Assembly (NCBI GenBank): GCA_034190875.2
Contig: CM067344.1
Span: 69,978,309-70,042,308, forward strand
DNA length: 64,000 nt
Reading direction: 5' to 3'
Source of the DNA: Urechis unicinctus
Taxonomy: Eukaryota; Annelida; Polychaeta; Xenopneusta; Urechidae
The translations under genes and the position numbers were made by a program. Positions 1-64,000 of this stretch are shown piece after piece (position 1 is the stretch's first letter; every line of letters begins with the position of its first letter). Below the pieces are notes generated by a model. That model was given only the letters and a program-made list of their open reading frames with translations, made no database searches and had not been told where the DNA came from.

Positions 1-1275
1 GAATGCTCATGGAGGTCATCTAGTAATTCCCTCTATCTGGGGTCTATGAAGGTTCTCCAGTACTCCTAGCTATCTGGTGTCCATGGAGGATCTCCAGCTC
101 CAGTTGGTGTCCATGGAGGTTCTCCAGTATTCCTCTCCAGTTGGTGTCCACTGAGGTTATCCAGTACTCTTTTCTAGCTGGCGGCCATGGAGGTTCTCCA
201 GTACTCCTCTCTATCTGGTGTCCATGGAGGTTCTCCAGTATTGCTCTCTATCTGATGTCCATGGAGATTCTCCAGTACTCCTCTCTATCTGGTGTCAATC
301 GAGGTTCTCCAAAACTCCTCTCTATCTGATGTCCATAAAGGTTCTTCTGTGCTCCTCTCTATCTGATGTCCTAGAGGTTCCCCAGTACTCCTAGATATCT
401 GGTGTCCATGGAGGTTATCCAGTACCCCTAGCTATCTGGTGTCAATGGAGTTTTCCTCTCTAGCTGGTGCCAATGGAGTTTCTCCAGTACTTCTAGCTAT
501 CTGATGTCCATTGAGGTTATCCAGTACTCCTCTTTATCTGATGTCCATCAACGTTCTCCAGTAGTCCTCTCTAATTGGTGTCCATAAAGGTTCTCCATTG
601 CTCCTCGCTGATGTATCTGATGTCCATCTCTAGTTGGTGTTGAGGTTCAGTAGCTCCTCTCTAGTTGGTGTCCATGGAGGTTCTCCATCAACGTTCTGCT
701 CCTCGCTATCCTTGGATGTACTCCAGTGGTCCTCTTCAGTATTCCTCTCTAGTTGGTGTCCATGGAGGTTCTCATGTATTCCTTTCTAGTTGGTGATCAT
801 GGAGGTTATACAGTACTCCTAGTTATCTGGTGTCCATAGGGGTTCTCCAGCATTCCTCCCTAGCTGGTGCCAATGGAGGTTCTCCAGTACCCTTAGCTAT
901 CTGATGTCAATGGAGGTTCTCTAGTACTCCTCTCTATCTGATTTATATCGAGGTTATCCAGTACTCATCTCTATCTGGTGTACATGAAGGTTATCCAGTA
1001 TTCCTCTCTATCTGGTGTCCACGGAGATTCTCCAGTATCCCTCTCTATCTGGTGTCCATGGAGATTCTCCAGTTCTTCTCTCTATCTGATGTCCATGGAG
1101 GTTCTCCAGTACTCCTCTCTATCTGGTGTCCATGGAAGTTCTCCAGTATTCCTCTCTATCTGGTGTCCATGGAAGTCTCCAGTACTTCCCTCTAGCTGGC
1201 GGCCATGGAGGTTCTCCAGTACTCCTCTCTCTCTGGTGTCCATGGAGGTTCTCCAGTACTCATCTCTATCTCACA
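1..1275. repeat. Minisatellite, 37-bp unit, runs off the left edge
   Basis: Repeats carry CCATGGAGGTTCTCCAGTAC followed by TCCTCTCTATCTGGTGT; two CCATGG starts at 185 and 222 set the 37-bp period. Copies vary by substitutions and small indels. Each unit contains a small foldback (GGAG, three bases, CTCC). A decayed tail continues to about 1465. The open frames at 141-329 and 978-1418 are repeat translations. Confidence 0.95.
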
Positions 1276-1465
1276 AGCGACTGAGACTAGTGTCACAGGA
1301 GGCCATCAAGCATTTCTATCTCTCTCCGGTGCCCATGAACGTTCTGTCCATTTGTCTAGCTGCCAAGGATGCTCTTTCACGCGCCTATCTGTCTGGTGTC
1401 TGTCCAACATCCATGTAGGTTTTTTAGCGTGCCTTTCTGGCCAATGGAGGTTCTCTCACGTGCCT

Positions 1466-2426
1466 ATCTGTGATATATTTACTAGGTTGTTACTTTCAAT
1501 CTTCTGCTCTTCAAGCTGGCCAATAGAAACCGTCCTTATATCATACCTAGCTGGCCAATCACGTGCGAATCTACCCTTGGGCTCTAATATCGTGGTCTGT
1601 GTGGCTACGGTACTTGATGTTTTGTGCACACTGCTTGTACGGCCTTTCACAAGGAACGGTCGTTTATGGAGAAATCTCCTCAAATCATTATTAAACATCG
1701 TTGCAGCCTGAACACAATGCCATCGACCCACAGTTACTGCCGTCAAAGTCACACAGCTCCCCACTCACCGCCGCATACGGGACAAAAACCTCGCCTTGTT
1801 TTGCTGGTTTACCAAAATGGGTGGTTATGAATTCCGTATACCCTCACACTAAAATAGAACACTCATAACATCGTCACATGGAACAAAAGTTATTCTGTTC
1901 TGCCATATCATGATGAACTCGGTGAACTCTTTCACGTCAACCTGAGGGCCAACACGGCAACCGTATGACGAACAATATACGGTCATTATTTCAGTTGCAG
2001 ACTACGACAAACAATAAAACTCCTTAAGATGCAATGGATTTTGAACAACTGGGGGAGTAGGAAACTTTGTTAGGTAATACATCTGACAGGAACCAAGGAG
2101 ACGCCCTACTGGTACAAGGGCGGATGGCAGGCGCAGCTGTGTGTCGAAAACAGAATCGGCCTCCTCTCATCTCCAGCTAGGGTCGTGGCTAACCTGGACA
2201 GTGACATCAAAGCTTATAGAAAAAACACAACATAACTAGGCAGTTACCACACTGAATCGGACAGACCTCCATTGCACGATTGCCCGAGCTACTGAGAGCT
2301 CTGAAGCAGCTGCAGCACAATAAGCCATTGACGATACTAGCATACCCATATCCCAGGGACGCATTGAACACGCACACGCGCTCACGTTTCAAACAAACAT
2401 GCACGACAAATATGTCAATGGTTGTC
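1466..2426. other. No feature seen
   Basis: Non-repetitive sequence. Short open frames on both strands overlap each other and have no splice or domain support. Confidence 0.5.
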
Positions 2427-3020
2427 ATGGCGCGATAAACCTAGTCGACATGGCGCGATAAACCCAGACGTCATAAAGAGATGAAGTCGGTCGTCATGGC
2501 GCGATGAAACCCAATCGTAATTGCGCGATGAAATCTTGTCGTAACGGCGCGTTAAACCCATCTGCATCGGCGCGATAAACCCATCTGTAACGGCGATAAA
2601 CCCATCTGCATCGGCACGATAAACCCATCTGCATCGGCGCGATAAACCCATCTGTAACGGCGCGATAAACCCATCTGCAACGGCGCGATAAACCCATCTG
2701 TAACGGCGCGATAAACCCATCTGTAACGGCGCGATAAACCCATCTGTAACGGCGCGATAAACCCATCTGCATCGGCACGATAAACCCATCGGCGCGATAA
2801 ACCCATCTGCATCGGCGCAATAAACCCATCTGTAACGGCGCGATAAACCCATCTGCATCGGCACGATAAACCCATCTGTAACGGCGCGATAAACCCATCT
2901 GCATCGGCACGATAAACCCATCTGTAACGGCGCGATAAACCCATCTGCATCGGCACGATAAACCCATCTGTAACGGCGCGATAAAAACCCATCTGCATCG
3001 GCGCAATAAAACCGTAGTCT
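2427..3020. repeat. Minisatellite, 24-bp unit
   Basis: Units of the form GCGCGATAAACCCATCTG plus TAACGG or CATCGG repeat about 23 times. The 24-bp period is divisible by three and the unit lacks stops on the minus strand, so three overlapping minus-strand open frames run through it with an MGLSRRYRWVYRAV-type peptide. These are not genes. Confidence 0.95.
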
Positions 3021-3640
3021 GCATGGCGAGATAAACCCAGTACGGTCATGGTGAGATAAACGCGTCATGGCGAGAAACCCAATAGTCATGGCGAGATAAA
3101 CCCAGTAGACATGACAAGATAAACCCAGTAGTCATGGTGAGATAAACCCAGTAGTCATGGCGAGATAAACCCAGTAGTCATGCGTGAGATAAACCGAGTC
3201 GTCATGGCGAGATAAACCGAGTAGTCATCATGAGAGATAAACCAGTAGTCATGGACGAGATAAACCCAGTAGTCATGGTGAGATACCCAGTAGTCATGAC
3301 GAGAGATAAACCGAGTAGTCATGACGAGATAAATAAGTCCATGACGAGATAAACCGAGTAGTCATGGTGAGATAAACCCAGTAGTCATGGTGAGATAAAC
3401 CGAGTAGTCATGACGAGATAAACCGAGTAGTCATGACGAGATAAACCCAGTAGTCATGGTGAGATAAACCGAGTAGTCATGGCGAGATAAACCCAGTAGT
3501 CATGGCGAGATAAACCCAGTAGTCATGGGCGAGAAACCCAGTAGTCATGGCGAGATAAACCGAGTAGTCATGGCGAGATAAACCGAGTAGTCATGACGAG
3601 ATAAACCGAGTCGTCATGGCGAGATAAACCCAGTCGCCAT
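3020..3640. repeat. Minisatellite, 23-bp unit, sister of the preceding array
   Basis: Units of the form TCATGGCGAGATAAACCCAG plus TAG follow directly. They share GATAAACCCA with the 24-bp array but have a one-base shorter period and a different left half. Frame is lost, so no long ORF. A degenerate tail with GATAAAGCCAGCTGTTAGGG-type units continues to about 3865. Confidence 0.93.
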
Positions 3641-3865
3641 TGCGAAACATAAAGCCAGTTGCCCTTATAAAACTCGCCATCAGAGCATGATAAAGGTAGC
3701 TGTCATAGGCTGAAAAGCCAGCTTCCAGACCCCGATAAAGCCAGCTGTTAGGGCCCTAAAAAGCTAGCTGTTAAGGCCCGATAGTACCAATGTTAGGGCC
3801 TGATAGAGCGCCAGTTGCTAGGGCCTGATAGAGCTTATAAAGCTGTTAGAGCTTGATAGAGCCAG

Positions 3866-5129
3866 CTGCCTCCTTTGTCACTATGTTTCACATCACGCCA
3901 CTTTATGATAGAATGTGTATCAGCGCGTTTGTACAGTTCAAGGCTTCACTTTCAGCAATGTGTATCAGTGCGTTTGTACAGTTCACTTGATGTTGATCAC
4001 TGATATTCAATGGTTGATCGACACGGCTCGTTATCGGCCAGCACGCACACTGACCATGCTATCGGGATATAGGTTGGAGGGATGGGGGCAACTGCAGTGA
4101 ATCTGCCAAGAGATCGCTAGTTCCTCTACCCATTAATCAAGCTACGCCTTATAAATCATGAATCGTATTTTCTGGCGAGCGCACCTGTCTAGTCGTTGTA
4201 ACACCATGTTAGCCTCCACTCTGCTTCAGCATAGTTTTCTTTCACAAGCAGCTATCTAGCTGGGGTAGTGAGGCCGTGTCAAAGCGAACGTCCCCTCACC
4301 ACCACGAGTACCGCGCGTCATACACGCCGACCTCCCCCAGGACGCTCGCTCAATCTGAAATGACATCTCTCTGAACCCTACCCCCTCGCGTACCTCGCTT
4401 AGTAAAAACGCCTTCCAGTTTCTAAGCAACGCATCCACGTTAACAACAACCTTATCATCCTATTACTGTGACCTTATAAGGTAACACTATACACCTGTGT
4501 CAACCCGACCCGAGCAGGGAGTTTTGGTGGCTGGGGCATAACAACGGATCCCCCAGACCGGAGCCAGTCTTCAGGCAATGTGGACATCCATATACTCTCC
4601 CCTGGCTCCGGGTTTGCCCACGTACAGTATCCCTGAGAACTGTTGCGTGGAAAACCGAGAAGTTTAATTGTCTTTGTTCGTTTGAACTGGTTGTTAACAG
4701 ATGTTTCGTGAGACTCTAACGAGTGAGTGGTCAATCGTTATTTGTCTATACAATCTGCAGTGAGTTTCGCAACCATCTGCTCTCCAGGGCAATTGATCAT
4801 TTATCAATACTCGATCGATACATAATGGCACATTAAGCCTCATTATAACATGAATTACGGACTTCGGGCATTGTGACAAAATGATCAGGTTTAAATTCTT
4901 TTATTGGCGTAAGGTCCTCAGTCAAGGAAATTATTTCCTATTAAAGATCATTAGTACAAACAACAGACTACTTGCACCTATTTATTATGTTGCGAGATTC
5001 GGGAGAAACCAGATAATGGGATACGTCTGCGTTACAGAGAGCTTAACATAGCCGGGTAGTACAACGCGACGGACTGCGACGAATGTACCAGAAAGAAAGA
5101 AACACAGATGCAGCGTTTCACACTTGGTG
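3866..5129. other. Intergenic; one short direct duplication
   Basis: A 29-bp sequence at 3912-3940 recurs at 3957-3985 with one mismatch. Otherwise nothing was recognised. Confidence 0.6.
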
Positions 5130-6001
5130 CTGTAGGGAATGTTGTGTCTCAGATGCTGTTGACGGGGAGATAGATGTACTTGGTGTGGGACTGATCAAAG
5201 TGGTTGTTGTGTCTCAGATCCTGTTGACGGGGAGATAGGTGTTCTTGGTGTGGGACTGATCAAGGTGGATGTTGTGTGTCAGATCCTGTTGACAGGGAGA
5301 TAGGTGTACTTGGTGTGGGACTGATCAAGGTGGATGTTGTGTGTCAGATCCTGTTGACGGGGAGATAGGTGTACTTGGTGTGGGACTGATCAAGGTGGTT
5401 GTTGTGTCTCAGATCCTGTTGACGGGGAGATAGGTGTATTTGGTGTGGGACTGATCAAGGTGGTTGTTGTGTGTCAGGTTCTGTTGACGGGGAGATAGGT
5501 GTTCTTGGTGTGGGGCTGATCAAGGTGGTTGTTGTGTGTCAGGTTCTGTTGACGGGGAGATAGGTGTATTTGGTGTGGGACTGATCAAGGTGGTTGCTGT
5601 GTCTCAGATCCTGTTGACAGGGAGATAGGTGTTCTTGGTGTGGGGCTGATCAAGGTGGTTGTTGTGTCTCAGGTCCTGTTGACGGGGAGATAGGTGTTCT
5701 TGGTGTGGGACTGATCAAGGTGGTTGTTGTGTCTCAGATCCTGTTGACAGGGAGATAGGTGTACTTGGTGTGGGACTGATCAAGGTGGTTGTTGTGTCTC
5801 AGGTCCTGTTGACGGGGAGATAGGTGTTCTTGGTGTGGGACTGATCAAGGTGGTTGTTGTGTCTCAGATCCTGTTGACAGGGAGATAGGTGTTCTTGGTG
5901 TGGGACTGATCAAGGTGGTTGTTGTGTCTCAGGTCCTGTTGACAGGGAGATAGGTGTACTTGGTGTGGGACTGATCAAGGTGGTTGTTATGTCTCAGATC
6001 C
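5130..6001. repeat. Minisatellite, 65-bp unit, about 13 copies
   Basis: CTGTTGACGGGGAGATAGGT recurs every 65 bp (for example at 5221, 5286 and 5351), followed by TTGGTGTGGGACTGATCAAG. This is the longest unit in the window. Copies differ at a few fixed positions (GAC/GG or GACAGG; GTACTT or GTTCTT), showing internal shuffling of variants. Confidence 0.95.
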
Positions 6002-7529
6002 TACACCCATCGTGCTTATGCCCTTTCCATGGTACCTGAAAGGCTAATATTGGACCAATAATCGATAACCACGAAATAAGACCTTTCTTTTGAAACTGTC
6101 TTTGATTTGTTTAAGATATTGCCTACAGTATGAGGAAAATATAGCACCCTAATGAACCGAAAGGCAAAAACACATCCGCAAAACGAGCCATACGGATTCA
6201 GGTGACGTCGATTGGCGCGGTGTTCCGTAACAACCTGCTTTTTAATCATTCGCTCTTGTTGATAAGTAGTTCCTAATAGAACCAGAGCCCCGGAAAGATT
6301 GAAAAATAAATCGTATTAGGTAGCGTCTAACGGGCGAATGTAAACAGAAGCGGGACACATGTGCGCGCGTAGATGAGCTGTATTCATGACTGAATAGAGC
6401 CTGTTGTCTCAAACAGCATGCACAGGCGGAGAGAAAAATGAGAGTTGGGAGAAAAATTACGCACGTTACGTAATGAAGCCGGCACAGAATGCACGTGACA
6501 AGCCCGATTTGCCAGATCGCGGAAAGGCAATAGTTGTACAGAAGTCTCTCTGGTGGTTCAGTGTAGAAATAAAACAGGTAACCTACAAGACCTACAGCTG
6601 GGTCAACAAAAAAAACCGGGCTCAAATCCAGGCCTGAACTATTGCCCGGAAACGCGCTCCTTCCATACCTCCATTCCCTTGTTTACTGCGCATGCGCGGC
6701 AAAGCTGACCGTATTGCGCATGTGTAATTACTCTTTGATATGTTTGAGTTTTCGTTTTTTGTGACTTCTGGTCCGTTTCTTCCTTCTGGTGCTTACGTCT
6801 ATTTAGAGAACACGTAAAAGGCAACATGCAAGGGACATTAAGTAATTGTGCGTAGCATCATCTGACTACAAAGCACAGCATCGTTCAGTGAAAAGGCCAG
6901 TGAAAAATACAGTCCACTAAAGGTATTTGCAGAGTAAACCCGAGTGATGCCACGCCATCCCTTCTCCTAATCACAAATATGCTAAACTAAGTCCAAGCCA
7001 CACGTCATCATGCATTGGCGAGATGTGCGCGTTTCAATCAGTTTAGCGCTAACTGAAGAGGCTGCTGTCATCGCCTAATCCCGACAATACATAACGACCC
7101 TAACTGTCATCGCATACACTGCCAACGTATCCATAAAATATCCTCTTTTTCTCCGTTGCGTAGAAAAACGCCCAATGTCCCGCGGCATATGTGGACATTC
7201 CGTGCATTAAACACGCATGGTCGTTATTTTTTTTTATCAAACTATGTTTGTAGAAGGCTATAAATAGCGGGCTGCTGCCTGTGCGGGTACCTAATAGAAG
7301 CTGAGCCCCAACGGTATCAGATCGGGGACACCAAACAGCGAATGTCGTAGACCATCTATCTAAGCCACTTATCATTCGCTGCTTGTGGGAGTAATCTGGT
7401 TTTCTGCTTCCACAGTTGATCCTTATAATACATGGTCTACGGATTAAGACATGCCCTAAATGTGCAATGCAAACGCTGATTTGAGTACAATACAAGACGT
7501 CTTAAACTCAATATAAAAACGCCATGATT
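6002..7529. other. No feature seen
   Basis: Non-repetitive sequence with overlapping short open frames on opposite strands (for example around 6242-6637) and no supporting splice signals or domains. Confidence 0.5.
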
Positions 7530-9300
7530 TCGACGAAATGACTACTACGACATGATTACTATAAGACGATCACAACATGATAATGACCAGGTGATAACGG
7601 AATAATAACATCAACATGATAACGGAATGACAACGACAAGATGATAACGGAATGACAACATCAACATGATAACGGAATGACAACGACAGGATGATAACAG
7701 AATGACAACGACAAGATGATAACGGAATAACAACATCAACATGATAATGGAATGACAACGACAAGATGATAACGGAATGACAACATCAACATGATAACGG
7801 AATGACAATGACAGGATGATAACGGAATGACAACAAAAAGATGATACAGAATGACATCGACAAGATGATAACGGAACGACAACATCAACATGATAACGGA
7901 ATGACAACGACAAGATGATAACGGAATGACAACGACAAGATGATAACGGAATGACAACGTCAACATGATAACGGAATGACAACGACAAGATGATAACGGA
8001 ATGACAACATCAACATGATAACGGAATGACAACGACAGGATGACAACGGAATGACAACGACAAAATGATAACGGAATGACAACATCAACATGATAATGCA
8101 ATGACAACGACAGGATGATAACGGAATGACAACATCAACATGATAACGGAATGACAACGACAAGATGATAACGGAATGACAACATCAACATGATAACGGA
8201 AAGACAATGACAGGAAGATAACTGAATGACAACGACAAGATGATAACGGAATGACAACATCAGCATGATAACGGAATGAAAACGACAGGATGATAACGGA
8301 ATGACAACGACAAGATGATAACGGAAAGACAATGACAGGATGATAACGGAATGACAATGACAAGATGATAACGGAATGACAACGACAAAATGATAACGGA
8401 ATGATAACGACAGGATGATAACGGAATGATAATGACAAGATGATAACGGAATGACAACATCAACATGATAACGGAATGACAACGACAGGATGACAACGGA
8501 ATGACAACGACAAGATGATAACGGAATGACAACATCAACATGATAATGCAATGACAACGACAGGATGATAACGGAATGACAACATCAACATGATAACGGA
8601 ATGACAACGACAAGATGATAACGGAATGACAACATCAACATGATAACGGAAAGACAATGACAGGAAGATAACTGAATGACAACGACAAGATGATAACGGA
8701 ATGACAACATCAGCATGATAACGGAATGAAAACGACAGGATGATAACGGAATGACAACGACAAGATGATAACGGAATGACAATGATAGGATGATAACGGA
8801 ATGACAATGACAAGATGATAACGGAATGACAACGACAAAATGTTAACGGAATGATAACAACATGATAATGGAATGACAACGACAGGATGATTACGGAATG
8901 ACAACATCAACATGATAACGGAATGAAAACGACAAGATGATAACGGAATGACAACATCAACATGATAACGGAATGACAACGACAGGATGATAACTGAATG
9001 ACAACGACAATATGATAACGGAATGACAATGACAAGATGATAACGGAAAGACAATGACAGGATGATAACGGAATGACAATGACAAGATGATAACGGAATG
9101 ACAACGACAAAATGATAACGGAATGATAACGACAGGATGATAACGGAATGATAATGACAAGATGATAACGGAATGACAACGACAAGATGATAATGGAATG
9201 ACAACGACAGGATGATAACGGAATGACAACGACAGGATGATAACGGAATGACAACGACAAGATGATAACGGAATGACAACGACAACATGATAACCAAATG
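7530..9300. repeat. Minisatellite, 25-bp unit, about 70 copies, with higher-order repeats
   Basis: GATAACGGAATGACAACGAC or GATAACGGAATGACAACATC, each plus five bases, alternate at 25 bp. This is the largest array in the window. A block of about 370 bp at 8041-8410 recurs almost base for base at 8491-8860 (18 units later). Minus-strand open frames (VVIPLSSCRCHSVI-type peptide) arise because three units make 75 bp, a multiple of three. Confidence 0.96.
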
Positions 9301-9496
9301 ATAAAGAGAAGTTGATCACGGCATTTTAACGACAGTTAAAAACAACATGAAATTGACAACATGAAAACAATATGATAACGACGACATGATAGAAACCGAC
9401 GCGATGACGATTAGACCAGTGATAGTATGGCTTGAAAATGAAAACGAGGCTTTAAAAACAAAGAAGGTTACCGAATTGTGATTAGGGCAATATATT

Positions 9497-10325
9497 ATCA
9501 TGACGACGATGATATACGATAACGACGAAGCCGATATAACAACGACGATGGGATCAATCCAATATGCTAACGACGATGGGATCAATCCGATATGCCAACG
9601 ACGATGGGATCAAGCCAATGTGGTAACGACATTGGGATCAATCCGATATGCTAACGACGATGGAATCAATCCGATATGCTAACGACGATAGGATCAAGCC
9701 AATGTGCTAACGACATTGGGACAAGACAATATGATGGCGACGATGGTGTGAAGCCGGTATGAGAGCGACGATGGGATCAATCCAATATGCTAACGACGTC
9801 GGGATCAAGCAGATATGGGAATGTGGATGGGATAAAACCGATATGGTAATAACGATGGGATCAAGCTGATATGCTAACGAAGAAATAAGGCAGATCTGGT
9901 GACGAACATGAGATCAAGCCAATATGGTAACGACGATGGGATCAATCTTGTTATGGTTACTAAGTTGGGATAAAGCCGATATCATAACAACGTTGGATTC
10001 AAGTCGTTATGCTGACGAAGATGAGATCAAGCTGATTTGGTAACAACCACGGGAACAAGCCGGTATGATGACGACGATGGGATCAAGCCGATATGGTACT
10101 GACGGTGAAATGAAAACGATATGGTAACGACAAATGAATGAACCATATATGGTAACGATGATGGGATCAAGCCGATCTGGTAACGATGATGGGATCAAGC
10201 CGATCTGGTGACGATGATGGGATCAAGCCGATCTGGAAACGATGATGGGATCAAGCCGATCTGGTGACGATGATGGGATCAAGCCGATCTGGTGACGATG
10301 ATGGGATCAAGCCGATATGATGACG
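9497..10325. repeat. Minisatellite, 28-bp unit, degenerate
   Basis: TAACGACGATGGGATCAATC plus CGATATGC at 28 bp, diverged in the middle and more uniform at 10140-10325, where the unit contains GATGGGATCAAGCCGATCTG. It lies beside the 25-bp array, separated by a 200-bp zone of GATAACGAC-like degenerate sequence, so the two may be related. Confidence 0.9.
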
Positions 10326-12884
10326 ACGGCGTGACCGGGAAAGTGGCGAGAACAGCGTTATTTGAAGCAGAATGCGTTACTTTGGGACGACCGCCAGGTC
10401 TACGACAAAGTCAAGATACAACATCGCTCTCCAAGTATACCGGTAAGCCGCTACTTGTCTCCCAAAACTCCGCCCATATGGCATCAGCCACGTAATTGCG
10501 TATCGCAATCGGGGACCGACGAGTGTAGTAGCATCTCTTAAAATGAACATTTGCTTCACGCCAACTTTTCCCCCAGAGATTTCGGAGTTGCTGGGGTAAC
10601 ACGTGATGACACCGTAGGTATTTGCTTGGGAAATCGCGTGTCAACGAAACCACCGCGCGCAAAAAAATCTTAGGAGTTGTCATAATTGGTTTTAAAACAC
10701 GATTGTGAGAGAATATTTCCTTCTGCGACTTCAATGAATTAATCACAGATAGCCCGGACTAGGCGTGCATGCGTTAGTCGGCCGCTGTCACGCGGGCATG
10801 TGTGCACACGATGACATGAAGCCTAATCTCAATTAATATAGCTATTACTTAATGCTGCATCTGCTTCTTATAAATACTACATGTATTGTATGGTATGGCG
10901 AGGGGTGGCTTGGGCCCAGTGGAGATGTGTGTATTGTTCGTACTGCTTCTAATGGATTGCGCCTCATATGGACGCTCAGTATACGATCTAGCTGATACGA
11001 ATGTCGGGTCTAACTTTACTAACAACACACTAATATTTGTCATAGCCCTCGAACTTAGTCCTACATGCTTCAACCTAACTAGTCGCCCCAACGTAGCCAT
11101 CATGCAGAGATACTTGTGCCGGGATAACTCATTGGTCGGGCAGGCGAGCTTTCTCTCGACCGCACAGTTTCTCCCAAACCCCCTATTGCTCAGCGTCTCA
11201 TTATCTATCAAATTATATCAAATGCTCTGACCCGCGCTATAGTTGCTGTGTCACCAAACCCCACAGCTGCTAAATCCAACCCCGAGCCCCGTACCAGCTC
11301 CTCAGAGGAACATGAATAAGCTGAGAAATGCCTCTTTAAAGCGAGTTTTTTTATCCGGTTGGCAGCGGTGGAGGAGGAGACGTGGTAATGCCTGGAGCAG
11401 GCCAGCTTTGGTTATGAGTCTCGCGGGCCGTCGACCGTGCAAGGCGCGCTCTACAATGCATGCTACTCCAGTCTCCATACCACTGCCTCATTCGCCCATA
11501 CACCCACATCCATCCTCATTGACGCCACCCCGCGCCCCCGTACACGCATACAGCCCCCTCTTCCCTCCGCCTCAGATAACGTCCCACGCACAAATGCCAC
11601 AGCATGCGCCTGCCACATAAGTTTCCCAGTCCCTTGATTTTTTCCCCTTTACCCCATCTCCGTTCTAAACCCCGCAACCGGCCAAGTAATGGCCCAACTC
11701 GGACGCACGCTCACAAATATCGGGGTGCGACAACCCTTTCCCTTACAAGCACCGGACATCGAGTTGCCTTTGCCCGTGTAGCAGCAGCAGCGGCGGCATG
11801 AGGCAAAAGGGAGGCACGCAGCGTGCCTGTGGTCTGCCACGCGCGTCCATCATCCTCCCAGCGTGGGCGAACGCGCACACTGCACACCCGAGGGACTCGT
11901 ATTGTTATCGCCCTGAAAAAAACACGTCGGGTAACAGGCAAGTCAGAGGGGAGGCCCGTTCCTGACTGCCCCACATAGATACACTATGATAAACGACCGT
12001 TATGACGTAGATGCCCGTGCCGTTTCAATGCGCGGAACTCCAATGAACGTCTCCGCGTTCTTGCAACAACACAAGCAAGTCATGCGTAAGCGAGAAAATG
12101 AACGACGCACATTTTTCACTTGCATAGAAGGGCTTTGAAAGAGGTACAAGAAATGGGGCAGGGAAATCAAACTCAATAATTCAATTAAACAATGTATACA
12201 CCAAACAGCAGGCAGTAAATCGCAAGCGCTTTCATTGAACGACGAGTTTGTCCCGGAATGGCGACAAAAAGAAGGGCCAAGAGGACGTACGCCTTGTGGT
12301 CATGCCATAGACACACCCCATATTCACAACCATTCCAAATTGCCACCAGTACCGGTCGGATTGGCTTGCTACAACGTGCGCAGCTACAAACTGTAAGTGA
12401 GTCCCTATTTCTAATTAGTAGCTCGGTCAGTGAGTGAGTGAGACAATGACGTCACATTATCAAGTTTTGAACATCATTCACTTACTTACACCGCAGATGA
12501 CGTGCTACTCAATGTGTAGAAGTAGCGTGCAAGGAGGTGGAATTACGGAATGTTGAATCCAGCGGATAATAGCGATTGTAAGTTCAGACACGGGTTGTGT
12601 GGCGCTACAGAATGACAGAGTGCTCATGGATGGAAAGTGAGGGGACGAGTGTTGGGCGAGGGAAGCATGGGGTGGGGGGTGGGGGCCGAATTGGGTGAGT
12701 GGGGGCCAAGTGGAGGATGAGGAGGTGAAGTGGTGGACGGGGTGGATGAGTGGTAGGTGAAGGGGCCAAGTAACAACAATCCTAAATAGGCCAGTTAGTG
12801 ACTCATATAAAACCCCTCACACAGGCCAATTCAACATCCCAAAACATCACACAACAAATCTGTAAGTATAACGTCTTATTATAG
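10326..12884. other. Intergenic; GC-rich and G-rich patches
   Basis: The stretch 11240-11980 is GC-rich with many CpG and low-complexity proline-type frames. 12655-12775 is G-rich on the plus strand. An open frame at 10886-11230 begins with a hydrophobic stretch but has no other support. No gene is claimed. Confidence 0.45.
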
Positions 12885-13712
12885 GACCACACCCAAATAA
12901 GACAATATAGCATCCCAATGAAACACACGCAAATAGGGCAGTATAGCATCCCAATGAAACACACGCAAATAGGGCAGTATAGCATCCCAATGAAACACAC
13001 GCAAATAGGGCAGTATAGCATCCAAATGAAACACATACAAATAGGGCAGTATAGCATCCCAATGAAACACACGCAAATAGGGCAGTATAGCATCCCAATG
13101 AAACACATACAAATAGGGCAGTATAGCATCCCAATGAAACACATACAAATAGGGCAGTATAGCATCCCAATGAAACACATACAAATAGGGCAGTATAGCA
13201 TCCCAATGAAACACACCCAAATAATGCAGTATTGCATCTCAATGTAACACACGCAAATAGGGCAGTATAGCATCCTGACGAAACACAACCAAATAGGGCA
13301 GTATAGCATCCTGACGAAACACAACCAAATAGGGCAGTATAGCATCCTGACGAAACACAACCAAATAGGGCAGTATAGCATCCTGACGAAACACAACCAA
13401 ATAGGGCAGTATAGCATCCTGAAGAAACACAACCAAATAGGGCAGTATAGCATCCTGACGAAACACAACCAAATAGGGCAGTATAGCATCCTGACGAAAC
13501 ACAACCAAATAGGGAAGTATAGCATCCTGACGAAACACAACCAAATAGGGCAGTATAGCATCCTGACGAAACACAACCAAATAGGGCAGTATAGCATCCC
13601 AATAAAGAACACCCATATAAGACAGTATAGCATCCCAATGAAACAAACACTAATAGGGGTATATAGCATCCTAATGAAACACACACGAATAGGGCAGTAT
13701 AACATCCCAATG
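12885..13712. repeat. Minisatellite, 36-bp unit, about 23 copies in two blocks
   Basis: All copies share AAATAGGGCAGTATAGCATC. In 12885-13250 the junction is CCAATGAAACACACGC or CATAC; in 13255-13590 it is CTGACGAAACACAACC. After 13590 the first type returns in diverged form. Period 36 keeps frame, so up to three minus-strand frames and one plus-strand frame are open (CYTALFGCVSSG-type peptide). These are not genes. Confidence 0.96.
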
Positions 13713-14040
13713 ACACCATTGTAAATCATAGAATCTTAAAGAAATTGTCACTATTGAAAAACATCGCATATGACAAAATAGACGCAGTTGAATATCTATA
13801 AATCTGATTGAAATAGACTCCACGGAAAATTATTTAATCTGATGAAAATAAACGCAATTGAAAACCATAGTATCTTATGGAAATAGACATGGCTAAAAAT
13901 CTTACAATCTGATAGAAACAGTCGCCATTGAACATCATAATGATAAAAATAGACACTATTGAAATTCATGGAATCTGATAGAGCACCATGGAATCTAACA
14001 GACACGGACTGCATTTGCCATGATTGAATCTGATAGATTT
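13713..14040. repeat. Decayed tail of a tandem array
   Basis: Irregular repeats of AATCTGATAGAAATAGAC and similar at roughly 35-40 bp spacing, too diverged for a clean consensus. Confidence 0.6.
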
Positions 14041-16321
14041 TATCAACATATCCCATCATGGACTGTGACAGGGTAAAACATCTCTGGGGCAGTGACCTTT
14101 GACCGCAGTGATTCTGTCCACATCGCAAAAACTCGCTTCTACAAATGTCAACGAATGGGGTTACGATGGAAGTACACTCAGACATGTAACCATGGCTATA
14201 GGATCACGTGACCGCTGTGATAACGCCAGTGACAGGGATTGATCTCAGTCAATGGTCGTAGGATGTGGATGGATCTCAGGACAGAGTAGCACTTGACATT
14301 ACAGCGCCCTGACATGACGCAATGCACAGGCATGATGACAATAACTGCAATTGAGGGATCAACGCCTGAAGTGAAGTCAAACTGGCCGAGCAATACATCA
14401 CATTTAATGGTGGCAAACAAAGTACATTATCATCACAGCGACTAGACCTGACGTCATACCCGCACATGTACATTCGCCACATTGCCTCCAAACCCTTGGG
14501 GAACCAAATCATTCCTATCCGAACAAGCCCACCCCGATAGTCCACCAATCGACCTCCACCCCTTACACCCCCATTCCCCAAAACATAAAAAAACCCACCC
14601 AAAAACAACTTTGTGACACATGGCTCAAAGCAGGCGGGTAAGATGTGAAAATGAGGTCTGTAAGTTAGGGAGGGTGGGGAAGAGAAGGCAGGGAGACTGG
14701 GTGGGGGGGGGGGGTGGAGTTGGCGGATGATGCACGTCACGCTCTCCATACTGGCCGGGTGGCCGTCACAGCGCGCCACAACTCACGCACCACACCCCGG
14801 GCAGCGACGAGACCCGCGGGAGTTCCCCATAACAGTTGGTGAAGCTGGCGTTGTTTTTTGTGTTGCCCCTGTTAAACCGAGCAGTAGTTCATTGCGCCAG
14901 TGCCTGTTAACTGCGCAGCTTAGTATGCCGACCACAGCATGGCCAGGCCGCGGCCTCCCTTCACCTCACCAAGCTTCATTGAACATTTCCAATCGACTCA
15001 ATATCGCACAAGTACTACACCCCTATTCCTCCTGTGTGCCTCAACCCCGCCTCCCCCGACGTTGCCATACAGTTAACCCTTAATACCATCTCATTTTCCC
15101 CCAAATCCTCCCGCAACCTCTGTACCTCCCCTAGGTACCCATACAGCATCGTGAAGAGCATTTCATTCCAGGTCTTGGCATTATGTTATCCAACTCGGCC
15201 TTACATGCCCGTTACGATGCTCCCCAACGCCACACACTAACCCGCGTAGTACGAGCGGCCGATGTAACCAGCGGCCCATTACTAGGTTACTCCTACATAG
15301 AGCCCGCCAGGAGGCTGCCGTTAACGACTGAGTCACCATCACGACCAGGTAGGAGTCACGTCACCAATAAGGCGCACCAGATCTACACCAACAATGCCCT
15401 AATAGGGACACATCAGCCAGCCCAGGTTCGGCTTCCTCAACACTCCACCCCCAGACTCACCCGTACATTCAGATCCGAACTTTTCCATACAATATCAAGG
15501 CTTCTCGCGTGCCAAGGACCCCTGGGGATATAACCTTGGTTGGGACAAGGTCGTTTACGGGGGTTCTTGGCAGGGCTACCCTGGGTATAGAAAAGGGGAA
15601 ATTAGCGGTATGGAATCCTGCTGGCAAAAGCTCAACGCGAGGTTCTCATTTTCTCTACTATCCCGGGAAGCATTGGCAGCACTGGTGACGTCATCACGCT
15701 TCCGACACTCATACTTCCCGCGGCCTACCCAAAACCTAACATGTTCGTTACAAACTAAGCTAGCTTATGCGGTGGAATTATTCCCGGATAAGTTTTGATG
15801 CTTAGTTTGGGTCCAGAACGAGGATGCAGATCACATCCCGAAACCCCGTCCACACAATATGACCTCGTTTGACCTCAAGTCAATAGTCGGTTTGATTGTA
15901 GCCGCACCTCGCCGTCGATAACGGCTCAGCTCGAGCAGTCCATCGCCTGCAGGGAGCTTCAATGCCAACCCAGGACCTATTCATACGGTTCAAAGCAATG
16001 ACGAATGCTGGATAATCTCATTGAACGCCTAAGAATATTAGGGAAAGATTCGATTATGTTCTATGCCCGCGTTAAAAGCAACTAACAAGACTTTGATGAT
16101 AGGGTTCGATTGTAAACCATAAAATTCAAAGGGCTCGGTCGCCCGTATCAAGTTCAATGAGGTAATAATAATAGTCTGTTGAAGTTAATGGCGCGGGTCT
16201 GACCCTCAATAAAGACTCGGCCTCAATACCTCACAGTCTGTTACCATCACATCTTTATTCTGCAAGTCATTGTTTCCCTTGCTCTGTTACTTTCCTAGCA
16301 CCCAACCACCAACCCAACAGC
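14041..16321. other. Intergenic; GC-rich with a poly-G run
   Basis: A run of 12 G lies at 14703-14714. The stretch 14700-15800 is rich in C and CpG and has several staggered plus-strand open frames with low-complexity composition. A CpG-rich promoter is possible but no gene start was identified. Confidence 0.4.
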
Positions 16322-16402
16322 CGCATCCATCCATCCGTCCATCCGTCCGTCCATCCATCCCCATTTTCATTCATCCATCCATCCATCCATCCATCCATCC
16401 AA
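16322..16402. repeat. CATC microsatellite
   Basis: CATC and CGTC tetranucleotides in two runs separated by CCCATTTTCATT. Confidence 0.95.
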
Positions 16403-16554
16403 CAAGCAATCAGTCCAGTAAGCAGAACAACGGTCCAGTAAGCCAGTACAATTGTCTAGAAAGCCAGCGCAATTGCCCAGTTAGCCAGGACATTTATCCT
16501 GTCAGCAAATGCAATTGTCCAGGAAGTCTGCACACTTGTCCAGTAAGCAGTCAA

Positions 16555-17025
16555 CAGAATGCAGCTGTTCAATAAGCGCAATTATCCAATAAGCCAGATC
16601 AATTGTCCAATAAGCCAGATCAATTGTCCAACAAGCCAGATCAATTGTCCAATAAGACAGATCAATTGTAAAATAAGCCAGATCAATTTTACAATAAGTC
16701 AGATCAATTGTACAATAAGTCAGATCAATTGTCAAATAAGCCAGATCAATTGTTCAATAAGTCAGATCAATTGTCCAATAAGCCAGATCAATTGTTTAAT
16801 AAGTCAGATCAATTGTCCGATAAGCTAGATCAATTATCCAATAAGCCAGATCAATTGTACAATAAGTCAGATCAATTGTCCAATAAGCCAGATCAATTGT
16901 CCAATAAGTCAGATCAATCGTTCAATAAGTCAGATCAATTATCCAATAAGCCAGATCAATTGTACAATAAGTCAGATCAATTGTCCAATAAGCCAGATCA
17001 ATTGTCCAATAAGCCAGATCAATAG
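16555..17025. repeat. Minisatellite, 21-bp unit, about 22 copies
   Basis: CAGATCAATTGTCCAATAAG plus C or T repeats at 21 bp. Each unit has the palindrome CAATTG. The frame-preserving length leaves plus- and minus-strand frames open (SDQLSNKPDQ, ISQINCP). A decayed lead-in starts near 16420. Confidence 0.96.
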
Positions 17026-17469
17026 TCCAGTACGACTGCGCAGTTGTCCAGTAATATAGCGCAACTGCACAGCAAGTAAGCGCAGTAGTTAAGTACTGGG
17101 TGTAATAATCTAGAGACAGGCATTATCGTCCAGTGACCATTGCTGTGTGTAAAGTTACTTTTGTGTGGAGCTGTCAGACTATTCTCCAATATTATCAGAC
17201 CTTAGTGAGAGATAACCTATCTGACAGATGTGTATACATTGTTGCAAAATCATTTTTATGTAAGGGAACCTTTGGGTGATGTAAGGACAGCTGCGAATGT
17301 CTGGGTATCAGACTTTGACGAACGGTCTAAGAACTAATGTGCCAGGATCCTGGAGAGTCCAGAGAGAGGCAAGGAAGACTGGCTGTGGGTTAATAGACAA
17401 ACTACCATTTCCCATGGAAATGATCGTTCCGAAGAGAAGGTCAATAACTATTTACCTCCTAACCCCATC
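17026..17469. other. No feature seen
   Basis: Unique sequence. The open frame that starts at 17297 merely reads into the next array. Confidence 0.5.
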
Positions 17470-18690
17470 CTTACAACCGAGTTTCAATCTTACCACCCAG
17501 CCTCATCCTTACCACCCAGCCTCATCCTTACAACCCAGCCTCATCCTTACCACCCAGCCTCATCCTTACCACCCAGCCTCATCCTTACAACCCAGCCTCA
17601 TCCTTACCACCCAGCCTCATCCTTACCACCCAGCCTCATCCTTACAACCGAGTTTCAATCTTACCACCCAGTCTCATCCTTACCACCCAGCCTCATCCTT
17701 ACAACCAAGCCTCATCCTTACATCCAGCCTCATCCTTACCACCCAGCCTCATCCTTACTACCCAGCCTCATCCTTACAACCGAGTTTCAACCTCATCCTT
17801 ACCACCCAGTCTCATCCGCACTACTCAGCCACACGTACCACCCAACCTCATCCTTACCACCCTGTCACACTTATCACCCAGTCTCATTCTTACAAACGGG
17901 TGTCACTCTTACCACCCAGTCAAATCCTTACCATCCAGCCACGCATACCACTCAGCCTCATCCTTACAACCCAGCCGCATCCTCACCACCTAGTCACACA
18001 TATCACCCAGCATCATCCTTACAATCCAGCCGCATCCTTACCACCCAGCCACACATACCACCCAGCCACACCCTTACCACCGAGCCACACATACCACCCA
18101 GCCACACCCTTACCACCCAGCCACACATACCATCCAGCCTCATCCTTACCACCCAGCCACACAAACCATCCAGCCTCATCCTTACCACCCAGCCACACAT
18201 ACCATCCAGCCTCATCCTTACCACCCAGCCACACATACCATCCAGCCTCATCCTTACCACCCAGCCACACATACCACCCAGCCTCATCCTTACCTCCCAG
18301 CCACACATACCACCCAGCCTCATCCTTACCACCCAGCCACACATACCACCCAGCCTCATCCTTACCACCCAGCCACACATACCACCCAGCCTCATCCTTA
18401 CCACCCAGCCACACATATCACCCAGCCACACCCTTACCACCGAGCCACACATACCATCCAGCTGCATCCTTACCACCCAGCCACACATACCACCCAGCCT
18501 CATCCTTACCACCCAGCCTCACATACCACCCAGCCTCATCCTTACCACCCAGTCACATCCTTACCACCCAGCCTCATCCTTACCACCCAGTCACATCCTT
18601 ACCACCCAGCCACACTTACCACCCAGCCACACTTATCACCCAGCCACACTTATCACCCAGCCTCATCGTTACCACCCAGCTACACTTACC
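17470..18690. repeat. Minisatellite, 19-bp unit and 19+17-bp composite
   Basis: CCTCATCCTTACCACCCAG (19 bp) repeats alone at first. From about 18030 it alternates with CCACACATACCACCCAG (17 bp), giving a 36-bp composite that holds frame. This produces a 469-codon open frame starting at 17297 and two on the minus strand; all are repeat artefacts. Confidence 0.95.
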
Positions 18691-19195
18691 ACCTAGCCTC
18701 ACTTAGCACTCAGTCTCGGTTTTACCACTCAGTCTCGTCTTTACCACTCAGTATCGTCTTTACCACTCAGCCTCGTGTTCACCATTTAGTCTCGTCTTCA
18801 CCACTCAGCCTCGTCACCACCTCTCAGCATCGTCTTTATCACTCAGCCTGGTCTTTACCACTCATCCTCGTCTTCACCACTGAGCCTCGTCACCACCACT
18901 CTGCCTCGTATTTACCACTCAGCCGCATATATACCACTCTGCCTCGTTTTTAACACTCAGCCTTGTCTTCACCAATCAGCCCCGTCTTTACCATTCAGCC
19001 TCGTCTTCATCACTCAGCCTCGTCTTTGCCACTCTGCCTCGTCACCACCACTCAGCCTCGTTACCACCACGTAGCTTCACATACCACCTAGCCTCGTCTT
19101 TACCACTCTGCCTCGTCTTTACCACTCGCCTCGTGTTTACCACTCAGCCGCGTCACCATCACTCAGCTTCACATACCACCCAGCCTCATCCTTAC
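18690..19195. repeat. Diverged 19-bp minisatellite continuing the preceding array
   Basis: CACTCAGCCTCGTCTTTAC units, with ACC and TCC variants, continue the 19-bp rhythm. The change from CCACCCAG to CCACTCAG marks a sharp family switch near 18700. Confidence 0.9.
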
Positions 19196-21603
19196 CGCCG
19201 AGCTCTTGTTCATCAGCATCTTTATTTATCTGAGCATTCTATTACTTGCATTTTCAAGTGAAGCGGAAATCGGTAGTTCTCCGTTAGCTGACTACCGATG
19301 ACATTTCCTCTCGGATACACTCGCGCTTTATTAGTTATTGTAATCCAGGTGATACATCAACATGCTCCGGCATGTTTTCTTCCCAGGCAATCCGGTTGCC
19401 ATGTTCTACCATTTCCGGTATTATGAGTAGCTTTTTAAGTAATGTTTTTGGAAAAAAATGACACACTCGACCAGCTACATTAGGTGGCCTGATGCTGCTG
19501 ACCGCGCGATTCCAGGAGGGATGTAATGAGGTGAAATTCACACTACAACATACTTGGGTGGCACGTATACAGTCATTGAAATGATCGAGTTGTTATCATC
19601 CTCATCATCATCAGCCCACGCGCTCGCATCCAGGCAAACACGTTAATGTCACATGCGCATGCTCAACAGCGGCGTGCACCTACCCTGGCGCTAATTGCAT
19701 CATGCTCAGCGGAATGCATGTCCGCCACCACGATGGCTGCTCCACTCGGGCCACATTAGCGGACGCCAGTTTTGCCTGCGACTACTCGGCTGGTATTAAA
19801 GCACGTGGGGCTATTTGTTGCTCTTGTCGAGCCTTTGGTAATTTATTGCATACTTTAGACTGCTCTTTACGCAGTTCTCCGAGGACCGACATTATTGGGA
19901 CAGCTTAATCCAGTGCTTCAGCTGAGCAACAGTACCAGAATAGTCAACTGAGGCTCTGACCAAACAACCACACAACATACGTCACCAATCTCGGTTGACA
20001 ACGGGGATTTTTTCTCATTGAAAAAATACTGTACCATTAGGGTATAAAAAAAATACACAAGACAATGCTAGAAGACACAGAACCACGCCAGCTGCTAAGT
20101 CGCCACCTGCTGGTCGATGCCTATACATTATTATTGCTAACTCGATGGCATATAGCATCTTGATAATTTGCTTCCTGACAGCGGTTTAACTCTTTAATGA
20201 CAAAAATACGATGGGGAAAAACGATCAAAAGCAGCTGTAACCAGGTAAAACAAGCTGCATGTGACATGCTTTTTATTGGCGAACCTATTCATAAGATATA
20301 TGAATGAGATGGAGGAATGGGGACAAATTAATTGAAGGTATGCGTGTCAACTAGCGATGTATGATGTGACTCGATGGGAATCAAATCCGCACCTCAACGC
20401 AACACGGTATCTTTAACGAACTTGTCCTGGGTAAGTGCTTGCACCATGGCTCTTCGTCGTGACGTCATCAACGGAAGCTGGTGAGAGTGTAAGCACGTGT
20501 ACGCGGGATGGCACGGATAGCGTTCTACTCTTAAGACCGCACACTTACCAACATCCTCTGAATCAAATTATTTTTTTTTTTAAGAAACGGCAGTTGCACA
20601 AGCTTGTTGATGAAAGGATGATTCGGAAAATATTGCTTGCATTTGCAACATTTCAAACCTGTATATCATTAACACATATTGAATTGACAGACGAAGCATC
20701 AATCCGTCTTGCTGAGTTAATTGCAGTATCAAAGAACAAATGTTACAGTCGATAACCAATGCATTCGTATTTCATGATTGTACGTAATTGTATCTTTCAT
20801 TCCATGGAAACAACTGGTTCTCGTTGTATGACATACCCATAAAGCTTGCCGCTCGATGGATTCATTAGCAGGCAGACCATCACTCAGGCGGACCACCACT
20901 GGTGAAGAACAAATAATTTACCCGCGATTTTGGCATCGACCCTGACCCAAAACAAAAGCCTTTGGAGGGTCAACTAACTGTTATTGTTGAGCCTTTTTTA
21001 TATCTGAATTTGAATGTGGTTTGTTATTGATGACGAATAACCTCTTTTTGCTGGTGAAAAATACATTACCACTATGCATGCTCTTCTGTCGATTTTTTTC
21101 AAGAGACAAATAAATTTGCCCATCAGAGGTAGGGTATGCTTAAGAGTACAAAAAGCAAACTGCTCTTAATGTATCATTCATGTCCGTAGTACTACAGTTG
21201 TGCTGTGCTGTGGCACTCAGCCCTCAGAGAGCACCGGACAACACGTTTTTCTTTTTCGCGAGGCTACAAGTCAACATTGCACCTCTGTTTAATTGACAGG
21301 AGTTCGATGAAGTTGTGAATGGGATGACAAATATGCGCAACGAGAACCAAAGGTGCTTTGAGGACATGATTTGAGCGGTTGTACTTTATCGCATGTAAGC
21401 TTAGAGGCTGCTGTCTAAAACAAATAGACACAAGACGTCAACTTAATGCAACGGCCCTCGGCACAAGATCGATTCGATTGTAGGTTATTTTAAGACGGAT
21501 TATGCGTCTAAAGAATAAACTTCAACTTGACAAGGAAATCGGTTTTGAAATCGTGAAACAAATGTTTTAACTGATATCAGCCTATGAGGAGCGGGGTCGC
21601 CGG
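19196..21603. other. No feature seen
   Basis: AT-leaning unique sequence with a T-run near 20571. No exon with both splice signals and protein-like sequence was found. Confidence 0.5.
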
Positions 21604-22680
21604 GATGTGAGAGAGAAGAGGTCAGCACCCTGGTTTGTGAGAGGGAACAGGTCAGCTGATGGAACCCTGGTTTGTAAGAGGGAAGTGGTCAGCTGATCAA
21701 ACCCTGGTTTGTAAGAGGAAAGTGGTCAGCTGATAGAACCCTGGTTTGTTAGAGGAAAGTGGTCAGCTGATAGAACCCGTGGTTGTAAGAGGGAAGTGGT
21801 CAGCTGATAGAACCCGTGGTTGTGAGAGGGAAGTGGTCAGCTGATAGAACCCTGGTTTGTGAGAGGAAATTGGTCAGCTGATAGAACCCTGGTTTGGTAG
21901 AGGAAAGTGGTCAGCTGATAGAACCCTGGTTTGTGAGAGGGAAGTGGTCAGCTGATAGAACCCGTGGTTGTGAGAGGGAAGTGGTCAGCTGATAGAACCC
22001 TGGTTTGTGAGAGAAAAGTGGTCAGATGATAGAATCCGTGGTTGTAAGAGGGAAGTGGTCAGCTGATAGAACCCTGGTTTGTGAGAGAAAAGTGGTCAGA
22101 TGATAGAATCCGTGGTTGTGAGAGGAAAGTGGTCAGCCGATAGAACCCGTGGTTGTGAGAGGGAAGTGGTCAGCTGATAGAACCCTGGTTTGTGAGAGGA
22201 AAGTGGTCAGCTGATAGAACCCGTGGTTGTAAGAGGGAAGTGGTCAGCTGATAGAACCCGTGGTTGTGAGAGGGAAGTGGTCAGCTGATAGAACCCTGGT
22301 TTGTGAAAGGAAATTGGTCAGCTGATAGAACCCTGGTTTGTGAGAGGAAAGTGGTCAGCTGATAGAACCCTGGTTTGTGAGAGGGAAGTGGTCAGCTGAT
22401 AGAACCCGTGGTTGTGAGAGGGAAGTGGTCAGCTGATAGAACCCTGGTTTGTGAGAGAAAAGTGGTCAGATGATAGAACCCGTGGTTGTGAGAGGAAAGT
22501 GGTCAGCCGATAGAACCCATGGTTGTGAGAGGGAAGTGGTCAGCTGATAGAACCCTGGTTTGTGAGAGGAAAGTGGTCAGCTGATAGAACCCGTGGTTGT
22601 AAGAGGGTAAAGGTCAGTCGACAGCATACTGGGTTGTGAGAGGATAGTGGTCAGCTGACAGAACCCTGGGTTGTGAGTGG
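21604..22680. repeat. Minisatellite, 37-bp unit, about 29 copies
   Basis: GTGGTCAGCTGATAGAACCC plus TGGTTTGTGAGAGGGAA or GTGGTTGTGAGAGGGAA. Two unit types, CCTGG and CCGTGG, alternate in runs. A multi-unit block beginning near 22075 recurs near 22443, about ten units later. Each unit has the palindrome CAGCTG. Confidence 0.95.
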
Positions 22681-25600
22681 TCACCCCAGCTATCCGGACT
22701 ATAGTAATTCGGAGATGATAGAACAGCTGCCATACAGAGTTATCCGAACTGCTGTCCAGGCTAGACAGTGTTGTCAAAATAGCAACGATAACGAATTAAC
22801 CTGAATCAGGGCATTTGGCATTTCACCGATTGCGTAGTGTCTTCAAAGTGAAATATTGTAATTTTTATAATGTTTGGTCAGCAAAGCATGTCTAGAATTC
22901 AACAGCCGACCAAAATCATAGGGGTTTGTAACCTCTTAGTAATCACTGGTTGTTATGGTGATGGTGACATCCATTTAATATGCAAAACGGCCTTGGGAAG
23001 AGGGATAATGACCAAACTGCATCTGTGATTCGTTCCGAAACTGCCGGTGTTGTCATCCATGATTTATCAAGGATAACGGCTTACCATGCTCAATTTAGCA
23101 ATCGCAAAACTCCACACGAGCCATGATGTAGCAGGTGTTGAGGGTATGCAGAGGATGACAGCTAATCTATTCAGATCTATATATCTATATATACTAGTAT
23201 ATTAGATTTAGAGATCGGAAACCGAGCGCCTGTGGACGGTATTATGAAGACAAATGTCTTACCATGCAGGCAGCGTCACAATCTCTCACACCTAACTAAA
23301 CCCATTCCGTCAATCAAACGGAAAATCTAATATTTGTGAATCGTTCATTTCTTTTTGCAATTCCTCTTTTAAAAAATGCACGCTTATTTGTAGCCGCCCC
23401 TTCAATATTCAAGTCGCTAGATGGAGCATCCTTTTACGGGTGTGCACATGGAGATCATCATACTCAAATTGAGCTCTCAGGCGCCTAAAAGGTCATTTGC
23501 TATTTCTATTTTCTTATGACTATGCTTTCGATATCGAATGAATTAAAAACTGAGTTATATGGGTAGGATAAGTCGTGATATATTATGTTTATCTCTCATT
23601 TGACCCCTTTTCACAATAGAAAGTCTATGTGGAAATATTGGACTGAATTTCGTTCAAATTGAGCAGCAATGAATTATTTCAATTGGCTTAAAATTGTCTT
23701 ATATTAAGAACATAGATTATACTTCAGTTGATATAGTTGCCTGCTATCGAACTCGTGAACAAACACTACATTTATCATCAGATCAATAAACTATCAAGAG
23801 CGCTAATCTAGGTAAGGATTGGTTATAACAATGACATTTAGGAGCAGACAATTCCCTTGTCCAGTCTATGTATCCGGTACGAATATGAGGCAGTCGAGCA
23901 AGCACTTTCCATTGTTTTGGCTTCAATGTTGTCGTTGGCCGTTCATTTGTGATGGCTCATATATGAATCAGTAATAAGTTATTGCAAATACCAAACGCCT
24001 CAGAGGTAAAAGCAGTATACCAACCAGATCACTAATGGTATGCGATTTAATAACCTCTGTGGAAATATTCTGAGGAAACTTGCATGAATGAGTCGTGTCT
24101 GGTTACCATTGCTCATCGGTTCATGCTCGCTTACTTTGTTCACAACGATAAAAGTGACATCAACCTGGCTTGAACAGCTGATAATGGATCAATCAGCTCA
24201 TGAGCTGATGGCTCGGTCAAGTGTGGTTAAATCTTGTGGTGAAAACTGATTTCAAAAAATGTGGAAAGGAACAGCACAAATATCAATTAGAGTTTGACAG
24301 TTTATGGCGGACTATGTCGTGACACGGCGTGGTCTGATGGTGTCCTTGATGATGATCTCGTTTGGGTGCATGAACCACGCGACATAATACGGATGTCTTA
24401 TCCGATAACCATGATTCGATTGTCTTTTACCCAAACTATCGTTTTAAACGCGATACCGAACGTTTATCTAATTTTTTTACATAATGGTTTAGGGGTGTAA
24501 ATCTAGCTTTACTCAATGAGCATCCATGGCCCTTTTATGTCTTCATTTGATTATAATGAAATGTTCGCATATCACACATTCTTGTGTTTGCGCATTCGTT
24601 TCCATCATTAACAATAAATATGACACGACGCTAGGGAGCGCCATTGCGGATACTGAGGTTATGTGATTACGGCGCTCGTCTTGTAGCACAGGTGTTCTCG
24701 GGTTTCCCTGACTCGGAATAAAAAACAACTACAGTGACACAAAGGCGTGGAACTTCTTTCAACACAAATATCGTCGAGCAATGTGAATATTTATAACTCT
24801 TTAAAAACAGTTTACAATATATAACTTCTTAAGTGTAAGAAGCTCGTACCGTTTTTATATGTAAATGTTCAGACTAGGACTAGATCGACTTATCGGGAGC
24901 AGTATTCGATCGTTCAAGCGTAAATGTTCAGACTAGGACTAGATCGACTTATCGGGAACATTATTCGATTGTTGAAGCACAACACGCATGACAGTAAATA
25001 CAATGCAGTTGTCATCTACATTACGACAATTACGCAGGATAATTGACAGATTAAGGTTTCATGAGTTTAATTATGAACATAAAATCTACAAAGGCTGATC
25101 AGAGGAGCGACCAGTGCATGTTAAGTGAACATATGAAAACTGTGGCTTCTTACGCCGTTGGGAACTCCACGTGTGTCTAAAACTTTCGGATTGTGGTATA
25201 ACGGAATCTTCACCGTTTAGAATTCTCGTTAATAGGCCTATACGATATGTGTGACTATTGACATTTTCATTTCCTAATCATAGCTTTGGCGTATATAATA
25301 ATTCGGATCTTTATGCTTCGTAGTGAATTGAATGGTAATATTCTATGGTGAAATACTACATGAATGAAACAACAGATCATTTGGTAATTGTTTTATTGGC
25401 AATCATCAATATACAAAAACTGTTGGGAATGATGAGTAAATGTATACATAACTCCAATTGTATGAAAGGACATAATATATTACCTCTGCTTCAAGCAGAT
25501 TTTACGCTGATAGTGGTCTTTGGTGTTATATACAAAAACGTAATATGTACATAAAAACAAACCAATATCGTTGAAACACATTAAAAAGTTACCCAGCTAC

Positions 25601-25907
25601 AATTACTTACAGCGGCGAGAAAGCAATAGATCGGTGTTTTATAATTTAGATAAGGTAATTGCCTCCTATTTTTTTCGGATATGATCACAAACTTTCTTTT
25701 CGACACCACTGCATTGCCCAAATGATCTCACCTGATAAAAATGTGTATGACGTTTTCAACAAACAACACATGTTAAGGTAGAAATTTGAGTGCTTGGACT
25801 AAGAACCATCAAATATTAACAAGGCCATACCCTACTGCTCAGTATCCGCCCAATTCTGCCCAGAGCAGTCAGATATGAATGGATCACAGGTGAATAGGTC
25901 GTATCAT
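22681..25907. other. Downstream flank of CNTD1; a 59-bp tandem duplication
   Basis: 24861-24919 repeats at 24920-24978 with few mismatches. An 18-bp perfect palindrome, ATCAGCTCATGAGCTGAT, lies at 24192-24209. Otherwise AT-rich unique sequence without convincing exons. Confidence 0.6.
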
Positions 25908-26003
25908 TTACTCCTCCTCCACAATCTGCTGCACAAGAATCGTCGCAAAATCGAGAATATCCTCCAAAGGTACTCCACTTATCTTGTGAAGGGCCTGCAT
26001 GAC
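25908..26003 (-). CDS. CNTD1: CNTD1 exon 7, C-terminus (residues 280-310)
   Basis: The terminal exon encodes VMQALHKISGVPLEDILDFA and then TILVQQIVEEE before TAA. The acceptor is ATCTTCCCAG. The C-terminal tail is shorter than I recall for vertebrates. I saw no canonical AATAAA just downstream, so the 3' end is not defined. Confidence 0.88.
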   Translation of the reverse strand, partial: VMQALHKISGVPLEDILDFATILVQQIVEEE

Positions 26004-27316
26004 CTGGGAAGATAAACGTTACTAAGATGCAGATACATGTTAGCCAGGTTTCCCGCTGCACGCGCGAGGGATATACCACAGTCTATAAAAACAAGTAGTT
26101 TATTGGTGCCCTGTGATTATTCATTTCTTATCAGTGCTTGCGAATTCATAACAGTGATCACGTAATAATGAATTATATCCATCAGTGTCAATGCACGAAT
26201 TGTGAAATCTATATCACAAACTTGCGCAGAGCGTAGAAGGATTATCATTTGTTATATCACTATCAATATTCGGAGCTTGACGCGTAAAAAAGTGGAATCC
26301 TACGAGACAGAAATGATGATATGGGTGTTGCTGGTTGATCTTCATAATGTTTATCTCTACAGTTTTCGCGCTGTGTAGCTCAGTTTATTCCACAAACAAT
26401 AAACACAGGAGATGGCATAAAAGCGATTAGCTATAACCCGATCGCTAGGACGAACAAATGAGGGACACAAAAATAGTCCACACCATCCCTTATAGTAAAA
26501 CCCGGGTAATATTGCGGCATTGACCATGTTGCATCACCCCGTAAAGTACACATCCATGTATGAAATAGCCTGTAAGTGAGATACAGAGAGACAGACAGGC
26601 GGGTGGACAGGGGGACACTAGACCTAATTAGCAAGGTAGAAACGTTCGATTGCTTTCATGATGATGCACAGCGCGTAGTTCATACAGCACGTGATTGCTA
26701 TAGTAAATTGTGACAAACCCAGGGTACTTAGTCATATTAGGTTGTGAATTATGCAAAGACATTTCACCTTCATTCATCCCAGGGGCTCTGGTTGCCTGCT
26801 AGCTGTAAAATTACTTCTTTATATCGAATATATTATCCCTTATCGTATTATAAAACACCTCGACCACGGGTATCCTATGAATGGGCGAGTTCATTTAGAT
26901 TATTTTCAGAATTCTTACCTTATCAGCGTGTTTCTGATCCACTATGTAGTAAGTTGCTGCTATAACGGCAACGGCCAGCAGCATAAAGTCGTTCTCCACT
27001 TGACAGAATCTCTCCCTGTAGCGAGAGACAAATAAGCAAAGAAGGCTAAAAAAACGCGCAAGCACATTCCGCGTGCAGCACGAATGTATACGCCCAGTGG
27101 GTATTACTTGTCCACCATATCAATGACTTAGGTCATCTTCAAATAGTGAACGCTATACAAGGTATTATATAACAACTCAGTTGAAGTAAACAAACGCCCA
27201 GGGCAATATAACCACCCCCCCCCCCCACCCCCCCTAGCAAATCCTGATCGAATATTACTGCATCTTCTAAGCCAGGGATATGCAATAGATGAAGTAAACA
27301 AACGCCCAGGGCAATA

Positions 27317-27348
<32 letters not shown>

Positions 27349-30300
27349 ACCCAGCAAATCCTGATCGAATGTTACTGCATCTTCTAAGCCAGGGATATGC
27401 AACAGATGAAAAAATATATAAATTAGTGAACATCACTTACGGCTCTTTTTCGTAATTCTTTTGGCCAAAGGCTAGATTACACAGTTGTCTATATATGTTT
27501 TTCCTTCTGAGGTATACAATGTCCAGAACCATCATCGATTTGGCGTGACATACTTTGACAGATAGCGTGCCGTCATTATGACCTATTAGGGAATGAAAAA
27601 CAAGGTTATACTGAACTCATCCCCATAGCACTCTCATAATCACCGCTAGCTGTGTAGCTAACAAAACTATGTACAGTAGCTAGCTCGTGAATAACTTGGT
27701 GACAAAAAAAACAACTCAAGAGCATATATATAATCATAGGGGCTTACGTCAAACTACATACCACACGATCCACATTGTCATGGCCTTGTGGAACACTGAT
27801 CTATCATCAGCACTCATTAACAAGAAGCTAGGAATGTGGGGATTAACAAATGCTCCTTGGCAAACACATAAATACACAACCGTGCAACTAAGTATAACTG
27901 AATAATTACCTAATATTTCTAGCAGGGTCTCGATAAAAAGGAGAGGTGAAAGCACAGCGATTTTATACGATAGAGTCTTTAGTACGCGCAGCTCTGACTG
28001 TAGGATACTGTCATGGCTGTATTTGTGCCCGAGTTCATGTAGGAAGTTGTAAGCCCGCCCAGGAGTCACTGCCTGAAAAATGTATATCGAAGCGCAACTT
28101 ATAAGGTCACATTATAATGGTAGTTGTATATAATGTGGATTTACTTGTGAAATGTGAGTAAGAATACACGTCCATTGTACATGTATTTGAGGTCGAACAA
28201 ACCCTGCAATGAGAAGAGAGCTTGCTGGCAAGTTGACAACATGATACGATCCTCAGTGGCACTTGCTTCCTTACACGACCTTGAATTATCCGCCAATCTT
28301 TCGTTTTAGTTTTTGAATCGGACTTCTGGACATGATGATATAAGTCATTGATATGCTGTACCATGAACCTATTAGACAGAATATCCATCATAAATTTAGG
28401 AACCATGAATTTATAAATTTTCGACTGTCATTTTGTAGGGTCTAGGCATACGATCTTTCATACGTTTAGTGTCACAGACTTATTAATTATATGGAGTATG
28501 GGCAAAGATTAAGAAAAATACGACATGTTATTCCGCATGTGTCCATTTGTTAAGCGATAGGGACATCCTAGTGTTTCCTTTACAGATCATAACATAATGA
28601 AGATAAAAAAAATGTATTTTCGTAGCAGTCAACCAATGGTTCTTGCACGAATTTCATGTCAATGTATGCTTGTCGTTATCACAGTTCTCTGCACTTAACA
28701 GGTAACAGTTGTACTTGGTGAGACATCAGAGGTTGTGGTGGCATAACACCTTGTAATATCGGCAACATCGCCAAACCACTAAAAACACTCACAATATAAT
28801 GGGATAAGAAAATGAAAGAAACATTGGTGTTAGACGTTGCTTACAGCAACGAGGTTGCAAGCAATGGTGGTGAAAGAGAACGATTGTGATGCTTGATAAT
28901 CAAGCATCACAATCGTTCTCTTCGTGAAACACACAGAGCACTGTTCAAGCTGCAATCAAGCCTTGATTGCAGCTTGAACAGTGTTCTATGTGTTTCAACG
29001 TCAACTGAGCACAATCCCGTTGCCCGCACAGGGTTAGGAACTCCAGCCGCTGGGACGTGAAACCATCTGGTCACCGGAAAGGGGCTATAACGGGTAAGAT
29101 TACTTTTTTGGGGATTTTCCTTTTTACATGTGACAATCCGCTGTCGCAACATGAAAATAGGTTGGATTTTTCATTCAACGAGAATTCTAGAAATACATTC
29201 ACAAAATTAATAAACATGGCTGTCAACATGATCATTGCTTTGACGTCGCGCCTCGCTCAGTGCTCCTGTTGATAGTTTAAAATAGAAGGACGATGTCCGC
29301 TTAACAGCAAATCAAGATCGGAACGATCAATGACATCCCGAAAACTGTCGTGACCACAACCATGACTGTCCAGTTTGGTGTCACGGGCAGCTTCAGACTT
29401 GTGTTTTTCTTCAACGTGTTTGTCAATTCTTACAATTTCCGAACGCCATTAGCTTTTGAAAGCGTTGACTGTAATTACTTAGAATAAATTGATATAAATT
29501 TAGAAACTGTGATGCAGAGCTCAAACTGTATGGCAGACTGAGTCGCAGATGACCAAAATGCCAGAAATACACACCTAGCCTCAGATCCACTGCAAAGCGG
29601 GGCAGAGCCATTCTTGGGGCAAAGGCCACTGGACCTGAGTTAATATGAACCCCAAGTGCTGAAAGCCATAATAACCTTATTACTGAGGTTAATGGGCACC
29701 AGCATACCCTTAGGTGTGTTCTTTAACCGCCGAGGGTTTTGTGTTCATACTCACTCAGTCAGGCCGTTCTTGTTTTGTATCAGTAAGAAACCTAGGATAA
29801 TGCTTAATACGAGAACTTCGTGATATTTTGATCATTGAAACTGATATAAACTTACCTATCAAAGATTTCTAAAGCTAAGTATCTGGCTTCGTCAGGAAGT
29901 CGGAATCTTTTGCATACATTGAAGACATAGTCCACGTTGTCTCCAAATTTAAAGATGCCCTGTTATAAAACAAACGTCAGCGTTGTGCAGTCTACATATT
30001 TACCACGGCTGTGTCGTATGAAGCCCATAGCTCTCGCGCCATGCATTTCAATAAACCCGCACCCAGAATATCACTCGAGCAAGATTTAGCGAAGCATTTC
30101 GTCATAACGTCCTAACGACTCAAAGCGTAGACGTTTTGACTCTTAAGTTCGCATCTGGCATACAATTAATACGAGTGTATGTAAATGGTAAGCTTACAAA
30201 AAAAACGCACGTACCTGGCTTTCATTAGTTAACTGCATGTTGTCTTTGTTTTGTTCATTCAATATCAAGAGCCAATCCTGCAGCATCTCCGGTTCCATGG

Positions 30301-30379
30301 CCAGGTTATCAGCATTGAAGAGAGGCTCAGGTGGTGTGCCGAATATGCCACCCCCTCCCCTCCGCTTTATGTCAGGCAT
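25908..30379 (-). CDS. CNTD1: CNTD1-like meiotic cyclin-box protein, seven exons, complete
   Basis: Seven minus-strand exons join in phase to a 310-residue protein: 30215-30379, 29856-29959, 28203-28368, 27910-28072, 27441-27582, 26919-27015, 25908-26003 (933 nt with the TAA stop). All introns are GT-AG (255, 1487, 130, 327, 425 and 915 bp). Cyclin hallmarks are visible: EARYLALEIFDRFM (residues 79-92), IVSCCQLASKL (130-140, the buried cyclin-box helix), SELRVLKTLSYKI (171-183) followed by LLFIETLLEILG, then a second helical domain with ENDFMLLAVAVIAATYY. The segment order, the spacing and a length close to the roughly 330 residues I recall for vertebrate CNTD1 fit that family, known as COSA-1 in C. 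elegans. Family knowledge: CNTD1 acts in meiotic prophase nuclei, where it helps mature crossover sites. The start is the first ATG after an in-frame TGA. No disruption is seen. The family call is from remembered sequence, not a search. Confidence 0.9.
26919..27015 (-). CDS. CNTD1: CNTD1 exon 6 (residues 247-279)
   Basis: The exon encodes PERFCQVENDFMLLAVAVIA and then ATYYIVDQKHADK. The Asp-Phe-Met-Leu-Leu-Ala-Val core is the block I recognise most directly from vertebrate CNTD1. The acceptor is CGCTACAG and the donor AAG|GTAAGAAT, phase 0. Open frames on the opposite strand here are shadows. Confidence 0.92.
27183..27409. repeat. Tandem duplication with poly-C cores in CNTD1 intron 5
   Basis: A block at 27183-27290 is repeated at 27291-27409. 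Each begins GAAGTAAACAAACGCCCAGG and ends GCCAGGGATATGCAA. The core is a C-run: C12-A-C7 in the first copy and C29 in the second. The coding strand therefore has long G tracts. Confidence 0.95.
27441..27582 (-). CDS. CNTD1: CNTD1 exon 5 (residues 200-247)
   Basis: The exon opens with the last two bases of Gly-200 and continues HNDGTLSVKVCHAKSMMVLD and IVYLRRKNIYRQLCNLAFG. This matches the second-domain helix that follows the cyclin box in CNTD1. The acceptor is CCCTAATAG and the donor GAGCC|GTAAGTG. Length 142 nt keeps the frame exactly. Confidence 0.9.
27910..28072 (-). CDS. CNTD1: CNTD1 exon 4 (residues 146-200)
   Basis: This exon encodes AVTPGRAYNFLHELGH and then SELRVLKTLSYKIAVLSPL and LFIETLLEILG. 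The run of Glu, Leu-Lys, Leu, Ile, Pro and then Phe-Ile-Glu is the classic end of a cyclin box. The acceptor is TTTTTCAG and the donor ATATTAG|GTAATT. It leaves one base of the Gly-200 codon for the next exon. Confidence 0.92.
28203..28368 (-). CDS. CNTD1: CNTD1 exon 3 (residues 90-145)
   Basis: This exon completes the cyclin-box helix (RFMVQHINDLYHHVQ), then a lysine-rich linker, then VPLRIVSCCQLASKLSSHCR. The acceptor is CTAATAG. The donor AGG|GTTTGT is the weakest in the gene but keeps phase 0 into exon 4. Confidence 0.88.
28874..28922. repeat. Perfect palindrome, 24-bp arms, 1-base spacer, in CNTD1 intron 2
   Basis: The left arm 28874-28897 is the exact reverse complement of 28899-28922, with a single A between. 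Core: GATTGTGATGCTTGAT, A, ATCAAGCATCACAATC. Confidence 0.95.
28926..28996. repeat. Near-perfect palindrome, 35-bp arms, 1-base spacer, in CNTD1 intron 2
   Basis: The inner 22 bp (28939-28960 versus 28962-28983) is a perfect inverted repeat around a single C; the outer 13 bp on each side pair with two mismatches. It starts three bases after the preceding palindrome. Confidence 0.95.
29856..29959 (-). CDS. CNTD1: CNTD1 exon 2 (residues 56-90)
   Basis: This exon encodes GIFKFGDNVDYVFNVCKRF and then LPDEARYLALEIFD, the start of the cyclin box. The acceptor is a TAACAG and the donor is GATAG|GTAAGT. It ends after two bases of the Arg-90 codon, matching the single G that opens the next exon. Confidence 0.9.
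30215..30379 (-). CDS. CNTD1: CNTD1 exon 1 (residues 1-55)
   Basis: This exon carries the start codon at 30377-30379. An in-frame TGA lies four codons upstream, so this is the first usable Met if the transcript is not spliced further upstream. It begins with a basic, glycine-rich stretch and then an amphipathic helix with LQDWLLILNEQNKDNMQL (33-50), like the N-terminal helix preceding the cyclin box in vertebrate CNTD1. The donor is CAG|GTACGTG, phase 0. An untranslated exon further upstream cannot be excluded. Confidence 0.85.
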
Positions 30380-30454
30380 TCTGACTTTTTTTCAATTTTC
30401 GTTCCTACTACTAATACAAATCAAAGATATATATCAAAACACAGTTGATGAAAA

Positions 30455-30486
30455 GAGTGGGAGTGGGAGTGGGAGTGGGAGTGGGA
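30455..30486 (+). repeat. GAGTGG hexanucleotide tract upstream of CNTD1
   Basis: Five GAGTGG units give five GGG runs spaced by three bases, a G-quadruplex-type pattern on the strand opposite the CNTD1 coding strand. It lies 76 bp upstream of the CNTD1 start codon, so in the promoter or 5' leader. Confidence 0.9.
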
Positions 30487-31058
30487 TGATAGATATATAA
30501 AACCTGCAAAAAACCCTAATGACACCAAGGCCCCACAAAAGTTTGTTTTTAACCATCAAGCTGTGCAGCAAATATTTCATGCTTTTCCTGCTGTGAGCTG
30601 AAAGGCACAGATAGATAATCTCACAGATTCACTAAGGTCCATATTTTACACAGCTTATCATGAGGCCCTGAATACTCTAACTGAAATAATAAATCTATGC
30701 CCAAAAAACCCAGAAGGTGACACGGAAGCAAATGAAAATGTTCCGGTTCAGCAGTGCCTCACATGACAGAAGATAATGATGATGGTTAATGGAGTATATG
30801 GGTGATGTGCTGTCGCCAACATACACTCCAATAAACCTGTAATGCAGTATCATTGTGCAATAAAATCATAGCTGTTGGAGAGGAAGATATGAGTTCAATG
30901 CAAATACCACACCCCAGTTAGAAGAGGGCACCCAGTATTGACAACTGCAGTAGTAACAGTTTATCTATTATAACACAAGTATCTAAATATAATTAAACTT
31001 ATGAAGAACTCAAATATGTAATTTAAAGGCTGAAGGGCATGCCAACATTGTTTTATTT
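30487..31058. other. Upstream flank of CNTD1, nothing recognised
   Basis: AT-rich unique sequence. It presumably contains the CNTD1 promoter but shows no clear core element. Confidence 0.4.
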
Positions 31059-34040
<2,982 letters not shown>

Positions 34041-34712
34041 CAGGGTTCGACATTAACTTTTTCAAGAGCTGGACCAGTGGTTCGGTAACTCTTGAAATCT
34101 ACTAGACCTGACCTAAATTTAACTAGACCAACATGCTAAAAACTTGCAGAAGAAAACCCAAATGCTAATAAATCTTGAGACATTTCAGTTGCCGTCTGCT
34201 GATCGAGATGTAAACAAACCGGAAATAGGTCTAATGTCGTTATATTTGGGATCCCAAAAATGTTCGCTTAAGAAACATAGCGTTCGCATGTAATCACATA
34301 ATGCTTGCGTTTACTTGTTGGGTTTAACAATACAATTGTAAGTATTTATAATAATTGACAGTGAAATAAAATTGTTTAGCGCAACGGGATTTACTGGGAT
34401 TTCCCATTACCATTACGACATTGTTCATTTGGCAAGCGTGCATCATAGAGCCTCGTTCTCGATACACAAGTCAATGTATCAGTCATCGCGTCTAAAAATA
34501 GTGCAAACAGATTGCCAACAAGAACTGAATAGACAAGCGTTGATTTTTTTTACCGTTTTTTTAAGCTTTTTGTTTTTATGAAGTTGATTTTTCAGTGAAA
34601 ATTAACCAATTTGAAACACGACCATTCGGTCCAGCTAGCCTCACACTTAGCTAGACCAGACCAGCGATCAACTAGTGAATGTCGTTCGGTAGGTCCTTAA
34701 TGTCAAACCCTG
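34041..34712. mobile_element. Non-autonomous DNA transposon, hAT-like termini
   Basis: The 672-bp element has 16-bp terminal inverted repeats, CAGGGTTCGACATTAA on the left and the complement of CAGGGTTTGACATTAA on the right (one mismatch). A 5-bp CAGGC flanks both sides. Subterminal regions share GGACCAG/CTGGTC and GTTCGGT motifs. There is no transposase, so a MITE-type element. CAG-type ends suggest hAT, but hAT normally leaves 8-bp duplications, so the superfamily is uncertain. Confidence 0.75.
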
Positions 34713-35640
34713 CAGGCGCACACAAGGTTCTTCGCAAGTGCACTTATGGTTTCCAAATTGGGATTTTGTAAATCAATATCTTTTGGCAATACCCACTTTA
34801 GAGGGGGATAAGTATTCACCGATAAGGCATTGACAATTAAAAAAGATCCTCTTATGGATACCTGCAGCCCGGATGGGGCACCGGGCCTTTTCCTGAGTAG
34901 GGGTGTGCCCCGGGACCTTGAAAACCCGTACCCGACGTACAAGGTGAAAATGGCAAAAGCATACCCTATCGAACAAATACGAGGTCCAACAAAACCTGTC
35001 GTACAAGCCGAGAGGCCGAAAAAACATACTCTGTCACAAATGTACTACCTCTATACACTGAGGAATTATCTCACCTTCTCTTTTCTCGGCCTTACTACAA
35101 CCAAATATCAGAGCTCCTTTAGATTTGACTCGGTTTTACGATTCCCAAATCTGACGAAGTATCTCTGCCTGGATAATATTACTCATTCTGGTCCTTATCG
35201 GTGATGGGAAACGATTCTACGGTTATTTACGTGAGATGAATACGCTATACTAAACGTGGTCCTCATAATATTAACACTGATGACAAAAATCTAAATGAAA
35301 CAATTAACAGATTAAATAAAACAAGAGCAGACGAAAACGGGTCGTCTGCTCTTAACATCCGGTGGAATGAAATCTGTCACAATCTGAAATGATTAAATAC
35401 GATTGTGGTTCGTTTTATGGTCGTGTGGACCTTCGTGGTCGATACGCACGAGAAACACACAGTTCCATTTTTCAAACATAGAGTATCTATTATTGACAAT
35501 TCAATCAAATATGTGGATTCTCGTCTTCATGCTGCAAATGTCTTAGTCTTGTTCTCTTCCCGATTGTCAGTTGTCAACCGATTTTCCTAATTTTTCCTCA
35601 AATGCGTTATGATTCTTAAGAAACATAACGCAACTATAAG
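34713..35640. other. Unassigned; one 124-codon open frame
   Basis: A plus-strand frame at 34830-35204 (start MTIKKDPLMDTCSPDG) has mixed composition and no family I recognise. Parts of the opposite strand are open too. It may be a decayed mobile-element fragment or chance. Confidence 0.25.
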
Positions 35641-37130
35641 CGTAATTTTCCATCTGATTGATACCCCAAATTTTTCTCTCATAAGCGTTATGATTCTTAA
35701 AAAAAAATATGATGACTTTGTGTCATAGTGTCTGAGCAATGTCAAACTTTATTCTTCTTGGAATCCTATATTTCTTTTGAATTAAAGAATCATAGTTTAA
35801 CACAACTATAATCATAATTCTTCATCGAGTTGCCACCCCAATCTGTCTTAATGCCACTCGTCTTATCGGGTTTCTGTTCAGCAAGGTCGGACCTTACAGC
35901 AACGAGATTAAAGCTACGCTAAGAGAGCTCACTCGCGCCCTAGCTGGACAAAATATGGTCTATTTTAAAACCACATAGACGTTTCTGATCAATTCGTGGG
36001 CAAAGTCGCCACTACCAATAAGAAGACTACTTATCATCAACATGAACTGCATGATGCAAATCCCCGAACTATTGGATCAACAGACCCATTTGCTTTTGTT
36101 GATTTTGTGGTAGCGAGGCATACACGTCTCAAGGCGATGGGCGTGCTGTTCACTCATTAACATAATCAGCTCATAGCTAGTCGGAGGGAACCCTCTTAGC
36201 TTAGCTATATGCTCTGTGTTTATAGCCAATATATTCTTGGGGATGGAAACTTCATTGTAAATTGCACCGTACTGATCGTTTTCTAATTGGTTCAACTTAT
36301 TGTTAAATAAAAAAAGAATCGTCATATGTGATGCGTAGTATGCTTGGAAATGCTCAGTCTGACACCAGAGCTATTGAGAGATAAGTAACTGCAGCAAGGA
36401 ACGCTGTGATTTCATAAAAGACAGAAGCGGCATTAGGCGTGAATAGTTTTTGTACTCTTCCCTAGCTTCCTGGTTACCATGCTGGGCAACTGTTTTACAT
36501 ATCTTATCAAAGTAAGAATTTGATTTCCATTGATGTGCATTGGGCATGTATTTGGTTCTATCAGAATTAACTGTAATGAATTGATCTATGATTTCATGCG
36601 TTGCGGAGTGCCCCCGCCGGCAATTATTGGAACTTAGGTCGCGTGACCTCTTTGCCCGCGATACATGGGTATAGTGGAATCGGAGTTCATGCTATTTTTG
36701 GTTTCGAGAATACTGCCTCACGTTTTTTTGTCGTTTTGACAAAAGGAAGCATAGTGAATCACATTTGGCGAGACTTAAACAATCATCACCACGTGATATG
36801 AGATTGGTCGCGTGGCCAAGGAAAAGATTGACATCAATTTTAAAGAATCCTCCAAAGAGCAGTCTGTCTCAGGCTGCACGATGTGTCCCTGTCCATGCAG
36901 CAGTCGACATGGTACATCATGGCGTAATTTTCCATCTGATTGATACCCCAATTTTTTCTCCCATAAGCGTTATGATTCTTAAAAAGAATTTTGATGACTT
37001 TGTGTCATAGTGTCTGAGCAATGCCAAACTTTATTCTTCTTGAAATCCTATGATTCTTTTGAATTAAAGAATCATAGTTTAACGCATAATCATAATCTTC
37101 ATCGAATTGCCACCCCAACCTGTCCTAATA
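35641..37130. mobile_element. Paired 210-bp direct repeats, possible TRIM-like element
   Basis: 35641-35852 and 36923-37130 are about 90 percent identical direct repeats (start CGTAATTTTCCATCTGATTG, end region TTGCCACCCCAA), with a 1.07-kb interior. The second copy contains a perfect 12-bp-stem hairpin at 37048-37077 that is decayed in the first. Short terminal direct repeats around a short non-coding interior resemble terminal-repeat retrotransposons in miniature, but TG...CA ends were not seen. Dispersed copies of another repeat are an equal alternative. Confidence 0.5.
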
Positions 37131-37813
37131 TCACTGCGAAAACATACCCTTTAAAGTGTGACATTTAGTATAATGTTGAACCATGAATATAATAAATTTA
37201 GTCATTTCATAATCTCTGAATGTAAATAGCAGCAGATATTCGATGCCTGTATTCTAAAACTAGGTAACATGGATTTCCTATTTCCATTTATACCGTGATG
37301 CTGAAGTGACTTGTGTAGGAATACCAAATCGTTGATTATATATCGATATCGACACCTCAAAACTTTGCGGCAAAACTATGCAAGCGAGTATTAGGTCTAG
37401 TCTCAACGTAATTCAATCATTCTAATATTAACACCAAGAATCCTCCCGCTATAGGTTTATTATGTGTTTTAGGGTCAACTAAGTGCGAATAAGAATTGGC
37501 CATAACGAAAGTCGTGGTTAATTATTGGACGAGACATTACCAATATCAAAAGTGCGGATATTTTTCACTGCACCATGAAATGCACCTTTAGCACGGTTAA
37601 AAATAAAAGTTTCTTAAAAGCCTGGTATTTGATTTTTACTCTACACCCTGAAGCAATTACATATAAAATGGATCTCCCCATTCCTAACCCCGAGAGGTGT
37701 TTTTAAAAAGAAATTGCGCTTCTTGACCCCAAGTTATCATCATTAATGTGTGTCCCTAGCAATCTCCAAACTACACTCCTAAACCCCAACGACCTTCATT
37801 GCACTGCTATCCC
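37131..37813. other. No feature seen
   Basis: AT-rich unique sequence between two element-like structures. Confidence 0.5.
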
Positions 37814-39329
37814 ACCAGGGGCCGTATCCATAAAGAAACTTAAGTCCGCAAACTCAGGTTTTTGAGACGGCAAGCTGAGCTGGCCGTCTTATCCGTATCC
37901 AAAAAGAATCTTAAGTCTCCTAGCGTGCTCAACTCTGAGTCAGCAAGGTAGCTGACTTAAGTTCGCTAGCTCAAACTTAAAAATGGCGGTCCAACGGTAA
38001 TGTTTCCAGAGAAATGCTTTTACAGATCTAAATAAGAACATGTATGTTCTTAAAATGAACCAAAACATAATCAGCCGTTCGTTTCGTATGACACACCAAT
38101 TTTTATCGGGTTATTTGAATTATTTACGCAGCAGTTGTTTTCGTAAAAACGAAGCGGGGAATTCTTCACAACAATCGGATCGCTTAGGAGAGGCTGTTGT
38201 TTCCTAGAAAGCGAGGCAGCTTGCAGCAGTCTAGCTCCGAATTAGGAGTGTTTTGCGGGATAATCTGAGTGGATGGGAGTTTCCAAGTGAATAGAATATC
38301 CATTCACGATTGGTCATGTTACAGATAAATTTCTTAAACTTCATTAATCAAAACAACGGCGCCAAGATTCACATTTCGTGTGATTGAATATAAGAAAAGC
38401 AGGTGCCAAGCCTACAAGTATATAAATCCACTTCATGATAAAATGGCAGATATTGAAAGTGCCCCCAAAGCACACTAACGACAAGGGTTATTTTGCGATA
38501 AAAAAAACTCCGCTTTATACGTCAAATACAACGACACGTCATAGTCTAATGACGCGCAGTGACCCAGTAACGCGCGAATTCCAACGGACAGTCAAACAAC
38601 AAAACTCAACAAGGATTGTTTGTATTCATCGCGGAATTATAATGTTATTAGTGCAAGCATGGTCGATGGAATTATTTCCCAATCGTGTGGATTAGCCGTG
38701 ATTATATTGCCGATTATAAGAGCTAGCCAGTTTGCAAATTGTCTCCATAAGAAACAATGGTTCATCGTGCCGCTGGCGTTGTGGTCATGTTCATGGATAA
38801 CAATCATTACATTTACAGAGCCGTAGATTGCTGAGAATATATTGAAATTCGTATATTATACCTGATATCACCGTATATTATACTTGATACCATAAAATAT
38901 TGTATAGTCGGATTGAATAAAGGTGAGTGACATATTCATAAACAACCGGTTTAAAGACTATTCCTTTTTACTTTGTTTTGATAAACGATAAGTTGATAAC
39001 GACAGTAGACTACTAGACCCTACTAGGTCTAGACTTTATTATATAAAATAGTCAGACTAGACCACTTCCATTCCTCCGTCTAAATCGACCATTCTTTGCC
39101 ACTTTATTCCATTTTCTGTCTAATGAACACAGAGACAAACTATGATCGCGAAGGTATAACTATAGCCACTAATCGTTTTTGGCTGTTTGCCAGCCTTGAG
39201 CTGGCGGTCTCAGCTGAGTTCGCTAACAATTTGTTTTGTGGATACGCCTGAGTTCGCGGACTCAGCTTAGCACGCCGACTCAAGTTAAGACGACTCAAGT
39301 TAAGATTCTTTATGGATACGGCCCCTGGT
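37814..39329. mobile_element. DNA transposon-like element with 24-bp inverted ends
   Basis: The first 24 bp (ACCAGGGGCCGTATCCATAA plus AGAA) match the reverse complement of the last 24 bp exactly; the similarity continues imperfectly through CTTAA and CTCAG motifs for over 100 bp. A second partial copy of the end (CCGTATCCA, AAGAATCTTAAGTC) lies inside at about 37893. Interior open frames (38435-38695, 38620-38826) show no transposase. No clean target-site duplication is visible. It is likely non-autonomous; the superfamily is unassigned. Confidence 0.75.
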
Positions 39330-39399
39330 ACTTATCCACACGGTCCTCTTAGCTCTATATTTATCATACCCAATGCTTTAACCCTTCCTCGCTATCATC

Positions 39400-40170
39400 C
39401 CCACAGCTCTCCTAACCACCCTAGCGATCATTCCCCGCTGCCCTCCTAACCACCCTCGCTATAATACCCGCTGCCCTCCTAACCACCCTCGCTATAATAC
39501 CCACTGCCCTCCTAACCACCCTCGCTATAATACCCACTGACCTCCTAACCACCCTCGCTACAATACTCACTGCACTCCTAACCACCCTCGCTATAATACC
39601 CACTGCCCTCCTAACCACCCTAGCGATCATACCCCACTGCCCTCCTAACCACCCTCGCTATAATACCCACTGGCCTCCTAACCACCCTCGCTATAATACC
39701 CACTTCCCTCCTAACCACCCTCGCTACAATACCCACTGCCCTCCTAACCACCCTCGCTATAATACCCACTGCCTTCCTAACCGCCCTTGCTATAATACCC
39801 ACTGCCCTCCTAACCACCCTCGCTATAATACCACCCTCGCTATAATACCCCCTGCTCTCCTAACCACCCTCGCTATAATACCCACTGCCTTCCTAACCAC
39901 CCTCGCTATAATACCCACTGCCCTCCTAACCACCCTCGCTATAATACCACCCTCGCTATAATACCCACTGCTCTCCTAACCACCCTCGCTATAATACCCA
40001 CTGCCTTCCTAACCACCCTCGCTATAATATCCACTGCCCTCCTAACCACCCTAGCGATCATACCCCACTGCCCTCCTAACCACCCTCGCTATAATACCCA
40101 CTGCTTTCCTAACCACCCTCGCTATAATACCCGCTGCCCTCCTAACCACCCTCACTATCATCCCCACTCC
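39400..40170. repeat. Minisatellite, 33-bp unit, about 23 copies
   Basis: CTCCTAACCACCCTCGCTAT plus AATACCCACTGCC at 33 bp. Partial units (ATACCACCCTCGCTATAATA) at about 39830 and 39950 mark internal deletions repeated in two places, so a multi-unit block has been duplicated. Minus-strand frames (VVRRAVGIIAR) are artefacts. Confidence 0.95.
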
Positions 40171-40375
40171 TTAGTTTTCACCCCATTGCGTCCTTAGCTT
40201 CCTAGCTATCATCCCCAATGCGCTCCTAGCTCCCTAGCTCTCATCCCCAATGCGCTCCTAGCTCCCTAGCTATCATTCCCAATGCGCTCCTAGCTCCCTA
40301 GCTCTCTTCCCCAATGCGCTCCTAGCTGCCTAGCTCTCTTCCCCAATGCGCTCCTAGCTCCCTAGCTTTCATCTC
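40170..40375. repeat. Minisatellite, about 31-32-bp unit, six copies
   Basis: CCAATGCGCTCCTAGCTCCC plus TAGCTCTCATC or TAGCTATCATC follows directly and shares the CTCCTA/TATCATCCCCA flavour of the 33-bp array. Confidence 0.88.
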
Positions 40376-42465
40376 CATCCTCCCTAGTCCTCGACCCAAA
40401 TGTACTCCGGACCCCCTTGCAATACCCCCATTCATCATTCCCACTTCGTTCCTAGCCCCTAGCTATCATTCACATTGAACTTCCTAACTTCTTATTCATC
40501 ACTGCACCACTTCTTCTTACAGCGTCCCTATATCACGAATGATAACCGCTTGTGCATACGCCGTCATATTGAGTTGGATGGCGAAGTTGGCGCCCGTATT
40601 TGAGGCTCAGACAGCGATTGTGTAGGTATTGTGTGTCTGCCAGATGATCTCGCGTGATCACCTTGCTCACCTGTACGTAACTAGTACGACAGCTTATTGT
40701 ACTCGTACGTAAACAACACACATTGTGGTATCCTGTCCTTCAGAGGCAGCAAAGGGCTACTGGGCCGGGATGGACAGAGGAATGTTATTGATTTCTGGGT
40801 GCCTACATCTCCCATCCAATATATTCCCTCGTCGTGCACGCTGACATCCGCTCCTTTCCAGGAAAATATGACCTCTTTAAGGGCTTATCCTGAAATATAC
40901 GAAGGTTTCTTTCCAGAAGGGTGTCATCCCTGTCGGGGATAAGGATCTGAGACGGACATAGTGCTTATAGGGACCTTCTATTCATTGCTAGCCTGGTGAT
41001 CATCAGCAGGCCGATACAGCCCATCCACCAGTATCGATCCAACTTGCCTCCTGGATTTTGACAACATAGACTCCAGCATCAACGCGGGCTTTAGATCTCC
41101 TCCTGTTTTGATCCTGTGAGCGGTTGTCAGGCTCTTTTATAAAGCGAATTATTGGCGATGGTTACTGGCCGCTAACAGCTGAGTACAGGTGAGTACGATA
41201 ACAGCCTTCTGCTGATTCTGTCGTGACAGTTCGGGGTCAGTTCGGGGTCAATCGCGCTGGTTTTTGTCCTCGCCGTAACCTGGTAACCTGACATATGACG
41301 GTCGCACAGTCTCGTTTCCTTTACACTGACCTCTCACACAGACCGACTTTACTATCGAACTACAGAGGTGCTACGTATCATCCAATCGGCTCATGTTTAG
41401 TCGCGATCCAACTCGGGAAATGATCCTGCATGTTGTCATGGCAGTATACTGTAGCGTAGTTTAAGTAGGTCACTGACTACGATAACAGTGTCATTGGTGA
41501 CTGTCACTGACTGTGTCACAATCGTCCGAGTCACTGACGAAAGGTCGGGCTGCGAATATTGGTTCACCAGGCGTATTGTGGGTCAATGAGGAAGAGTCGG
41601 TAGGTAATATTCGAAAGTTCATTGTAATGTAGGTCAGTGAACTTGAGGTCACATTGGATGTTCCAGGCAGAGAGGTCAATATTTCTGGTCCTGTTGAGTT
41701 ATAAGGGGTATAAGGAGTAGGGGTTGTTGACAGGGGGTGGGGTTGTTTTGTGGGGGTTTAAGGGTGGGGTGGGATGGGATGGGGTAGGGTGTTGTGGGGT
41801 TGTGGGGTGGGGTAGGGGGTTGTGGGATGAGATGGGGGTAGGGTAAAAGTAAGGAAGGGGATTGTGGTGCATTCAGTCAGTAGCAATGCACCCATACCCT
41901 CAACTGGGTGTTGTCCACATTATGACTTCCGGTGGTTGTTCGGGGTCCTTGCCTTAACACCTGAGACTGTATGGTAGCCATTGTTGATACTACCATAGCT
42001 CTCTGTGGCCGCCCATATTGTTATGATAACTTGCTATGTACAAGCGTCCTCAGCTCGCTGATTGCGGTATCCGTCGACACCATCCACCAGGGTTTTGCCC
42101 CATTATGAATTATCATAGACTGCACGAGGCGAAGGGGCATTGTTACACATTTCCACAATTTACCAAAATGATTCATGTTTTGCTAACCGTGTTAATCAGT
42201 TTTCTTTTGATGATTAAGTCAATTTGATATGTGGATCCATATCAAATCAGCAATCAACATTTGTTTTCATTAGTTTTTTGCCCAAAAATTTCAGATTCCC
42301 ACTGTTAATTGACCACACTATTTTCTTTGTTTTTGTGCAGAAAAAAATCCCAGATATTGTTTAAAGCCAGGGTTAAGCTTCCATTCAAGATCTAATTGAT
42401 CAAGAAAGAAATTTATCCCGGATTAACTCCCATGAAATAAGCTGCTAAGATTAATTACATTAGTA
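40376..42465. other. Intergenic; G-rich tract at 41702-41850
   Basis: The plus strand of 41702-41850 is dominated by GGGGT, GGGAT and GGGTA runs with many GGG or longer blocks. Elsewhere no supported exon was seen. Confidence 0.6.
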
Positions 42466-42663
42466 ATGTTCCTGCGCCCATTGGATCGAAATCTGCAGGA
42501 CACCGACAACGCGGCGAATAACTCGCACGATATGTCACAAGGATACCTAGCGGCTGGTCCTGTCCCGCTCAAGGTAGTCAATGGTTCCTATCCACCTTCC
42601 CCATCTGCTAATGGTGCGATGGGACAAGATGATTCGGGATATGACGACGATCTTATACACAAG
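42466..42663 (+). CDS. Candidate first coding exon, acidic N-terminus, unassigned gene
   Basis: An ATG-started open stretch of 66 codons ends at AAG|GTAGGT in phase 0. The peptide is Ser, Pro, Asn and Asp rich (MSQGYLAAGPVPLKVVNGSY, then a Pro-Ser stretch, then DDSGYDDDLIHK). It looks like a cytosolic N-terminal tail of a membrane transporter, but no domain is present to prove it. An internal splice acceptor at the CTGCAG in 42490-42500 is also possible. It might be an alternative first exon of the same gene as 45996-46070, since both end in phase 0 on the same strand. No downstream exon of that gene was recognised, so the family is left open. Confidence 0.4.
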
Positions 42664-43814
42664 GTAGGTCCATATCAAGTGGATGTAAGCGTAAATTTGT
42701 GTGAAATGAACCCATGACAGTTTTCTGCTGTGGACCAAACAAATTTAACAGAGAAAAGGATCCTGTGCACATTATATTTGGCCTGTCATGCGCCTTAATT
42801 AACAAGAACCAACTAAAATTATCTGAGTAAATCTAAGTAGTGTGGAATAGAATACCGGAGCGCGCCTTGTTGAACACGATCCGTTGCGTTCATGGCTCAT
42901 TTTATGGCCAATTGTTTCCGACGTGAGAAAACTGTATATCGACTCTGTCGCAAAAAGCGCCCCTAATCCGGTGTATCATTTCAGACGTTTTCCATAATCA
43001 TACAGCGTTAAACCATAACAGTCATATGTGGGTTGAATAGACGTTTTTTTCGGACAACGTTAAACAATAGCTGTGATCTGTGTGTTGAATAGACCGTATT
43101 TTCGTACAGCGTTAAACAACAGCAGTGATCTACGGGCTAAGGGAGTTATCATATATACAGATTGGCTTTGTTTGTTGCTCGTTCATAGTTGATACTCGTC
43201 TACTGAATATCAGAAAACTGCGTTGGTGTTTCAAAGACATGTACACGATATCTTAATCGGGTTCTTTGTTTGAAATGATGGATAATTGGAAGCGTTGTGT
43301 GCTTTGCGCGCTGTTCCCCGTGATGTGTTGAGCACGTCATCCTTGCCGCCCTTCACTGTAACGGAGCCAAGCGGTCGGAATGACAACAACAAGACCTTGA
43401 TGATCCCTCGTACAGTCCACATCCTCATCACATACTGATGCCAGAGGCTAGTGAGGGCCGGTGCTTTATCAGCCATCGTCGATTGTGGAGGGGCGGGCTG
43501 AGTAGCGGTCGACAGGCAGCGAGAGAGGTGCTCATTGTCAGATAAGAGGCAGGCAAGTGCTTTGTCATGCCCTATTACTTGTGCCTATTTACCTGTGAAC
43601 AAATGGAGAAAGCAAGCATTGGTTAAACGTCTGACAAGCTCCTTCTACTAACAGGTGCTCATAGGACACATGGCTTACTGGGAAAGATCACAGCATTCAA
43701 TATAATGTACCGCATCTCAACGCAGTGTGACCAGTGGTGCTGCTGACCAATTCAATGTCGATATTTCTATATGAATATTTCTTGATTTGTGAGCATGCAT
43801 CATAGAGCCATTGT
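42664..43814. other. No feature seen
   Basis: Unique sequence after the candidate exon. A minus-strand open frame at 43231-43476 has no splice or domain support. Confidence 0.45.
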
Positions 43815-44330
43815 TTCATGGCTGAAGCCATCGCATTGTGGCTTAGGTCATCAACGTGTGGCTTAAATCACCACAGTGTGGCTGAAATAATAACAGTATA
43901 TATGGCTGTGTCACGGTAAATAATTATAGGGGTTAACGGCTCACATACACGAGTGTATTACAAAGGGCGTTGTGAAGTCTGAAATCATTACAGTCATCAC
44001 AGTGTGTCTGAAATCATAACAATGTGGCTAGAGTCATTACGGTGTGGCTGAATTTATCGCAGTGTGGCCGAAATAATCACAATGTGTCTGAAATTATTAC
44101 AATGTGGTTTAAATTTTCTTAGTGTGGTTTAAGTCATTTCAGTAAGACTGAAGTTCTTGGAATGAGGCTCAGTTCACTATTGTTAGGGGAAAGTTATCAG
44201 AGTATGGCCGAAGTCGTGACAGTTTGACTAAAATTGTGACTTTATGTCTGAAATTGCGACAGTGTGGCTGGAGTCATTACAATATGACTGAAATCATAAT
44301 AGAGTGGCTAAAGTCGCTTGGGAAAGTTGA
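43815..44330. repeat. Degenerate minisatellite, about 20-bp unit
   Basis: CAGTGTGGCTGAAATCATCA and variants recur with many substitutions, interrupted near 43915-43975. The open frame at 44224-44457 partly reads this repeat. Confidence 0.85.
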
Positions 44331-44834
44331 AGCAATCATGGCTCGGCTTGAATCAAAGTATGCCAGCGTTGTTTCATTTGTTAGACGTTATTCTGGGGGA
44401 CGACGGGGATTAGAAATGAATAATGCAGTATTGACCGGGAGGTCTCAGCGCCATTAGAGCCACTATCCGGCCACTGAGTACATCGCCTAGTGGCGACATC
44501 TTGTTCGTATTTGTCTAGAACAGGAGAGCAATCTCTATTTTCACCAATGATTTGGTCCCTATTGCGCACAATTGTCCCATCTTGAGTGTGGTGCCAAACA
44601 GACGTGTGTAGCCAAACTGATGTGTTGTAGCGAATCTGCGCAGATTGGACAAGATACACTTCTGTTTCCTTTTGGGAAGTAGCGTTAGATACCTGCTGGA
44701 TGGCATGGAATCAAATAATGTTACACGTTTGTTCCGAACTTATTTCATTGCGATTTGCAATCGCGCTTCGCTTTATATCCGCTGGGAAGCTGCAACACTA
44801 GCTGGTAAGCTGCAATGGCCGCTAATAAGCTACA
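44331..44834. other. No feature seen
   Basis: Unique sequence between two arrays; overlapping frames on both strands only. Confidence 0.45.
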
Positions 44835-45425
44835 ACATCCGCTGATATCGTACAACACCCGTAGATAAGCTACAACACCCGCTGATAACGTACACTACCC
44901 GTAGATAAGCTACAACACCCGCTGATAACGTATAATATCCGTAGATAAGCTACAACACCCGCTGATAACGAACAACAGCCGTAGATAAGCTACAACACCC
45001 GCTGATAACGTATAATATCCGTAGATAAGCTACAACACCCGCTGATAACGAACAACACCCATAGATAAACTACAACACCCGCTGATAACGTACACCACAC
45101 GTATATAAGCTACAACACCCGCTGATAGCGTACACCACACGTATATAAGCTACAACACCCGCTGATAACGTACACCACACGTATATAAGCTACAACACCC
45201 GCTGATAGCGTACAACACCCGTAGATAAGCTACAACACCCGCTGATAACGTATAACACCCGTAGATAAGCTACAACATCCGCTGATAAAATGGCCGCTGA
45301 TAAGTTACAAAACGAGCTGCAATATCCGCTAATAATCTGCAGCACCCGCTGATAAGTTGCAATGACCGCTGATAAGCTGCAACACCCGCTGATAATTGAC
45401 AACCCCCGCTGATAAGTTGCAATAG
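44835..45425. repeat. Minisatellite, 40-bp unit built of two 20-bp halves
   Basis: GCTACAACACCCGCTGATAA alternates with CGTACAACACCCGTAGATAA. The halves are clearly related, so a 20-bp ancestor doubled and then spread as a 40-bp unit. The last five or so copies return to a simple 20-bp-like form. Confidence 0.94.
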
Positions 45426-45995
45426 TTATTGCCAGTTTGGTTTCCTTTTTCGTCGTGTCCGTGACATGACCGCCCTCAAGCTCGTTTCCCAGCACACGGT
45501 GAGGTACCGGCACCCGTGACGTGGCCGATTTGGTGTTATTTTCATGATCAATAAAGCGGGGGAAGGGGAGGCAGTGAGTCGGCTTGAGGTGGCTGGAGCC
45601 TGCCACTGCCTCCGCGTCGCACTGACAAGCTAGTCGGTTTGTCTACCAGCTACATCACAGCGGCAAGGGGCTCACTGCTCTGATGTGTCTCACTCTGATT
45701 GTGCAACACACTGAGCGATGTCAACGAACAAGTGGAACTGTTTGCTAACAAGTAAACGATGAGGGCGGACGTTTCATTAGCCGACAGCTGCTGAGGAAGA
45801 CCTGGTATCCATCTATCTAACTTGTTCCTTTTACGACATGACTATTAAATGTTAATTACTCTTTCCTCACAAGAATACCTTAATAGCAGACGACATAAAG
45901 AGAATCTTTGCTACGCTGCGAATATTTAAAGAAGTCCAAGAAAACTATATTTCGCGATTGTACCATATTGGCGATACATATAGGCCGTTGCTATC
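45426..45995. other. Upstream of candidate first exon; nothing recognised
   Basis: Unique sequence leading to the ATG at 45996. No core promoter motif could be assigned. Confidence 0.4.
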
Positions 45996-46070
45996 ATGGG
46001 CAGTAATGAACCACTATTGCGAAGTGACGTTATCAACAGTGATGGCGATTTCTCACCGGGCGACCTTAAG
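45996..46070 (+). CDS. Candidate first coding exon, 25 codons, unassigned gene
   Basis: The ATG has A at -3 and G at +4, a good initiation context. It is followed by 25 codons (MGSNEPLLRSDVINSDGDFS then PGDLK) ending at AAG|GTGAGT, a near-ideal donor in phase 0. The acidic EPLL-type start resembles the cytosolic leader of vesicle or lysosome transporters, which is inference only. The next exon was not found in the 18 kb to the right edge, so either the intron is very long or this is a chance match. Confidence 0.4.
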
Positions 46071-46978
46071 GTGAGTATTATTGCAGTCGTTTTGTGAGCA
46101 TAGTAGGTATGCAGTGTTCGGTGTCCAATGCCTTCTTTTTCCAGATAGTGTACTTCGGGAGCAATATTTTTTCGTTGGTGATGCAATCTCTGCAGCTAAA
46201 ACGATTAACATCCAGCTCTAGGAGACTTAGAAAGTCGCCCATTCATTGCTGGGCTCCTAATGCCTCGGCGTGACGTATTTACCTATCAGTATCTCGTCAG
46301 TTGATTCATTTATACAAATGTTAAATCAATAAATAATGAATCTCTACAACAACTCATCTTACTAGGGTCTTTAAAGATTCAACCCAGGTTTCCACACGAT
46401 TCTAATATTTGTTGAGAAACAAGATTGATATACTTAACGCTGACAGCAAAATGCATCAGAAATCCGCCCCGTGTTTGGCTGCAGCGCTAGGCTATGCGTA
46501 TCCCAGTCTAGACGCGTTCACCGTGCAGTCAATCGCAAAGCCAAACCTAGTCAGATTGGCATTATGCACTGAAATCAATTCGCAGTTATTCAACGGCTGT
46601 ACGACTCGCAGAATGAATGGAAGATATATGCGACCGGGGTGGTTTGTTACGCAAATATATGGCTTGTTTGATATTGCATTCAATGCTGCTGCAGTAAGTA
46701 TTGGTTGATGTAGGGATAACGTTCCCATTGAGTGTGCTTTGACATTTTGGTGCTATATAGATTTACTATAAATTGCCATTGTTGTAAGGTAAAGTAAGTA
46801 CAATGTAATTGCGAACCGTTTGTTGCGTCAGGAAGAGTGGCTGTTATTGAGAATCGTCTGTTGTTTTAAGAAACATTGATATAATTGAGAATCATTCGCA
46901 GGGTTAAGAACCAATGCAATCGGCTGTTGTATTAAGCATTGGTTGCATAAGTAACCAAACGTTGCCTTGATGAGAGTT
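46071..46978. other. Unassigned; open frame ending in a donor-like site
   Basis: A plus-strand frame from 46409 runs into GCTGCTGCA|GTAAGTATTG near 46694, an excellent donor match. The peptide (for example MNGRYMRPGWFVTQIYGLFD) is not recognised and no acceptor is convincing. Confidence 0.25.
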
Positions 46979-48012
46979 TAGGGCATCATCTCCTCCTAGT
47001 GGCGTGCAGGGTATCATCTCCTCCTAGTGGCGTGCAGGGTATCATCTCCTCTTAGTGGCGTGCAGGGTATCATCTCCTCTTAGTGGCGTGCAGGGTATCA
47101 TCTCCTCTTAGTGGCGTGCAGGGTATCATCTCCTCTTAGTGGCGTGCAGGGCATTATCTCCTTTTAGCCGCTGCAGTGTATCATCTCTCCTATTGACGTT
47201 TAGGGCATTATCTTCTCCTAGTGGCGTTTAGGGCTTTATCTCCTCCTAGCGGCGTTTAGGGTATCATCTCCTCTTAGTGGCGAGCAGGGCATTATTGCCT
47301 TCTAGAGGCTGCAGTGTATCATCTCTCCTATTGGCGTTTAGGGCATTATCTCCTTCTAGTGGCGTGCAGGGTATCATATCCTTTTAGTGGCGTGCAGGGC
47401 ATTATCGCCTGCTAGTGGCGTTTAGGCACCATCTCCTCGTAGTGGCGTTTAGGGCACCATCTCCTCGTAGTGGCGTTTAGGCACCATCTCCTCGTAGTGG
47501 CGTTTAGGGCACCATCTCCTCGTAGTGGCGTTTAGGGCACCATCTCCTCGTAGTGGCGTTTAGGGCACCATCTCCTCGTAGTGGCGTTTAGGCACCATCT
47601 CCTCGTAGTGGCGTTTAGGGCACCATCTCCTCGTAGTGGCGTTTAGGGCATCATCTCCTCTTAGTGGCGTTTAGGGCACCATCTCCTCGTAGTGGCGTTT
47701 AGGCACCATCTCCTCGTAGTGGCGTTTAGGGCACCATCTCCTCGTAGTGGCGTTTAGGGCATCATCTCCTCTTAGTGGCGTTTAGGGCAATATCTCCTCT
47801 TAGTGGCGTTTAGGGCAATATCTCCTCTTAGTGGCGTTTAGGGCATCATCTCCTCCTAGTGGCGTTTAGGGCAATATCTCCTCTTAGTGGCGTTTAGGGC
47901 AATATCTCCTCTTAGTGGCGTTTAGGGCAATATCTCCTCTTAGTGGCGTTTAGGGCATCATCTCCTCCTAGTGGCGTTTAAGGTATCATCTCCTCTTAGT
48001 GGCGTGCTGGAT
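46979..48012. repeat. Minisatellite, 28-bp unit, about 37 copies
   Basis: ATCTCCTCTTAGTGGCGTTT plus AGGGCATC. Three blocks: GCGTGCAGGG units at the left edge, a uniform CACCATCTCCTCGTAGTGGC block at about 47405-47750, and CAATATCTCCTCTTAGTGGC units to the right. The 26-bp variants that lack GG recur at intervals inside the central block. Confidence 0.95.
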
Positions 48013-49689
48013 AGTTGCAGTGAATATGTCATTACACAGGACATCAATGCCTAATAGCGCTGTGGAGAGACAGCAACTTCAATCCACGCAGTATTCTTGA
48101 CAACTTCTAGATATTGATTCCTCGACGGTACACTTACATCCAATTGTTCGTTCTGCGTTAAGATATGCGGGTAGTGTGGAAGACCAACACTGCAACCAGA
48201 GATATTCGCGTCTTATAAACGCCCCTACTCCATAGCGGCTTGTTTATAAAGACATTGTTTGCGATCCTTTCTGTGCACCCTACTGAACCTACAGTGGTGG
48301 CGCGCTTAGTCCGCCCGGACTATTCACAGCTGCCAAAGTCAACTTTCATTCGACATCAAACTTCAGCGTCACATTGTACAATAACACAATTGATTCATAT
48401 TAACTAGCTCTTAAGTACATCGCCGATATAATAACTATTTTACAAGAAGTACACGTAGTTTGAAATCGCAATCTTTTTCGGTGCTTTCTGATAGCGAGCG
48501 ACGGCGATATTTTTTATGATCACCATCTGTGCTGCATTAGAATTCTATATTTTGACTGAATAAAATTCGCTTTATTTATTCAAATAACTTGAATTAAGGA
48601 CAGTAGGACAGCCACATTTAAACCGCTTGCAGGTTGTTCGGCATCTATTTATCTCCGGTATACTCAGCCGCTGTTTAATATAGACTCCATTACTATATGA
48701 ACTTGCCTAAGCCATTAATATATTACCGCATAGTACTAATCAAGCGACACTTTTGCCATGGCGATCCGACTTAATTCAAAATATCAAAATCTGCCACATC
48801 TAACTTGGACCTATGATGCAGTCAACAGGATCGAGGCCGGTAATTGGTCGACATGTTGCATCACCTTACATGCTCGTTTGTTAAATCCCTTTCTCATCAT
48901 CTGTGCCATTCACATGGCATCATAGAACTCTAGGCAGTAAATGGGTATCCACTGTAGACTTAGGCTCCCAGTCTTTAAAGTCTAAAAGCGGGGGTCATTT
49001 TAAGACTCGAGTAATGTGTCTCATGGCTTAACGTCAATAAACATGTCCAGCATGCTTTAATGTGGCAGAAGAAGACAAGGCATGTATGGTTGAGATTTGC
49101 ATGGCGGCCATGTTGTCATCTCTAGGACAGGCTGATGCTGGCAGCGTGCATCATTAACCAGTTGCTGCATTGTATCCAGGCAGACATTCGTACAAATCAC
49201 ATCATCCAGGCGGTGTGGAGGCAATCATTAAGGCCATATCCAAGCAGTTGTCATGGTTCAGACAGTTGTTCGGTTGGAATGGAGTATTGTACGGAGACAA
49301 TCGGAAATGAGCGTGGTATAGACGTGTGGTCGCTACTGGTGAGCCGAGCGTCTATAGGTCGTCTCATTTCCGTCTCACTACAACTGTTTCATACCGGGAA
49401 TATCATCCAGAACAACGATGTTCATTTAACACCGCACAAGCCAGATCCGTGTCAGTCACAGCAAGTAGACCACCGCTCACGGACGTCATAGAAGCGAATA
49501 CCCCAGTCGTGCAGGTCACAGATGGAACATGGTCAAATAGGACTGGAATTGACAGACCCATCTCTTGCGCTGATGCCCATTACAGTGAATGACACGTGTC
49601 TAGACAGACCCCATGCAGGTATCGCTCCCCAGCTTGTAGCTCGTATGGCTGACCCACATTGAACCCGATGATAACTCCATCTTTATCCG
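48013..49689. other. No feature seen
   Basis: Unique sequence. Overlapping plus-strand frames at 49135-49592 show no recognisable domain. Confidence 0.45.
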
Positions 49690-49885
49690 GTTATAACCGG
49701 TTATGACTTAACCATTTGTCTACAATGACCCAGTCATTACTCTTTTATTTTGACTCAATCATTATTCCATAATGACTCTGTTATGATTCAATCATTACTC
49801 AATTATAACTCAATCATTATTCTACTATGACCCGATCATTACTCTGTTATGACTCAATCATTACACTATTATAACTCAGTCATTA
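49690..49885. repeat. Degenerate minisatellite, about 22-24-bp unit
   Basis: TATGACTCAATCATTACTCT with variants recurs about eight times. A palindrome CCGGTTATAACCGG lies just before it. Confidence 0.85.
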
Positions 49886-50079
49886 CTCTGCAGCCTTTTT
49901 TGGGGCTGGCGATACAGGTCGCATGTTTTAAAAAAGATTCTAATTTTCTTTGATATTTCGGCCACAATGTTGCTCAGAACCTAGACTATTTTTTTAGGTA
50001 ATTGAAAATGTGAGAATCTAGAATCCCTAATATCTCCGTAGATAATTGTTTGATCTACACAAACTTAATACAATACTGT

Positions 50080-50184
50080 AGTATATATATATAGATATAT
50101 ATAGATATATATATATAGATATATATAGATATAGATAGAGATAGATAGATATATATAGATATATATATATAGATATATATATAT

Positions 50185-50253
<69 letters not shown>

Positions 50254-50348
50254 TATATATCTATAGATATATATATATATATATATATATATCTATATAT
50301 ATATATATATATATATATCTATATATCTATATATATATATATATATAT
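50080..50348. repeat. TA and GATA microsatellite with opposite-strand halves
   Basis: The left part carries TATATAGA units, the centre is pure TA, and the right part carries TATATCTA units, so the tract is roughly a mirror of itself across strands. Confidence 0.95.
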
Positions 50349-52149
50349 GCTAAGATGACAAATGATTTTCCCATGCGCCTAAGGTCGAAAGTTCGTGGTA
50401 TCAGTCCAGCTTTTAGGAACATTATAAAAATAAATTTTGTGGTGGTGTTGGTTTTTTGTGTGGAGAGGGTTTAGTTGTGTAATACGATAGCCTGTTTGGC
50501 CATTGTCTTAGAGCTTCGCATATTTTATATAGCATTCTACATCATCAATTTTCCACGTGGTGCCACGTATTTAAATTGACACGATGAATTAGCGGATTAC
50601 GTCTCATCGAAATCTTGACTCTATAAAACGTGTTCCATTCTTGCTGATTAGTCTTTGCCGTGTCCTAATCCCAGCATGTGGTGAAACACTCCGCCCCTAT
50701 CAACACGCCTACTCCAGATGGCTGCGCAAAAGAATAACTGTTTCAAGTTCTGCAATGAGTACAATCGTACAGTGTTAAACTGGCATCAACTCGCAGGTGA
50801 ATGGCAGATTGCAGTGATCGCTATCTATTTCCTAACATCGTATGTAGCCAATCGCTTACTCGAGAAGAAAATCACTCATAATCACAATATTTAACGAGGT
50901 GTTTTCTATTTTTGTAGTTTTGGTCCCCTGCCGTTGCGTGGGCTGTATCAACTACTCTTGCTCAGTGTACACTGCTCAGTGCAATCGTTCTGGACGTAGG
51001 TTAATACCACGAGCGGCTGGTAAACGGCGCTCGCTCCTCTGTTGTATTATTTTTTAGCAAGTTAATTTCAATGACTAGGCAGCTATGATATCGACTGTTC
51101 TGATTCCTCTCCAAATGACGAGTACCATGGCCTATCTCGAGATACTACAGATGTCAAATAATGGATGCAAGTCTGATTCTTTATCGCCCCTTCAACACAG
51201 GGACGGGGAGTTCCATCGTTGCGCGTGAGAGCGTGTCACCATACCTGACAGCAGATTATGTCATGCATCTTCTGTCGAGTCGGTCTGATCACTTTTCGCA
51301 TCAGAATGCCTTTAAGCATCCAGATGTTTTGTGACAAAAGTAGCAAGATATAATGGCCGTTGTTAGTTAAGTCTGAAAAACATGGCATTTTGCTTTAGGT
51401 CGGAAACTTTGCCCTTTCGAAAGCAGGATGGTTAAAGACAATTGCGACAGTTCTAAATTCGTGCATAGATTTTCACGATTTTTTGCAGAGAGTATGCTCG
51501 TATATAAAGCTAACGAAATGTAAAATAAAAAGTATAGGTCACTGGTTTAAATTTCTGAGTATGGCGAAATTAAGATCCACATGTTAAGCCAATGGGAATT
51601 ATGATAATTTGATAATATTTTGGTTCTACAGAAAAGTTCATACCGCGAATTGCATTATATTTAACATACAGACAGCACAATATCTGCTTTACAAAAAATC
51701 AAGAAAAAAATGATGTCTCGCCGCACCCTACGGCAAGCCGTTTATGAATTTATTGTTATTTTTTTCTCTAGAATGGTGAACATCCTCCATAAAAAAAATT
51801 TGACCCATCAGTTTTAAACTAAACTTAGTAATATGGTGCAGTGGTATATGTACTATGAGCAGAAATTTAAAAAATGATAGGTCCACGTAGTGTATGGGAA
51901 GCCACAAAGGATTTTCGGTTGTATTCCCTGAGTGCGGTGTATTACCATATTCGAACCTCCATAAAAAAAATTTGACCGATCAGTTTTAAACTAAACTTGG
52001 TAATATGGTTAGTTATAATGACCTATTATATGTCATTGGGAGAATGTTTTGATGAACTAATTGAAGAGTTATGGTCGCCATGGACGACGCTGTGTGGAAG
52101 ACTACGGGCATCTCTAAGTCAAACAACTACATATCCCGTGCAACACCAA
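50349..52149. other. Intergenic; a 54-bp spaced duplication
   Basis: 51784-51837 recurs at 51956-52009 with few mismatches (shared CCTCCATAAAAAAAATTTGA). A 58-codon frame starting at 50719 has a donor-like CAG|GTGAAT inside but no other support. Confidence 0.6.
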
Positions 52150-53192
52150 AGAACACCCACTCGCAAGGCAAGAAGTGTGGGTGTAGTTCTTAAATGTGTT
52201 TGTCCGCAGCTCTGAGGTGTGGGTGTAGTCCTGAGATGGGCCGAGTGTGGGTGTAGTCCTGAGATGAGCCGAGTGTGGGTGTAGTCCTGAGATAGGCTGA
52301 GTGTGGCTGTAGTCCTGAGATGAGCCGAGTGTGGGTGTAGTCGGGAGATGAGCCTTGTGTGGGTGTAGTCCTGAGATGAGTCGAGTGTGGGTGTAGTCGG
52401 GAGATGAGCCTAGTGTGGGTGTAGTCCTGAGATGAGTCGAGTGTGGGTGTAGTCGGGAGATGAGCCTTGTGTGGGTGTAGTCCTGAGATGAGCCGAGTGT
52501 GGGGTGTAGTCGGGAGATGAGCCTTGTGTGGGTGTAGTCCTGAGATGAGTCCTTGTGTGTGGGTGTAGATGAGTCTAGTGTGGGTGATGAGCCTTGTGTG
52601 GGTGTAGTCCTAAGATGAGTCGAGTGTGGGTGTAGTCGGGAGATGAGCCTTGTGTGGGTGTAGTCCTGAGATGAGTCGAGTGTGGGTGTAGTCGGGAGAT
52701 GAGCCTTGTGTGGGGTGTAGTCGAGTGTGGGTGTAGTGAGATGAGTCTTGTGTGGGTGTGTAGTCGAGTGTGGGTGGGAGATGAGCCTGTAGTCGGGAGG
52801 TGTGGGTGTAGTCCTGAGATGAGTCGAGTGTGGGTGTAGTCGGGAGATGAGCCTTGTGTGGGTGTAGTCCTAAGATGAGTCGAGTGTGGGTGTAGTCGGG
52901 AGATGAGCCTTGTGTGGGTGTAGTCCTGAGATGAGTCGAGTGTGGGTGTAGTCGGGAGATGAGCCTTGTGTGGGTGTAGTCGGGAGATGAGCCTAGTGTG
53001 GGTGTAGTCGGGAGATGAGCCTAGTGTGGGTGTAGTCGGGAGATGAGCCTAGTGTGGGTGATCGGGAGCCTGAGCCTTGTGTGGGTGTAGTCGGGAGATG
53101 AGCCTAGTGTGGGTGTAGTCGGGAGATGAGCCTAGTGTGGGTGTAGTCGGGAGATGAGCCTAGTGTGGGTGTAGTCGGGAGATGAGCCTAAT
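52150..53192. repeat. Minisatellite, 28-bp unit, irregular
   Basis: GTGTGGGTGTAGTCGGGAGA plus TGAGCCTT or TGAGCCTA, alternating with AGTCCTGAGATGAGTCGA units. Many partial units near 52550-52800 show repeated deletions. The right end (52950-53192) is the most uniform. Confidence 0.95.
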
Positions 53193-55112
53193 CATCCAGG
53201 CCAACAACGAAAATAGCAACGTGTTTTTCATCTAAGTATATATCAGCCACTCTCTGCAGTGTCATTCCTAACCAGCGCTCATAGTTAAATATCAAAAAGC
53301 TTTGATATTAAAGAAAAGATGTCCGCCATGGTTTTTTGTAAGACACAAGCTACACGATAAGTTCAATGGTAAGCATTTACACGATAAATAATTCATTTGT
53401 ATGCATCGTACCGCTTCGACTAATTGGATTGATGTCTTTTTCTCGGCAACAGTGTGTCCCCACGTTAATTGCTGATCATCCAGTCAGACGCAGTCCACTT
53501 GCATGCACAACATGTACCCACTTATCCAGATTACGAATTTACCATTAGCGAAACATGTTATGACGTCACAGATGACTTATGACAATGTCGCACACACAGC
53601 ACGCTCAAATTAATGCAATACGTTGGTTCCACGATCGTAGTTTGCTGTTGTAACATTTGTTTCTTACAAAATTGACTGCTTCCTGTATCGAATCTGTGCA
53701 ATTTATGTAGGTCTCGGCAATCGTACAATGGGATGGGGAAAAACTTCCGCTCTTTTCCCAATGAAAATTCTCCACCATTCCATCGTTTTGGCTGTCTATG
53801 TGCTCATCTTAATATAACAACAACTGCCCTCTATATGTTTACAAAATGAAGTATTTGTACAAATCATCACATCCAATCTAGTTTTTCGTGCTGTGTCAGG
53901 CTTCTCTCATCCGACCCATTCATGCTAACATGTAGTGCCTTATAATGCTGTATCTGACCGTGAAGCGCCGTCTCTTTTCTATCTGCTACACTTCCGACCA
54001 AATACGATTTCATCACTGTAGCTGTTTGCCTTGCCCACTGATACGTAGACATCTCACGTTTCTTGCTGCCCCGGATTCCAGCTAATGTTTGGATTAATTA
54101 GGTTGTTCCAATGAACTACAGTGGCTCAACAACATTTCTTATTAACGCTACATGATCTGATAAGCGTGCTGGTTCTGCTAACAGTAGAATAACTAAACTG
54201 TCGTATTGCTAAGCACTAGGCTACTTGTTAACGGAAACCAATTTGGTGCACGTTTATCTCTCGCCGGCTATACCTCTGTCTTCATCATATATTTGTCGAC
54301 GATTTGCAGCATAAACTGTAAACACAGGGGACATATGCTAAACACTCGGATTCTAAAACTTCTTTACTTGATCCGGGATGATATTTGATTCAACCTGGAG
54401 AGCTGTACAGACTCTCTATTATAGCCCACCTGCGCAACTGTACATGGCGACTGTACTGACTTCTGTTGTTGTCAGCTGCTGCTGATGATGAAATTATGCG
54501 AGCCACTTAGCAGTAATGTACCACGTACGCCCAACACTGCGGTTCTAAACAATAGCCTCATTGACAGCGACGTGTGGCCAAGGCAGCGCTGATACGGAGA
54601 AAAACATATATATATATAATGCACCACGTTTCATGAAGCCAATAACAGAGGAATACGAGCATGAGCATCGTCGATATTGAGCATGCCATGATGAATAGTG
54701 AAGCACATGTGACATTTATTTAGACACAACACATGACGCTCTGTATTATTGCTCCACCAGTCCACTGCGTCATGCTCGTTGCCATATGTTGATTCTGCGC
54801 GCGTGTGGTTCCGTGCTGAGTTTCACCATTGTATACCCGGCCAGCTCTCGCAAACCAAGCGGCCACACGAGAGTCAACCAATGCCTTGTATAGGATTCAT
54901 TGTCAATGCAGCGAACGTACAGAGGAAACGAAGTGTAATCCCCACTAGACGAGCATTTAGCTTAGGTAGATGGGTGAGGTCAGACAGCTGATGGGTATCT
55001 CCCGGTCACAGCATTATTGCGAGAGGGTTTCTGGCCATCAAAGCAGGTAGTTTAAGAGGGTGCAAGCTGGTATGTGTGGCAGAGTACGATTTATCAGCAC
55101 CCTAAACCCTGA
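53193..55112. other. No feature seen
   Basis: Unique sequence. A minus-strand frame at 53867-54052 reads plausibly (MSTYQWARQTATVMKSYL) but has no family or splice support. Confidence 0.4.
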
Positions 55113-56242
55113 ATTCGGCCTGTTTTAACACGGTTTCTATTCTCACCCGCTCGTCCTGTTTTAACACGGCTCTTATTCTCACCTGCTCGTCCTGTTTTAA
55201 CACGGTTTCTATTCTCACCCGCTCGTCCTGTTTTAACACGGTTTCTATTCTCACCTGCTCGTCCTGTTTTAACACGGCTCCTATTCTCACCTGCTCGTCC
55301 TGTTTTAACACAGCTCCTATTCTCACCTGCTCGTCCTGTTTTAACACAGCTCCTATTCTCACCTGCTCGTCCTGTTTTAACACAGCTCTATTCTCACCTG
55401 CTCGTCCTGTTTTAACACAGCTCCTATTCTCACCCTGCTCGTCCTGTTTTAACACAGCTCCTATTCTCACCTGCTCGTCCTGTTTTAACACAGCTCCTAT
55501 TCTATGCTCTCCACACAGCTCGTCACCTGCTCGTCCTGTTTTAACACAGCTCCTATTCTCACCTGCTCGTCCTGTTTTAACACAGCTCCTATTCTCACCC
55601 ACTCGTCCTGTTTTAACACAGCTCCTATTCTCACCTGCTCGTCCTGTTTTAACACAGCTCCTATTCTCACCGCTCGTCCTGTTTTAACACAGCTCCTATT
55701 CTCCTATCGTCCTGTTTTCACCCATTCTCGTCCTGTTTTAACACGGCTCTTATTCTCACCTGCTCGTCCTGTTTTAACACGGCTCTTATTCTCACCTGCT
55801 CGTCCTGTTTTAACACAGCTCCTATTCTCACCTGCTCGTCCTGTTTTAACACGGTTTCTATTCTCACCTGCTCGTCCTGTTTTAACACAGCTCCTATTCT
55901 CACCCACTCGGCCTGTTTTAACACAGCTCCTATTCTCACCCACTCGGCCTCTCTTTTAACACGGTTTCTATTCTCACCCACTCGGCCTGTTTTAACACGG
56001 TTTCTATTCTCACCCACTCGGCCTGTTTTAACACGGTTTCTATTCTCACCCACTCGGCCTGTTTTAACACGGTTTCTATTCTCACCTGCTCGTCCTGTTT
56101 TAACACGGTTTCTATTCTCACCCACTCGGCCTGTTTTAACACGGCTCTTATTCTCACCCGCTCGTCCTGTTTTAACACGGCTCTTATTCTCACTCGCCCA
56201 TCCTGTATTAACACGGCTCTTATTCTCACTTGCTCGTCCTGT
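55113..56242. repeat. Minisatellite, 36-bp unit, about 31 copies
   Basis: TCTCACCTGCTCGTCCTGTT plus TTAACACAGCTCCTAT. Variants at ACACGGCTCTT, ACACGGTTTCT and CACCCACTCGGCC are grouped in runs. A deletion-bearing segment lies at 55680-55730. Open frames on both strands (GENRSCVKTGRA, PVLTQLLFSPAR) are artefacts of the 36-bp period. Confidence 0.96.
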
Positions 56243-56982
56243 TTGCATTCTCCACCTTTACCTGCTGAGGACACTGGGGCAGCACGGACATGACCTTTAT
56301 GATTTTGTCATTAGAATGAGTTGACAACGGCTGTGGTGCAATCGAAACCAATACATCAGACAGATGATAATAGTGTTTGTCTTTTCATTCTACATGACTC
56401 TTGGATGCCGCGAATTCAGTTCTTATTGCCAGCCTAGCTAACTATGTTCTCGACGCCGTCCTCAGCTCTCTGTCTATCGCCGAGGTGATATCGTCAGGTG
56501 AGCTGATTCAGCATTTCAGCTGATCCAACCGTCCATCCCTAGGCTCCAATATGCCTCAGATCAAGTGGAATACTAATGAAAGCACTCAAATAGACCGATG
56601 TATCACAAATTTGATCTAAATAGAACGCTTTTGGGATGTTTGCTTTGGTGCAGTTTTCTCAAAGCTATCTGGCCAAATCAATTGTCTGCAAGTTCTCCGT
56701 CATCGCAAATATGTCTTGAATAACTCCTTCTGAATAAATCACTTGTATTATTATGTTCAGGGTTCACATGTTGTTGTGTATCTTCATAATAGACATAGTT
56801 TGATGGGTTTTCTGTACGGTGTGGCGCTTTACCCCCCATTCGAAGAAAGCTACCATTGGCGGGAATAATGAATGAGTGTCAATCGCGGTCGAAACATGTA
56901 ATTTTTGTACTACTTAAAAATCCAAGTGGGGAATCATTTCTGATGACACGTTTTTTAAATCTGCAATTATAATTGCTGCAGA
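56243..56982. other. No confirmed feature
   Basis: Unique sequence. An exon-like stretch at 56420-56497 is discussed among the rejected items. Confidence 0.4.
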
Positions 56983-57330
56983 AGTAATCACGAACTAGCC
57001 GTCCAGTTAACAATTGATACAGAAGTTATAATGAACCAGTCGTAACAGGAGTAATCACGAACAAGGCGTCCTGCTTATAATTGTAAAAGGATTAATCACG
57101 AACCAGGCGTCCTGTTTATAATCGTCACAGGAGTAATCACGGACCAGGTGCGCTGTTTATAATCGTCTCAGGAGTAATCACGGACCAGGTGCGCTGTTTA
57201 TAATCGTCACTGAAGTAATCACGGACCAGGCGTCCTGTTTATAATCGTTACTGAAGTAATCACGGACCAGGTGCGCTGTTTATAATCGTCACAGGAAGTA
57301 ATCACGGACCAGGTGCGCTGTTTGGAAATG
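56983..57330. repeat. Minisatellite, 41-bp unit, about eight copies
   Basis: GTAATCACGGACCAGGTGCG plus CTGTTTATAATCGTCACAGGA; starts at 57133 and 57174 set the period. Left copies are more diverged (ACCAGGCGTCC). Confidence 0.92.
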
Positions 57331-57968
57331 CTGTAAGAGTAATCACTGAACTGAATTAACCATGTCGTGGTAAAGACAGTATTCACATCAGCAGTATCTA
57401 CTGGGATGTGTCGTCGTCGGGAAGTTACGCGTCGCACCTTAGCTATGTCGAACGACGTCCCCTGAGTAAATGCGACTGTTCCGCGACGCAGGGGCCTTAG
57501 GTGTTTATTCAGTGACAAACGCCTTAGGTGGAGGAGCGGGTTTATGCCTTGGAGATTACATGAAGTGAAACGTTAACAAGCATTCCATAGCGCCCCACGA
57601 GGCTGGAGCCCTTCATTAATAAATCACAGGATATCTTAAAGTAGCACACTTAATAGCGATTGCTCAGTGAATCCGTTGGTTGCTGTGTTAGTTTTGTGCA
57701 GGAAGCCTAACGTTAAGGTATAACTGCTGAGAGACCAGAATGGTTGCCACAGGGGCTGCGATGAGCATAACGATAAAATGTTATATTGAGACGGGTTCTG
57801 TGGCGCTGAGAGGAGAATGATTATGATTACCCATGCTGATACTATTTTTACAATGATCTGAAGTGATGAGTTGAGCATAGCAATGATCACAAGTACTGAG
57901 ATGTAAAAAATACTGAGCTATAATGTTGAGAGGAATGTAATAACGGTTTGTAGTGCTGAAATGGATAG
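57331..57968. other. No feature seen
   Basis: Mostly unique sequence. From about 57840 loose TAATGATCAC-like motifs precede the next array and may be its decayed ancestor. Confidence 0.45.
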
Positions 57969-58271
57969 AATAATGGTCACCAGTGCCGAATGAGCTTGAT
58001 AATGGTCACCAGTGCCGAATGAGCTTGATAATGGTCACCAGTGCCGAATGAGCTTGATAATGGTCACCAGTGCCGAATGAGCTTGATAATGGTCACCAGT
58101 GCCGAATGAGCTTGATAATGGTCACCAGTGCCGAATGAGCTTGATAATGGTCACCAGTGCCGAATGAGCTTGATAATGGTCACCAGTGCCGAATGAGCTT
58201 GATAATGGTCACCAGTGCCGAATGAGCTTGATAATGGTCACCAGTGCCGAATGAGCTTGATAATGGTCACT
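57969..58271. repeat. Near-perfect minisatellite, 29-bp unit, about ten copies
   Basis: GATAATGGTCACCAGTGCCG plus AATGAGCTT repeats with no mismatch that I could find between full copies, unlike every other array here. Confidence 0.97.
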
Positions 58272-58438
58272 TGCGATTCGCTCAGCAAAATAAATTATAC
58301 GACGGTGTGGTATGTGATGTTGTCTTGGAAACTCACGATATAGTGTCATATGAAGTCACGTGGTGCCGTCATGTGAAGTCACGTGATGTTGCCGTGTCCC
58401 GCGTTTAAACGAGAAACGAAAATATCAGCCTGCTTCTG

Positions 58439-58709
58439 TTAGGCTGGAAGCTCTCGCTTAGATTTTTGGGGAATTACGTATTCCAGAGGCATGGTTCCGT
58501 TCTCAAAGGAGGCATAGCGAGCCGTTCCCTTTTCGACTGAGTTTCCATTGGAATGGAAGGACTGTACTTGTCTTAACTCTGAGTCAGTGTTGTTATTGAG
58601 TGACTTGGAAGCGTCAGATGAGCTGGGCGGCGCTATGACATCAACAGAATAAAGAGGCAGATCGAGCGGTGATGCAGGTCTCGTCTCGTCGTGAATAGTT
58701 TGACCAACA
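58439..58709 (-). CDS. Candidate terminal coding exon, C-terminal tail of an unassigned protein
   Basis: After an acceptor of T-rich sequence and TAG, one base and then 90 codons (stop included) stay open to TAA at 58439-58441. The peptide is polar and Ser/Asn rich: DLPLYSVDVIAPPSSSDASK, later VQSFHSNGNSVEKG, and the end ARYASFENGTMPLEYVIPQ then KSKRELPA. Codon use is even and the region is not repetitive, unlike the arrays on both sides (57969-58271 and 58780-59672). It reads like the cytosolic C-terminal tail of a larger protein whose earlier exons would lie at higher coordinates. I do not recognise the family. Confidence 0.5.
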
Positions 58710-58779
58710 CTACGAAATAAATAAACCTTAATATAGTTGCTATCAGGACATGGCTCGTTGAATTGCCATGTTATTATGA

Positions 58780-59672
58780 TGGCATGGTTTGATATACTGA
58801 TGTGCTATCACGGCTTGGCTTGTTATACTGATGTGCTATCACGGTCAGGCTTCGTATACTGACGTGCTATCACGGCCAGACTTGTTATACTGACGTGCTT
58901 TCACGGCTTGGCTTGTAATACTGATGTGCTATCACGGCTTGTCTTGTTATACTGATGTGCTATTACGGCCAGACTTGTTATACTGACGTGTTATCACGGC
59001 CAGACTTGTTATACTGACGTGCTATCACGGCTAGACTTGTTATACTTATGTACTTTCACGGCTTGGCTTGTAATGCTGATGTGCTATCACGGCTTGGCTT
59101 GTAATACTGATATGCTATTACGGCTTGGCTTGTAATACTGATGTGCTATCATGGTCTGGCTGTTATACTGACGTGCTATCACGGCTTGGCTTGTTATACT
59201 GATGTGCTATCACGGCCTGGCTGTTATACTGAAGTGCTATCACGGCCAGGCTTGTTATACTGACGTGCTATCACAGCCAGGCTTGAAATACTGATGTGCT
59301 ATCACGGCCTGGCTGTTATACTGATGTGCTATCACGGCTTTGCTTGTAATACTGATGTGCTATCATGGCCTGGCTGTTATACTGACGTGCTGTCATGGTC
59401 TGGCTGTTATACTGACGTGCTATCACGACCTGGCTGTTATACTGACGTGCTGTCATGGTCTGGCTGCTATAATGAAGTGGTATCACGGCCAAACTTATTA
59501 TACTGACGTGCTATCGAGGCCAGGCATTTTACAAAGACGTCCTATCAGGGCATTCTACGACGGCCTGAATTGTTAATATGCCATGCTATCACGGCCTGGT
59601 TTGTTATTATCACATGCTATCACGGCCTGGTTTGTTATTTTCACATGCTATCACGGCATGGATTGCTATAAA
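58780..59672. repeat. Minisatellite, 31-bp unit, about 29 copies
   Basis: TATACTGATGTGCTATCACG plus GCCTGGCTTGT with frequent 29-bp variants that lack TT. The plus-strand frames at 59294-59576 are repeat translations. Confidence 0.94.
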
Positions 59673-62600
59673 GGAATAACCAGGGCATGTCGACTCATCC
59701 TTTGTTTTATCGCATTTTGATATGCTACACTGCAATTACCCATCGTCTCTAATAACGCAGCACTTAAATGTGCACCGGGTCTACCCATCATGTGTCATAT
59801 CCAAAGACGAACATTACGGGCCAAACGAAATAGGTCGTGTTCCATTATAAATGGTCCTGAACATTTAATTGCTACCCCTGTCGTTTAGTCCCACTGAAAG
59901 AGGCGTGGTGTTTTTGTAGCGGCCATTATTGCATAATACCATTTAGTATTTGACGGCGACTTGCTGCTTAATAAAATGCTGTTGTCTGGCGGGGCGCATG
60001 GTACGCCACGTGATCAGCGTCTGGCCGTGACCTCGTCCGCGACCCCTTCGTCATTACTGCCGTTCACCAGTATGGACACCGTCATTAATTGCTCTCGTTA
60101 ATGTCTTGTTATACATTTGATGGTGTAGTTTTCACAAAGCACTATCTGCCACGAAAGGTTGAAGCAATGTAACAATATGATACCTGATGCAGCGAAGCAA
60201 GACAGGCATAATAGCATTCGTTAATATATGGAGTATTCAGAAAAGAGAGCTTGAACCTATCAGTTAAGGCAGTAGGGCACTGAACAATGCACATGCTGAT
60301 TGCCATTACCGTACACTGGGTACACTGGTGTCTTGAACTTTCTGATATGTGTCTGTTGTTGTTGTGCTTCCTGTAGGAGGCATCCGTAATTCGTATCTGC
60401 CTGCATATCGATGTGTGTGTGAGTGAGCATGTGGTACAATACTGCGTCGTCATAAGTAGTGTTTCGTGACACAAAGGTTGTAGAACAATTTTGGTCGATT
60501 GTTTTATGAAGGACACGCCGAATTTGAAAGGGTGAATAGAGGTTACAAAAGGATTGTTTGATTAAGGGATTGTGCGGATGGCTTGACAAAGGGGTTGTTT
60601 AACAAAGGGATAGCTCGATAAAGGGATTGAGGTGATGGAGGTGACATGACATACCGATTATGGCATTGAAATTTGAGACTAAGAGATGTAAGTGGCAAGT
60701 GATGTTATCTGTTACACCCAGATGATTACCACACCAACTGGCGTCCGTCTATGTTGATTCATTGATGGTGATTAAGTTATTGTCTGTTTTCCTTACTGTC
60801 AAACAGATGCCGAGATAGCTGACATCTTTAACGTGGTAGACATTAGTTGAACGTCCCTACGCAATAAGGGAACATTCATTATTGATCTAACATAAGCCGG
60901 GTCACCAGGATATTGGATAAGTCAATTTTAATACCCCAGCCTCAGAAACCTTTTGAAAAATAATTGCCCAACCTGCGGATCGTTGCTAAATTGTTCTGAT
61001 TACCCAATTTTTTCGTATATGATTTACGTGTTTTATTTGGGGGTTAACATCCTTTCTATGCTGTTTGTCATACTTTGATGATGCGGTCGTGGAAAAAAGC
61101 CTCGCGCGCAATCGGATTGAATATTCATGACCCTCTCACCAAGTGAAGTCAGAGAAACAGACATGCCACCAGCCCCATTTTCCTGGTGGAAAATGCCAGC
61201 ATCCAATGAATCCACATGGGACAGCAAAAACTCCAACATTGATCCAGTCGTAACTCGCTGCCGCCTATAGTTTGATAAATAAACACACTTCTTAGTCCAC
61301 ATTTGCCAACAATACCCTAAGTCACGTTTTTACGCTTGACGAATTGTGATTTTACCTAAAGGACAATGATCATCAAATGCTGCAGTACTATCTATCCTGT
61401 TGGTGTGGAAATCCACACCCCTGTATGTCATCTGAGATTTGCACAGAGGACGGTTCATTTCTACACGTTCTTGCGCATGAATGCGCGGCGATTGTCAATG
61501 TTCAATGAGTCTATCGTAAACCACCTTGTTTGGGGCATCTGGTACGTGCCTTGCGTGCATTGACCAGCGACAACGGTAGGACTGCTTGATGCATTGTCGG
61601 TTCGACAAATGCTTGCATTCTCTAATAACTTTAATATTTCGTGTAATTTTGTGAAAGCTAACGTTGTCACGACCGCCCGCGTCTGACAATGAAGATGCCT
61701 TTAAAGAAATAACATCAAGGCTCTCATTGTTGATGAAAGAAACGTCACGTGGTGCTTCACTCGGTGGAGGAAAAAGAATGCAGCTCGTGTAGATAGATGT
61801 AGATCGCCTCAAGCGCAACAATTTTTGTCAAGGTATTTTGCTTGTATCTCTTCCTAACGGGCACTACCAGGAGAGAATCCCCCCATGTCATAACGCCCTC
61901 CACGCTATGACCGAATTGACATCTCTATCTGCCGGTATTTTGATACTGACTTTGATGCTGACATTGACATATTGTTGTGTACACTACTACATGTGGAATT
62001 TTGAATGTTGAAATGGCTGGCTTTAGTTGGATATAATGTTCATTTCACTGACAAAGACTCACATTGGTAGTTTGTTGCCTTGGCAACAACATTGTTCATC
62101 TCCTGAGTAACCATGCTGTCCTGTAGTAATGAGTCTTATTCTACTTTAAGGGAACTTTCTTCTGTCTGTCAATAACGTTCCGTTACTGGCCTACTGTAAG
62201 TCTGTTGGGTCCTTATATTTCAGCCGCGTCTACTATTTATATCTAAGTAAGGTAACAAGGTCCGTGTGATGTCTAAGACTAGCTGGTGGCTTTGGGCTGC
62301 AGCCTGACTTACCAATTGACGTCAAATCCATCCGTGCATCAATTAAATTGAGTCTGAGGTGGCACAGTGGCACGTGTAGGCGATGAAGAAGATGATCATG
62401 ACAGTTGCAAAAGCAAGGCATTTTGTTATCAATAATTACGATAAAGAGCACATGTTTTCCCCGAATCAGAATCGACTCTCGTCATTTCTTAACTCTGCGA
62501 CTTTCATGCTCGCTGACAATTCGTTCTGGTCAGCTATTTCTGTTTTATGCTGGATATCCTATGCCCATAAATACCGCTTGTCTTACTATTATCTCCCGTT

Positions 62601-63439
62601 AAAGTCTTTCAATAAGGCTGCAGGCCTGTCTTTCGACCTTACATGGTCCCTTGTTCAGTCGCATTATTCACCCGATTCTTGCATGATTAATGATGGAATT
62701 ACTCAGATAAAGATTTTGTTGCAAGGAAGCCGAATGCATGCATCAATGTCGACTAAACCATTGTAAGTCACCTTATAAAAAAGTTCCCTTCCATCACTTC
62801 TGTTAAATCCCGGAGATTGAAGCGCATTGACTTGTTCGCCTTATGTCACTAATGTAAAACAAAGCCCGGCGCTTTATTGAAGTGCACCTGGGAGTAAACC
62901 ATCCATCACTCAGGGCAGTTATCACAACGTTCTATATAAGTTGCTAATGCGTCATGAGTACGCTTTGTATACGCCCAAAATTGAAAAAAAAACATTAAGA
63001 AATTTTGATACGTCGGCGTACGCTGACTAAATCGTCAAGGTGTGAAAGGGCCATAACGCGGACATCATTGCACGAGCCCGCTCGTTGCGCCATGTATATA
63101 TGTAGAAAGTTCTTGTAACTTTAACCCCGATCGAACGATGTTATAGTCATATATCTATATAAACAATGCAGGCATACTGAAGGGCTATTCTCACGTTCAC
63201 TTTATATTGCTGTTACTCACTGACGAATATTTCGGAAGAGATCACCAAGGTTTTGTCATGAGAAGAGCAGCTTGGCGGTGTCGGAGCGTTAAGGTTGACT
63301 ACAAAGTATCTGTTAGTCAAAGCTTTGCCTTGCAGCTAACATCGATTCGAGGGTCCGCTACTCAGGCAAGATGTGTTATAACTTAGCTGCTATAACAGTT
63401 CTATTGCAAGGTGTCCATTTTTTCGGTCTATTCTATTCT
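59673..63439. other. Mostly unassigned unique sequence
   Basis: Apart from the weak exon candidate at 61140-61264, I see only open frames without domain or splice support, including 61495-61821 on the minus strand and 62383-62766 on the plus strand. A short degenerate GGGATTG repeat lies at about 60535-60630. Confidence 0.4.
61140..61264 (-). CDS. Weak internal-exon candidate
   Basis: Between a possible acceptor (ACTATAG at the high-coordinate end) and a donor CTTG|GTGAGAG, one frame stays open with VTTGSMLEFLLSHVDSLDAG and IFHQENGAGGMSVSLTSL. A second frame is open too but is tryptophan-rich and less protein-like. The preferred frame ends with one base of a codon, which does not fit the 58439-58709 exon directly. 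The product is unknown. Confidence 0.22.
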
Positions 63440-63442
63440 ATT

Positions 63443-63478
<36 letters not shown>

Positions 63479-63480
63479 TT

Positions 63481-63520
<40 letters not shown>

Positions 63521-63524
63521 TTTC

Positions 63525-63555
<31 letters not shown>

Positions 63556-63557
63556 TC
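63440..63557. repeat. CTTT microsatellite
   Basis: Pure CTTT units with two short interruptions (extra T bases near 63477 and TTCC near 63521). The Phe-Leu-Ser open frames are artefacts. Confidence 0.98.
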
Positions 63558-64000
63558 CCATTGTTCTACTTCGGTACGTTGCTACTTTTTGCCGGACTGT
63601 GCTTTAGAAGAAGTGCGTCTGTAGAAACAATCGTCATTTGGAACATTGCTTTGTATTGAGTGTGTTCTCGTCAGCTCGGGGTCTCCATGCAAGTCATCTG
63701 GCTCACTCAATTCGACCGGCTTGCATCCGATGGGTGTTTCCCAGAGAAAGACGTTGTTGGAACAAGGCGGTTGCGAGAAAGCTCAGCACAACCTGCCGAG
63801 GTCTGAGTGACGCCCCCTGATTGATATCTTGGCATTGTTACACGCATTCATCACATAACCCGGTCCCGTAGCTTGAGATTAACTTACCATGATAACCCCG
63901 TGCAATTACTACACAATCAGTGTGCAAAGTAACTGTTATCAGGTAAATCAATGAGAACATTGTACTCATGGGAATAAAGACAACTTGCGGACTACACGAG
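63558..64000. other. No feature seen
   Basis: Unique sequence to the right edge, with one short open frame (63638-63820) lacking support. Confidence 0.45.

Follow-up and report, generated by a model that had tools for sequence, protein, structure and literature searches.

The 64-kb window analyzed here, the whole stretch of Urechis unicinctus DNA under study, most probably holds a dense cluster of ordinary minisatellites of the VNTR type, each born locally. It represents a dense case of an already familiar repeat type, not a new kind. The initial annotation had read the arrays as the product of repeated local birth and not as one satellite that spread, and this reading is supported by the 10 of 19 searched arrays that are unmatched elsewhere and by an array-free copy of one array site on another contig, C6.

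Array inventory and copy variation

Tandem Repeats Finder (TRF) delimited 21 tandem arrays with head-to-tail units of 19–65 bp, well within the minisatellite/VNTR size range (about 6–100 bp). Together they span 16,973 bp, or 26.5% of the window, in line with the earlier estimate of about a quarter. Default scoring with periods of at least 10 bp assigns 27.9% of the window to repeats versus 0–0.07% in three dinucleotide shuffles, and permissive scoring (minimum score 50) assigns 31.2% versus 0.6–0.9%. The arrays run from base 8 to about 59,670, as had been described, and 19 of the 20 unit lengths first listed were recovered; a 24-bp unit was absent from the TRF output. Three arrays were found beyond that list, with units of 35 bp (13775–13979), 32 bp (40167–40377) and, under permissive scoring, 23 bp (degenerate, 3689–3868). 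The last of these and the 65-bp array are given below with their paralogue; the others, all from TRF, are as follows:

8..1271: 37-bp unit array, 34 copies, also with a 111-bp higher-order period
2424..3644: 23-bp unit array, 53 copies
7577..9321: 25-bp unit array, 70 copies
9528..10328: 28-bp unit array (first unit), 28.7 copies
12888..13713: 36-bp unit array (first unit), 22.9 copies
13775..13979: degenerate 35-bp array, 6 copies
16413..17051: 21-bp unit array, 30 copies, higher-order periods of 42 and 63 bp; adjoins a CATC microsatellite
17466..19196: 19-bp unit array, 93 copies, with a higher-order period of 36 bp
21627..22677: 37-bp array (second unit), 28.4 copies
39387..40168: 33-bp unit array, 23.6 copies
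40167..40377: 32-bp unit array, 6.6 copies; kin of the adjoining 33-bp unit (unit comparison)
43837..44127: degenerate 20-bp array, split into pieces by TRF
44825..45422: 40-bp (2 x 20) unit array
46976..48005: 28-bp array (second unit), 37 copies
49751..49889: degenerate 22-bp array
52217..53190: 28-bp array (third unit), 35 copies, higher-order periods of 56 and 84 bp; genome search finds itself only
55115..56244: 36-bp array (second unit), 31 copies
57040..57323: 41-bp unit array, 6.9 copies
57970..58270: 29-bp unit array, all 10 full copies identical
58781..59669: 31-bp unit array, about 28 copies; reported by TRF as 58781–59515 and 59560–59669

Mean pairwise identity of copies ranges from 0.72 to 1.00 (18 arrays), and copies from 10 identical to heavily decayed within 64 kb represent a range of array ages, the 29-bp array at 57970–58270 being likely the youngest. 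Variants recur in 12 of these 18 arrays, where distinct copies make up no more than three quarters of the total (for example, 17 of 28 and 32 of 70); the other six have no such recurrence or too few copies, with 33 distinct copies among the 34 of array 8–1271. The identical copies at 57970–58270 are what one might expect if the arrays had been made or inflated by mis-assembly; however, most arrays contain many distinct variant copies and the window contains no N, and we consider an assembly artefact very improbable. Array GC is 0.29–0.56 (21 arrays). Some arrays show a strong GC skew, but its sign varies, and a uniform strand bias was rejected; a core-versus-edge gradient along arrays was likewise dropped, the pattern being inconsistent.

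Kinship of the units and the C6 paralogue

Among the 21 consensus units, the sole pair scoring above shuffled units is the touching pair 39387/40167 (score 45, against null maxima of 17–32 and 20 for the next pair); with that exception, the earlier claim that the units are mutually unrelated is borne out. When 48 arrays from the window and other loci were compared, the pairs exceeding the null were neighbors at the same locus, and array 8–1271 was weakly akin to a 38-bp array located some 6 kb upstream. The 1.19-Gb genome was searched with 19 of the 21 arrays (21627–22677 and 49751–49889 were left out). There was no array match elsewhere for 10 of the 19, and the other nine had matches at 65–79% only; in one of the searches, which covered nine of the 19, 39 of 80 candidates were scored. 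A single dispersed satellite family is ruled out by this result; the same units at many loci, the pattern that the initial annotation had opposed to its own reading, were not found with the 19 arrays searched.

A related proposal, that one or a few satellite families spread genome-wide and then diverged until their units look unrelated, strikes us as improbable. It would account for the nine arrays matched at 65–79%, for the weak matches of the 19-bp array at many loci (E down to 3e-44), and for the outcome of a first control, 20,000 synthetic arrays built from units whose letters were shuffled, in which just four of the 21 window arrays found any match. However, two of the loci matched by the 19-bp array carry 17- and 16-bp units, and in a second control of 60,000 dinucleotide-shuffled arrays, 14 of the 21 window arrays matched unrelated synthetic ones, with the 19-, 23-, 25-, first 28- and first 36-bp arrays scoring higher there than in the genome, although the presence of the window's own units among those shuffled may inflate this control. 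The 10 arrays with no match and the unrelatedness of units within the window also argue against such a spread. For most of the nine arrays, the weak matches are thus probably at chance level, which is where a cruder control, the ungapped cyclic identity of random units, places all of them. The arrays at 16413, 55115, 57970 and 58781 have genome matches stronger than in both controls and may have distant kin at one or two loci each, and because of these four our confidence in local birth, still high, was lowered slightly.

A more direct view of array origin comes from a segment of the window that has a second copy on C6:

3582..6438: duplicated segment; second copy at G000:C6:7036242-7038241, minus strand (genome search, alignment)
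3689..3868: degenerate 23-bp array, unit unlike that of 2424–3644 (permissive TRF); 6.4 copies in the C6 paralogue
5140..6002: 65-bp unit array, 13.3 copies; 16 bp at this site in the C6 paralogue (TRF, alignment)

The C6 paralogue, which starts with 2.7 copies of the 23-bp unit of array 2424–3644, is the one real relative found. The flanks of the 65-bp array are 94.4% identical between the window and C6 (K2P 0.059), and the 16-bp stretch on C6 closely resembles the window sequence at both edges of the array. The pair on C6 and C3 (the contig carrying the window) shows the birth or loss of the 65-bp array almost directly, and constitutes a datable presence/absence site for an array. Judged from the alignment, the C6 copy, which lacks the 65-bp array, would favor local birth. 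Copies within the array have a mean pairwise divergence of 0.058, and because this is no greater than the 0.059 accumulated since the duplication, the array need not predate it. It is conceivable, if rather unlikely, that the array is older than the duplication and that recombination between its end copies removed it from C6, which would then not represent the pre-array state; such a loss would leave one edge remnant matching the 16-bp stretch; however, the two divergences make an older array unnecessary, although homogenization could also yield a value such as that observed. Under local birth, duplication of existing DNA alone would be insufficient for the 65-bp unit, because 49 bp of it are missing from the C6 copy. 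An informative paralogue exists for this one array, and contraction on C6 would look alike.

Regional density and the array-free interval

Between 69.0 and 70.05 Mb of C3, arrays occupy 7,935 of 36,999 bases (21%, five samples) and elsewhere 6,008 of 181,552 bases (3.3%, 36 samples), a comparison in which the near group was delimited after the data were seen and the sample sites are round, non-random positions. The array excess is regional, as shown from few samples, and patchy: near sample L048 and samples at 70.1, 70.5 and 71 Mb are array-free, and arrays make up 18% of that at 75 Mb. The window is separated from the end of C3 by 7,533,465 bases, and a subtelomeric location is unsupported by this position (about 7.5 Mb, against a 5-Mb criterion); of eight 2-kb samples taken on as many other contigs, each about 7.5 Mb from the contig end, two held arrays. 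We raise only tentatively the idea that the region is a non-telomeric minisatellite nursery of about 1 Mb, with unrelated births some six-fold above the sampled background and a spared gene-bearing island, in break- or replication-prone chromatin that would be mappable by array density. Array density could mark break-prone or recombining regions from sequence alone in genomes without genetic maps.

The array-free interval, the features identified in it and one dispersed element outside it are:

22681..39361: array-free interval, GC 0.386
29855..29962, minus strand: open frame with a cyclin-box exon (Pfam Cyclin_N)
37814..39329: DNA transposon-like dispersed element bounded by 24-bp terminal inverted repeats (39 scored places at 93–98%)
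51432..52009: dispersed element with internal tandem units at other places (genome search)

Within the interval, TRF reports just repeats of about two copies, one 6-bp repeat (five copies) and mono- and dinucleotide runs. Random placement of 21 arrays yields a gap of this size with P = 0.0017, or with P = 0.011 once 3.8 kb of transposon-like DNA are removed. The avoidance of 22.7–39.3 kb by arrays, noted at the outset, therefore stands, whereas the label "gene-bearing" comes down to one cyclin exon, the rest of what was identified being transposon-like repeats. Six-frame Pfam scans covered 24000–39000, 40378–43838, 59671–64000 and 10329–12890, plus nine single queries, and the array-flanking parts scanned contained no Pfam domain above cut-off; weak sub-cut-off matches to PF10500 and PF06689 were set aside. 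Rfam (at gathering thresholds) and ARAGORN gave no matches in the window. In the assembly as a whole, searches for the Egg_lysin, molluscan haemocyanin and COX1 families were negative, a result of little weight for the first two, to which no control genome responded either.

The presence of these two dispersed elements, one with internal tandem units elsewhere, together with the location of the 65-bp array and part of a 23-bp array in a two-copy segment, could suggest that transposable elements contain the arrays and delivered them by transposition. We find this improbable and reject it for the arrays assessed (all but 21627 and 49751): in three of the genome searches the array flanks have no high-copy matches, and, with 39 of 80 candidates scored in the search that covered nine arrays, a second copy was found just for 3582–6438, without the 65-bp array.

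Proposed origin and known systems

Local birth could begin when slippage or template switching, perhaps at a stalled replication fork or in the course of break repair, duplicates a short stretch flanked by short direct repeats; the 65-bp site fits this step in part. Slippage, unequal exchange or gene conversion would then multiply the duplicate to tens of copies, an expansion that we infer because variant copies recur within arrays. Point mutation would decay the arrays, with shrinkage or loss possible; a range of copy similarity is seen in the window. The density would reflect a regional domain, about 1 Mb across, where arrays arise faster than they are lost, possibly through high recombination or fragile replication, and no host function would be required. 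Although the kind of repeat is already well known, the graded arrays provide a series for the study of how minisatellites start, grow and decay.

Human minisatellite VNTRs (>60% GC) are described as enriched within 5 Mb of arm ends, with recombination and repair proposed as the cause (PMC7608644). The window resembles them in its many arrays with units >15 bp, clustered in a particular chromosome region, but unlike the subtelomeric VNTRs of that account its arrays have 29–56% GC, below 60%, and are 7.5 Mb away from the contig end, beyond 5 Mb. In the model of Haber and Louis (1998), as summarized in PMC6947457, minisatellites originate between short flanking repeats of 5–10 bp. Similarly, a short direct repeat, single in the paralogue, bounds the 65-bp array; however, about 16 bp are shared at the edge, and this length and the 49 bp absent from C6 depart from the summarized model. 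The amphioxus "mirage" minisatellites, with units of 10–72 bp in Adh3 and about 150–160 bp in globin genes (PMC3087553), are likewise tandem arrays at individual loci, instability being a feature of the mirages. They are described there as spanning exon-intron borders, whereas no exon was found at the window arrays in the part of the flanks scanned. Tandem-repeat content is also high in Nothobranchius furzeri, at 20.6% of the genome (PMC2688266), but the prominent families reported there are dispersed and centromeric, whereas units in the window are locus-specific and their excess is regional.

Extent, age and kinship of the arrays

The window is a dense but ordinary minisatellite cluster. Repeats with units of at least 10 bp make up 27.9% of it under default TRF scoring, against 0–0.07% of three dinucleotide shuffles, and permissive scoring gives 31.2% against 0.6–0.9%, confirming the density that the initial annotation had observed. 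The set analyzed here, 21 arrays covering 16,973 bp (26.5%), agrees with its estimate of about a quarter, and TRF recovered 19 of the 20 unit lengths it listed, the 24-bp unit being the one not found. The assembly holds 1,190,315,542 bases in 926 contigs; the window is G000:C3:69978309–70042308, and since C3 has 77,575,773 bases, the window ends ~7.5 Mb from one contig end.

Mean pairwise copy identity in the 18 arrays decomposed is lowest in the 19-bp array (0.72) and highest in the 29-bp array (1.00), whose 10 full copies are all identical. Distinct copies are at most three quarters of the total in 12 of the 18, and these 18 arrays have no consistent gradient from core to edge. Such features are typical of minisatellites, whose arrays grow as copies are duplicated inside them and afterward decay.

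To assess kinship, consensus units were doubled and aligned with one another in both orientations, shuffled units serving as the null. Within the window, only the touching arrays at 39387–40168 and 40167–40377 rose above the shuffles (score 45; null maxima 17–32 in 20 replicates; second-best observed pair 20); apart from this pair the consensus units inside the window are unrelated, which bears out the earlier statement that they differ. When the comparison was widened to 48 arrays, the window's together with those of other fetched loci (omitting the overlapping stretches L001, L034, and L037), the pairs above the null maxima (23–30, 5 replicates) were same-locus neighbors: pairs inside each of L043, L044, and L003, the window's own 39387/40167, and window array 8–1271 with the start of L002, at a score of 31 reached by 0 of 3,000 shuffles of the pair. 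The L002 array, weakly related to 8–1271, is as follows.

L002 1–4050 (C3:69968309–69972358), ~6 kb upstream of the window: array of a 38-bp unit, 107 copies

Search for the units elsewhere in the genome

The whole-genome search, which skips very common words, took in 19 of the 21 arrays (all but 21627–22677 and 49751–49889). Queries were window 1–20000 (9 arrays; best 39 of 80 candidates scored), 39340–49700 (5 arrays; 13 of 14), 52100–53400 (1 array; 1 of 1, namely itself), and 53200–64000 (4 arrays; 14 of 15). Among the candidates scored, there was no array match elsewhere for the arrays starting at 39387, 40167, 43837, 44825, 46976, 52217, and 57040, nor, among the best 39 of 80, for 8, 5140, and 13775. 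The other nine (2424, 7577, 9528, 12888, 16413, 17466, 55115, 57970, and 58781) had matches of 65–79%, at one to five loci each among the candidates scored, except 17466 at many; besides these, the 23-bp unit of 2424 was found at a paralogous site on another contig, C6.

Judged by comparison of scores with synthetic-array controls, chance suffices to explain most of these weak matches. When 20,000 arrays built from letter-shuffled units served as the control, matches at E up to 1e-3 arose for 4 of the 21 window arrays, the best at 169 bits for the 19-bp array (17466), whose genome match scores 189; the two fetched loci matching that array have 17- and 16-bp units. With 60,000 arrays of dinucleotide-shuffled units, a control that may score too high since the window's own units are part of its pool, 14 of 21 were matched, and the best scores exceed the genome scores for 2424, 7577, 9528, 12888, and 17466. 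An ungapped control of the weak matches was too lenient. Distant kin at one or two loci may exist for 16413 (73 bits in the dinucleotide control vs. 92 in the genome), 55115 (53 vs. 82), 58781 (55 vs. 65), and 57970 (no control match vs. 84).

Instead of the same units at many loci, which the initial annotation had set against its own reading, 10 of the 19 searched arrays were unmatched and nine matched at 65–79% only. With units that are unrelated within the window and not dispersed (19 of 21 searched), repeated local birth of the arrays, as originally proposed, is supported.

The 65-bp array, its paralogous site, and comparison with other systems

Window 3582–6438 matches G000:C6:7036242–7038241 on the minus strand. 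The joined flanks of the 65-bp array are 94.4% identical over 1,968 aligned positions (57 transitions, 54 transversions; K2P 0.059), and the mean pairwise difference among its 13 full copies is 0.058. The counterpart of window 5140–6002 in the C6 copy is 16 bp long and closely resembles the stretch at both edges of the array; the remaining 49 bp of the unit are missing. The simplest reading of these sequences would be that the array was born on C3 after the duplication; contraction on C6 may instead account for the difference. This is one useful presence/absence site, and the short-flanking-repeat model, as set out in PMC6947457, fits it partially. At its start the C6 copy lies within the 23-bp array, of which it has 2.7 copies vs. 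53 in the window, and both sites carry a degenerate array of a different 23-bp unit. One end of the duplicated C6 segment falls within a 23-bp minisatellite, the other at a TA/TG microsatellite.

The window arrays match minisatellites in general in the size of their units, the length of the arrays, the presence of variant copies, and their local origin. Their clustering resembles that of human subtelomeric VNTRs, but the human excess is one of GC-rich units lying no more than 5 Mb from chromosome ends (PMC7608644). Amphioxus mirage minisatellites span exon borders (PMC3087553), whereas no such spanning was seen at the window arrays in the flanking parts scanned for Pfam domains. The prominent tandem-repeat families of N. 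furzeri are dispersed and centromeric (PMC2688266).

Likely regional excess and the array-free interval

Outside the window, 41 stretches were fetched, several partly N. Arrays occur in four of the five at 69.0–70.05 Mb on C3, a group bounded after a first look and including two that adjoin the window, and occupy 21% of the group's readable sequence (7,935 of 36,999 bases). In the remaining 36 stretches the share is 3.3% (6,008 of 181,552); seven of them contain arrays, and one of these seven is readable for 394 bases only. No arrays lie in the stretches at 70.1, 70.5, and 71 Mb, and that at 75 Mb has 18%; the excess is likely regional and patchy. Two of eight 2-kb samples at similar distances from the ends of other contigs have arrays, and a simple distance-to-end rule was not supported.

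TRF found no such minisatellite array in 22,681–39,361, in keeping with the earlier remark that arrays mostly avoid 22.7–39.3 kb. Under random placement a gap of this size has P = 0.0017, or 0.011 once 3.8 kb of transposon-like sequence is discounted. The GC of the interval is 0.386, and that of flanking non-array DNA 0.47 and 0.43. Two features within it, and one beyond it, are:

29855–29962, minus strand: cyclin-box exon (Cyclin_N, 29.2 bits, cut-off 23)
37814–39329: dispersed, transposon-like element of 1.5 kb whose 24-bp terminal inverted repeats are perfect
51432–52009: high-copy dispersed element

The 29.2 bits were scored when the exon was queried together with another open frame, near 28.0 kb, and the whole-frame scan gave 17.6, under the cut-off; the cyclin may resemble the CNTD1 type. 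The 1.5-kb element occurs in at least 39 places at 93–98% (best 39 of 1,464 first-look candidates), and more repeated sequence lies at 34.9–37.1 kb. The interval also holds a direct duplicate of ~219 bp at 91% identity (35640–35858 and 36922–37135) and a 117-bp tandem duplication with long poly-C tracts (27178–27410). Long TA microsatellites lie at 31054–31205 and 50082–50348. The element at 51432–52009 occurs in at least 39 places at 93–97% (best 39 of 1,569 first-look candidates), and at other loci its internal unit forms tandem repeats with a period of about 172 bp.
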